Source: Norana najaformis (taxonomy: Eukaryota > Annelida > Clitellata > Crassiclitellata > Hormogastridae). From it: a stretch of DNA of 64,000 bases. The position numbers and the translations under genes were made by a program. Shown one piece after another: positions 1-64,000 of this stretch. The stretch is taken from the NCBI GenBank assembly GCA_964023275.1, contig OZ029919.1, positions 4,259,367 to 4,323,366 on the forward strand, read 5' to 3'. Positions within the stretch are counted from its first letter, which is position 1, and every line of letters starts with the position of its first letter. The notes beneath the pieces are model-generated. The model did not search any database. It worked only from the letters and a program-made list of their open reading frames with translations, and was not told where the DNA came from.

Positions 1-616
1 CGAATGCATAAGTTTCTTGTATTTTTCTATCATTATCCATTGAATCAGACCTGTAATGAGAGGTTGCCCTGTTGCCTGGTTGTAAGTGTTGACATCAGGA
101 TCTTTAAACTTCTGGACTTCAGCTGTGAGAGAACCACGGTGAGGAACTTAGATTGATTCTCCTAAAAGGCACGCTTTTTCGGAAGTTTAATTAGCCCACC
201 TTCGTTTATGCTAACCATATGCATCCATTTGCTTAACCAGTTTCTCTTATTGCTTCGTTTGCCTATTCTCGCTCTAAATGAGAATTTTTCCTTAAATCTA
301 ACCTTTTTGACTTTAAGTCAAGGTGTTTGAAAAGTTTAGCCAGAGCAGTTGGTGTCCTCATAACCTTGCATCAAGATATCCATTTCGATGCTGAACCAAT
401 TCCTTGTAGATTGCCTCTAGTTCTTAATGAAATGACTTTCTGGAATTTTGACTGACCTACTTTTGAAGTAAGTAAGTTGCCTTTATTTGCAATCAGTAAT
501 ACGTGTCGTACAGAACAATTTGCACAAAAGGGCGTCATGTGTTAGGGAGAGCGCTTGTCATCCAGAAGAGGCAAAAATAACGTCAATCAATGATTAATTG
601 CCATTTCTTTGACTAG
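1..616. other. Intron of gene A upstream of its first visible EGF exon
   Basis: No exon is seen. The sequence matches the B intron from about 23275 to 23889 almost base for base, which places it between a (lost or decayed) mucin-end exon and EGF1. Confidence 0.7.
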
Positions 617-730
617 GAGATCCTTGTTTATCTAACCTTTGTCGCAACGGTGGAAACTGCTCGAGAACCGGTGATACGACATTTAACTGCACATGCATTC
701 CAGGATTCAGAGGCAACCTTTGTGAATATG
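617..730 (+). CDS. Gene A exon: EGF domain 1
   Basis: The acceptor is ctag before 617 and the donor gtggga after 730. The exon is 114 nt, phase 1-1. It begins DPCLSNLCRNGGNC and ends [11 protein letters not shown], giving six cysteines in EGF spacing with the usual NGG turn. Confidence 0.85.
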
Positions 731-3700
731 GTGGGAAAACCTTCATGTTATATCAAAACTAATCTAAAACAAAATATCTATGAACATGAATGTGTTCACA
801 AATCTAAATATTTGCATAGTGCTATATATAACTTCTCGCACCTGCGTGGAAACCGGTCGCAAAAAGCATCTTGAATGACATTTGTCGATTTATTTCTGGT
901 CACTTGTGCGCAATATTCCTCCACAGTTCATCACAAAAACACTTCTAAATAGCATTCGAAAATAGCGCAATTACGCTTCTGGTGGAAAGGGCACGCCAGA
1001 GCGGCACCACACGAAATCATACCGTATGACCAAGTTGACAAGGTTGTGTCGAGGTTGTCTCTCTTTACGGTTTCGTTATCATCATCATTCACCGAAGTTA
1101 GACTAAATTCCGTTGACAATAAATTACGCTGAAAATGAATAATTTTTTAAAAATCAATTACTGCAATATATAAGGCATATATTTATTAAATATTGCCGAA
1201 GAAAAGCAATAAGAAACACGTCCTTATGTTGATGACTTCTGCATTATCGTTTCTTGTGTCTTAGAAATAAATGAATGCGAGACGTATCCTTGCGACCCGT
1301 TTGGCAAATGCACGGATTTGGTAAATGACTACAGCTGCTCATGCAATCCGGGATATGAACCAGTAATCAGTAACACAAAAAATTGCAGTGGTGAGTCGAC
1401 TGATTCCGTCGGATTGTGTCTATTTTTTGAAAAATTTTGCTTTAAACATTGATTGGTAATGACACAGTGTAATTTTACGATCGTGATTTTTCGCTGATGA
1501 GTTAGAAAGTTTTAAGCGCGCGTTTGTGTTGACAGTTTTGGTCACGCACCGTCATCGAGTCATCGAGTTGTTGACATAGGACTGATTGGATAGTTGAGTC
1601 TCTTCGCTTAGGCGGGGCTGACTTTACGCAATTCTATATGCGGGCGCTTGTGATTGGATGGCTGTTCGAGAAAAACACATCTATATGACATCGTGAAAAA
1701 TATCGCTGCACTCTCGCCATCTCGCCAGGCAATCACAGACAACATATTGTCAGCAATTCGATGACTCATCGGTGGAACGTCGTGGAAATTTCCGATATGA
1801 AGGTGCGCTTAAAACTTACCACTCAGCATCGCAAAAAATTTACGTGCACAACATCTATCGTATAATTAAATTACGATAATACTCCTGTGGAGTTAGTACA
1901 GGTGATAGCATGCCAATACAAAATCAAAACACTTACTTTCTACTGTTGAAACCTGTACGTTACATTATGCAGACTCGTTTGTTTGGATAATAGAGATTGA
2001 TTATTGTGAGAGCAATTCGACGTGTTTCAACGGAGGCACATGTGTTAATCAACCTCAACTCGCGCGATTCTACTGCGAATGCCCGGAATCGAGAGAGCCC
2101 AATGAAGTAATTGTAGGATTACAATGTGAAAATAGTAAGACTGTTTTCCGTCTATGTTTCTTTACCTGCCTCATACTAAATGTTTTTATCGGTCTTCTTT
2201 CGTCAGCATTTCGGGCTAAAGTGCTCAAAAAGGAAGTTCCACTTTTATATTCAAAGGAATGTTTCATAATGCACTATCTTATAAGGCTATCAGTTTATCA
2301 CGAGTTTCTGAACCACAGAAATTATTTTTAAATGTCAAATATATTTCTTATGTAGCGATAATATATATTGACAAATATCGATCGATGGCGCTAAGCAGTT
2401 TTGCGCTGAAAAGTTTGAGAGGTTCCCGGAAGGTAATATTCAAGTTTTGACTTACATAATATGTACAAACATTATTACTCAAGTTTCTTACACATTAACC
2501 AATTTTTAAAAGGAATTTGTTTTGTCTTCACAGCATTCGCAAGATAGCGTCAGGGTTCATAATTGTGTGCTTAAGGCTATTATTTTAAGGATTGTCTATT
2601 ACTGTTTGCTTAAGAGATGCATAGAAACCTATTCTGTTGCACTAATTGTATTAATTGTAGTAGTATTTGCAATAGTGTCACAGTGTAAGCATTGTAGGAA
2701 CCACGACGTATCCGACTCCAGAGGCAATCTCCCCAAACTCCAGTATCATCGCAGGAGGTGCTCGAGTGAAAATCACAGGGAAAGCGATGAATCTCTTCGC
2801 TCCGTTGGGGGCCTATCTCATCCCGGACAACAATACAAACCTTACGACTCTGCACGCTTTGGTGGATCCAAATGCTACGTAGGTGACATTCTAATTAATA
2901 TCCACCTGAGTTCTGCTTTATTTCGTAAGTGACTGGCCGATATTAGCGGAGTGTGTGAGTTCCAAATGCCAATCGCAAAAAATTGATTTAGAAGAATGTA
3001 TGCTCCACTGACTCCATTCATTAAGACATGCATGACTGAAAACGACTGTCTTCATAGGTATAGCTCACATCTACTTGGTTCTGTGGCCGATTACAAGTGC
3101 GTTCGCCTTTCACCTATGCACCAGAGTTTCGATTCAATTCGTTGTCAGCTACATAACCAATAAAGTTTGTCCTATTGCTGGTTTGTTTTGTTCATGGAAT
3201 TCATCATGGGATATTTTGTACATGAACCATTTTATTAAAGGCATTGTATCCAGGCACGTTTTCTTGTACAAATGAACGATTACCTTACTCGATGTTTCTG
3301 GATGTATTATGATAATCCTCCAAATAGAAAATTTGATTTTTATAGTTTCAGCGACTCGATAACTATAGTAAGTCCTCGGGCAAGCGACTCATACGTCAAC
3401 TTAAAACTGCTTGTAACCTTGGAATACAGCGGACCAGTGAATCTCACAAACGCCACGGACTTATTCTTCACCTACCAAGGAAATCCTGTCATCAATGACA
3501 TCAGACCTACAGATCCACTAGTAGCGTGAGTCTCCATATTATTCGTGGACCATGCAGACACACGATTTATTGCTGATCAATGAGGACATTTTAACGACTC
3601 ACGACTCCTCTCGAATTGTTTTATCATTAATGTCACTGAAGAGCACCTTTAAGGAGTGCTTAATATTGCCGAGACGATTTACTGAGTTTGTTTTTCAAAT

Positions 3701-6700
3701 AGATGGTTTTAATATTTAACCCCCAATTACTGTGTATATGAATATATCTATGCATGTACTGTATGTATTCCTGTATGTGCGTATGTATGTGTATATCTGT
3801 ACATATCATTGCATGTATATATATAGGCTGGCATGTATGCATGCATGCAAAAATATATACACACATATGTACATACATACATAATACATATACACATACA
3901 CACAGAGCGCGTAGATAAGAAGTAAGCTTAAATATAAAACTGGACGCATTCAACGCGTCCCGATTACTCAAAATATCTATCGATTGATTTTTCAAATGAA
4001 TCATTTGGGCTAATCATTGATTCTTTCCTTAATTGCTCTTTCATGACAGATTCAGATTTACTGAATGCGAGCATAATAAGTGCTTTCAATAAATTAAATA
4101 AATTGTCTTTGAGGAGGACGTTTAAGAGCGCTATATATGTGTTGCAATAAACTTATGAATGACGTTATGTCCTTTATTGCTTATTCAGTAGAAGTTTATG
4201 GAGTTCTTAAAACGTAATGTAAATGGTTAATTGTTAGAGTGTTTAATGCATTAATAGAATTCGTCTTTTTCAGAGGTGGCGTTCAGCTGACTGTTACAGG
4301 GCAGAACATGAATGCCGTGGAACATCCTATAATGGAAGTCACGACGGTCGTATATAACAAAACAGCGAATGATACGTACTCGTCCAAACTGTCGGAAGTA
4401 GGCCAGTTCACTACTAAAACTTCTCAGTAAATTTCTATGAAAATATCTAGTCAGTATCACATAATTTAATGTACTTTGCGATAATGTGTTTTGAAATATT
4501 ATTACGGGTTAACGTGATTTTATGATCGCAGTGTCACCTTGTTGAGTCAGCGAGTTTCAGTTAAGCCTTGAACACCAAGAATCATAATAACTGCTAAGAA
4601 TATCATATAAAATATCGTGCATTTGTAGTAAAATAGATAAAATATGCTAGAACTTGTTACATTGTATCGAGAGAATTTCCACTTGCGTCCTCTAACATTG
4701 AGTATGAAGTGAGTATCAATGAGCACAGTGCGTCTAAACTCAAAGGAAGGTAAGATGGTGAAAAGGAAACTGACGATTACCTTTTAGCCTAGAATCTAGA
4801 AAATACAGAAATATGTTGAGCAAATAAAAAAGTCTATGCCCCTCTCAACTGTATAGCTCTATGAGCTGATGTTGCATTTGTTTTTAAAACTTGTAGGAAT
4901 GTTCACCAAAGAATTTCGCCGAGATGACTTGCCTCCTCCCTCCGGGAGTTGTTCCACCTGCCTTCATGAGTAGTGGCAATACGAAAAATGTAAGAGCAAG
5001 TCATTTCGATGTTTTCCCTCATCTTCAAGGCCTTTATCGCAGTCGAAGAACGAAAAGAGCGCCCCTCGCCAACTTCTCAGTAGATGGTAGCACGTGCGAG
5101 CTTTACCTCGGGTTCGTCTTGGATGCTCTGCCAACGTACGAGAACACTAGCAAATCTCTTCCGAATGTCGTGTTTTCATTCACCACCACATTTCCGAATA
5201 TCACTGCGGAACAAAATGTTAAGGAATTCAACCCAGAAACTGCCGATTACATCCAGATAAAAGTAACTCAAATAATTTTTTCTTACACAAGAAAACCTAG
5301 TAAGTGACGGAATCATATCTCACCTAGATCAAATATTGCGAAAGTACCCTTCATTATTACTAATTTTGATGGCTTCGAGTTTATGCTGGTACACGTATTA
5401 GGCTTTCGCAGTAATGCGTTAGTTAGATAATGTTGTCCACTGATCACTGCACAATGGCATCTGTATATTCCAATGCAGTATTCATGCCAAAAACATCTGA
5501 GTATTCAGCAGTCTTCGTTTAAGTAGAGCGTTTAGGTCAAACTGAAGTCCCAAATTTTTCTAATTGCCTATGAATTGTAATTTGCAATGCGGTTTGCTTA
5601 GAAGCGATCAAGAATTGAGGCCTTATAGAAATCTTCAGATTAGGTGAGATAGTATTTTGCTACGAAAAGATTGATTATTGAGTTTTGTGACAAGAAAGCA
5701 GAAAGAAATGTTTCTAAGTGTATAGGTGAGAATGATAGCCAGATACCGCTTAAAACTTCGTAATTCTGCGTTTCTTCAGAAACCAAGATAGCTAAATCGA
5801 GATATCTCATAGTCCAGTCACAAAGGCTGATTCAAAATTCAAATCTATGCAGTGAAAGTTGAATCAATAAATTATATAGTATATTTTAGCATCTTAGAGT
5901 AGGTTATTTCGGATAAGTATGTATGTATGTATTATTTATTATGCATTATGTAGGTATCAATGCTTTTGTGGACATTTGTTTTTGTGTATATATTTATTTA
6001 CATGTATATGTAGACCTAAATGTATTAATTCGAGCTACGAACAAATGTGCAAAGTCGTGCCCATTTTTACAAACCTTTAATTGGCGCCTCGGGATCAGAT
6101 TTAAGATGACTTTGTGCTCGCAACAGGCGCCTTGAATGATTAAATGAATGCATTGTGACAAACATAAGTCGTGTAGTTGGTGTAGACCGATGTCACTGTA
6201 GAATGGTTCAGTCATTATTTTTACTTTCGGATATGGCATCGTGCTTTTGTGTGTATTGCAAACAAGGGTGATGATATGGCGTCCGGATGTTCCATCGCAG
6301 ACTACACCGTTGGCGTTGGAAACGACACCTGCGACGTCTACAAACTGACGGACAATGAGCTGCTGTGTCATCCACCGAAGCAGATGCCACCTGCCGGCAA
6401 ATATCAGGATCATTGCCAATATGAAGGAACACTGGCAGTCCATGTAAATCATCAACTCAAATTTTGTTCAAAGTTAATGCGTTTAGAACAAATTCAATTA
6501 GCCAAAAGTAAGAGGGCTCAACGACCGACAATTACTTCTCTTTAAAGGACGGTCGATGCCGCTTAGGAAGCTTGGGAAAGCTGCTCTCTAACCAAATCCG
6601 TAATTTCCACTCGAAGACGGCACTTAAATCCCAGAAAGTCACTTTGCTGAATCATGTAATCTATGACAAAGGTCGTCACCTTTGCGCACAAGCCAGATTG

Positions 6701-7763
6701 TCCCTTCATCCCAGAATTACGACTTTAAAGACAGTGTTTAGTAAAGGCGTGACAGAAATGAGTGTTTCTTTCCTCAACTATACTGCAATCAGATCGTCCC
6801 TACAGAAAAACCTTTTGTCTCGCTCTGACATCACTGTCTATCGCTCTGATTTCTCCAAACGCCAATCATCAATTCTGCACCAGCTATTTGGAATACTCTC
6901 CCTGTTTGCATTATAATATCTCGCTACAGATTTTTGGAAAACAACTTAAGACCTATCTGTACCGTCTTGCTTTGTTGTCTGACCGCTATGACCTACTCAC
7001 GCCTGATGGACATATAGCGGATTAATAAATGCATTACTTACTTACTTACTTATACTTCTGTTTTCTGTTGTCTGATGAACAGGTGAATATAAGCACAAAG
7101 TCATATTTTGCGTACTGTCTTCGCTATAAGTCATCCGAGATCACCGACAGCAACAAAGCTCTGATCATCGGTTTGAGCGTTGCGGCCGCCGTCATTGTTC
7201 TTGTGATCATCTGCCTCGTAATCGCCATTTTAATAGTGAAGAAGAGAAAGAAGAAGAAAAGAGAAGCCCGCCAGAAGAAACTTGTTGAATATGAGAAGCT
7301 CACGACCGAAAGAAAACACAGCGGAGATCAGCTTCCAATGGAAGTCCCAACAGAAGAAAGTCAATCCGAAATTGAAGTTCATGAACAGCCAAATAGCGAC
7401 TACTTAGTGCTTTTCGAAAACAATCCACTGGAAATTCCTGCTTCGTCAAGGTCAAGTGCTGACTATTCGACGACTGCCAATAACGAAGCGGACGAGACAA
7501 CCTTTGGGGCCACGGTTCACCCGGAAACGCCATCCTACGACAACAGCTTTGAAATGATGGCAAAGGAGTCGAAAGAACAGAGTGGTAACGATGAACTGCA
7601 GAAATTTGAATATGAACCCGACGACCCAGCTCTAAAGTTTGACCTAAAGCATGTCGCGTTTCAAGAAGAGGTCTTCAAGCTGCCGAGACTAAGAATTGGA
7701 GAGGGCGATAAGAATCGGCAAGTGAATTATAACGACAGACGAGAAGAGAATGGATATTTTTAA
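617..7763 (+). CDS. Gene A (5' end outside window): EGF / IPT-TIG / transmembrane receptor-like protein
   Basis: Nine exons are visible: 617-730, 1265-1390, 1994-2134, 2698-2878, 3352-3525, 4274-4397, 4897-5262, 6267-6443 and 7083-7763. They join without a phase break to 693 residues plus stop. Order: EGF, calcium-binding EGF, EGF, three IPT/TIG domains (plexin/MET ectodomain type), one transmembrane helix, and a tail of about 174 residues. EGF exons are phase 1-1 and the late IPT exons phase 0-0. The signal-peptide and mucin exons seen in B, C and D must lie upstream, because the first 616 bases match the B intron before its second EGF exon. Known for the family: IPT domains with EGF or PSI modules occur in plexins and MET/RON; this protein lacks their intracellular catalytic domains. 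Role inferred: cell-surface adhesion or recognition. The exon model comes from splice consensus and comparison of four paralogues, not transcripts. Confidence 0.85.
1265..1390 (+). CDS. Gene A exon: calcium-binding EGF domain
   Basis: This exon is 126 nt, phase 1-1, with acceptor cttag and donor gtgagt. It starts [16 protein letters not shown]; the E-I-N-E-C opening and the later NDYSCSC are the calcium-binding EGF signature. Six cysteines are present. Confidence 0.88.
1994..2134 (+). CDS. Gene A exon: EGF domain 3
   Basis: This exon is 141 nt, phase 1-1, with donor gtaaga. It contains [20 protein letters not shown] and ends GLQCEN. The motif is conserved in all four genes. Confidence 0.85.
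2698..2878 (+). CDS. Gene A exon: IPT/TIG 1, first part
   Basis: This exon is 181 nt and runs from phase 1 to phase 2. It encodes [20 protein letters not shown], the classic I-x-P...GG...V-x-I-T-G opening of an IPT/TIG fold. The donor is GTAGGT here; the D copy has GTACGT at the same place, which fixes the boundary. Confidence 0.85.
3078..3136 (+). repeat. tRNA-like relic in intron of A
   Basis: ggttctgtggccgattacaa then gcgttcgcctttcacc and gagtttcgattc resemble a decayed tRNA or SINE head (A-box-like and B-box-like words). Copies lie at 26419-26480, 43924-43982 and 60449-60509, so it predates the duplications. No cloverleaf good enough for a working tRNA. Confidence 0.4.
3352..3525 (+). 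CDS. Gene A exon: IPT/TIG 1 end and IPT/TIG 2 start
   Basis: This exon is 174 nt, phase 2-2, with acceptor tttcag and donor gtgagt. It encodes SITIVSPRA, the [10 protein letters not shown] stretch with N-glycosylation sequons, then the domain boundary NPVINDIRPTDPLVA. A gtaagt lies inside the exon at ACTATA|GTAAGT and could be an alternative donor; gene B lacks it. Confidence 0.85.
3730..3906. repeat. Strand-switching GTAT/ATAC microsatellite, intron of A
   Basis: GTAT-type repeats on the left change to ATAC-type repeats on the right around a gcatgcatgcaa centre, an imperfect inverted repeat. The same intron of B (27420-27730), C (44580-44770) and D (61105-61315) has it too. Confidence 0.75.
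4274..4397 (+). CDS. Gene A exon: IPT/TIG 2, middle part
   Basis: The acceptor is tttttcag. The exon begins [20 protein letters not shown], as in plexin IPT domains. I place the donor at gaa|gtaggc (phase 0) because this alone joins in frame to the next exon, giving SKLSE-ECSPKNF; sequence after it diverges between paralogues and soon meets a stop. Confidence 0.75.
4897..5262 (+). CDS. Gene A exon: IPT/TIG 2 end, furin-type site, IPT/TIG 3 start
   Basis: This exon is 366 nt, phase 0-0. It encodes [17 protein letters not shown], the basic cluster RSRRTKRAP (RTKR at 5047-5058), then [14 protein letters not shown] and [13 protein letters not shown]. The donor is aaa|gtaact. Open frame continues past it to 5307, but only this donor restores the plexin-like join [12 protein letters not shown]. 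Confidence 0.78.
6267..6443 (+). CDS. Gene A exon: IPT/TIG 3, second part
   Basis: The acceptor is caaacaag. The exon is 177 nt, phase 0-0, encoding [20 protein letters not shown] then [13 protein letters not shown]. The DYTVGVG...C...LTDNELLC pattern matches the cysteine-bearing half of plexin IPT domains. The donor cat|gtaaat aligns with the strong gtaagt of gene D. Confidence 0.8.
6770..7062 (+). mobile_element. LINE 3' relic (last intron of A)
   Basis: Encodes fragments YTAIRSSLQKNLLS and [20 protein letters not shown] in shifted frames, then taataaatgcattacttact with a CTTA tail. End of an old CR1/L2-like non-LTR element. Confidence 0.6.
7083..7763 (+). CDS. Gene A last exon: transmembrane helix and cytoplasmic tail
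   Basis: The acceptor is gaacag. The exon gives 226 codons plus a TAA stop. The last IPT strand is [15 protein letters not shown]; the membrane helix is [20 protein letters not shown] extended to about 7238; then comes the stop-transfer cluster KKRKKKKREARQKK. The acidic tail holds [29 protein letters not shown] and the C-terminus ENGYF. Confidence 0.92.
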   Translation: MNISTKSYFAYCLRYKSSEITDSNKALIIGLSVAAAVIVLVIICLVIAILIVKKRKKKKREARQKKLVEYEKLTTERKHSGDQLPMEVPTEESQSEIEVHEQPNSDYLVLFENNPLEIPASSRSSADYSTTANNEADETTFGATVHPETPSYDNSFEMMAKESKEQSGNDELQKFEYEPDDPALKFDLKHVAFQEEVFKLPRLRIGEGDKNRQVNYNDRREENGYF

Positions 7764-7848
7764 ACAATTCGGTCGATAGGTACATGACGCTTTTTAGAAT
7801 GCTACTACTTGATATTTATACAAGACATGCGGCACAATACTGGGGTAA

Positions 7849-7854
7849 AATAAA
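7849..7854 (+). promoter_or_regulatory. Candidate polyadenylation signal AATAAA of gene A
   Basis: AATAAA lies 86 bases after the stop codon, inside gggtaaaataaatggg. The B and C copies read taaaatgaat or aaaatgaat at this place, so it is not fully conserved. Confidence 0.4.
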
Positions 7855-8128
7855 TGGGATGAGGGTGTGGCCATTGCCTGTACTTTGGTCGCACCACTGC
7901 TATGGAACTTCCTGCGTTGAGGTCATGACTCGATCTAAATGGAATGATCTTCATTGCTGAGAGCCATGCCTATAAACGGCCTCAGGCACTTTGTAGAGTT
8001 GTTATTATCATAGGCCTATGCATTATTTTACTTCGGCTTGTTAGTATAATACGTTTTCTTAGACCTCTCTGCGTTCATATTATTGATCGGGCACTTAATA
8101 ATTCTGTGCTTGATCTATGTGCTGGTAA

Positions 8129-8155
8129 GCACCAATGACTTTCAGTCATTGGTGC
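8129..8155. repeat. Perfect 12-bp inverted repeat
   Basis: The arms gcaccaatgact and agtcattggtgc flank a 3-base loop. The B and C downstream spacers keep only a short version (gactttaacaaagtc-like). It could fold as a hairpin in a long 3' UTR; function unknown. Confidence 0.6.
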
Positions 8156-8157
8156 AC

Positions 8158-8280
8158 ATATGCATGCATAATGATCAGGCGTTCATACATGCATGCATAA
8201 AAAAATGCATATTTAATACATGATACATACATAATAATAAATACATGCATACATAATTACATACATGCATGAATAATCGC
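8158..8280. repeat. ATAC/GCAT microsatellite downstream of gene A
   Basis: Runs of catgcatgcata, atacatacataataat and atacatgcat. Equivalent tracts lie downstream of B (33056-33185) and C (50438-50570). Confidence 0.75.
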
Positions 8281-10951
8281 GTTTACAATTTTCAAAATTC
8301 CAATTCAAATCCGTTTATTTGAACATTTGCATGAGTAAACTTATAACGAACAGTAGTGGATTTCATAAACAACATAATAATAATTTTCTAGTTACGACAC
8401 AAACTGTTCTAGCGAAGCGAAACAACTCGGGTAACCTCATTATGCTTGTTCTACAGAATAAACGTGAAACTCAGTAAGTAATACACTCACTGTTCATAAT
8501 AAAGTTCAATAAATTTCTGCATTCAACAACACAAGTTGCTACCAGAATCTGTTATGCATTCAGTAACATCTCTTAGTTAGACAATATGAAGTGGTTGTTA
8601 TAGTTAGCCGTAAAATCGCTGATTGATCTGACTAAATGACTTCTATGGCACCATTATCATAATGCCCAAGCCACCAATCGATGATCGCTTCAAGTGAAAT
8701 TGCAATCAATATAATTAACCATCAGAGAAGACAGGTCGAATTTCTTCTATAAGTCATTGTGTTAGACATTTTCAAGTTATTGGGCGAATTGTTCTAAGTC
8801 GCAGAGGTTAGGCAACGCCCTCTAGTGACGTGCAGTGTAATGTATTGAGTGTAAAATTTACGTTAACAGGAAACACTCAAAACTAAAAACTCTTGTCTTT
8901 CACAAATCCTATTCTGATTCTTCCTTTTCCCTTATCTCTCTTTCGACTCCATCCACTGCAGCGATCTGACTTTCTACCTGCCTGACCCTCGGATCCTCAT
9001 CTGGAACCGAATCTGATCCTACCTGTCTATCGATTTTAAATAAAGGTTCAGGTGGATAATGAAATCTGCGAACTGCATTCAATGCGGTGTCCAGCGGATA
9101 ACATAGAAACGATTTCTTCTTATCGCATACGTTGATGTCATAGGCTAGTGTTCAACATGCTGCTGGGTGTATCACCGATCGACTTGCTGTTCGCAAACAC
9201 GGTGGCGTTCGCTAGCAATGTTTTCAGATTATACCAGATCGTATCACGTTAGACCAGATCCAATTAGATTAGACGAGATAAGATTGTTGCAGGCGTTGAC
9301 CTCTATTGATCTGGATATTGACCTGATTGCTGATTGCCTTTGGTGCGCCATCGGTTGATGCGGTGTGCATTAGACACCGACGCTATATAAGTTCCTAATT
9401 GCAATTACAATTAGGCTGCATTGAGACAGTCATTTTGTGTGGACCTTGAGCAAGTCCTTAACGCACACTTGGACAGCCCCATTATCTGATGCTCCATCTT
9501 TAGATAATAGAGCTACAGTAATAATTAGACATGTAATAAATGGTTGATGGCCCTTAATATTTAAAATTTATTGAGTCTTCACATAGCCATCAAATGATTA
9601 TTTGTTGAATACCTTACATTGTTTAAAACGTATACACCCATTGTTGAGATTGATGCAAACATAAATCAACTGTGAAGTTCCTATGTGAGATCTCGATGAT
9701 ACTTGACCTCTAAAACATTAATAGCAACCTCGTCGCTTTATGATATATGATACTTAAAAAATTCAACACAGGTACATGCTTCAATCACTAATGGTCTGTT
9801 TCATTTCAGTAAGTTAAGACATACTTCTGCAGTCGTGTCTGCGTTGCATTCAAGAGATCATTGAAACGCCGAGCAATACTTCTGAAGTGTAGATAGTGCA
9901 TACAAGTGGACCACCTTAACCCTTCAGTTTTTTAGTATGTAGGCCTGGTTGAGGGGAGACGATAGAAGTCGGAAATGCGTGAAATGCAAGACCACTACTA
10001 AAAATTGTCGTGCTAGCCTTAAAGCTGAATTCATAGTCGTAAGCACGATTAATACAGCGGCAGTAAAGATCCTCTTTTGTTGGATGAAAGTCGTATAGCG
10101 TAAGTGTCTTTGGTGTAATATTATGTTAAACTAGATCGATTCGAGTTGCAATGAAAGTAAATGCGAAGTACATTAATGGGAGACCAGCCGTGGAATTTTC
10201 GTGGTCGGTATAAAAAGTTGTAAGCAATAGAAAAGTTATTTGTTCATTGGATTGCTGTCATCTTGTTTTTAATTTAACCTTAAAATCTCTCATAGTCTTC
10301 GACCGCGTATCTGGTGAGTTTGTAACGAGACTCAAAATGTGTTAAGTTTAACCTTTTAATCTCAGCTCAAAGATATTTCTATTTTTAAAAACTCTTGCGC
10401 TATTCTACAGAGTGACTTGGTATTGAATTGGGGTCTTATCACTCATTCATTCGTTTGGTCGTTAATTCTTTCATTTATGCATAATATAGCGCTAGACCGG
10501 TGTGAAAATCTTAAATTCGATGCGATGAGGCAGCCAATGAACTATTGTCTTGAAAGCAATGAAATGCATATGAAACCTGATCAAAATTATCTAGAGGCTT
10601 TACGCAGCGCGCGCTTCAACCGCCAAATTCATCCTAAGATGACATCGCAGTTGCCAATCCGGTTGATAATTTAAACTTATAGTGATAACAGCCTTTAACC
10701 ATGGTCATCTGGCATTCTTGTGTAGGCGCCATTGCTTGATAGCCTTTTACTGTCCTTGGAAAGAATAATGCCCTATTTGAGTTGAACTTCGAAGGCCATT
10801 TTGGCCTACTGTGACATTGTGCAAATCACACTATGTAATTAATATTCAGTACTTGTAATATAGCTGTACAAAATAAGTCATACTTGGTTTAAATCAATGA
10901 AATTGGTCTGTATTTTAGATTAATTGTCACATTAGAGCTTGCCGGAGGATC

Positions 10952-10979
10952 ATGTTGGTGGAAATTATATTTATTTTTG
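10952..10979 (+). CDS. Gene B exon 1: start codon and first half of signal peptide
   Basis: ATG at 10952 encodes MLVEIIFIF plus one base, then GTAAGC. C (36457) and D (55248) keep the ATG, the hydrophobic codons and the donor. Joined at phase 1 to the acceptor before 12706 it continues [10 protein letters not shown], with a good signal-peptidase context. Confidence 0.65.
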
Positions 10980-13900
10980 GTAAGCCACTTCGTTTTTTTC
11001 TCCCAGTCTGATTTGATCCAATGTAATGTAATTCAATTACGAAAGTGATTTTATGTTGACGCTACGAAGTGATGAGTCAATAAGATTTCTAACAGCGCTC
11101 AGATGTAGGTCAATGTATCTCGCGCGCTAAGATATGGTTAGACTTGATTTGCCGATTCAGCTGGTTTCAAATTATATAAGGCAGACGATAGTATATTATA
11201 GAGCAGTATTTTGCTTTAGGTGTGTGTTTTGGGTCCTCACTTGACAGGAGAGTTTAACGTAAGATTTGTTTGAGTTGATTATGTTGACGATAGCAATTAA
11301 CAGAGTTTTAAGTATAGAGATTTCAGTGTTAGCGATAGAATTAATCGCTGTGATTAAACTATTTTGAAATTATATGTATATTTCTGTGAGTGAAAGCTGC
11401 GCTATAAATCTGGCGAATCTAGGATTCGAAGCTCCATTCGCAACTTCGAAAAGTCATTCACAGAAATGTAATGTAATATAACCGAATCTAGAGATTTAGA
11501 GATTATTTATATGATGCCGCCATGAGCTACAAGACAGCCTTAAGCAATCAAGTAAAGGTGAGTTGTAAGTCTGGCCCTGAATGCGAGATGTATACGTTAA
11601 GAGCGGAAGGAACTAGGCAACTACTTTCGAAACTCGGAAGAGCTACTGAAAGAGCCAAGTACTATTCTGGCCCGAGATGTAGGCTAGCAAAGTCTAAGCG
11701 TCTGATGATTGGGTGCAAAATTTATAGACATGGGGTGAGCAATGGTCAATGATGGGTCGCTTTTAATGTAACTCCTATTCGAACATGAGAAAGATTCTGA
11801 ACGGAACTCAATAGACATCAGTGGAAAAATTGCAAAGTAGGGATAATAAAGTGGTCATTTAGGTGATGTGCTTGATATGTAATCCAATGTGGGTTCCAGC
11901 CTGCTGAACAAATCCATGTATCGATTCGAGGCAAGTTGTTCGCGCAAACGTGTCTCTATCACCAAGAAAGCAAAATTTGGTGCCGATGTAAGGTGGAAAG
12001 TTAAGTGCAAAACTTGCAACTTACAAATAAATCACAACACTTGGTTCACCGTTTCTTCAGGCCTGAAAGAAAGTGTTCAAAAAATCCGCAACCGTTTCGG
12101 ACTAATCTGCTTCTGAAAAATCGGCAACTTCTGAGCGAATGCAACTACCTCTCATTTCACTTATTCCCTACAGTTTATTAGCAGAATGATTCTTTCCTTG
12201 GTCTGATATTCGAGTGAGCCAATTTTAAAAATTGCTATCTACATGTCGAACCCCAAGTCGTGTTATCAATTTTAGTAAGCTTGATAAAAAGACGGTCAAT
12301 ATACAAAGAATCAGCGCGTCGATTTCAAAACAGGCGGGGATCGGTTTGTGGTTTGAGGACCACATGTAGGAAAAACGACCAAAAAATTTATCCTATTTCC
12401 ATAGTTTTTGTTTGTTTGTGTTCACTGAAATTAGTGTGTGCCATTCATCTTTTAACAACACCACAATTATAACAATACGTTACTTTTCTTTTTAATGCAG
12501 TATTAGTTCAACCATTTATTATCGGGAAGATTACGTAAAGAAAATATTTTGGGCAGTCTTAAATATCTTAAATCTAGTATATTTTCTGCCAAACATATTT
12601 TTGAGTGAAAAACTATGAATGAAGAATCAGTGAATGAGTGAAGGAAGTGAAATAGTGAACAGTAAATGCGTGAAACTCCAGTAAACTTCAAAAATTTTTA
12701 TAAAGGATTTCTTGACAAACCTTCATTTGCAGCAGCAACTACAGCAACTACTCTACATGAGTCTGCATCAATGACCTCAGACACAACGCCCATTACAATT
12801 CTGGAAATGCAGTCTTCGAGTGCAACCACTTCATTTGGGTCTACCTCAGTGACCTCAGACACAACGCCCATTACTACTCTTACCGTGGAGACTTCGAGTG
12901 CAACCACTTTATTTGGGACCACATCAGTTACCTCAGACACAACGCCCATTACGACTCTTACCATAGACCCTTCGAGTCCAACCACTTCATTTGGGACTAC
13001 ATCAGTGACCTCAGACACAATGCCCATTACGAAGTCTACATCAGTGACCTCAGACACAACGCCCATTACGACTCTTACCATAGAGTCTTCGAGGACAACC
13101 ACTTCATTTGGGTCCACATCACTGGCTTCAGAAACAACGCCAATTAAGACTCTTATCATGGAGACTTCGAATGCAACCACATCTCTTATATCAACTTTAG
13201 TGACCTCAGACACAACGCCCGCTACGACTCTTAATATGGAGTCTTCGAGTGCAAACACTTCATTTGGGTCTACATCACTGGCCTCAGACACAACCGCCAT
13301 TACGACTCTTACCATAGAACCTTCGAGTGCAACCACGTCATTTGGGTCTACATCGGTGACTTCAGACATAACGCCCTTAACGACCCTTCCCAGGGAGACT
13401 TCGAATGCAACCCCTTCATTTGGAACAACATCAGTGACCTCAGACTCAACGCCCATAACGACGTCTACGTCAGCGACCTCAGAACCAACGCCCATTACGA
13501 CTCTTACTATGGAGTCTTCGAGTGCAACCACTTCATTTGAGTCAACCTCAGTGACGTCAGAGAACACGGCCGTTTCGACTACTACAATGGAGCCTTCGAG
13601 TGCATCCACTTCATTTGAGTCAACCTCAGTGACGTCAGAGAACACGGCCGTTTCGACTACTACAATGGAGCCTTCGAGTGCAACCACTTCATTTGAGTCA
13701 ACCTCAGTGACGTCAGAGAACACGGCCGTTTCGACTACTACAATGGAGCCTTCGAGTGCAACCACGTCATTTGAGTCAACCTCAGTGACGTCAGAGAACA
13801 CGGCCGTTTCGACTACTACAATGGAGCCTTCGAGTGCAACCACTTCATTTGAGTCAACCTCAGTGACGTCAGAGAACACGGCCGTTTCGACTACTACAAT

Positions 13901-16900
13901 GGAGCCTTCGAGTGCAACCACTTCATTTGAGTCAACCTCAGTGACGTCAGAGAACACGGCCGTTTCGACTACTACAATGGAGCCTTCGAGTGCATCCACT
14001 TCATTTGAGTCAACCTCAGTGACGTCAGAGAACACGGCCGTTTCGACTACTACAATGGAGCCTTCGAGTGCAACCACTTCATTTGAGTCAACCTCAGTGA
14101 CGTCAGAGAACACGGCCGTTTCGACTCCTACAATGGAGCCTTCGAGTGCAACCACTTCATTTGAGTCAACCTCGGTGAAGTCAGAGAACACGGCCGTTTC
14201 GACTACTACAATGGAGCCTTCGAGTGCAACCACTTCATTTGAGTCAACCTCGGTGACGTCAGAGAACACGGCCGTTCCCACTACTACAATGGAGCCTTCG
14301 AGTGCAACCACGTCATTTGAGTCAACCTCAGTGACGTCAGAGAACACGGCCGTTTCGACTACTACAATGGAGCCTTCGAGTGCAACCACTTCATTTGAGT
14401 CAACCTCAGTGACGTCAGAGAACACGGCCGTTTCGACTCCTACAATGGAGCCTTCGAGTGCAACCACTTCATTTGAGTCAACCTCAGTGACGTCAGAGAA
14501 CACGGCCGTTTCGACTACTACAATGGAGCCTTCGAGTGCATCCACTTCATTTGAGTCAACCTCGGTGACGTCAGAGAACACGGCCGTTCCGACTACTACA
14601 ATGGAGCCTTCGAGTGCAACCACTTCATTTGAGTCAACCTCAGTGACGTCAGAGAACACGGCCGTTTCGACTACTACAATGGAGCCTTCGAGTGCATCCA
14701 CTTCATTTGAGTCAACCTCAGTGACGTCAGAGAACACGGCCGTTTCGACTACTACAATGGAGCCTTCGAGTGCATCCACTTCATTTGAGTCAACCTCAGT
14801 GACGTCAGAGAACACGGCCGTTCCGACTACTACAATTGAGCCTTCGAGTGCATCCACTTCATTTGTGTCAACCTCAGTGACGTCAGAGAACACGGCCGTT
14901 TCGACTACTACAATGGAGCCTTCGAGTGCAACCACTTCATTTGAGTCAACCTCAGTGACGTCAGAGAACACGGCCGTTTCGACTACTACAATGGAGCCTT
15001 CGAGTGCAACCACTTCATTTGAGTCAACCTCAGTGACGTCAGAGAACACGGCCGTTTCGACTACTACAATGGAGCCTTCGAGTGCAACCACTTCATTTGA
15101 GTCAACCTCGGTGACGTCAGAGAACACGGCCGTTTCGACTACTACAATGGAGCCTTCGAGTGCAACCACTTCATTTGAGTCAACCTCAGTGACGTCAGAG
15201 AACACGGCCGTTTCGACTACTACAATGGAGCCTTCGAGTGCAACCACTTCATTTGAGTCAACCTCAGTGACGTCAGAGAACACGGCCGTTCCGACTCCTA
15301 CAATGGAGCCTTCGAGTGCAACCACTTCATTTGAGTCAACCTCAGTGACGTCAGAGAACACGGCCGTTTCGACTACTACAATGGAGCCTTCGAGTGCGAC
15401 CACTTCATTTGAGTCATCCTCGGTGACGTCAGAGAACACAGCCGTTTCGACTACTACAATGGAGCCTTCGAGTGCAACCACTTCATTTGAGTCAACCTCA
15501 GTGACGTCAGAGAACACGGCCGTTTCGACTACTACAATGGAGCCTTCGAGTGCAACCACTTCATTTGAGACAACCTCAGTGACGTCAGAGAACACGGCCG
15601 TTTCGACTACTACAATGGAGCCTTCGAGTGCGACCACTTCATTTGAGTCATCCTCGGTGACGTCAGAGAACACAACCGTTTCGACTACTACAATGGAGCC
15701 TTCGAGTGCAACCACTTCATTTGAGTCAACCTCAGTGACGTCAGAGAACACGGCCGTTTCGACTACTACAATGGAGCTTTCGAGTGCATCCACTTCATTT
15801 GAGTCAACCTCAGTGACGTCAGAGAACACGGCCGTTTCGACTACTACAATGGAGCCTTCGAGTGCATCCACTTCATTTGAGTCAACCTCAGTGACGTCAG
15901 AGAACACGGCCGTTCCGACTACTACAATGGAGCCTTCGAGTGCATCCACTTCATTTGTGTCAACCTCAGTGACGTCAGAGAACACGGCCGTTTCGACTAC
16001 TACAATGGAGCCTTCGAGTGCAACCACTTCATTTGAGTCAACCTCAGTGACGTCAGAGAACACGGCCGTTTCGACTACTACAATGGAGCCTTCGAGTGCA
16101 ACCACTTCATTTGAGTCAACCTCAGTGACGTCAGAGAACACGGCCGTTTCGACTACTACAATGGAGCCTTCGAGTGCAACCACTTCATTTGAGTCAACCT
16201 CGGTGACGTCAGAGAACACGGCCGTTTCGACTACTACAATGGAGCCTTCGAGTGCAACCACTTCATTTGAGTCAACCTCAGTGACGTCAGAGAACACGGC
16301 CGTTTCGACTACTACAATGGAGCCTTCGAGTGCAACCACTTCATTTGAGTCAACCTCAGTGACGTCAGAGAACACGGCCGTTCCGACTCCTACAATGGAG
16401 CCTTCGAGTGCAACCACTTCATTTGAGTCAACCTCAGTGACGTCAGAGAACACGGCCGTTTCGACTACTACAATGGAGCCTTCGAGTGCAACCACTTCAT
16501 TTGAGTCAACCTTAGTGACGTCAGAGAACACGGCCGTTTCGACTACTACAATGGAGCCTTCGAGTGCGACCACTTCATTTGAGTCATCCTCGGTGACGTC
16601 AGAGAACACAGCCGTTTCGACTACTACAATGGAGCCTTCGAGTGCAACCACTTCATTTGAGTCAACCTCAGTGACGTCAGAGAACACGGCCGTTTCGACT
16701 ACTACAATGGAGCCTTCGAGTGCAACCACTTCATTTGAGACAACCTCAGTGACGTCAGAGAACACGGCCGTTTTGACTACTACAATGGAGCCTTCGAGTG
16801 CAACCACTTCATTTGAGTCAACCTCGGTGACGTCAGAGAACACGGCCGTTTCGACTACTACAATGGAGCCTTCGAGTGCAACCACTTCATTTGAGTCAAC

Positions 16901-19900
16901 CTCAGTGACGTCAGAGAACACGGCCGTTTTGACTACTACAATGGAGCCTTCGAGTGCAACCACTTCATTTGAGTCAACCTCAGTGACGTCAGAGAACACG
17001 GCCGTTTCGACTACTACAATGGAGCCTTCGAGTGCAACCACTTCATTTGAGTCAACCTCAGTGACGTCAGAGAACACGGCCGTTTCGACTACTACAATGG
17101 AGCCTTCGAGTGCAACCACTTCATTTGAGTCAACCTCATTGACGTCAGAGAACACGGCCGTTTCGACTACTACAATGGAGCCTTCGATTGCAGCCACTTC
17201 ATTTGAGTCAACCTCAGTGAAGTCAGAGAACACGGCCGTTTCGACTACTGCAATGGAGCCTTCGAGTGCAACCACTTCATTTGAGTCAACCTCAGTGACG
17301 TCAGAGAACACGGCCGTTTCGACTACTGCAATGGAGCCTTCGAGTGCATCCACTTCATTTGAGTCAACCTCAGTGACGTCAGAGAACACGGCCGTTTCGA
17401 CTACTACAATGGAGCCTTCGAGTGCAACCACTTCATTTGAGTCAACCTCGGTGACGTCAGAGAACACGGCCTTTCCGACTACTACAATGGAGCCTTCGAG
17501 TGCAACCACTTCATTTGAGTCAACCTCAGTGACGTCAGAGAACACGGCCGTTTCGACTACTACAATGGAGCCTTCGAGTGAAACCACTTCATTTGAGTCA
17601 ACCTCAGTGACGTCAGAGAACACGGCCGTTTCGACTACTACAATGGAGCCTTCGAGTGCAACCACTTCATTTGAGTCAACCTCAGTGACGTCAGAGAACA
17701 CGGCCGTTTCGACTACTACAATGGAGCCTTCGAGTGCATCCACTTCATTTGAGTCAACCTCAGTGACGCCAGAGAACACGGCCGTTTCGACTACTACAAT
17801 GGAGCCTTCGAGTGCATCCACTTCATTTGAGTCAACCTCGGTGACGTCAGAGAACACGGCCGTTTCGACTACTACAATGGAACCTTCGAGTGCAACCACT
17901 TCATTTGAGTCAACCTCGGTGACGTCAGAGAACACGGTCGTTTCGACTACTACAATGGAGCCTTCGAGTGCAACCACTTCATTTGAGTCAACCTCAGTGA
18001 CGTCAGAGAACACGGCCGTTTCGACTACTACAATGGAGCCTTCGAGTGCAACCACTTCATTTGAGTCAACCTCGGTGACGTCAGAGAACACGGCCGTTTT
18101 GACTACTACAATGGAGCCTTCGAGTGCATCCACTTCATTTGAGTCAACCTCAGTGACGTCTGAGAACACGGCCGTTTCGACTACTGCAATGGAGCCTTCG
18201 AGTGCATCCACTTCATTTGAGTCAACCTCAGTGACGTCAGAGAACACGGCCGTTTCGACTACTACAATGGAGCCTTCGAGTGCAACCACTTCATTTGAGT
18301 CAACCTCGGTGACGTCAGAGAACACGGCCGTTTCGACTACTACAATGGAGCCTTCGAGTGCAACCACTTCATTTGAGTCAACCTCAGTGACGTCAGAGAA
18401 CACGGCCGTTCCGACTACTACAATGGAGCCTTCGAGTGCAACCACTTCATTCGAGTCAACCTCGGTGACGTCAGAGAACACGGCCGTTTTGACTACTACA
18501 ATGGAGCCTTCGAGTGCATCCACTTCATTTGAGTCAACCTCAGTGACGTCAGAGAACACGGCCGTTTCGACTACTGCAATGGAGCCTTCGAGTGCAACCA
18601 CTTCATTTGAGTCAACCTCAGTGACGTCAGAGAACACGGCCGTTTCGACTACTACAATGGAGCCTTCGAGTGCAACCACTTCATTTGAGTCAACCTCAGT
18701 GACGTCAGACAACACGGCCGTTCCGACTACTACAATGGAGCCTTCGAGTGCAACCACTTCATTTGAGTCAACCTCAGTGACGTCAGAGAACACGGCCGTT
18801 TCGTCTACTACAATGGAGCCTTCGAGTGCATCCACTTCATTTGAGTCAACCTCAGTGACGTCAGAGAACACGGCCGTTTCGACTACTACAATGGAGCCTT
18901 CGAGTGCAACCACTTCATTTGAGTCAACCTCAGTGACGTCAGAGAACACGGCCGTTTCGACTACTACAATGGAGCCTTCGAGTGCAACCACTTCATTTGA
19001 GTCAACCTCGGTGACGTCAGAGAACACGGCCGTTTCGACTACTACAATGGAGCCTTCGAGTGCAACCACTTCATTTGAGTCAACCTCAGTGACGTCAGAG
19101 AACACGGCCGTTTCGACTACTACAATGGAGCCTTCGAGTGCAACCACTTCATTTGAGTCAACCTCAGTGACGTCAGAGAACACGGCCGTTTCGACTACTA
19201 CAATGGAGCCTTCGAGTGCAACCACTTCATTTGAGTCAACCTCGGTGACGTCAGAGAACGCGGCCGTTTCGACTACTACAATGGAGCCTTCGAGTGCATC
19301 CACTTCATTTGAGTCAACCTCAGTGACGTCAGAGAACACGGCCGTTTCGACTACTACAATGGAGCCTTCGAGTGCAACCACTTCATTTGAGTCAACCTCA
19401 GTGACGTCAGAGAACACGGCCGTTTCGACTACTACAATGGAGCCTTCGAGTGCAACCACTTCATTTGAGTTTACACCAGTAACCTTTGAGACATCGCTAG
19501 TTACTACTGAGGAAATGGTGTCTTCGAGTGCAACCACTTCATTTGAGTCTACAGCAGTGACCTCTACCACAACGCCTGATATGACTCAGGAAATGGTGTC
19601 TTCGAGTGCATCCACTTCATTTGAGTCAACCTCAGTGACGTCAGAGAACACGGCCGTTTCGACTACTGCAATGGAGCCTTCGAGTGCATCCACTTCATTT
19701 GAGTCAACCTCAGTGACGTCAGAGAACACGGCCGTTTCGACTACTACAATGGAGCCTTCGAGTGCAACCACTTCATTTGAGTCAACCTCAGTGACGTCAG
19801 AGAACACGGCCGTTCCGACTACTACAATGGAGCCTTCGAGTGCAACCACTTCATTTGAGTCAACCTCAGTGACGTCAGAGAACACGGCCGTTTCGTCTAT

Positions 19901-22900
19901 TACAATGGAGCCTTCGAGTGCATCCACTTCATTTGAGTCAACCTCAGTGACGTCAGAGAACACGGCCGTTTCGACTACTACAATGGAGCCTTCGAGTGCA
20001 ACCACTTCATTTGAGTCAACCTCAGTGACGTCAGAGAACACGGCCGTTTCGACTACTACAATGGAGCCTTCGAGTGCAACCACTTCATTTGAGTCAACCT
20101 CGGTGACGTCAGAGAACACGGCCGTTTCGACTACTACAATGGAGCCTTCGAGTGCAACCACTTCATTTGAGTCAACCTCAGTGACGTCAGAGAACACGGC
20201 CGTTTCGACTACTACAATGGAGCCTTCGAGTGCAACCACTTCATTTGAGTCAACCTCAGTGACGTCAGAGAACACGGCCGTTTCGACTACTACAATGGAG
20301 CCTTCGAGTGCAACCACTTCATTTGAGTCAACCTCGGTGACGTCAGAGAACGCGGCCGTTCCGACTACTACAATGGAGCCTTCGAGTGCATCCACTTCAT
20401 TTGAGTCAACCTCAGTGACGTCAGAGAACACGGCCGTTTCGACTACTATAATGGAGCCTTCGAGTGCAACCACTTCATTTGAGTCAACCTCAGTGACGTC
20501 AGAGAACACGGCCGTTTCGACTACTACAATGGAGCCTTCGAGTGCAACCACTTCATTTGAGTCAACCTCAGTGACGTCAGAGAACACGGCCGTTTCGACT
20601 ACTACAATGGAGCCTTCGAGTGCAGCCACTTCATTTGAGTCAACCTCAGTGACGTCAGAGAACACGGCCGTTTCGACTACTACAATGGAGCCTTCGAGTG
20701 CAACCACTTCATTTGAGTTTACACCAGTAACCTTTGAGACATCGCTAGTTACTACTGAGGAAATGGTGTCTTCGAGTGCAACCACTTCATTTGAGTCTAC
20801 AGCAGTGACCTCTACCACAACGCCTGATATGACTCAGGAAATGGTGTCTTCGAGTGCAACCACTTCATTTGAGTCTACACCAGTGACCTCAGAGACATTG
20901 CCTGTTACTACTGAGGAAATTCAGTCTACCAGTGCACCCACTTCATTTGAGTCTACACCATTGACCTCTGGCACAACGCCTGATACGACTCAGGAAATGC
21001 AATCTGCCAGTGCATCCACTCTGTATGAGTCTACACCAGTGACCTCAGAGACATTGACTTTTACTACTAAGGAAATGGAGTCTCCGAGTGCAACCACTTC
21101 ATTTGAGTCTACACCAGTGACCTCAGACAAAACGCCTATTGCGACTCTGGAAATGGAGTCTTCGACTGCAACCACTTCAGTTGAGTCTACATCAGAAACC
21201 TCAGAAACATCGACTACCATCATCGTGGTTGATACGACAGTTACTAGCATTTTTACTTCAACTATTACAACAGGGACGCCATCTACAACCAGCACTTCTG
21301 TTACCACTAGAACTTCCCACACTACGTCAAGTACCACGCCGACAACAACTCCTCGTAAGAACAGAATTTCCATTTTAATTAAATGGCAACATGAACATAG
21401 CGCTGCTATATGAGCGATTTGTAAGCTCTCTCATTGAACAGTGTTATGAAAAGCGACGTATATTTTAAAGTTATTTTGTCAACGCTTATACTAGTCTACT
21501 AAAATGTATGTGGGCTGACATCTCACCGTTTACTGGCATTTACAATTAATGTAGTCTTTTACCCAGCGAATGCATAGGTTTCCTGTAATCTTTCTAAAAC
21601 AAACAATAGTTCTATAATTATCGATTCAATATGGCCTGTAATTTGAGGTTGCCCGGTTACTTGGTTTTAAGTATGGCCAGCAGGATCTTTAAACTTCTGA
21701 ATTTCAGCTGTGAGAGCCCTCGCGAAATAATTTAGGTGCAGGCTATTAGCAGATATGCTTTTGTGAAAGTTTGATTAGCCTACCTTCGTCAGTACTAACT
21801 CTTTTGATCCACTGCTTAACCAGTTTTGCTGATTGCTTCGTTTGTCTCGTCTCGTTATAATGGGAATTTTCTTTTTGAACCTATTCGTTTCTACATTGAG
21901 GCAAGGTTTTGAAATTTTAAGCCAGAACATTTGGTGTCTTCTTGTAGCGGTAGTGAATCGTGTACTCGACTCAGGATAGCCCTTCAAGATATCTTTGCCT
22001 CAAAATTTCATTTTCCGTGCTGTGATAATTCCTCGTCAAATGTCTCTAGTTCTTATTAAAATGACCTTCTAGAATTTGGGTGAACCTAATTATGAATTTA
22101 TTAATTATAGCATATGCTAGTAAATAACTACGTGAGCAAGAAAGTTGCCTTTATCTGAATTTAGATTTGCTTGTACACTTCGTAGTATAGAACAGTTAGA
22201 ACAACAGAGCGTCATGTCTTAGGGAGAGCGCTTGTCAACCAGAAGAGGTAACAATAACGTTGATCAATGGTTAATTGCCTTTTTCTTTGACTAGGTGATC
22301 CTTGTTCATCTAACCCATGTCTCAACGGTGGAAACTGCACAACAACCGGTGATACGACATTTAATTGCACATGCACTCCAGGATTCAGAGGCAACCTTTG
22401 TGAATATGGTGAGAAAACCTTCATGTCATATCCAAATTATGTTAAAAACAAAATCTGTATGAACACGTATGTGATCTTGAATCTATAAATTTATATAGCG
22501 CCATATTTTAAAAATTTAGCACATGCTTGGAAACCGGCCAGCAAAATCACCAGAAATGACAGTTGACTATTTCTGGTCACTGGTACGTATGGATATATAA
22601 TATTCCGCTCCAGTTTATCAATTTATCCAGTTTATCTGGCTAGATATATGCGTAAAGAGTCTTAAGACCTATTTGAACCGTCATGCTTTTGTCATCGACA
22701 ACTGTGACTCATCGACACCTTACATCCCTCGCTACGTCGACGGACACATGGGGTGTTAACAACTGTCTGTCTTACTTACCTACTTAGTTATCACAAGAAC
22801 ACGTGTAAGCGAATTTTAAGATTAAATTAAATTAACCGCAATTGCACTACCGGTGCAAGAGGCCATGTCAGCACCATACCAAACCATACCATATCACCAG

Positions 22901-25900
22901 TTTTTCCTTATGGCAAGGTTGACTCTAAATCATCTTTCTTTCCAGTTTCCTTCATCACTAACATTAACAAACTATTACAACACCTACACCAACTACAGCC
23001 AGCACGTAGGCTATCACTGGCATTTACCACACTACTTCAAGTACCTTGCCGACAACAACTCCTCGTAAGGACAGAATTTCCATTTTAGTGAAATGGCACC
23101 ATTTATACATCGCTGTTATAGGATTATTAGTTAGTTCTCTCAATTGAACGGTGTTGTGAAAAGCTATGTATTTAACATATTATTTTGGCTTCGATTGTAT
23201 TAGTCCAAATAATTGGTGTGGGCTGATATTTCTCCGCCTACTAACATTTACAATTATTGTAATGTTGTACCTAACGAATGCATAAGTTTCTTGTATTTTT
23301 CTATCATTATCCATTGAATCAGACCTGTAATGAGAGGTTGCCCTGTTGCCTGGTTGTAAGTGTTGACATCAGGATCTTTAAACTTCTGGACTTCAGCTGT
23401 GAGAGAACCACGGGGAGGAACTTAGATTGATTCTCCTAAAAGGCATGCTTTTGCGGAAGTTTAATTAGCCTACATTCGTTTATGCTAACCATATGCATCC
23501 ATTTGCTTAACCAGTTTCTCTTATTGCTTCGTTTGGCTATTCTCGCTCTAAATGAGAATTTTTCTTTAAATCTCACCTTTTTGACTTTAAGTCAAGGTGT
23601 TTGAAAAGTTTAGCCAGAGCAGTTGGTGTCCTCATAACCTTGCATCAAGATATCCATTTCGATGCTGAACCAATTCCTTGTAGATTGCCTCTAGTTCTTA
23701 ATGAAATGACTTTCTGGAATTTTGACTGACCTACTTTTGAAGTAAGTAAGTTGCCTTTATTTGCATTCAGTAATACGTGTCGTACAGAACAATTAGCACA
23801 AAAGGGCGTCATGTGTTAGGGAGAGCGCTTGTCATCCAGAAAGGCAACAATAACGTTAATCAATGATTAATTGCCATTTCTTTGACTAGGAGATCCTTGT
23901 TTATCTAACCCTTGTCGCAACGGTGGAAACTGCTCGAGAACCGGTGATACGACATATAACTGCACATGCATTCCAGGATTCAGAGGCAATCTTTGTGAAT
24001 ATGGTGGGAAAACCTTCATGTTATATCAAAACTAATCTAAAACAAAATCTCTATGAACATGAATGTGTTCACAAATCTAAATATTTGCATAGTGCTATAT
24101 ATAACTTCTCGCATTTGCGTGGAAACCGGTCGCTAAAACCATCTTGAATGACATTTGTCGATTTATTTCTGGGCACTTGTGCGCAATATTCCTCCACAGT
24201 TCATCACAAAAACACTTCTAAATAGCATTCGAAAATAACGCAATTACGCTACTGGTGGAAAGGGCACGCCAGAGCGGCACCACCCAAAATCATACCATAT
24301 GACCAGGTTGACAAGGTTGAGTCGAGGTTGCCTCTCTTTACGGTTTCGTTGTCATCATCATTCACCGAAGTTAGACTAAATTCCTTTGACAATAAATTAC
24401 GCTGAAAATGAATAATTTAAAAAAAATCAATTATTGCAATATATAAGGCATATATTTATTAAATATTGCCGAAGAAAAGGAATAATAAACACGTCATTAT
24501 GTTGATGCATTATCGTTTCTTGTGTTTTAGAAATAAATGAATGCGAGTCGTATCCTTGCGACCCGTTTGGCAAATGTACGGATTTGGTAAATGACTACAG
24601 CTGCTCATGCATTCCAGGATATAAACCTGCAGAAAATAGCACGAAAATTTGCATTGGTGAGTCGACTGATTCAGACGGTTTTTGTCTATTTTTGGAAAAA
24701 TTATGCTTTAAACACAGTAGTTATGACAAAGTGTAATTTTACGAGCGTGATTTTTCGCTGATGAGTTAGTAAGTTTTAAGCGCGAGTTTGTGTTAAAAAT
24801 TTTGGTGAAGTAACGTCAGTGAGTCATTGGGTCGTTGACATATGTCTGATTGGATGGTAGGCATTCTGCTCTGAGGTGGGCTGACGTTAGGTGGGCTGTT
24901 CGCGCGCGTAGGGTTAACTCGAGAAAAACACATCTACATGACATCGTGAAAAATATCGCTGCACTCTCGCCATCTCGCCAGTCAATCACAGACAACATAT
25001 TGTCAGCAATTCGATGACTCATCGGTGGAACGGCGTGGAAATTTCCGATATGAAGGTGCGCTTAAAACTTACTCAGCATCGCAAAAAATTTACGTGCACA
25101 ACATCTACCGTATAATTAAATTACGATAATACTCCTGTGGAATTAGTACAGTTGATAGCATGCCACTATAAAATCAAACCACTTACAGAATAATTCTTTT
25201 TGCAAATATTTACTTATACCGTTGTAAGCTGTTAGTTACATTTTGCAGATTCGTTTGTTTTGATTTGTAGCGATTGAGTATTGTGAAGGCAATTCGTCGT
25301 GTTTCAACGGAGGCACTTGTGTTAATCAGCCTCAACTTGCACGATTCTACTGCGAATGCCCTCCATCGAGTAACCCAAATGAAGTCATTGTAGGACTGCA
25401 ATGTGAAAACAGTAAGACTGTTTGTTGTCTGTATTTCTTTACTTGCCTCATACTAAATGTTTTTATCGGTCTTCTTTCGTCAGCATTTCGGGCTAAAGTG
25501 CTCAAAAAGGAAGTTCCACTTTTATATTCAAAGGAATGTTTCATAATGCACTATCTTATAAGGCTATCAGTTTAACACGAGTTTCTGAACCACAGAAATT
25601 ATTTATAAATGTCAAATATATTTCTTAGGCAACGCCACTATAAATTCACAGACGTCAATTGATGGAGCTAAGCAGTTGTGCACTGAGTACTTTTAAAAGT
25701 TCCTGAAATGCAACATTTAAATTTCACTTACATAATACACACAAACATACTTGCTGAAGGTTCTTACACATTAATTGCCTTCTCAAAGCAATTTGTTTTG
25801 TCTTCATAGTATTAGAAAGGTAGCGCCAGCGTTCACCATCGTGTGTGTACGGCTATTATTATAAGGATTGTCAAGTACTGTTTGCTTAAGTGATGCTCGA

Positions 25901-28900
25901 GAAGCTTAAATTGTTGCATTAGTTGTATTGGTATTTGCAGTCGTGTTACAGTGTAATCATTGTAGGAACCACGACGTATCCGACTCCAGAGGCAATCTCC
26001 CCTAAATCCAGTATCATCGCAGGAGGTGCCCGAGTGAAAATCACAGGGAAAGCAATGGATCTCTTCGCTCCGTTGGGCGCCTATCTCATCCCGGAAAACA
26101 ATCCAAACCTTATGACTCTGCATGCCTTGGTCGATCCAAATGTTACGTAGGTGACATTCTAATTCATATGCGTCTGAGTTTTGCTTTACTTCCTTAGAGA
26201 CTGGATCTTGGATCGATATTACCGGAGTGGCTTAGGCTCCAGCGAGTCCCCGATGTCAGCTTCAAATCCCAATCGGGAAAATAGATTTAGAAGAATGTAT
26301 GTTTCTTTGACTCTGTTTGTGCACTTGTTGACTGTTCATGCATGACCATGTTCATGAATCTGGCATGCACGATTGAACTCAGCTATCCTCATACGTAGGC
26401 TTTGGGCGCACATTGACTTGGTTCTGTGGCCGATTACAAGTGCGTTCGCCTTTCACCTATGCACCAGAGTTTCAAATCAATTCGTTGTCAAGCGATGTAA
26501 CCAATAAAGCAAGTTTGACCTCTTGCTAAACTGTTTGCGCTTCTGCCGAAAAATTCTGTAACCCGCCTCTTAGAACTTATAATGATGGAGGTCAGATCTC
26601 AGAATTACCTTCTTACGTTTGGCTTTTTTCGTTAATGGCTCTTAGTCTGTGACGTTTTGTCGGGGTGAATTTCATCATGAGAAATTTTGTACATGGATTA
26701 TTTTATCTGAGGTTTTGGATCCAGGCACATTTGTTCTTATGCAAATGAACGATTACCTTACTTCAAGTATCTGGTTGTATTGTGATAATCCTCTAAATAG
26801 AGAATTTGATTTTTATAGTTTCAGCGACTCAATAACTATAATAAGTCCACGAGCAGACGACTCATACGTCAACGCTACTCTGCTTGTAACTTTGGAATAC
26901 AGCGGACCAGTGAATCTCACAAACGCCACGGAATTATTCTTCACATACCAAGGAAATCCTGTCATCAGTGACATCAGACCTAAAGATCCACTAATTGTGT
27001 GAGTCTCAGTTGTTCGTGGACCATGCAGACACACGATTTATAACTGATCGATGAGGCCCTTTAGACGACAAACTTACGACTCCACTCGAACTCTTTTATC
27101 ATTAAGATCAATGAAAAGAACATTGAAGAGGCGCTTAACATTGGCAATACGCGCACAAAGGTCTAGACTTTTAGTTTGCATAGAGATTCATTATGTACGA
27201 ATTGTCAGCTTTATCTTAGTTTAATAATTTGGATTGATGACTTGAAGACCTTGTAAGAACATTTTTACTGATCGAGCTAGTGAACAATAGGTAAGTGAGT
27301 AATTGTACGCTTATATCGAGGGAGAAATTCAAATGACCGTCACGCATATTTTACTGCCTCTGTTTTTCAATTGGTTGGTGTTTAACATTTGAGCTCCAAC
27401 TACTGTGGATATGAATGTATCTCTACATCTACTGTATGTATGTTTGCATGTATGAATGTGTGTATTTGTATATTGGATTGTATGTATGTATATGTTCTGG
27501 TATGCTTGCATGAATAAATACATACACACTTCAGTGCATACATACATGCATAGATAAATATATACAAACATACATATGTACAAACATACATATATATACA
27601 TACACATAAACATGCATATATGCTTACACACATATATAATATATACATACTTTTATACATACATACATATATACATATATTTATGCATTCATACATATAT
27701 AATACATACATGCACTCATGCACATATAGAGAACGGTGTAAATAAGAAGTAAGCTTAAATATACAATTGAACGAATCCCGTTTACTCAAAGGATCTGTTG
27801 ATTGATTTTTAAACTGAAGAATTTGGGCTAAACATTCATTCTTTCCTTATTTTCTCTTTCATGTCAGATTCAGATTTACTGACTGCGCGCACAAAAAGCG
27901 CTTTAAATAAATAAATAATAGTCTTTGAGTAGAAAGTCTATGGGCGCTATATTATATATATGTATATATTGCAATAAACTTACGAATGACGTTATTTTCA
28001 TTTATTAATTATTCAGTAGAAGTTGCTGGCCTTCTTCAAATCCAATGCTATTGGGTAATTGTGAGAGTGTCTTTAATGAATTAATAGAATTCGTCCTTTT
28101 TCAGAGGTGGCGTTCAGCTGACTGTTATAGGACAGAACATGGATGCCGTGGAACATCCTGTAATGGAAGTCACGACAGTCGTATATAACAACACCGAGAA
28201 TACAACATACTCGTCCAAACTGTCGGAAGTAGGCCAGTTCATTGCTAATTTTTCTTTGTGAAATTCTACGAAAATTTCTGGTCAAATTAATGTAATTTAA
28301 TGTACCTTGCGATAATGTGTTTTGAAGTATTATCACGTGTTGACGTTATTTTACAATCACAGTGTAACAGTAATGAGTCAGATTTTAAGATAACCCTAAG
28401 CATATCCCTATCACATGGGAGTCATGGCCCTCTGGCTCCCTATTCCGACGTCCTTGGACACCATGAAGTCCTAATAATTCCTAAGAGTATCATACGAAAT
28501 ATCGTGCATTAGTAGTAAAATAGCTGGAATAAACTAGAACTTGTTGAATTGTGTCAAGAGAATTTCCACTTTCGTCCTCTAGCAATAAATGTCAAGTAAG
28601 TATCAGTGAGGACAGTGGGTCTAAACTCAATGGAAGGTAAGAAGGGGCATGATCGTTAGCCCTTAGACTTGAATCTAGAACTATATAAATACGTTGAGAA
28701 AAGAAAAATCTCTATGCTCCTCTCAATTGATTGGTTTTGTGAGTTTTAATCTGTTGTTAAAACTTGTAGGATTGTTCACCAAAGAATTTCACCGAGATGA
28801 CTTGCCTCCTCCCTCCGGGAGTTGTTCCACCTGCCTTCATGAGTAGTGGCAATACGAAAAATGTAAAAGCAAGTCATTTCGACGTTTTCCCTCATCTTCA

Positions 28901-31900
28901 AGGCCTTTATCGCAGTCGAAGAACGAAGAGAGCGCCCCTCGCCAACCTCTCAAATCCTGATGGCAGCACGTGCGAGCTTTACCTCGGATTCATTTTGGAT
29001 GCGCTGCCAACTTACGAGAACACCAGCAAATCTCTTCCGAATGTCACGTTTACATTCACCACTACAATTCCGAAGATCATTGCGGAACAAGACGTGAAGG
29101 AGTTCAACCCAGAGATTGACGATTACATCAAGATAAATGTAACTCCTATCATTTTTTCTTACACAAGAAAGCCTAGTAAATGACGAGTTCTTAACTTACA
29201 GAGATCTAATATTGCGAAATTACCCTTGATTGTTACTAATTTGGATGACTTGCGAGTTTATGCTTGTATTAGTCTTTCGCAGTGGTGCGTTCGGCACTGT
29301 GGTCCGCCCAATGCCCCATAATAGTGCTTAGATATTTCAGTGTAGTATTCATACCAAAAAATATCTGAGTATCCAGCAGTCTCTGTTTAAATACAGACTT
29401 TAGGTCAAATTGAAAACCCATATTTTTCTGATTGTCTATGAATTGTAATTTGCAATGCGGTTTGCTTAGAAGCGATCATCAATTAAGGCGCTGTAGAAGT
29501 CTTCAGATAGGACGAGATGGCATGATGCTACAAAAAGATTGATTGATCAGATTTATGCCAAGAAAGCAGAAAGAAAAGTTTCTAAGTGTGTAGGCGGGAT
29601 GATAGCCAGATACCTATTAAAACTTCGTAATTCTGCTTTTCTTCAGAATCTAAGATATTTCTCATAGCTTATTCACAAAGGCCGAGTCAAAATTTAAATC
29701 TATGCGCTGAAAGTTGATTAAGGTCCTATATATAGTAACATCTTAGAGTAGAGTATTTCGCATAAGTATGTATGTATGTAGGTGTATGTATGTATGTATT
29801 TTTTTGCACATATACATTTGCGTGTATGTATAGACTTAAATGTATTAATTCGAGCTACGAATAGTCGTGTTTTTTTACAATCTTTATGCGCATAAGTGTT
29901 GATTAAATGAATTCATTGTGAGAAGCATTTGGCGTATAACTGGTGAAGACATATGTCATTGCAGCATTGTTCAGTCATTATTTTTACTTTCGGATATTGC
30001 ATCGTGCTTTTGTGTGTATTGCAAACAAGGGTGATGATATGGCGTCCGGATGTTCCATCGCAGATTATACTGTTGGCGTTGGAAACGACACCTGCGTCGT
30101 GTACAATCTGACGGACAATGATTTGCTGTGTCTTCCACCAAAGCAGATGCCACCTGCCGGCAAATATCAGGATCATTGCCTCGAATATGAAGGAACACTT
30201 GCAGTCCATGTAAATCATCAACTCAAATTTTGTTCAAAGTTAATGCGTTTAGAGTGAACTCAATTAGCCGCTTATATGCACATGCGCGCATTAAAAACTT
30301 GTTTAAGCCTAAGACCTTTATAGTCACCTCAAGCCATTCTAAGACACATCACAATTCAATGTTGGTCAAATTAATCTTTCGATTTGTAATTTGTAATACT
30401 GCAACATCATAAGTAAAGAACTACTGCTAGGATGTTTTACAATGTCACTTGTTGGCACGTCTGCTAAGAGTTAAAATTTAACAATATAATTTCAACTGCT
30501 TTTTGAAAGTTGAATACTTTTGGGCTCCGGAGTCCATCCTGGAAGTTGCTTCGCGCAAGTGGGTCACTGTTCCAGAAATGCCAGATTACCTGTTTTTGTC
30601 TTAAGACATCAGCAGACTTAGATGATCACAACCGCCGTCCGACAGCGCCTTGATGTGGTCAGCGAGATAGCTTCATAGCGAACGCGAGCACTTGGAGTGC
30701 GACTAAGAAAAGATAGTCTGCTGTAAACAGTTGACACTGCATTATCACAGTCCTCTGCGTGTTCTGGTGGGAAGGTCAAGAATAGCCGCATTGGTTACAC
30801 TGTCGCATAACAAGGTGACAATGGTCAATGGATAAATTGCAAATAGAGAGAGACACACACAGAAAGAGAGAGAGCATCGGGACTATATCCATGTGTAAAG
30901 ACGGCATTCGGAAATCCTTCCTTCACGCTACAAAGTCTCTGATGGCTGAGGAATTCTTCAGTAATAGGGCTGAACGAACGACAAAGGTTAGGGTTAGGGT
31001 AAGGTTAAGCTAGGTTCTCCTTAAACTTAAAGGACAGAAATACCGGACATGTTGCTACATAATCGGACCCGTTATAACCTCGTCGCAGTTGGCACTTAAG
31101 TCTCAGATGTCACTTTCCCGAAACACGTAACTCATGAAAAAATTTAAATTTAAGCCAAATCATCTCTTCACCCCAGAATTACAAGTGTTACAAGAATCAC
31201 TCATTTATGTCACGCCTCTATTAAACACAGCGTTTAATAGAGGCGTGGCATAAATGATTCTTTCCTTAACTACATTGCCATCAGCTTGGCCCAGTACAAA
31301 AACCTTTTGTCTCTCCCTGACATTAAGGTCTACAGGCCTGATGTCTCCCAAAGCGGATTCATCAATTTTGCACCTGCCGTTTGGAACAGTCTCCCTGTTT
31401 ACATTACAATATCTCGCCAGAAATTTTTGTAAAGCGATTTAAGACCAATTTGTACTGTCTTGCTTTGTTATCTGACCGCTATGACCTACCCCGGCCTGAT
31501 GGACATATGGCGAGGTTAGCGAATGCATTACCTACTTATTTACTGAGACTTCTGTTTTCTGTTGTCTGCTGAACAGGTGAATATAAGCACAATGACATAT
31601 TTTGCGTACTGTCTTCGCTATACGTCATCCGAGATCACCGACAGCGACAAAGCTCTGATCATCGGTTTGAGCGTTGCGGGCGCCGTCATTGTTCTTGTGA
31701 TCATCTGCCTGGTAATCGCAATTTTAATAGTGAAGAAGAGAAAGAAAAAGGAAAGAGAAGCCCGCCAGAAGAAAGTCGAAGAAAATGAGGAGCTCGCGAC
31801 CGAAAGAAAACACAGCGGAGATCAGCTTCCAATAGAAGTCCAAACAGACGAAAGTCGACACGAAATTGAAGTTCATGAACTGCCAAATGACGGCTACTTG

Positions 31901-32257
31901 GAGGTCTTCGGCACCGAGCCACCAGAAAATCCTGCTTTGTCGAGCTCAGATGCCGAGTATTCGACGACTATCATTAACGAAACGGGTGAGACAACCTTTG
32001 GGGCCACAGTTCACCCGGAGACGACATCTTACGGCATCAGCTTTGGCATGATAGCGATGGACTCGGAAGAACAGAGTGGTCACGATGAACTGCAGAAATT
32101 TGAATATGAACCCGACGACCCAGCCCTAAAGTTTGACCTAAGACACGTCACGTTCCAAAAAGATACCTTCAAATTGCCGAGACTAAGAATTGGAGGAGGC
32201 GATAAGAAACGGCAAGTGCATTATCTCGAAGGACCAGGAGAGAATGGATATTTTTAA
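10952..32257 (+). CDS. Gene B: giant mucin / EGF / IPT-TIG transmembrane protein (complete model)
   Basis: Twelve exons: 10952-10979, 12706-21354, 22295-22408, 23890-24003, 24531-24656, 25271-25411, 25966-26146, 26825-26998, 28105-28228, 28770-29138, 30030-30209 and 31577-32257. The sum is 10,881 nt, 3626 residues plus stop, with no phase conflict. The predicted start [18 protein letters not shown] is a plausible signal peptide split across exons 1 and 2. Then follow about 2880 residues of mucin-type Ser/Thr repeat, two near-identical EGF domains, a calcium-binding EGF, a further EGF, three IPT/TIG domains with a furin-type site, a membrane helix and a tail. The bulk would be a long, presumably O-glycosylated stalk holding the N-terminus far from the membrane. 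Function inferred: cell-surface adhesion, barrier or recognition. The weakest points are exon 1 and its splice to exon 2. Confidence 0.82.
12706..21354 (+). CDS. Gene B exon 2: 8.65-kb mucin repeat exon
   Basis: A single open exon of 2883 codons between ataaag|gattt and cctc|gtaaga. It begins with diverse Ser/Thr units ([13 protein letters not shown] type, about 12740-13530). It then becomes an array of nearly identical 26-residue units of the type [19 protein letters not shown] followed by TAVSTTT, and ends in mixed units ([15 protein letters not shown] type) and a [16 protein letters not shown] tail. About 58% of unit residues are Ser or Thr, with three acidic residues and no cysteine. The tail is almost identical to that of C. 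Expected to be heavily O-glycosylated and extended. Confidence 0.88.
13540..20714 (+). repeat. 78-bp tandem repeat array (about 90 units)
   Basis: The period is exactly 78 bp, so the frame is kept. Units differ by a few bases (gcaacc or gcatcc, tcg or ccg before actact). Nearly every unit has TGACGTCA and CGGCCG. A two-unit variant beginning atttgagtttacacc occurs at 19463 and again at 20711, 1248 bp (16 units) apart. Confidence 0.95.
22295..22408 (+). CDS. Gene B exon 3: EGF domain 1, first copy
   Basis: The acceptor is gactag, the donor gtgaga, phase 1-1. It encodes [19 protein letters not shown] and ends RGNLCEYG. It matches the C copy at 39926 better than its neighbour at 23890. Confidence 0.85.
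22640..22800 (+). mobile_element. LINE 3' relic (intron of B)
   Basis: Encodes a remnant [11 protein letters not shown] and YVDGHMGC, then gttaacaactg and cttacttacctactta. The same tail type occurs at 6770-7062, 31240-31550 and 48640-48915, and a paralogous copy sits at 40255-40430. Short 3' fragment of an old non-LTR element. Confidence 0.5.
22940..23066 (+). pseudogene. Decayed mucin-end exon between the two EGF1 copies of gene B
   Basis: Reads as a degraded copy of the end of the mucin exon: attacaacacctacaccaac, then accacactacttcaagtacc and cctc|gtaagg. An in-frame TAG (acg tag gct) and upstream stops break it. The C version lies at 40580-40690. It marks the duplication of the [mucin end - EGF1] segment. 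Confidence 0.65.
23890..24003 (+). CDS. Gene B exon 4: EGF domain 1, second copy
   Basis: 114 nt, phase 1-1, encoding [19 protein letters not shown] and ending GNLCEYG. The exon and about 600 bases on each side are nearly identical to gene A from position 1. Confidence 0.85.
24531..24656 (+). CDS. Gene B exon 5: calcium-binding EGF domain
   Basis: 126 nt, phase 1-1. It starts [16 protein letters not shown] and ends with the variable linker [12 protein letters not shown]. The sequon NST is in the linker. Confidence 0.88.
25271..25411 (+). CDS. Gene B exon 6: EGF domain 3
   Basis: 141 nt, phase 1-1, acceptor tttgtag, donor gtaaga. It encodes [20 protein letters not shown] and ends VIVGLQCEN. 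Confidence 0.86.
25966..26146 (+). CDS. Gene B exon 7: IPT/TIG 1, first part
   Basis: 181 nt, phase 1 to 2, encoding [20 protein letters not shown] and ending LVDPNV. The donor is ttac|gtaggt. Confidence 0.85.
26419..26480 (+). repeat. tRNA-like relic in intron of B
   Basis: Paralogue of 3078-3136; the B-box-like part reads gagtttcaaatc. Confidence 0.4.
26825..26998 (+). CDS. Gene B exon 8: IPT/TIG 1 end and IPT/TIG 2 start
   Basis: 174 nt, phase 2-2. It encodes [20 protein letters not shown] and [14 protein letters not shown]. Two N-glycosylation sequons (NAT, NLT) are visible. Confidence 0.85.
27420..27730. repeat. Strand-switching GTAT/ATAC microsatellite, intron of B
   Basis: The longest of the four. 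The left part is tgtatgtatgtt-like, the right part a long run of acatacatatatacata-like repeats. Confidence 0.75.
28105..28228 (+). CDS. Gene B exon 9: IPT/TIG 2, middle part
   Basis: Encodes [20 protein letters not shown] and ends SKLSE before gtaggc. Read-through would stop after [12 protein letters not shown]. Confidence 0.75.
28770..29138 (+). CDS. Gene B exon 10: IPT/TIG 2 end, furin-type site, IPT/TIG 3 start
   Basis: 369 nt, phase 0-0. It encodes [26 protein letters not shown] (RTKR at 28920-28931) and [14 protein letters not shown], ending DDYIKIN before gtaact. It has one codon more than A and D (NPDGS against VDGS). Confidence 0.78.
30030..30209 (+). CDS. Gene B exon 11: IPT/TIG 3, second part
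   Basis: 180 nt, phase 0-0. It encodes [20 protein letters not shown] then [13 protein letters not shown], ending GTLAVH before gtaaat. Confidence 0.8.
31202..31256. repeat. 25-bp inverted repeat in the last intron of gene B
   Basis: The left arm 31202-31226 and right arm 31232-31256 match at 24 of 25 positions around a 5-base loop (acagc). Gene A has only the right-arm type of sequence, so the left arm looks like a local inverted duplication in B. Confidence 0.7.
31240..31550 (+). mobile_element. LINE 3' relic (last intron of B)
   Basis: Encodes [17 protein letters not shown], matching the conserved AP-x-WN-x-LP block near the end of CR1/L2-like reverse-transcriptase ORFs, then PDGHMA and a tail gcgaatgcattacctactta. 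Paralogous relics lie at 6770-7062 (A) and 48640-48915 (C), so the insertion predates the gene duplications. Confidence 0.6.
31577..32257 (+). CDS. Gene B exon 12: transmembrane helix and cytoplasmic tail
   Basis: 227 codons including stop. It begins [20 protein letters not shown], followed by the helix [20 protein letters not shown] and [14 protein letters not shown]. Tail motifs are [29 protein letters not shown] and C-terminal ENGYF. Confidence 0.92.
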   Translation: MNISTMTYFAYCLRYTSSEITDSDKALIIGLSVAGAVIVLVIICLVIAILIVKKRKKKEREARQKKVEENEELATERKHSGDQLPIEVQTDESRHEIEVHELPNDGYLEVFGTEPPENPALSSSDAEYSTTIINETGETTFGATVHPETTSYGISFGMIAMDSEEQSGHDELQKFEYEPDDPALKFDLRHVTFQKDTFKLPRLRIGGGDKKRQVHYLEGPGENGYF

Positions 32258-32559
32258 ACAATTCAGTGGATAGGTACATGACGCTTTTGAGAATGCTACC
32301 AGTTGATATTTCTACAAGAAATTCATCGCAGTATTAGGGGTAAAATGAATGAGATTAGGGCGGGGATCCAGCGCCTGTACTTTTGGATACAGCTAAGGAA
32401 CTTCCTGCGTTGAGGTAATGACCCGAACTAACTGGAATGGTCTTCGATGCTGTGAACTGTATTATTATATCCATATATATAACAATATCTAAAGTATACA
32501 ATGTTATATATATTTAAAGCACTACATTTAAGTCAATCGACCTATCTATGTTCCATGTA

Positions 32560-32935
32560 ACCCCTAACACTAGTAGACAATGTACTCTATCAATGTACTC
32601 TTGCCGTGCTCCATACCCGAACAGTGTTGGGTTCTCAGGCCTTCTCGGTAGCTGGTCCAAAGCTTTGGAATTCACTGCCCAATTCAGTTCGTTATGCCAA
32701 TTCTTTGAGGACATTCAAGTCTGAACGAAAGACTCATCTCTTTCAGCTTGCTTACCCCTCGTAGCCTGGCTTATGGTTTCTCTTACCTATCTGAATTCGA
32801 CCCGGCTTTTCCAACGGTTTATGATTTTTGACTGCTATTTTGACTGATGCCTTGAGCATTGTGATAACGGTGCTATAGGAGACTTTAGATTAGTTTATGC
32901 ATTAGATGCATTATTTTATTATTTGTTAATATAAT
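32560..32935 (+). mobile_element. LINE 3' relic downstream of gene B
   Basis: An open stretch encodes GSQAFSVAGPKLWNSLPNSV and ERKTHLFQLAYPS then TAG, the C-terminal signature of CR1/L2-type reverse-transcriptase ORFs. A 3' UTR follows with gagcattgtgataacggtgc and a TTAT-rich end. A paralogous copy lies at 49960-50312. Confidence 0.7.
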
Positions 32936-33055
32936 ACGTTTTCTTAGACCTCTCTGCATCCACGTTATTGTTTGCGCATTTCACATTTCTAAGTGTAATT
33001 TGTGACTTTAACAAAGTCATCGGTGCACAAGTGCATGCATTTTGATCAGGGTTGT

Positions 33056-33185
33056 ATACTTGCATACATACGTAATACATACATAATACATGATACATAC
33101 ATAATAATAGATAAATACATACATGTTTGCATACATACATAAATACATAGATACATACATATATACTTACAAACATACATACATA
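33056..33185. repeat. ATAC microsatellite downstream of gene B
   Basis: Imperfect runs of catacatacataa and agatacatacat. Same position relative to the gene as 8158-8280 and 50438-50570. Confidence 0.75.
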
Positions 33186-36100
33186 ATCGTGTTATGAAAC
33201 AAATGGACAGTTTGGTATACTGTAATTTAAGCAGTTCGAATAGGTTTTGAGAGCGGCTGAATGTTTACTGTTGGTTGTGCAGCTCATGTGGTCTTGCCAA
33301 GGAAGCTCTTCATTTTAATATTTTAAATATAAAAGTTGTCACAAGTCTAAAATTTGCTCTACTAATTCGGACAATTTTAATTATTAAACTAAAGAAAAGA
33401 ATCGCATGGACCGATTTCTGTGAGTTATAGTAAAATGAAGATGAATAAGAAAGCTTATTCTCTAAATAAACATTTGTATGAGTCAACAGTGGAATTCTTA
33501 AACAAAAAATTACAAAAGTAATTTTCTAGAAATGACAGAAACTGTTCTGGCGAAGTGTATGAACTCGGGTGAGCTCATTATTCTTATTCTGCAGTACACA
33601 TGTTAAAGTTAATTAGTAACGCACCGACAACTCATAATACAATTCAATTAATTTTTGGTGTTCAGCAGCACATGTTGCTACCAGAATACTTGATCTGTTA
33701 TGCATTCAGTTACGTCTGTTAGTTAGACGATATGATGTTGTTACCATAGTTATTTCAAAAATCGATGACTAGTTAATCTGACCTAATCTAATGACTTCTA
33801 TGGCGCCGTTATCAAAATACTCAAGCCCCCCCCAATCGATGGTCGCTTCAAGTGAAATTATAATCAAAATATCATTCCTGTCAGGGAAACTAGGTCGAAT
33901 TCCTCCTATAGGTCATTGCATTAGACATTTTCGAGCGAATTGTTTTAAGCCACAGAGGTTAGACAACAAGCTCTCAGTGACGTGCAATGTATTGTATTAT
34001 GATTACAAATACTGCGTTCACAGAAACACTCAAAACTGAAAACACTGCTCTTCCACAAGTTCTGTCCTGATTCTTTCTCTTCCCATTATCTCTCTTTCCT
34101 CTCAAATTCCAAACACGATCCACCGCAACGGTCTGACTGTCTACCTGCCTGACTCTTAGATCTTGATCTGGAACCGAATCTGACCGAATCTGTCCATCGA
34201 TGAAGCTCCTTGTGGCTAATAAAATCTGCGGACTGGATTCAATGCGGTGTTCAGCGGATAACATAGAAACCGTTTCTTCTTGTCGCGTACGTTGATGTTA
34301 TAGGCTAATGTTCAATATGCTGTTGGAGATATCACCGATGGACGCTGTTCGCAAACACGGTGGCGTTCTCTAGCAATGTTATCAGTTTATACTGGATCCA
34401 TTTAGATTAGACGAGATAAGATTGTTGCGGGCGTATACCTCAATTGATCTTCTGGATATTGACCTGATTGCGGCGTGACTTTGGTGCGCCATCTGTTGAT
34501 GCCTTGTGCATTAGACACCGGCGCGTTACAAGTTCCTATTGCAACTACAATTACATTGAAGCCGTCATTGTGTGTGAACCTTGAGCAAGTCCTTAACGCA
34601 CAGTTGGGCAGCTCCATTATCTGAAGCTCCATCTTTAGATAACAGAGCTACGCTAATAAATAAACAATAATAAATGGATGATGGCCCTTAAAATTTAAAA
34701 TTTATTAAGACTTCACGTAGCCATCAGATGGTTATTTGTTGAATACCTTACATTGTTAAACCGTATACACCTATTGTTGAGATTGATACAAACATAAATC
34801 AATTCCAAAGTTCGTCTATGAGGTTTCGATGATACTTAACTTCTTAAAAAAACGAATAGCAACCTCGTTGCTTCGTTGATATATAATACTTTTAATAAAT
34901 TCAATACAGGTACCTGCTTCAATCACTAATGGTCTGTTTCATTCCAGTAAGTTAAGACATACTTCTGCAGTTTGGCTGCGTTTCAGTCAAGTGATCATTG
35001 AAACGCCGATCAATACGTCTGAAGTGTAGATAGTGTATACAGGTGGACCACCTTAACTCTTAAGGTTTTGGGTATGTTGGTCTGGTTGACAGGAGACGAT
35101 AGAAGTCGGAAATGCATGAAATGCTCCGTTTACTGCAAGGCCGCTACTAAATATTGTCGTCCTACCCTTGAGGCTGAATTTATAGTCGTAAGCACGATTA
35201 AACAGTTGCCGTGAAAGATTCGCTTTTGTTGGATGAAAGTCGTTTAGCGTCAGTGTCTTTGGCGTAATATTATATTCGGAATAACTATCATGGAGTTTCT
35301 TGAACAAGTTCTAAAATGTTCCGTTGTTACAGGTAAACATTCTTTCAAGTAAGTAAGTAATATTATTCAAGATAAACGTTATTTCAAGTAAGTAGTGAAT
35401 CTGTTAAAATGCATTTGTCACTGGTTATGTGTACAGTAGGCCAACAAGAGTAAATTCACTAGAATACTGCTTCCAGCGCATTTTCCTTGGGCTTAATTAT
35501 ATTTTTATATTGTTATTTAAAATAAGGTCAAATTCGCTGTTTCTGTGCATAGGGATAAATGACTGTTGCTCAGGTCTAAATGCATCAGTTTTAGGCGACT
35601 TGATGCTGCGTATGCCGCGCTGGCAAGCACAGTAAAGTTAAACTACATCGAATCGAATTGCAATGAAAGTAAAGCGAGGTACATTGATAGAAGACCAGCC
35701 ACGGATTTTTCGTGGTCGCTGTAAAAAGCTATAAGTTTTAACAAAGTTATCTGTTCTTTGGATTGCTGTCATATGGTTTTTAATTTAACCTTAAAATCTT
35801 TCATAGTCTGCGAATTCGTAGCTGGTGAATTTGTAACGAGACAAAAATGTATGAATTCTTACCTTTTAATCTCAGCTCACAGACAATTTTTAGAAACTCT
35901 TGCATTAGCTTACAGAGTGACCTGATATTGAATTTGGGTCTTACATTCATTTATTCGTTTAGTCGTGGTGTTGTATAGCTTCAGACACATGTGAAAATCT
36001 TGAATTTGATGCGCTGAGACAGCCACTGAACTATTATCGAGCATGCAATGAAATGCTACATGAAACCTGATCAAATAATCTAGCGGCTTTACGAAGCGCG

Positions 36101-36456
36101 CGCCTCAACCGCCCATTTTCATCCCAAGCGTGGGCATGCAAAGAGAGATGATATCGCAGTTGTCAATCCGACTGCTAATAAAAACTAACAATGAAAGCAG
36201 CTTTTAGTCGTGGTAATCTGGCATTCTTTTGTAGGCGCCAATGCTTGGTAGCCTTTTATTGTCCTTGGAGTGAATAATGCCCTATTTGAGTTGAACTACG
36301 AAGGCGATTTTGGCCTATTGTGACATCGTGCAAAGCACACTATGTAATATTCAGTATCTCTAATATAGCTTTACAAAATAAAGTATGCTTGGTTTAAATC
36401 AGTGATATTGGTCTGTATTTTAGATTAATTGTCACAAAAGAGCTTGCCAGAGGATC

Positions 36457-36484
36457 ATGTTAGTGGAAATTTTCGTAATTATTG
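36457..36484 (+). CDS. Gene C exon 1: start codon and first half of signal peptide
   Basis: ATG at 36457 encodes MLVEIFVII plus one base, then GTAAGC. The intron to exon 2 is only about 250 bp, against about 1.7 kb in B and 1.4 kb in D. Confidence 0.65.
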
Positions 36485-39400
36485 GTAAGCCACTTCGTTT
36501 ATTTTCTCTCAGTCTGATCTTACGAATGTGATTTTACGGTGTCGCTACGTTGTGATGAGTCAGCAAGTTTTCGACGAGCACGAGTGTGTCTGTATCACGT
36601 GAGCGCTCTCGCGCGAAGATGTTGGTCAAAGCATCTTGCACTCTAAGACATGCTTAAACTTGATTTGCCGATTCAGCTGGTTTGAAATTATATTAGGCAG
36701 AAGATAGAATATTAAAGAACAGTATGTTGTTTTAGGTGTGTGTTTTGGGTGTACATCAGTCATCCCAGAAACATCGCCCATTACGACTCTGGAAATGGAG
36801 CCTTCAAGTGCAAGCATTTCATTTCATTCTACATCAGTGACCTCAGACACAACCCCCATTACGACTCTTACTATGGAGTCTTCGAGTGCAACCACTTTAT
36901 TTGGATCTACATCAGTGACGTCAGAAACAACGCCCATTACGACGTCTTCATCAATAACCACAGGCCTAGCGCCCATTACGAATCTTACTATGGAGTCTTC
37001 GAGTGTAACCACTTCATTTGGGTCTACATCAGTCACCACAGACACAACGCCCATTACGACGTCTACATTTGTGACCTCAGACACAACACCCTTTGCGACT
37101 CGTACAATGGAGTCTTCGAGTGCAACCACTTCATTTGGAACAACATCAGTGACTTCAGACAAACCGCCCACTACGACCCTTACTATTGATTCTTCGAGTG
37201 CAACCACTTTATTTGGGTCTACATCAGTGACGTCAGAGACAACGCCCATTACGACGTCTTCATCAATAACCACAGGCCTAGCGCCCATTACGAATCTTAC
37301 TATGGAGTCTTCGAGTGTAACCACTTCATTTGGGTCTTCATCAGTCACCTCAGACACAACGCCCATTACGACGTCTACATTTGTGACCTCAGACACAACA
37401 CCCTTTGCGACTCGTACAATGGAGTCTTCGAGTGCAACCACTTCATTTGGAACAACATCAGTGACTTCAGACAAACCGCCCACTACGACCCTTACTATTG
37501 ATTCTTCGAGTGCAACCACTTTATTTGGGTCTACATCAGTGACGTCAGAGACAACGCCCATTACGACGTCTTCAACAATGACCTCAGGCCTAGCGCCCAT
37601 TGCGACTCTTACAATTGAGCCTTCGAGTGCAACCACTTCATTTGGGTCTACATCAGTGACCTCAGAGACGTCGTACAATACAACTCTGGAAATGGAGTCT
37701 TCAAATGCAACCACTTCATTTGAGTCTACATCAGTGACCTCAGAGACATCGCCTGTTACTACTAAGGAAATGCAGTCTCCCAAAGCACCCACTTCAATTG
37801 AGTCTACGTCAGTGACCTCAGAGACATCGCCTGTTACTACTGAGGAAGTGCAGTCTCCCAGTGCACCCACTTCATTTAAGTCTACACCAGTGACCTCAGA
37901 GACATCGACTGTTACTACTGAGGAAATGCAGTCTCCGAGTGCACCCACTTCATTTGAGTCTACATCAGTGACCTCAGAGACATCGACTGTTACTACTGAG
38001 GAAATTCAGTCTCCGAGTGCACCCACTTCATTTGAGTCTACACCAGTGACCTCTGACACAACGCCTGATACGACTCAGGAAATGGTGTCTTCGAGTGCAC
38101 CCATTCTATATGAGTCTACACCAGTGAACTCAGAGACATCGACTGTTACTACTGAGGAAATGGAGTCTCCGAGTGCAACCACTTCATTTGAGTCTACACC
38201 AGTGACCTCAGACACAACGCCTGATACGACTCAGGAAATGCAATCTGCCAGTGCATCCACTCTATATGAGTCTACACCAGTGACCTCAGAGACATCGCCT
38301 GTTATTACTGAGGAAATGGAGTCTTCGAGTGCACCCACTTCATTTGAGTCTACACCAGTGACCTCAGAGACATCGACTGTTACTACTGAGGAAATGGAGT
38401 CTCCGAGTGCAACCACTTCATTTGAGTCTACACCAGTGACCTCAGAGACATCGCCTGTTACTACTGAGGAAATTCAGTCTCCCAGTGCACCCACTTCATT
38501 TGAGTCTACACCAGTGACCTCTGACACAACGCCTGATACGACTCAGGAAATGCAATCTGCCAGTGCATCCACTCTATATGAGTCTACACCAGTGACCTCA
38601 GAGACATCGACTGTTACTACTGAGGAAATGGAGTCTCCGAGTGCAACCACTTCATTTGAGTCTACACCAGTGACCTCAGACACAACGCCTGATACGACTC
38701 AGGAAATGCAATCTGCCAGTGCATCCACTCTATATGAGTCTACACCAGTGATCTCAGAGACATCGGCTGTTATTACTGAGGAAATGGAGTCTTCGACTGC
38801 AACCACTTCAGTTGAGACCACATCAGAAACCTCAGAAACATCGACTAACATCACCGTGGTTGATACAACAGTTTCTAGCATTTTTACTTCAACTATTACA
38901 ACAGGGACGCCATCTACAACCAGCACTTCTGTTACCACTAGAACTTCCCACACTACGTCAAGTACCACGCCGACAACAACTCCTCGTAAGAACAGAATTT
39001 CCATTTTAATTAAATGGCAACATGAACATAGCGCTGCTATATGAGCGATTAGTAAGCTCTCTCATTGAACAGTGTCGTGAAAAGCGACGTATATTTTAAA
39101 GTTATTTTGTCATCGCCTATTCTAGTCTACTAAAATTTATGTGGGCTGACATTTCACCGTTTACTGGCATTTACAATTAATGTAGTCTTTTACCTAACGA
39201 ATGCATAAGTTTCTTGTAATCTTTCTAAAAACAAACAATAGCTCTATAATTATCGATTCAATATGACCTGTAATGTGAGGTTGCCCGGTTACTTGGTTTT
39301 AAGTCTTACCAGCAGGATCTTTAAACTTCTGAATTTCAGCTGTGAGAGCCCTCGCGAAAGAATTTAGGTGCAGGCTATTAGCAGATATGCTTTTGTGAAA

Positions 39401-42400
39401 GTTTGTTAAGTCTACCTTCGTCGGTACTAACTCTTTTGATCCACTGCTTAACCAGTTTTGCTGATTGTATCGTTTGACTAGTCTCGTTATAATAGGAATT
39501 TTCTTTCGAACCTATTCCTTTCTACATTGAGGCAAGGTTTTGAAATTTTAACCCCGAACATTTGGTGTCTTCTTGTAGCGGTAGTGAATCGTGTACTCTA
39601 CTCAGGATAGCCCTTCAAGATATCTTTGCCTCAAAATTTCATTTTCCGTGCTGTGATAATTCCTCGTCAAATGTCTCTAGTTCTTATTAAAGTGACCTTC
39701 TAGAATTTGGGTGAACCTAATTATGAATTTATTAATTATAGCATATGCTAGTAAATAACTACGTGAGCAAGAAAGTTGCCTTTATCTGAATTTAGATTTG
39801 CTTGTACACTTCGTGGTATAGAACAGTTAGGACAACAGAGCGTCATGTCTTAGGGAGAGCGCTTGTCAACCAGAAGAGGTAACGATAACGTTGATCAATG
39901 GTTAATTGCCTTTTTCTTTGACTAGGTGATCCTTGTTCATCTAACCCATGTCTCAACGGTGGAAACTGCACAGGAACCGGTGATACGACATTTAATTGCA
40001 CATGCACTCCAGGATTCAGAGGCAACCTTTGTGAATATGGTGAGAAAACCTTCATGTCGTATCAAAATTATGTTAAAAACAAAATCTGTATGAACATGTA
40101 TGTGATCTTGAATCTAAAAATTTGTATAGCGCCATATATAAAATTTAGCACATGCTTGGAAACCGGCCAGCAAATCACCAGAAATGACAGTTGACTATTT
40201 CTGGTCACTGTACTTATGCATGTATAATATTCCTCTATAGTTTATCAGTTCATTCAGTTTATCTGGCTAGATATATGCGTAAAGAGTCTTAAGACCTATT
40301 TGAACCGTCATGCTTTTGTCATCGACACCTATGACTCATCGACACCTTACATCCCTCGCTAAGTCGACGGACACATGGCGTGTTAACAACTGTCTGTCTT
40401 ACTTACCTACTTAGTTGTCACAAGAACACGTGTAATCGCATTTTAAGATTAAATTAAAATTACCGCAATTGTGCTACCGGTGTAAGAGGCCAGGTCAGCA
40501 CCATACCAAACCATACCATATCACCAGTTTTTCCTTATGGCAAGGTTGACTCTAAATCATCTTTCTTTCCAGTTTCCTTCATCATTGACATTAACAAACT
40601 ATTACAACACCTAGGCCAACTACAACCAGCACGTCCGCTATCACTGACATTTACCACACTACGTCAAGTACCATGCCGACAACAGCTCATCGTAAGGACA
40701 GAATTTCCGTTTTAGTGAAATGGCACCATTTATACATCGCTGTTATAGGATCTATTAATTAGTTATCTCAGCTGAACGATGTGGTGAAAAGCTATGTATT
40801 TAACATATTATTTTGGCTTCGATAGTATTTGTCTAAACTGGTGTGGGTTGACATTTCTCCGCCTACTAACATTTACGATTATTGTAGTTTATACTTAACG
40901 AATGCATAAGTTTCTTTTATTTTTCTATCATTATCCATTGAAAATCAGACCTGAAATGAGAGGTTGCCCTGTTGCCTGGTTGTAAGTGTTGACATCAGGA
41001 TCTTTAAACTTCTGGACTTCAGCTGTGAGAGAACCACGGTGAGGAACTTGGATGCTCCTAAAAGACATTCTTTTGCGGAAGTTTAATTAGCCTACCTTCG
41101 TTTATGCTAACCATATGCATCCATTGCTTTACCAGTTTCTCTTATTGCTTCGTTTGGCTATTCTCGCTCTAAATGAGAATTTTTCCTTAAATCCAACTTT
41201 TTTGACTTTAAGTCAAGGTTTTTGAAAAGTTTAGCCAGAGCAGTAGGCGTCATCATAACCTTGCATCAAGGTATACCTTTCAATGGTCAGCTAATTCCTC
41301 ATAGATTACCTATAGTTCTTAATGAAATGACCTTCTGGAATTTGGGCGGACCTAATTCTGAATTAATTAATTTAACGTTTGTGAGTAACTAACTGCATCA
41401 GTAAGTAATTAAGTTGCCTTTATTTGCATTCAGAAGTACGTGTACATTGCGTCGTATAGAACAATTAGCACAAAAGGGCGTCATGTGTTAGGGAGAGCGC
41501 ATGTCAACCATAACAGGTAACAATAACGTTAATTAATGGATAATTGGCGTTTCTTTGACTAGGAGATCCTTGTTCATCTAATCCATGTCGCAACGGTGGA
41601 AACTGCACAAGAACCGGTGATACGACATTTAACTGCACATGCATTCCAGGATTCCGAGGCAACCATTGTGAATATGGTGGGAAAACCTTCATGTGATATC
41701 AAAATTATGTTCAAAACAGAATCTGTATGAACATGTATGTGTTCATGAATCTAAATATTTGCGTAGTGCTATGAATAACTTCTCGCACTTGCGTGGAAAC
41801 CGGTCAGCAAAAACCATCTTAAATGACATTTGGCGATTTATTTCTGGTCACTGGTACGCAATATCCCGACATACTTCATCACAAGAACAATTGTAAATGG
41901 CATTCGAATATAATAATAAAATTAACGCAATTACGCTAATGGTGGAACAGGCCAGGCCAGATCGGCAGCTCACGAAACCATACCATATCACCAGGTTGAC
42001 AAGGTTGAGTCGAGGTAGTCTCTCTTTACGGTTTCCGTTATCATTATCATTCACCAAAGTTAGACTAAATTCCGTTGACAGTAAATTACGCTGAAAATAA
42101 GTAATTTTTGAAATCAGTTACTGTAATATAGAAGGCATATATTTATTATATATTGCCAAAGAGAATCAATAAGAAACACGTCCTTGCTTTGATGACTTCT
42201 GCATTAAGGTTTCTTGCGTTTTAGAAATAAATGAATGCGAGTCGTATCCTTGCGACCCTTTTGGCAAATGTACGGATTTGGTAAATGACTACAGCTGCTC
42301 GTGCAATCCGGGATATGAGCAAGAAGACAATAGCACGAAAAAGTGCATTGGTGAGTCGACTGATACCGTCTGGTTGTGTCTATTTTATGGAAAAGTATGC

Positions 42401-45400
42401 TTTAAACAATCCGTAATTATGACAGTGTAATTTTACGATCGTGATATTTCGCTGATAAGTTAGATATGCTTGTGATTGATGGGCTGTTCGCGCGCGAAAC
42501 GTTAACTCGAGAAAAAAGACATCTATGTGATATCGTGCAAATGTCGCGGCACTCCCGCCAGTCAGTCATAGACAATATAGCGTCAACAATCCGATTGCTC
42601 ATCGGTGGAACGTCGTCAAAATTTCCGATATAAACGTGCGCTTAAAACATACTCAAGAGCGGAAAGATTTACGTTCACAAAATCTATAATATAATAAGCT
42701 TGCTATAATACTCATGTGCAGTTAATACTTTTGATAGCATGCCACTTTAAAATCAAAACACTTGCACATTAATTCTTTTTGCAAATATTTATACGGTCGT
42801 AAGCTGTGAGTTACATTATTCAGACTCGTTTGATTCGATTTACAGAGAGTAATTATTGTGAAGGCAATTCGTCGTGTTTCAACGGAGGCACTTGTATTAA
42901 TCAACCTCAACTTGCGCGATTCTACTGCATATGCCCTCCATCGGGAAATCCCAATGAAGTCATTGTAGGACTGCAATGTGAAAACAGTAAGACTGTCTGT
43001 TGTTTTTATTACTTTACTTATCTCATATTCAATGTCTTTTTGGTCTTCATATGTCAGCATTTCGTGCTAAAATGCTCTGCAAGGAAGTGCCACTCCATCA
43101 ATTAATCTTTCCTATTCAGAGGAATGTGTTATGATGCGCTATCAGTTAAGATTATCAGTTTGCCATAAGTCTCAGAACCAAAGAACTTATTTATAAATGT
43201 TAAATATATTTCTTACGTAGCGCTACTATAAATTCACATAAATCAATTGATGGTGCTACGCAGTTGTGCGCTGAAGACTTTGAGAAGTTTCCGAAAAACA
43301 ATATACAAATGTTCACTTACATAATACATACAAATATATTTGCTCAAGGTTCTTACACATTAACCGATTTTTTAAAGGAATTTGGTTTGTCTTCATAGTA
43401 TTCGCAGGGATTGTCTTTTACTGTTTGCTTAAGTGATGCATTAGAAACCTACACCGTTGCATTAGTTGTATTAGTATTTGCAATCGTGTCAAAGTGTAAG
43501 CATTGTAGGAACCACGACGTATCCGACTCCAGAGGCAATCTCCCCAAAATCCAGTATCATCGCAGGAGGTGCTCGAGTAAAAATCACAGGGAAAGCGATG
43601 GATCTCTTCGCTCCGTTGGGCGCTTATCTCATCCCGGAAAACAATCCAAACCTTACGATTCTGCATGCCTTGGTCGATCCAAATGTTACGTAGGTGACAT
43701 TCTAAATAATATGCGTCTGAGTTTTGCTTTATTTCCTTAGTGACTAGCCGATATTAGCGGAGTGTGTGAGTTCCAAATGCCAGGATGAAATGCCAATCGC
43801 AAAAAATTGATTTAGAAGAGTGTATTCTTCAGTTGACTCTGTTCGTGCACTGTTGACTGTTCATGCATGACGCCGTTCATGACTCTGCAATGCACGACTG
43901 AACTCAGCTATCCTCATTGACTTGGTTCTGTGGCCGATTACAAGTGCTTTAGCCTTTCACCTATGCACCAGAGTTTCAAATCAGTTCGTTGTCAAACAAT
44001 ATAACCAATAAAGCAAGTTTGTCCTCTTGCTAGCTTGCTTGCGCTTCTGCCGAAAAGTTCTTTAACCCGCCTCTTAGAACTAATATTGATGGAGTTCTGA
44101 TGAAAATAGATTATTTACATTTCTCATAATTATCTTCTTACGTTTTGGCTCTTTTCGTTAATGGCTGTTACTCTGTGACGTTTTGTCCGCGTGAATTTCA
44201 TCATGGGATATTTTGTACATGGATCATTTTATCTGAAGCATTGAATCCAGGCACTTTTGTCCTTATACAAATGAACGATTACCTTATTCGACATTTCTGG
44301 TTGTATTATGATAATCCTCTAAATAGAAAATTTGATTTTTATAGTTTCAGCGACTCGATAACTATAGTAAGTCCCCGAGCAAACGACTCATACGTCAACA
44401 CTACACTGCTTGTAATCTTGGAATACAGCGGACCAGTGAATCTCACAAATGCCACGGACCTATTCTTCACCTACCAAGGAAATCCTGTCATCAGTGACAT
44501 CAGACCTAAAGATCCACTAATAGTGTAAGTTTCAAGGTGGTCAGGGATCATGCAGACTCATGATTTATGACAGATCAACAAGGTATGTATGTATATATGT
44601 ATGTATGCATGTATGTATGTATGAATGTGTATATTTGTATATAGGATTGTATGTATATATGTGTGTTGCTATGCATGCATGCATAAATACATACATACCC
44701 ACATATATATATACATACATATATACATACATATTTACATAAATTTATACACACCTTCATATATAATGCATACATGCAGTCAGACACATATAGAGAACGA
44801 GGTAAATGAGAAGTAAGCTTAAATATAAAACTGGACGAATTCGACGTGTCCCGATTACTCCAAGGACCTATTGATTAATTTTTAAAATGAAGAATTTGGG
44901 CTAAACATTCATTCTTTTCTTATTTGCTCTTTCATGACAGATTCAGATTTACTGAATGCGCGCACAATTAGTGTTTTCAATAAATTAAATAAATAGTCTT
45001 TGAGTTGAACGTTTAATGGCTATAAATATGTATTGCAATAAACGTATGAATGACGTTATTTTCCTTTATTAGTTATTCAGCAAAAGTTTCTGGACCTCTT
45101 CAAACCCAAAGTTAATGTGTCATTGTGAGAGTGCCTAATGAATTTATAGAATTCGTCCTTTTTCAGAGGTGGCGTTCTGCTGACTGTAATAGGACAGAAC
45201 ATGGATGCCGTGGAACATCCTGTAATGGAAGTCACGACAGTCGTATATAACAAAACCGAGGAAACAACGTACTCGTCCAAACTGTCGGAAGTAGGCCAGT
45301 TTACTCCTAAAACTTATCCGTGAAATTCTATGAAAATATCTAGTCAATTTAATGTAATTTAATGTGCCTTGCGATAATGTGTTTTGAAGTATTATCATGG

Positions 45401-48400
45401 GTTAAGGTGATTTTATGGTCGCAGTGTAACAGTGATGAGTGAACGAGTTTCAGATGAGCCTAAGCATATCCATATCATGTGGGGGTCTATGCCGACATCC
45501 TTGGACACCATGAAGTCCTAATAATTCCTACGAGTATCATATGAAATATCTTGCATTAGTAGCAAAATAGCTGGAATAAGCTAGAATTGTTGAATTGTGT
45601 CAATAGAATTTCCACTTTCGTCCTCTAGAAGTGAGAATCAAGTGAGTATCAGAGAGCAAAGTGGGTCTAAAGTCAATGGAAGGTAAGATGGGAAGAAGAG
45701 CCTTGACCGTTAGCCATTATACTAGAATCTAGGAATATATAAATATGTTGAGAAAAGAGAAAACTCTATACCCATTTCAATTGCATAACTTTATGAGCTG
45801 GTTTTACATCTCCTGTTAAAACTTTCAGGATTGTTCACCAAAAAATTTCACCGAGATGACTTGCCTCCTCCCTCCTGGAGTTGTTCCACCGGCGTTCGTA
45901 AATAGCGGCCATACGGGTAATGTAAGAGCAAGTCATTTCGTTGTTTTCCCTCATCTTCAAGGCTTTTATCGCAGTCGAAGAACGAAGAGAGCGCCCCTCG
46001 CCAACCTCTCAAATCCTGATGGCAGCACGTGCGAGCTTTACCTCGGCTTCGTTTTGGATGCGCTGCCAACTTACGAGAACACCAGCAAATCTCTTCCGAA
46101 TGTCACGTTTACATTCACTATCACATTTCCGAATATCACTGCGGAACAAAACGTGAAGGAGTTCAACCCAGAAACTGACGATTACATCCAGATAAAAGTA
46201 ACTCAAATCATTTATTTTTTAAAATAATTCCCTCGTAATGACGAGGTCATATCTGACCTAGATCGAATATTGCGAAATTACCCTTGATTGTTACTAATTT
46301 TGATGGCTTGCGAATTTATGCTGATATTAGGCTTTCGCAGTGGTGTGTTCGGCACTCTGGTCCGCCCAATGCCCCGGAATAGGTCCTATATATTTCAGTG
46401 TAGGATTCATGCCAAAAACAGCTGAATATTGAGCAGTCTTTGTTGAAACAGAGCGTTTATGTGAAAGCTGAAGTCTCATATTTTTCTGGTTGTAATTTGG
46501 AATGCGGTTAGCTTAGAAACGATCACCCGTTGAGGCGCTATAGAAGTCTTGAGATAGGACGAGATGGTTTGTTGCTACCAAAAGATTGATTGATAAGATT
46601 TATGCCAAGAAATCAGAAAGAGATGTTTTCAAGTGTATAGGTGGGGATGATAGCCAGATACCGATTAAAACTTCGTAATTCTGCGTTTCTTTAGAACTCA
46701 AGATGGCTAAATCAAGATATTTCTCATAGTTCAGTCACAAAGACTGAGTGAATATTCAAATCTGCCGTGAAAGTTAGGTGAAGTTCGATACATATTAACA
46801 TCTTAGAGCAGGTTATTTGGGATAAGTATGTATGTTGTTGGAAGTTGTCCAGAAGTAGACTAACAACTCGCCTGGGTTTTATAAAAATATCTATATACAA
46901 ATGCAAGAGGTTACAATTATACGCAAGAGTACCTGACACCAACAAGACTAACGACAGCTGATTCGAAGCCCAAAGTCGAAGTCTTCTCCATCAGCTAAAC
47001 AAGCTAACAGAATTGCTAACAGGTTCCTCAAAAACAACGAGGACCTTTACATGCTGTAACTAAACAAAGTCTTGACACATTAGAGCATCAAAAAAGAGTC
47101 ACGTCTGACTCTACTTTAACTTAACTAGCCAAGCTCTCAGTACTAACGAATCTTTCCCTTTTATAGGGTTACCCGGTTCACGCCCCCACCCCCCAAAAAA
47201 GACGACTCATTCTACAACCATTCCTTACATCCGGCTCCTACACATAGGCCGCCTCTAACCACGTATATATGAATGTATTATGCCGTATGTAGGTATGTAT
47301 GTGCTTTTATATACGTACATGTTTGTATATATAATTATTTGCATGTATGTATAGACCTAAATGCCTTAATTTGAGCTAGGATCAGATATGTATAGTCTTG
47401 CTCATTTTTTCAACCTTTAACTGGCGCCTCAGGATCAGATTTAATATGACTTTGTGCTCGTAACAGGTGCTTTATATGATTAAATAAATTCATTGTGACA
47501 AACATTAGTCGTATAACTGGTGTAGACCGATGTCACTGTAGCATGGTTCAGTCATTATTTTTACCTTCGGATATAGCATTGTGTTTTTGTGTGTATTGCA
47601 AACAAGGGTGATGATATGGCGTCCGGATGTTCCATCGCAGACTACACCGTTGGTGTTGGAAACGACACCTGCGTCGTTTACAATCTGACGGACAATGAGC
47701 TGCTGTGTCTTCCACCAAAACAGATGCCACCTGCCCGCGAATTTGAGAAAAATTGCCTGGAATATGAAGGAACACTGGCAGTCCTAGTTAGTCATCATCT
47801 CACATTTTCTTCAAACTTAATGCGTTTAGAGTGAACTCAATTTGCCGGTTATATGCGCATGTTTAGGCCTAAGATCTTTACAGTCGCCTCTACCCATTCG
47901 AAAACACATCACAATTCAATGTTGGTCAAATTAATCCTTGGATTTGTAATTTCTAATACAGCAACATCGTAAGCAAAGAGCTACTTCTATGGTGTTTTAC
48001 AATTTCAGTTGTCGAGAGTTAAAATTTAATAATAGACTTTCAACTGCTTTTGAAAGTTGAATAGTTTTGGGCTCCGGAGTCCATACTGGAAAGTTTCTCC
48101 ACGCCCTGGGGTCACTGACCCAGAAATGCCAGATTACCCGTTTTTGTCTTGATCACAGCCGCCGTCCGACAACCGCTTGATGTGGTCAGCGAGATAGCGT
48201 CATAGCGAGTGTACGCATGTGCAGTGCAACTAACAAAAGATAGTCTGCTGTAAGCAGTTGACACTGCACTATCACAGTCCGCAGCGTGTTCTGCTGTCAA
48301 AGCCAAGGATAGGCGCACTGGCTACACTGTCGCATAACATGGTGACAATGGTCAATGGATAAATTGCAAATAAAGCATCAGGTCTACATGCAAGTGCAAA

Positions 48401-49630
48401 GACGGCATTCGGAAATCCTTCCTTCACGCTTCAATGTCTCTGATGGTTGAAGAATTCCTCGGTAAGAGGGCTGAACTAACGACAATTACTTCTCCTTAAA
48501 GGACGCTCGATGCTATTCAGAATTCCAGGAGCTGCTGCTGCACATCCGGATCATGTAATCAATAAAACATTTGCAGTTAATTATCCCTTCGCCTCAGAAT
48601 TACGACTTAGAAGACCGTGTTTAAAAGAGGCGAGTCATAAATGATTGTTTCTTTCCTCAACTATACTGCGATCAGCTACACAAAACCGTTTGTCTCTCCC
48701 GACGTCACAGACTATCTATCGGTTTGATTTCTCCCAAAGCTAATTCAGCAATTCTCCACTCGCTATTTCGAATAGTCTTCCTGTTTCCATTGCAATATCT
48801 CGCGAGAAATATTCGAAAAGCAACTTAAGACCTACCTGCTTTGTTGTGTCTGACCTCTACGGCCTACCCACGGCTGATTGACATATGTCGTGTTAACAAA
48901 TGCATTACTTACTCACTGACACTTCTGTTTTTGGTTGTCTGCTGAACAGGTGAATATAAGCACAAAGTCATATTTTGCGTACTGTCTTCGCTACACGTCA
49001 TCCGAGATCACCGACAGCAACAAAGCTCTGATCATCGGTTTGATCGTTGCTGGCACCGTCATTGTCCTGGTGATCATCTGCCTCGTAATCGCCATTTTAA
49101 TAATGAAGAAGAGAAAGAAAAAGGACAGAGAGGCCCACCAGAATAAAGTCGAAGAAAACGAGGAGCTCGCGACTGAAAGAATACACAGCGGAGATCAGCT
49201 TCCCATAGAAGTCCCAACAGAAGAAAGTCGACACGAAATTGAAGTGCATGAACTGCCAAATGACGACTACTTGGAGGTGTTCGACACCCAGCTACCAGAA
49301 AACCCTGCTTCATCAAGGTCAGATGCCGAGTATTCGACGACTATCATTAACGAATCGGGTGAGACAACCTTTGGGGCCACAGTTCACCCGGAGACGACAT
49401 CTCACGGCAACAGCTTTGGAATGATGGCAATGGACTCGCTAGAACAGAATGGTAACGATGAACTGCAGAAATTTGAATATGAACCCTACGATCCTGCTTT
49501 AAAATTTGACCTAAAGCACGTCACTTACCAAAAAGATACCTTCAAGCTGCTAAGACTACGAATTGGAGGAGGCGATAAGAAATGGCAAGTGTATTTTATT
49601 GAAGGACCAGGAGAGAATGGATATTTTTAA
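36457..49630 (+). CDS. Gene C: mucin / EGF / IPT-TIG transmembrane protein (complete model)
   Basis: Twelve exons: 36457-36484, 36736-38985, 39926-40039, 41563-41676, 42225-42350, 42846-42986, 43509-43689, 44351-44524, 45167-45290, 45829-46197, 47607-47786 and 48950-49630. The sum is 4482 nt, 1493 residues plus stop, with no phase conflict. Domain order is as in B but the mucin part is 750 codons. The predicted start MLVEIFVIIGVCFGCTSV uses an acceptor (gttttag before 36736) that in B and D lies about 1.1 to 1.5 kb upstream of the mucin exon; a deletion in C has fused that site to the repeats with the frame kept. Stops at 46225 and 47574 fall in introns in this model. Role as for B, inferred. 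Confidence 0.8.
36736..38985 (+). CDS. Gene C exon 2: mucin repeat exon, 750 codons
   Basis: Open from gttttag| to cctc|gtaaga. The first codons give VCFGCTSVIPETSP, so the cysteine-containing start differs from B and D. The 26-residue units are more varied than in B ([30 protein letters not shown] types). A four-unit block of 312 bp recurs, with accactttattt at 36891, 37203 and 37515. It ends with the same [17 protein letters not shown] tail as B. Confidence 0.88.
36891..37520 (+). repeat. 312-bp higher-order repeat in the mucin exon of C
   Basis: Two almost identical blocks of four 78-bp units and the start of a third, spaced exactly 312 bp. Each carries the rare words ITTGLAPITN and SDKPPTTTLTID. 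Confidence 0.9.
39926..40039 (+). CDS. Gene C exon 3: EGF domain 1, first copy
   Basis: 114 nt, phase 1-1, encoding [19 protein letters not shown] and ending GNLCEYG. Closest to the B copy at 22295. Confidence 0.85.
40255..40430 (+). mobile_element. LINE 3' relic (intron of C)
   Basis: Paralogue of the relic at 22640-22800, with the same kept end: cgacggacacatggcgtg, gttaacaactg and cttacttacctactta. Confidence 0.5.
40580..40690 (+). pseudogene. Decayed mucin-end exon between the two EGF1 copies of gene C
   Basis: The end frame [19 protein letters not shown] is still open here and keeps a gtaagg donor, but stops lie just upstream in that frame and no in-frame acceptor is seen. Paralogue of 22940-23066. 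Confidence 0.6.
41563..41676 (+). CDS. Gene C exon 4: EGF domain 1, second copy
   Basis: 114 nt, phase 1-1, encoding [19 protein letters not shown] and ending GNHCEYG. Confidence 0.85.
42225..42350 (+). CDS. Gene C exon 5: calcium-binding EGF domain
   Basis: 126 nt, phase 1-1. It begins [16 protein letters not shown]; the linker is YEQEDNSTKKCI with a sequon. Confidence 0.88.
42846..42986 (+). CDS. Gene C exon 6: EGF domain 3
   Basis: 141 nt, phase 1-1, encoding [20 protein letters not shown] and [18 protein letters not shown]. The acceptor is ttacag. Confidence 0.86.
43509..43689 (+). CDS. Gene C exon 7: IPT/TIG 1, first part
   Basis: 181 nt, phase 1 to 2, encoding [20 protein letters not shown]. 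The donor is ttac|gtaggt. Confidence 0.85.
43924..43982 (+). repeat. tRNA-like relic in intron of C
   Basis: Paralogue of 3078-3136 with gctttagcc in place of gcgttcgcc. Confidence 0.35.
44351..44524 (+). CDS. Gene C exon 8: IPT/TIG 1 end and IPT/TIG 2 start
   Basis: 174 nt, phase 2-2, encoding [20 protein letters not shown] and [14 protein letters not shown]. The donor is gtaagt. The sequons NDS, NTT and NLT are visible. Confidence 0.85.
44580..44770. repeat. Strand-switching GTAT/ATAC microsatellite, intron of C
   Basis: Starts gtatgtatgtatatatgt, changes at gcatgcatgcataaat, ends in ATAC repeats. Confidence 0.75.
45167..45290 (+). CDS. Gene C exon 9: IPT/TIG 2, middle part
   Basis: Encodes [20 protein letters not shown] and ends SKLSE before gtaggc. 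Read-through would stop after SEVGQFTPKTYP. Confidence 0.75.
45829..46197 (+). CDS. Gene C exon 10: IPT/TIG 2 end, furin-type site, IPT/TIG 3 start
   Basis: 369 nt, phase 0-0, encoding [26 protein letters not shown] (RTKR at 45979-45990) and DDYIQIK before gtaact. Sequence just beyond the donor (TAA at 46225) differs from the other copies, which fits it being intron. Confidence 0.78.
46836..47261. mobile_element. Possible solo LTR inserted in an intron of gene C
   Basis: About 426 bp interrupt the GTAT microsatellite that is continuous in the A, B and D introns. The ends read tgttggaagttg and cctctaacca, of TG...CA type, with TATA-like words inside. No internal coding region and no clean target duplication are seen, partly because the target is itself repetitive. 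If an LTR fossil, it inserted after gene C split from its paralogues. Other insertion types cannot be excluded. Confidence 0.35.
47607..47786 (+). CDS. Gene C exon 11: IPT/TIG 3, second part
   Basis: 180 nt, phase 0-0, encoding [20 protein letters not shown] then [13 protein letters not shown]. The donor is cta|gttagt, weaker than in D (aca|gtaagt). Confidence 0.75.
48640..48915 (+). mobile_element. LINE 3' relic (last intron of C)
   Basis: Paralogue of the relics at 6770-7062 and 31240-31550; more decayed, with the tail gttaacaaatgcattactta. Confidence 0.5.
48950..49630 (+). CDS. Gene C exon 12: transmembrane helix and cytoplasmic tail
   Basis: 227 codons including stop. The helix [20 protein letters not shown] is followed by KKRKKKDREAHQNK. 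Tail motifs are [29 protein letters not shown] and C-terminal ENGYF. An extra tyrosine replaces Asp in EPYDP. Confidence 0.92.
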   Translation: MNISTKSYFAYCLRYTSSEITDSNKALIIGLIVAGTVIVLVIICLVIAILIMKKRKKKDREAHQNKVEENEELATERIHSGDQLPIEVPTEESRHEIEVHELPNDDYLEVFDTQLPENPASSRSDAEYSTTIINESGETTFGATVHPETTSHGNSFGMMAMDSLEQNGNDELQKFEYEPYDPALKFDLKHVTYQKDTFKLLRLRIGGGDKKWQVYFIEGPGENGYF

Positions 49631-49959
49631 ACAATTCGATCGTTAGGTACATGACGCTTTTGAGAATGCTACCAGTTGATATTTCTACAAGAAATTCATC
49701 GCGGTATTACGGGGAAAATGAATGAGATTAGGGCAGGGATCCAGCGCCTGTACTTTTGGATACAGCTAAGGAACTTCCTGCGTTGAGGTCATGACCCGAA
49801 CTAACTGGAATGGTCTTCGATGCTGTGAACTGTATTATTATATCCATATATATAACAATATCTAAAGTATATAATGTTATATATATATATTTAAAGTACT
49901 ACATTTAAATCAATCGACCTATCTATGTTCCATGCAACCCCTAACACTTGTAGACAATG

Positions 49960-50312
49960 TACTCTATCAGTGGACTCTGAATCTTGCTGTGCTCCATACC
50001 CGAAAAGCGTTGGGCTCTCAGGCCTTCTTGGTAGCTGGTCCAAAGCTTTGGAATTCACTGACCAGTTCAGTTCGTTCTGCCAATTCGTTGATGTCATTCA
50101 GGTCTAACCTAAAGACTCATCTCTTTCAGCTTGCTTACCCCTCGTAGCCTGGCTTATGGTTTCTCTAACCTATCTGAATTCGACCCGGCTTCTCCAACGG
50201 TTTATGATTTTTAACTGCTATTTTGACTGATGCCTTGAGCATTGTGATAACGGCGCTATAGGAGACTTTAGATTAGTTTACATATTAAATGCATTATTTT
50301 ATTATTTGTTAA
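49960..50312 (+). mobile_element. LINE 3' relic downstream of gene C
   Basis: Encodes GSQAFLVAGPKLWNSLTSSV and LKTHLFQLAYPS then a stop, with a 3' UTR reading gagcattgtgataacggcgc. Paralogue of 32560-32935. Confidence 0.7.
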
Positions 50313-50437
50313 TATAATACGTTTTCTTAGACCTCTCTGCATCCATGTTATTGTTTGCCCACTTCACATTTCTATGTTTAGTCTGTGACTTTCACAAAGT
50401 CATCGGTGCACACATGCATGCATTTTGATCAGGGTTG

Positions 50438-50570
50438 TATACTTGCATACATACGTAATACATACATAATGCATGATACATACATAATAATAGATAAATG
50501 CATACATGTTTGCATAGGCCTACATACATAAATACATACATATATACTTTCAAACATACATACATAATCG
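50438..50570. repeat. ATAC microsatellite downstream of gene C
   Basis: Imperfect catacatacataa runs, closely matching 33056-33185 including the nearby gttatgaaacaaatggacag. Confidence 0.75.
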
Positions 50571-50940
50571 TGTTATGAAACAAATGGACAGTTTGGTATA
50601 CTGTAATTTAAGCAGTTTGATAGGTTTTGAGAGCGGCTGAATGTTTACTGTTGGTTGTGCAGCTTATATGGTCTTGCCAAAGAAGCTCTTCATTTTAATA
50701 TTGTAAATATAAAATGTGGTTACAAGTCTAAAATTTCCTCTATTAATTCGGACAATTTTAATTATTTACCTAAAGAAAAGTATCGCATGGACCGATTTCT
50801 GTGATTTATAGTTAAATGAAGCTCTATGTAAGAAGGTTTATTTAAATGCTCATAATTTTTAAATTTTCAATTCAAATCTGTTTATTTAAACATTTGTATG
50901 AGTATACTTACAACGAACAGCAGTGGATTTCATAAACAAC

Positions 50941-52157
50941 AAAATTTGGCTTACAATAGTAAATCTCTAAATCAAATCATTTTATTTATTAACTGAAACC
51001 GTTTAAACAAACAAATAAACAAAGATGTTCTTAAGAACCGCGTACAAAATCTTCTTGGGTATCAAAAGGCAGGTCCAAAAGGACAGGGTCCTGCTTAAAG
51101 AAGCCGCCTATGACCCAATACAAATGTTCATATGGCGAATGGTCGGCTTCAGATATATGAACTAGTGTGTCATTTAAGACACTTAGAGCAAAACTAATAC
51201 TTAAACATAACCAAAACAAATGATAACAAAAAAGACACAAAACTAACTTAACTAATGGAAATTGTGCTCAAATAAGCAAGCAAATGTCTCTTTAAAAAAG
51301 TACAATTTGGGCATTTTACGCATATCAGAATGCAAACTATTCCACAAGTCCGGGCCAATTCATTTAATAGAGAATAGTCTGGTATTTGTGCGGGCCAATC
51401 CTTGATAGTACCTGTCTTCAGACCTAGTGAAATAGGTATGACGACCAAGATAAGTTAGAAAATAATCAGTCAAAGAAGTAGAAAGTAGATGGTGATCATA
51501 TCGATACTTAAATTCATAAATTTGCAATTTATTAATACAATCAACTTGGAAAATATTCATGTCAACAAAACATTGAACAGTGCTAGAATAAGGTGATGAT
51601 CATGAAATAACTCGTACTGCACGTTTTTTAATCGAGATGGATAATTTGAGGCCGATGCAATGTTGCAATATGACAAATATGGATAAACTAGGGTGTAATA
51701 TAGATTAAGACGTACCTGGCAAGGTAACACATTACTAATGAGAGATAACACTCCAATATTTTGGCAACTTTAGTAAATTCGTGCTTAATATGGTCATTCC
51801 AGGTAAATGCTCATCAATATATACACCCAAAAATTTAGTAAGCCTACATTTAGCTTGCATAAGTAATCTATTATCAATGAAAAGTTTAATATTCTGCTGC
51901 GGGAGGAGTTTTCTATGACAGCGAAATAAGATAAAATTATTCATAGTCAAACTCAAAGATAGTCGAATCGCCTTAAACCAATCTGCTACATGCATAAGTT
52001 CAGTGTTAACCAACTCCAGTAATATGTCCAATGATTTATTAGATTGGAAAACATTAGTGTCGTCTACAAAAAGGATAAAGTGAAGTAAACCAGATGAATT
52101 GGGAAGATCATTTACATAAAGAAGAAACAGAAGGTTAGACCTGAGGAACTCCACAAT
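50941..52157 (-). mobile_element. 5'-truncated non-LTR retrotransposon (CR1/Jockey-like LINE)
   Basis: Read on the minus strand it begins at a GVPQ motif and shows the reverse-transcriptase palm LLFLLYVNDLP and FILFVDDTNVF (FVDD in place of FADD), then DWFKAIRLSLS, VRLNLYYTLVYPYLSYCN, HTYFTRSEDRYYQGLARTNT and IGPDLWNSL. These segments lie in different frames, with at least three shifts and internal stops, so it is dead. The 5' end is cut just before GVPQ, as is common for LINEs. The matching spacers upstream of B and C lack the coding part. About 110 bp of similar sequence left of it (50866-50940, also at 8290-8390) may be its 3' UTR, so either a late insertion in this spacer or loss in the others is possible. 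Confidence 0.85.
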
Positions 52158-52783
52158 GATGACCCAAACTGTTCTAGCGAAGCGAAACAACTCGGGTGAC
52201 CTTATTGTGCTTATTCTGCAGTACAAATGTGAAACTTAATTAGTAACACACCACTAATAATAAGGTTCAATTAATTTCTGCTTTCAACAACCCAAGTTGC
52301 TGCCAGAATTCTAGATCTGTTATGAACTCAGTTGCGTCTGTTAGTTAGACGATTTGAAGCGGTTGTTATAGTTAACCTTAAAATCGATGAATGATCTGAC
52401 TGAATGACTTCTATGGCGCCATTATCATAATGCCCAAAGCACCAATGGTTGGTCGCTTCAAGTGAAATTGTGATCATTATAATAATCCATTAGAGAGGCC
52501 AGTTCGAATTCCTCATTGTGTTAGACATTTCCAAGTTATTGGGCGAATTGTTCTATGTCACAGAGATTAGGCAACGCGCTCAAGTAACGTGCAGGTAAGG
52601 TATTACCAGTGTAAAATTTATTTTCACAGAAAACACTCAAAACTAAAAACATTTCTCTTACATAAATCCTATCCTGATTCTTCCTCTTCCCATTATGTCT
52701 CTTTCCGCCCCAATTCCAATCACCATCCAACAAAGCCTGGCCCTGGGATCTTGATCTGGAACCGAATCTGACACTACCTGTCT

Positions 52784-53006
52784 GATGATGATGATGATAA
52801 TGATAATGAGTTTTCTGCCCGAAGGTAGGTCCATTGGCTTTATGCCACCCGGGGATGAGATGAGTGAGGTGGTTTCCGGTTGCCTTCCTCACAGACAACT
52901 GTGGGTGAGCAACTTATCCAAGGTCGCTACCCAGTGGCGTGAGGTAGATTCGAACCCGCGACCCTCCGGTTACGAGGCATCGAACATACCACTACACCAC
53001 CGCATC
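52784..53006 (-). mobile_element. tRNA-derived SINE with target-site duplication
   Basis: On the minus strand it opens gatgcggtggtgtagtgg, containing a pol III A box TGGTGTAGTGG (52989-52999). The B box GGTTCGAATC is at 52947-52956. A unique body follows, ending in an ATC/ATT-rich tail. The 10-bp direct repeat ctacctgtct flanks it at 52774-52783 and 53007-53016; the spacer upstream of B has a single ctacctgtct at this place. Confidence 0.88.
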
Positions 53007-55247
53007 CTACCTGTCTATCGATTTCAAATTTAGCTGCATGCGGCTAATGAAATCTGCGGACTGGAATTAATGCGATGTCCAGCGGATAACATAGAAACGC
53101 GTTTATTCTTGCCGCGTACGTTGATGTCATAGGCTAATGTTCAATAAGCTACTGGGTATATCACCGATGGATGGACTTGCTGTTCGCAAACACGGTGGCG
53201 TTCGCTAACAATGTTTTCAGATTATACTAGATCCAACTAGATTAAACGAGATGAGATTGTCGCGGGCGTTAACCTCAACTGATCTTCTGGATATTGACCT
53301 GATTGCGGCTTGACTTTGGTGCGCCATCGGTTGATGCCTTGTGCATTAGACACCGGCGCAATAGAAGTTCCTAATTGCATTACAATCACATTGGACAGTC
53401 ACTGTGTGTGGACCTTGAGCAAGTCCTTAACGCACAATTGAGCAGAGCCATTATATGATGCTTCACCTTTAAATAATAGAGCTATGGTAATAACTAGATA
53501 TGCAATGAATGGTTGATGGCCCATAATATTTAAAATTCACCTAGCCATCAAATGATTATTTGTTGAATACCTTACATTGTTTAAACAGTAAACACCTGCT
53601 GTTTAGATAGATATAAATTTAGACCAGCTGTGACGTTCCGCTATGAGAGATCAGTGCAACGGTACTTCTGGAAATCAATAAAGACTTGCGACCTTGTCGT
53701 TTCATGGTATGTGATGTGTTAAGATATTCAATACAACTACATGCTTCGATCACTAACAATCTGTGTTTCATTCTAGGAAGTTAAGACGTACTGCTATTGA
53801 ATATTTGCAGTCTTGTCTAAGTTTCAGTCAAGTGATCGTTGAAACTCCGAGCCATGCTTCTGAAGAGTGTTGATTCAGCCGTGCCTGCAAGTGGACCACC
53901 TTTACCCTTCAATTTTTTAGTATGTAAGTCTGGTTGAGAGGAGACGACAGAAGGCGGAAATGCGTGAAATGCTCCGTTTACAGCAAGACCGCTACTAAAA
54001 TTGTCGTGCTAGCCTTGAAGCTGAATTCATAGTCGTAAGCACGATTAATACAGCGCCCGTGAAAGATCCGTTTTTTGTTGGATGAAAGTCGTATAGCGTA
54101 AGTGTCTTTTGTGTAATATTATGTTCAGAATAACTACCATGAAGTTAATAGAACAAGTTCTAACAAGATATGTTGTTAAAGATAAACGTCATTTCAAGTA
54201 AGTATTGCATTAGTTAGAATGCACTGGTCACTGGCTATGTGTTTAGTATGCTTACAAGAGTAAATTCACTAGCATACGGGTTACTACGTGTATTCCTTGG
54301 GCTTAGTCATATTTTTATATTACTTAAAATAAGAACAAATTCTTTGCTTCTGTGCACAGCGATAAATGACTGTTGCTAAAGTATAAGTGAATCGGTTTTA
54401 GGCGACCTGATGTTGCGTATACCGCGCTAGCATGCACAGTAAAGTTTATTGAGTTGAGTTTCAATAAAAGTAAAAGCGAGGTGCCTTGATGGGAGACCAG
54501 CCATGGATTTTTCGTGGTCGATAAAAAAGCTGTAAGCTTTAACAATTTTATCTGTTCATTTGATAGCTGTCATATTGTTTTTAATTTAACTTTAAAATCT
54601 TGTATAGTCTTCGACCGCGTATCTGTGTTAACTTTTACCTTTTAATCTCAGCTCAAGGATATTTCTATTTTAAAAATCTCTTGCAATAGTCCACAGAGCC
54701 ACTCGATATTGAATTGGGGTCTTATCGTTCATTCATTCGTTTGGTCGTTAATTCATATATGTATTATATATCGCCAGACCGGTGTGAAAATCTTAAATTC
54801 GATGCGATGAGGCAGCCAATGAACTATTATCTTGAATGCAGTGAAATGTATGTTAAACCTGATCATATAATCTAGCGAGTTTACACAGTGCGTGCCTCAA
54901 TCGCCCAATTCATTCCAAGGATGGGCACGCATAGACAGATGACATCGCAGCTGCCACTCAGACTGCTACTGAAAACTTATAATGATAACAGCTTTTAACC
55001 ATGGTCATCTGGCATTCTTGTGTAGGCGCCATTGCTTGATGGCCTTTTATTGTCCTTGGAAAGAATAATGCCCTATTTGAGCTGAACTTCGAAGGCCATT
55101 TTGGCCTACTGTGACATTGTGCAAAGCACACTATGTAATATTCAGTACTTGTAATATAGCGGTGCAAAATAAGTCATACTTGGTTAAAAACAATGAAATT
55201 GGTCTGTATTTTAGATTAATTGTCATATAAGAGCTTGCCGGAGGATC

Positions 55248-55275
55248 ATGTTGGTGGAAATTTTCTTAATTATTG
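55248..55275 (+). CDS. Gene D exon 1: start codon and first half of signal peptide
   Basis: ATG at 55248 encodes MLVEIFLII plus one base, then GTAAGC. Joined to 56691 it gives GFVAKPSFA. Confidence 0.68.
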
Positions 55276-58200
55276 GTAAGCCAATTCGTTTATTTTCTTC
55301 CAATCTAATCTAATCTGTTCTAATCTAATCTGGTGTAATATAATTCAATTACGAGCATGATTTTACGTTGACGCTACGAAGTGATGAGTCAATATGTTTT
55401 CGACCAGCACGAGTGTCTCTATCACCTGAACGCTCTCGCGCTCTGAAACGAAGGTCAAAGTATCCCGCGCGCTAAGACAGGCTTAGACTTGATTTGCGAT
55501 TCAGCTGGTTTGAAGCTGTATTGGGCAGAAGATAGTATATTCTAGAGGAGTATGTTGTTTTAGGGGTGTGTTTTGGATGTTTAGCATAAGATTTGTTTGA
55601 GATTTTTATGCCGACGATGGTAATTTATAGTTCTAAGCATAGACATTTTAATGATAGCGACAGGATTAACAGATGTGAATGAACTATTTTGCTATGACAT
55701 GTATCTTTCTTTGAGTGAAAGCTGCGCTATGAATCTGGGGAATCTGGGATTCAAGGCTCGATTCGCAACTTCGAAGAGTCGTCGGCAGGAATGTAATGTA
55801 ATACAATCTAATATAGAGTTTCATATGATGCCGCTATGAGCTAGAGGACAGGTTACGATGTTTGGGCCAAAGCTTGTTCGGTCTGCAATGTGAGTTCCAG
55901 CCTGGCGAGCAAATCCGTGTAACAACTCTAGGTAAGTTATTCGCGCAAACTGGTCTCTGTCACCAAGAAGGTAGAATTTGGCACCGGCGTAAGTTGGAAA
56001 GTAAACTGCAAATCTCGTAATTTACAAATAAATCACAAGACTTGGATGGTTCACTATTTCAATGGGCCTGGCAGAAAGTGTTGAAAAATGCACAACTTTT
56101 TCGGACTAATCTGCTTCTGAATAATCAGCAACTTTTGAGCGAATGCAACTACTTGTTTTCTCACTTATTTCCTACAGTTTATGATCAAATTGATCCTTTC
56201 TTTGAAGTCTGCTATTCGAGTGACCCATTTTTTAAAATTTGCTACCTACAATCCCAAGTCGTTTAATCAACGTTAATAATCTTGATTTTAAAAAGCAGTT
56301 AATGTATTTTCTAAAATAGTCGGGGATCTTGTTTGTGGCCTGTGGACCACATGTTGGAAAAGCCTACAAAAGTATAATCTATTTATATAAAGTTTTTTAT
56401 GTTCATGTTAATTGAAATTAGTGTCATTTTTCTTTAACAACACCACAGTTATGATTATATGATTCTTTTGTTTTTTGATTAAGCTTTAGTTTAACCATTT
56501 ATTACAGGAAAGATTATATAAATAAATAATTTGGGCAGTTTTAAATATGTTAAGTCTAGAATATCTTAAGGCTATACTCATTTTGGAGCGAACAAATCAT
56601 GAATGAAGAAGCAGTAAATGAGCGAAGGAAGTGAACCAATAAATTGCAAATGCGTGAGCCTTGAGTGAACCTCAAAATCATTTGATTTAGGATTTGTTGC
56701 CAAACCTTCATTTGCTGCAATAACTACAGCAATACGGTCAACATCAGATCTCATTGGAACAATTACAACAGAATACACTATGTCGGAATTCAAATCTGAA
56801 ATAACTACACAAGATTTAGAAACAGCAGAACCTACTACTGAAACAACCACTACACACTCAACTACTTCTAAATATACTACAGGAAAAACTATAGTTGAAT
56901 CATCTGAGTCAGCAGCACTACTTGCTCCTAGTTCACCTAACTCTGAGAGAATCACTTATTCAGTAGCAACGGCCCTAGTCGCGCCCACTACTTTTTGGTC
57001 TACTTCTGAGGTGGTTTCTTCGTCAGTAGCAAGTTCCTTACTTGGGTCTTCATCAGTGACCTCAGAAACATCGCCTGCTACGACTCTGGAAATGCATTTT
57101 TCAAGTGCAACCACTTCATCTGAGGGCACAGCAGTAACCTTAGAAACATCGACTAACATCACAACAGATACGAGCAGTTTTGCGCAAACTATTACAACAC
57201 CTGCGCCAAGTACAACCAGCACTTCTGCTACCACCGGCACTTACCACACTACGTCAAGTACCATGCCGACGACAACTTCTCGTAAGAACAGAATTTATAT
57301 TTTAGTGAAATGGTACCATTTATATAGCGCTGCCATAGGATCTATTAGTAAGCTCCCTTATCTGAATGGTGTGGTGAAAAGTTGTGTATTTTAACACATT
57401 ATTTTGGCATCGATCGTATTAGTCTAAAATTGGTGGTGAGCTGACATTTATCCTCTTACTAACATTTACGAGTATGGTAATGTTAGACCTAACGAATGCA
57501 TAAGTTTCTTGTTTTGTTTCTATCATTGTCGATTGAATCAGACTTGTAATGTGAGGTTATCCGGTTGCTTTGTTGTAAGTGTTGACATCAGGATCTTTAA
57601 ACTTCTGGACTTCAGCTGTGAGAGACCATGGGGAGGAACTAAGATGGAGGATCCTAACAGATATGCTTTTTACGGGTTTAATTAGCCTACCATCGTTAAT
57701 GCTAACTCTACGCATCAATTCCTTACCCAGTTTCTCTGATTGCTTCGCTTGGCTATTCTAAAAAAATAGAATTTTCCTTTGAACCCTAATCTTTTCGACT
57801 TTGAGGGAAGTTTTTTCAAATAAAGCCAAAACAGTTGGTGTCATCTTTTTGCGAAAGTGAAGCGTGTACAGGCCTCATGATATCCCTTCAAGATATTCTT
57901 GCCTCAAGATATCGCTTTCAGTGCTGAGATAATTCCTCGTCGAAAGCCTCTAGTTCTTATAAAAATAACTTTCTGGAATTTGGGGGGACGTAATTATGAA
58001 TTTATTAATAATGACGTATGCAAGTAATTCACTTCGTGAGTAAGTAAGTTGCTTTTGGATGAATTTAGAAATGCTTGTACAGTTCGTCGTATGAAACAGT
58101 TAGCACAACAGAGCGTCATGTCTTAGGGAGAACGCTTGTCAACCAGAAGAGGTAACAATAACGTTGATCAAAGGTTAATTGCCGTTTTTGTGACTAGGAG

Positions 58201-61200
58201 ATCCCTGTTCCTCTAACCCATGTCGCAACGGTGGAATCTGCACAAGAAACGGTGATACGACATATAACTGCACCTGCATTCCAGGATTCAGAGGCAGCCT
58301 TTGTGAATATGGTGGGAAAACCAATATGTCATACAAAAATAATGTCAAAAACAAAATCTGTCTGAATACGTCACAATGTATGTGCTCAAGAACCAAAATA
58401 TTTGCATAGCGCCAGAACAAAATTTCTCGCACATCTGATGACATAAATTATCGTTTCTTGTGTTTTAGAAATAAATGAATGCGAGACGTATCCTTGCGAC
58501 CCGTTTGGCAAATGCACGGATTTGGTAAATGACTACAGCTGCTCATGCAATCCGGGATATGAACCTGAAAGCACGAAAACTTGCATTGGTGAGTCGACTG
58601 ATTCTGTAGGATTGTGTCCTTTTTGGACAAATTAAGCTTTAAACATCGTGTAGTAATGACATGCAGTTTGCTACACGCATGAATTTTTTAACGACATTTG
58701 TAACTCAAACTATCAACCGTGTACGCGGTTTATTATCGGTACAAGTTCTTTTCGCGCTCTTTTAATCTAGACATGTATGACCGCTTTATATAGGCTTTCC
58801 AGAGACAAGAGAAGACCAGCCTAGACAGGTCTAGGCTTACCTATGACTCGACGCAGCGAAAGCTCGACGTTTCCCGCGCAAGTGCCCAGGTGATAAAATT
58901 GCGCTGCAGTCGACATCACATCAGTCCAGTTCGCATTCGATGTGTGGCATTTAGACGCATCCAGTAACCGCAAGTCAGTGATCAACGCGTGCTCAACAAT
59001 TCAACAACCCGGTGACTTATCTATGTGACGTCGTGAAAAGTTTCGCTGCACTCTCGCCAGTCAATGACAGAAAACAGATTGTCAACAACCCGAATACTCA
59101 TCCGTGGAACGGCGTGCAAAGTTCCGATATAAACGCGCGTTAAAAGTATATTTACTCAACAGCGGACAAATTTGCGTTCATAGTATCTAACCTATGATAA
59201 GCGTATCATAATACTCCTGTGGAGTTAGTACAGTTGATAGCATGCCACTATAAAATCAAACCACTTATAGAATAATTCTTTTTGCAAATATTTACTTATA
59301 CCATTGTAAGCTGTTAGTTACATTATGCAGATTCGTTTGTTTTGATTTGTAGCGATTGATTATTGTGAAGGCAATTCGTCGTGTTTCAATGGAGGCACTT
59401 GTGTTAATCAACCTCAACTTGCACGATTCTACTGCATATGCCCTCCATCGAGTAACCCAAATGAAGTCATTGTGGGACTGCAATGTGAAAACAGTAAGAC
59501 TGTTTGTTGTCTGTATTTCTTTACTGGCCTCATACTAAATGTTTTTATCGGTCTTCATTCGTCAGCATTTCATGTTAGGGTGCTCCTCAAGGATGCCCCA
59601 CTTCAACAAGTAACCTTTCATGTTCGGAGGGATGTGTTATGATTCCATATCAGTGAAGACTATCAGTTTTTCATAAGTCTCTGAACCACAGAACTTATTA
59701 ATAAATGTCAAATATATTTCTTATGTAGCGCTACTATAAATTCACAAACACCAATCTATGTGATGCGACGCAGTTGTGCGCTGAGGACTTTGAGAAGTTC
59801 CCTAAAGACAGTATACAAGTTTTCACTTACATAATGCAAACAAACATTTTTGTTCAAGGCTCTTACACATTAGACGCTTTTTTAAAGGAATTTATTTTGT
59901 CTTCATAATATTCGCAAGACAGCGCCAACGTTCAAAATCGTGTGCTTAAGGCTATTATTTTAAAGACTGTCTATTACTGTTTGCTTAAGAGATGCATAGA
60001 AACCTATACTGTTGCACTAATTGTATTAATTGTAGTAGTATTTGCAATAGTGTCACAGTGTAAGCATTGTAGGAACCACGACGTATCCGACTCCAGAGGT
60101 AATCTCCCCAAAATCCAGTATCATCGCAGGAGGTGCTCGAGTGAAAATCACAGGGAAAGCGATGAATCTCTTCGCTCCGTTGGGGGCCTATCTCATCCCG
60201 GAAAACAATCCAAACCTTATGACTCTGCATGCCTTGGTCGATCCAAATGCTACGTACGTGAATTCTAATTAATATCCGCCTGAGTTCTGCTTTATTTCGT
60301 AAGTGACTGGCCGATATTAGCGGAGTGTGTGAGTTCCAAATGCCAATCGCAAAAAATTGATTTAGAAGAATGTATGCTCCACTGACTCCATTCATTAAGA
60401 CATCCTGACTGAAAACGACTGTCTTCATAGGTATAGCTCACATCTACTTGGTTCTGTGGCCGATTATAAGTGCGTTCGCCTTTCACCTATGCACCAGAGT
60501 TTCGAATCAATTCGTTGTCAGCTACATAACCAATAAAGTTTGTCCTATTGCTGGTTTGTTTTGTTCATGGAATTCATCATGGGATATTTTGTACATGAAC
60601 CATTTTATTAAGGGCATTGTATCCAGGCACGTTTTCTGGTACAAATGAGCGATTACCTTATTTGACATTTTTAGATGTATTATGATAATCCTCTAAATAG
60701 AAAATTTGATTTTTATAGTTTCAGCGACTCAATAACTATAGTAAGTCCTCGAGCAAACGACGCATACGTCAACTTAAAACTGCTTGTCACCTTGGAATAC
60801 AGCGGACCAGTGAATCTCACAAACGCCACGGACTTATTATTCACGTACCAAGGAAATCCTGTCATCAGTGACATCAAACCTAAAGATCCATTAGTAGCGT
60901 GAGTCTCAATATTATTCGTGGACCATGCAGACACACGATTTATGGCTGATCAATGAGGACATTTTAACGACTCACGACTCCTCTCGAATTGTTTTATCAC
61001 TAATGTCACTGAAGAGCACCTTTAAGGAGTGCTTAAAATTGCCGAGACGATTTACTGAGTTTGTTTTTTCAAATAGATGGTTTTAATATTTAACCCACAA
61101 TTACTGTGTATATGAATATATATATGTATATACTGTATGTATTCCTGTATGTGCGTATGTATGTGTATATCTGTACATATCATTGCATGTATATATATAG

Positions 61201-64000
61201 GCTGGCATGTATGCATGCATGCATAAATACATACACACATACGTACATACATGCATATATACATACATACATACATACATACATAATACATATACACATA
61301 CACACACAGAGCGCTAGGTAGATAAGAAGTAAGCTTAAATATAAAACTGGACGCATTCAACGCGTCCCGATTACTCAAAATATCTATCGATTGATTTTTC
61401 AAATGAATCATTTGGGCTAATCATTGATTCTTTCCTTATTTGCTCTTTCATGACAGATTCAGATTTACTGAATGCGAGCATAATAAGTGCTTTCAATAAA
61501 TTAAATAAATTGTCTTTGAGGTGGACGTTTAAGAGCGCTATATATGTGTTGCAATAAACTTATGAATGACGTTATGTCCTTTATGGCTTATTCAGTAGAA
61601 GTTTATGGAGTTTTTAAAACCTAATGTAAATGGTTAATTGTTAGAGTGTTTAATGCATTAATAGAATTCGTCTTTTTCAGAGGTGGCGTTCAGCTGACTG
61701 TTACAGGGCAGAACATGAATGCCGTGGAACATCCTATAATGGAAGTCACGACAGTCGTACAAAACAAAACTACGAATGAGACGTATACGTCCAAACTGTC
61801 GGAAGTAGGCCAGTTCACTACTAAAACTTCTCAGTGAATTTCTATGAAAATATCTAGTCAGTATCACATAATTTAATGTACTTTGCGATAATGTGTTTTG
61901 AAATATTATTACGGGTTAACGTGATTTTATGATCGCAGTGTCACCTTGTTGAGTCAGCGAGTTTCAGTTAAGCCTTGAACACCATGAAGTCATAATAACT
62001 GCTAAGAATATCATATAAAATATCGTGCATTTGTAGTAAAATAGATAAAATATGCTAGAACTTGTTACACTGTATCGAGAGAATTTCCACTTGCGTCCTC
62101 TAACATTGAGTATGAAGTGAGTATCAATGAGCACAGTGCGTCTAAACTCAAAGGAAGGTAAGATGGTGAAAAGGAAACTGACGATTACCTTTTACCCTAG
62201 AATCTAGAAAATACAGAAATATGTTGAGCAAATAAAAAAGTCTATGCCCCTCTCAACTGTATAGTTCTATGAGCTGATGTTGCATTTGTTGTTAAAACTT
62301 GTAGGAATGTTCACCAAAGAATTCCGCCGAGATGACTTGCCTCCTCCCTCCTGGAGTTGTTCCACCTGCCTTCGTAAATGACGTCAATGTGAGAAATGTA
62401 AGAGCAAGTCATTTCGATGTTTTCCCTCATCTTCAAGGCCTTTATCGCAGTCGAAGATCGAAGAGAGCGCCACTCGCCAACTTCTCAGTAGATGGCAGCA
62501 CGTGCGAGCTTTACCTCGGGTTCGTCTTGGATGCTCTGCCAACGTACGAGAACACCAGCAAATCTCTTCCGAATGTCGTGTTTACATTCACCACCACATT
62601 TCCGAATATCACTACGGAACAAAATGTTAAGGAATTCAACCCAGAAACTGCCGATTACATCCAGATAAAAGTAACTCAAATAATTTTTTCTTACACAAGA
62701 AATCCTAGTAAATGACGAGGTCATATCTGACCTAGATCGAATATTGCGAAAGTACCCTTCATTATTACTAATTTTGATGGCTTCGAGTTTATGCTGTACA
62801 CGCATTAGGCTTTCACAGTATTGCGTTCGTTCGATAATGTTGTCCACTGATCACTGCACAATGGCATCTATATATTCCGATGTAGTATTTATGCCGAAAC
62901 ATCTGAGTATTCAGCAGTCTTCGTTTAAGTAGAGCGTTTAGGTCAAACTGAAGTCCCATATTTTTCTAATTGCCTATGAATTGTAATTTGCAATGCGGTT
63001 TGCTTAGAAGCGATCAAGAATTGAGGCCTTATAGAAGTCTTCAGATTAGGTGACATAGTATTTTGCTACGAAAAGATTGATTATATTATTATTGGGTCTT
63101 GTGGCAAGAAAGCAGAAAGAAATGTTTCTAAGTGTATAGTTGAAAATGATAGCCAGATACGGCTTAAAACTTCGTAATTCTGCGTTTCTTCAGAAACCAA
63201 GATAGCTAAATCGAGATATCTCATGGTTCAGTCACAAAGGCTGAGTCAAAATTCAAATCTATGCAGTGAAAGTTGAGTCAATAAATTATATAGTATATTT
63301 TAGAATCTTAGTGTAGGTTATTTCGGATAAGTATGTATGTATGTTTTATGCATTATGTAGGTATCAATGCTTTTGTGGACATTTGTTTTTGAGTATATAT
63401 TTATTTACATGTATGTGTAGACCTAAATGTATTAATTCGAGCTACGAACAAATGTGTAAAGTGGTGCCCATTTTTACAAACCTTTAATTGGCGCCTCGGG
63501 ATCAGATTTAAGATGACTTTGTGCTCGCAATAGGCGCCTTGAATGATTAAATGAATGCATTGTGACAAGCATAGGTCGTGTAGTTGGTGTAGACCGATGT
63601 CACTGTGGCATGGTTCAGTCATTATTTTTACTTTCGGATATGGCATCGTGCTTTTGTGTGTATTGCAAACAAGGGTCAGGATTTGGCGTCCGGATGTTCC
63701 ATCGCAGACTACACCGTTGGCGTTGGAAACGACACCTGCGTCGTTTACAATCTGACGAAAAATGAGCTGCTGTGTCATCCACCAAAGCAGATGCCACCTG
63801 CCGGCGAATTTGAGAAACATTGTCAGCAATATCAAGGAACACTGGCAGTCACAGTAAGTCATCATCTCAAATTTTGTTCAAAGTGAATGCGTTTAGAACA
63901 ACTTCAATTAGCCAAAAGTAAGAGGGCTCAACGAACGACAATTACTTCTCTTTAAAGGACGGTCGTTGCCACTGAGGAATCTCTGGCCACTGCTACCTAA
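55248..64000 (+). CDS. Gene D (3' end outside window): mucin / EGF / IPT-TIG transmembrane protein
   Basis: Ten exons are visible: 55248-55275, 56691-57281, 58198-58311, 58469-58588, 59353-59493, 60073-60253, 60725-60898, 61681-61804, 62305-62670 and 63674-63853. They join to 673 codons without phase conflict. The start [18 protein letters not shown] is the clearest signal peptide of the set (A-x-A-like end before AITT). The mucin part is only 197 codons and not a clean repeat; there is one EGF1 exon, not two. The IPT exons and introns are nearly identical to those of gene A. The last exon (membrane helix and tail) should begin about 500 bp past the right edge, judging from A. Confidence 0.83.
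56691..57281 (+). CDS. Gene D exon 2: short mucin exon
   Basis: The acceptor is gatttag and the donor tctc|gtaaga; 197 codons. It holds [19 protein letters not shown] and [16 protein letters not shown], with one recognisable 26-residue-like unit and the tail [19 protein letters not shown]. Little array structure, so it may resemble the state before expansion. Confidence 0.85.
58198..58311 (+). CDS. Gene D exon 3: EGF domain 1
   Basis: 114 nt, phase 1-1, encoding [19 protein letters not shown] and ending GSLCEYG. The next intron is only 157 bp, against 534 bp in A. Confidence 0.85.
58469..58588 (+). CDS. Gene D exon 4: calcium-binding EGF domain
   Basis: 120 nt, two codons shorter than in the other genes; the linker is [10 protein letters not shown]. 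It begins [16 protein letters not shown]. Confidence 0.87.
59353..59493 (+). CDS. Gene D exon 5: EGF domain 3
   Basis: 141 nt, phase 1-1, encoding [20 protein letters not shown]. The exon and the sequence just before it (about 59220 on) match gene B closely. Confidence 0.86.
60073..60253 (+). CDS. Gene D exon 6: IPT/TIG 1, first part
   Basis: 181 nt, phase 1 to 2, encoding [20 protein letters not shown]. The donor gctac|gtacgt is the least ambiguous of the four copies. Confidence 0.86.
60449..60509 (+). repeat. tRNA-like relic in intron of D
   Basis: Paralogue of 3078-3136; keeps gagtttcgaatc, the best B-box-like form of the four. Confidence 0.4.
60725..60898 (+). CDS. Gene D exon 7: IPT/TIG 1 end and IPT/TIG 2 start
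   Basis: 174 nt, phase 2-2, encoding [20 protein letters not shown] and [15 protein letters not shown]. The donor is gtgagt. Confidence 0.85.
61105..61315. repeat. Strand-switching GTAT/ATAC microsatellite, intron of D
   Basis: Nearly the same as 3730-3906 in A but with a longer run of catacatacatacatac, showing repeat-number change between the two closest copies. Confidence 0.75.
61681..61804 (+). CDS. Gene D exon 8: IPT/TIG 2, middle part
   Basis: Encodes [20 protein letters not shown] and ends SKLSE before gtaggc. One of the most A-like exons, differing in the loop [12 protein letters not shown]. Confidence 0.75.
62305..62670 (+). CDS. Gene D exon 9: IPT/TIG 2 end, furin-type site, IPT/TIG 3 start
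   Basis: 366 nt, phase 0-0, encoding [26 protein letters not shown] (RSKR at 62455-62466) and ADYIQIK before gtaact. The loop after the CLLPP motif, [10 protein letters not shown], differs from [10 protein letters not shown] in A. Confidence 0.78.
63674..63853 (+). CDS. Gene D exon 10: IPT/TIG 3, second part
   Basis: 180 nt, phase 0-0, encoding [20 protein letters not shown] and [13 protein letters not shown], ending GTLAVT before gtaagt. This strong donor fixes the homologous sites in A, B and C. Confidence 0.82.

Follow-up and report, generated by a model that had tools for sequence, protein, structure and literature searches.

The window, which is the whole stretch of 64,000 bases that was analysed, carries a tandem family of four genes (copies A to D), and the predicted proteins feature a signal peptide, a Ser/Thr-rich stalk, EGF domains, three IPT domains of the plexin/MET type, one helix and a tail, with a furin-like site within the IPT block. 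We read the family as standing with two known kinds of protein, the transmembrane mucins and the plexin/IPT surface receptors that lack a catalytic tail. The chances are about even that the products are paralogous single-pass surface glycoproteins that work as two-part, convertase-cut transmembrane mucin/adhesion receptors. The four-gene family may have a role in adhesion or recognition, and cleavage, shedding, binding and signalling are properties that we infer from the predicted layout.

The window contains 0 N, is intron-rich and has a G+C content of 37-50%. Intron-rich genes that have EGF exons and encode plexin/MET-like IPTs suggest that the source is probably an animal. Comparison of the window with itself revealed long collinear copies with ~70-91% identity per piece. 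The four head-to-tail paralogues named in a preliminary description of this DNA are borne out, since all four give + strand spliced models with matching phases, conserved GT-AG sites and a terminal stop only. The domain order that it gave (signal peptide, mucin, EGF, three IPTs, helix, tail) is complete in two of the four copies, B and C; the 5' part of A and the 3' part of D lie outside the window. The copies and their exons are as follows.

617-7763, + strand: copy A, a splice-consistent open model with Pfam EGF and TIG matches; its 5' part lies before the window
617-730, 1265-1390 and 1994-2134, + strand: copy A exons EGF1b, EGFca and EGF3 (spliced model)
2698-2878 and 3352-3525 (IPT1), 4274-4397 and 4897-5262 (IPT2), 6267-6443 (IPT3), + strand: copy A IPT exons (spliced model)
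7083-7763, + strand: copy A transmembrane and tail exon, stop included (spliced model)
10952-32257, + strand: copy B, full-order model
10952-10979, + strand: copy B coding start and first half of the putative signal peptide (10 residues), with ATG and donor conserved in B, C and D; read by eye
12706-21354, + strand: copy B mucin exon, 2,883 codons with 0 stops in the model frame (TRF, composition, frames)
22295-25411, + strand: copy B EGF exons, namely EGF1a 22295-22408, EGF1b 23890-24003, EGFca 24531-24656 and EGF3 25271-25411 (six-Cys pattern, model, Pfam)
25966-30209, + strand: copy B IPT exons, namely IPT1 25966-26146 and 26825-26998, IPT2 28105-28228 and 28770-29138, IPT3 30030-30209 (model, Pfam, structure matches)
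31577-32257, + strand: copy B last exon, with a juxtamembrane segment, a predicted helix at ~31652-31729, a 174-aa tail and the stop (model, AlphaFold)
36457-49630, + strand: copy C, full-order model
36457-36484, + strand: copy C signal exon (spliced model)
36736-38985, + strand: copy C mucin exon, 750 aa (spliced model)
39926-40039, 41563-41676, 42225-42350 and 42846-42986, + strand: copy C exons EGF1a, EGF1b, EGFca and EGF3 (spliced model)
43509-43689 and 44351-44524 (IPT1), 45167-45290 and 45829-46197 (IPT2), 47607-47786 (IPT3), + strand: copy C IPT exons (spliced model)
48950-49630, + strand: copy C transmembrane and tail exon (spliced model)
55248-63853 and continuing past the window, + strand: copy D, with its 3' part (helix, tail) after the window
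55248-55275, + strand: copy D signal exon (spliced model)
56691-57281, + strand: copy D mucin exon, 197 aa (spliced model)
58198-58311, 58469-58588 and 59353-59493, + strand: copy D exons EGF1b, EGFca and EGF3 (spliced model)
60073-60253 and 60725-60898 (IPT1), 61681-61804 and 62305-62670 (IPT2), 63674-63853 (IPT3), + strand: copy D IPT exons (spliced model)
5038-5058 (A), 28911-28931 (B), 45970-45990 (C) and 62446-62466 (D), + strand: furin-like site, coordinates by hand from exon starts

To build the models of A-D, we combined splice-site conservation with open frames and with the synonymous change seen between copies. The acceptors are AG in 40/40 cases and the donors GT in 40/40 (acceptors and donors 9/9 and 8/8 in A, 11/11 and 11/11 in B, 11/11 and 11/11 in C, 9/9 and 10/10 in D), a score that arises partly by construction because the sites were picked in B and then transferred by alignment. 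The acceptor first chosen for IPT1b was discarded and re-chosen because it was not conserved among the copies. The exons had been described as phase-consistent, and the codon phases do agree exon by exon among the four copies, being 1-1 across the mucin and EGF exons and then 1-2, 2-2, 2-0, 0-0 and 0-0. The non-mucin coding sequence has one stop in the model frame in each of A, B and C and 0 in D, and either other frame has 22-46, which rules out chance ORFs as the source of the models. A scan of AATAAA signals for 3' ends gave 118 matches, too common to be usable, and Rfam and tRNA scans of the window gave nothing useful.

The putative signal peptide spans two exons, and its second half (10 residues, read by eye) is encoded at the beginning of the mucin exon. 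For the mucin exon of B and D an earlier AG was preferred over a later AG as acceptor, chosen rather than proven, and this gives a usual-looking signal peptide; the second half differs in C, which uses another acceptor. The mucin exon of B features a tandem repeat (TRF, 13498-21209) of 98.9 copies of a 78-bp (26-aa) unit with 95% matches, and one manual splitting scheme gives 88 clean 26-aa units of 29 kinds. The Ser+Thr share of the mucin exon is 56% in B, 52% in C and 47% in D, and the label mucin refers to this composition (47-56% Ser+Thr) rather than to measured glycosylation. The stalks were expected to be variable, and the mucin part ranges from 197 to 2,883 residues among B, C and D. 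The predicted proteins have the layout of a transmembrane mucin, with a signal peptide (by eye), Ser/Thr-rich repeats, a transmembrane helix and a tail. Neither SEA nor NIDO-AMOP-VWD was matched by Pfam in A and B outside the mucin, and a Pfam scan of the D mucin gave two sub-threshold chance names only, with no SEA or NIDO-AMOP-VWD.

A Pfam scan of the spliced models had been proposed earlier as a check, and it found both EGF and TIG in A and B. EGF (PF00008, cut-off 21.5) scores 64.6 bits in B (E 9.3e-18) and 38.6 bits in A (E 1.3e-9). There are 4 EGF domains in B, 4 in C, 3 in D and 3 in A within the window. The six-Cys EGF pattern has 14 matches on the + strand, all at modelled exons, and 2 on the - strand, in repeat-rich unmodelled stretches. 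The three IPTs are encoded over five exons. TIG (PF01833, gathering cut-off 20.9) scores 44.4 bits in the whole A protein and 32.6 bits in the whole B protein; taken singly, the six IPT segments of these two copies score 16.8-20.0 bits, so that 0/6 reach the cut-off, and TIG is the sole or top Pfam family for 6/6 of them.

The plexin/MET likeness of these IPTs, claimed in the preliminary description, is upheld by Pfam TIG and by matches among solved structures to Plexin-A and MET. A phmmer search with B IPT1-3 matched Plexin-A2 (E 2.1e-5), MET (E 4.8e-4), Plexin-A4 (E 0.0074 and 0.0086) and Plexin-A1 (E 0.078 and 5.1), with unrelated names from E 0.2 (Rab7, PapA2, carbonic anhydrase). With a four-copy profile the best match is MET (E 1.4e-7), followed by Plexin-A2 (E 1.3e-5), Plexin-A1 (E 0.0013 and 0.1) and Plexin-A4 (E 0.0022 and 0.0023); pieces of amyloid precursor appear from E 0.31 and match the helix region only. 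In the phmmer pieces, IPT2 of the query aligns with Plexin-A2 1001-1069 and MET 724-778, and IPT3 with Plexin-A2 1141-1174 and MET 857-899. The order of the two is thereby kept, and we take these segments to be the last two IPTs of the receptors. The individual pieces are weak (i-E 2.8-73 for Plexin-A2, -2.3 bits for the MET piece for IPT3), and one Plexin-A2 piece is out of order (query 278-322 on 939-980). The IPT2b exon modelled alone by AlphaFold has a pLDDT of 33.6, too low to be informative. Outside the mucin, A and B have no Pfam match to Sema or PSI at E<=0.05.

The furin-like sequence lies between IPT2 and IPT3 in 4/4 copies, as RSRRTKR and, in D, RSRRSKR, and its position is between the conserved CLLPP of IPT2 and an LYLGF strand in 4/4 copies. 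It is the one place in each modelled ectodomain that matches RX[RK]R, with two overlapping matches. Basic stretches may remain uncut. By the predicted cleavage an arm of mucin, EGF and IPT1-2 would be parted from IPT3 and from the membrane; such a site would fit an arm that is either released or kept as a separate chain. In plexin-B receptors a convertase site yields a soluble ectodomain (available part of PMC10452846).

The tail is 174 residues long, follows one helix and ends at a stop in A, B and C. It had been said to carry no catalytic domain, and Pfam and PDB searches of parts of A and B agree. Pfam found no RasGAP or kinase in A and B outside the mucin. With their last exons it returned 31 (A) and 33 (B) families at E<=1, and the best 25 of each list are all below cut-off; the A tail had no match at E<=1 among PDB sequences. 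The AlphaFold model of the B last exon has a helix at residues 22-76 and is below pLDDT 50 at residues 76-226; it was built on three sequences, has a mean pLDDT of 43.3 and contains two low-confidence strands, and the tail is thereby modelled as disordered. A kinase or RasGAP hidden between the copies is absent from 8/8 ORFs of >=65 aa in the A-B gap and from 8/8 ORFs of >=75 aa in the C-D gap. These ORFs yielded nothing beyond a reverse transcriptase and two chance names, all three below threshold; the scan took in ORFs of these sizes in the A-B and C-D gaps. The A tail has two ITIM-consensus motifs (VEYEKL and SDYLVL), and B and C have none; two matches among seven tyrosines are, by rough reckoning, not rare by chance.

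In the two-part receptor that we favour, a proprotein convertase would cut between IPT2 and IPT3 during export, and the outer chain (mucin, EGF and IPT1-2) would be held non-covalently or by a disulfide to the chain of IPT3, helix and tail, from which it could be shed. The stalk would hold or shield the EGF/IPT rod, with the repeat number setting its reach, and the EGF/IPT part would bind a partner in cis or in trans. The tail might link to the cell cortex or signal by docking only, for which its conserved tyrosines and a sorting-type motif (YLEV/YLVL) would serve. Tandem duplication and exchange among the copies would supply several versions.

Divergence was compared for six copy pairs, D being taken without its last exon and EGF1a in B and C only. 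The dN/dS totals are 0.32-0.48 and no pair is >1 overall; dS is 0.139-0.218, dN is 0.058-0.097, and non-coding divergence (0.116-0.233) is near dS and above dN. Strong diversifying selection is disfavoured because of these totals. IPT3 has dN/dS >1 for AD and CD, resting on 3.5 and 3 synonymous changes, and EGF1a in B vs C has no ratio because there are 0 synonymous changes (and 2 others). From EGF to tail there are 354 informative sites, of which 247 group AD/BC, 85 AB/CD and 22 AC/BD. These sites lie in blocks, with 305 like neighbours vs a shuffle mean of 193 and a maximum of 218 (2000 shuffles). The AB|CD grouping prevails in and around EGF1b and EGF3, and AD|BC in the IPT part. Two short AB|CD runs occur in B, one in IPT2b (28817-28858, 6 sites) and one in IPT3 (30162-30221, 8 sites) that extends into the intron, and they overlap the two most variable 12-residue windows. 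The best single 12-residue difference window is not significant (P 0.11). The four best sum to 33 vs a null mean of 25.2, with 1/2000 shuffles as high (P 0.0005) for a statistic that was picked after seeing the data. Mosaic exchange together with clustered amino-acid differences weakly favours a recognition-like history.

The main rival to the adhesion-receptor reading is that the proteins are mucins of an epithelial glycocalyx or mucus barrier, in which the stalk does the work by lubricating and by trapping microbes. The IPT/EGF base would then only anchor the protein and provide a hinge for shedding in place of SEA, with no specific partner. The stalks of B and C, with their high Ser+Thr content, and the intact B frame over ~99 repeat units speak for this reading, as does the layout of transmembrane mucins, which runs from signal peptide through PTS repeats and SEA/EGF to transmembrane segment and tail (available part of PMC9080433). 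However, the stalk of D is just 197 aa, and the constraint on the evolution of the EGF/IPT exons points to a function of the base itself; we consider a barrier role somewhat unlikely. An array for self/non-self recognition would be similar to Tgr of Dictyostelium: its IPT ectodomains would be polymorphic and each would bind a matching partner on another cell, with short tails for signalling. IPT transmembrane proteins act in this way in Dictyostelium (available parts of PMC4404348, PMC12324515 and PMC3188802). The mosaic topology and the post hoc four-window clustering are in keeping with such an array, but the overall purifying selection speaks against it, the best single window is not significant, differences between paralogues are not differences between alleles, and conversion can occur in any tandem array. 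This reading is unlikely. A more elaborate form is more doubtful still: a recognition-receptor array that combines a transmembrane mucin with a plexin/MET stalk, in which a convertase nick between IPT2 and IPT3 would make a releasable sensor, IPT2/IPT3 segments would be swapped by gene conversion, and the tails would be split into ITIM (A) and none (B, C), like paired inhibitory and non-inhibitory receptors.

The proteins could also be tail-less relatives of plexins that serve as decoys or co-receptors in semaphorin/plexin signalling. The IPT block resembles plexins and MET, and Amphimedon has four plexins with short intracellular parts and no conserved domains (available part of PMC6374515), yet neither Sema nor PSI was found in the regions of A and B that were scanned and therefore the semaphorin-binding head is missing. 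This role is very unlikely. It is highly improbable that the copies are dead or dying, or are separate genes wrongly joined. B does have a relic of a mucin-end exon in which a TAG lies in frame, C is without the stretch that holds the start of the B/D mucin exon and needs another acceptor, and the models are predicted from sequence. Against this, frames and phases are intact in 4/4 copies, and dN/dS totals are <0.5 in all six pairs with non-coding divergence near dS and above dN; the totals rule out pseudogenes as a whole.

The proposed two-part mucin/adhesion receptor shares features with several known systems. With plexins it shares the IPT block, which matches Plexin-A1/A2/A4, a putative convertase site in the ectodomain, as in plexin-B, and a short tail, as in the four Amphimedon proteins, whose tails lack conserved domains; it differs in that scanning of A and B found no Sema, PSI or RasGAP in the regions covered and that mucin and EGF are present instead. 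With MET and RON it shares the single pass and a best profile match, to MET; Sema, PSI and kinase were not found in the same parts, and the putative convertase site of the tandem family lies between IPTs, whereas MET is cut within its Sema domain. Transmembrane mucins undergo self-cleavage, and the tandem family has a furin-like site instead. Signal peptide, Ser/Thr-rich repeat stalk, EGF, transmembrane segment and tail are common to both, and an IPT triplet stands here in place of SEA or NIDO-AMOP-VWD; most transmembrane mucins carry SEA and MUC4 carries NIDO-AMOP-VWD, and IPT, TIG and plexin are absent from the available portion of the main text of the same article (PMC9080433). The family may be lineage-specific, as the preliminary description suggested. 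A viral-contig scan for relatives gave 52 pattern matches, 0 of them confirmed. The remark that a named family with this order is not known agrees with our searches, as none was found in the open-access literature among the matches listed.

If the models are real as transcripts, a mucin-type protein here uses the membrane-near stalk of plexins and MET independently of Sema, kinase and RasGAP. This would bear on how plexin/MET receptors were assembled and on the roles of IPT domains by themselves, such as adhesion and convertase-controlled shedding. An array with mosaic copies and differing stalk lengths is also a concrete locus for studying allelic variation and recognition. We know of no mucin stalk or plexin-like layout in Tgr (Tiger) proteins, and the likeness to them is one of architecture and locus type. 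It consists of an IPT/TIG transmembrane family, the single pass and short tail of TgrC1, and a locus with duplication and recombination (available parts of PMC4404348, PMC12324515 and PMC3188802). TMEM260 adds O-mannose to the IPT domains of plexins, MET and RON (available part of PMC11292533). Proteins with both IPT/TIG and EGF have been tabulated for five species: three dictyostelids have 5, 7 and 1 of them, and the remaining two species 1 and 0 (available part of PMC4931340).

Among the tails of copies A, B and C, that of copy A, the first of the four head-to-tail paralogues, has diverged furthest, with dN/dS values of 0.76 for A vs B, 0.52 for A vs C and 0.28 for B vs C. The copy A tail (exon 7083-7763) features two matches to the ITIM consensus and a YDN motif, which are absent from the tails of B and C.

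In copy B, a remnant of the mucin exon's 3' end, carrying a TAG in frame, is located at ~22970-23070 (+), between the first two EGF exons, EGF1a and EGF1b. This remnant points to a partial internal duplication as the source of the extra EGF. An open frame of 2,295 codons runs antisense to the copy B mucin array (12698-19585, -) and probably arises as a side effect of the 78-bp unit. An inverted repeat, spotted by eye at ~31190-31260 in copy B's last intron, is a hairpin and perhaps a small mobile element; this intron also contains a telomere-like GGTTAGGGTTAGGG near 30985.

The intergenic stretch between copies C and D contains a degraded reverse-transcriptase reading frame (51735-52235, -), whose RVT_1 match (E 0.038) is under the cut-off. 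Microsatellites are found in introns and between genes:

27514-27711, 33063-33185, 61214-61306 and others: CATA-type microsatellites, intronic and intergenic
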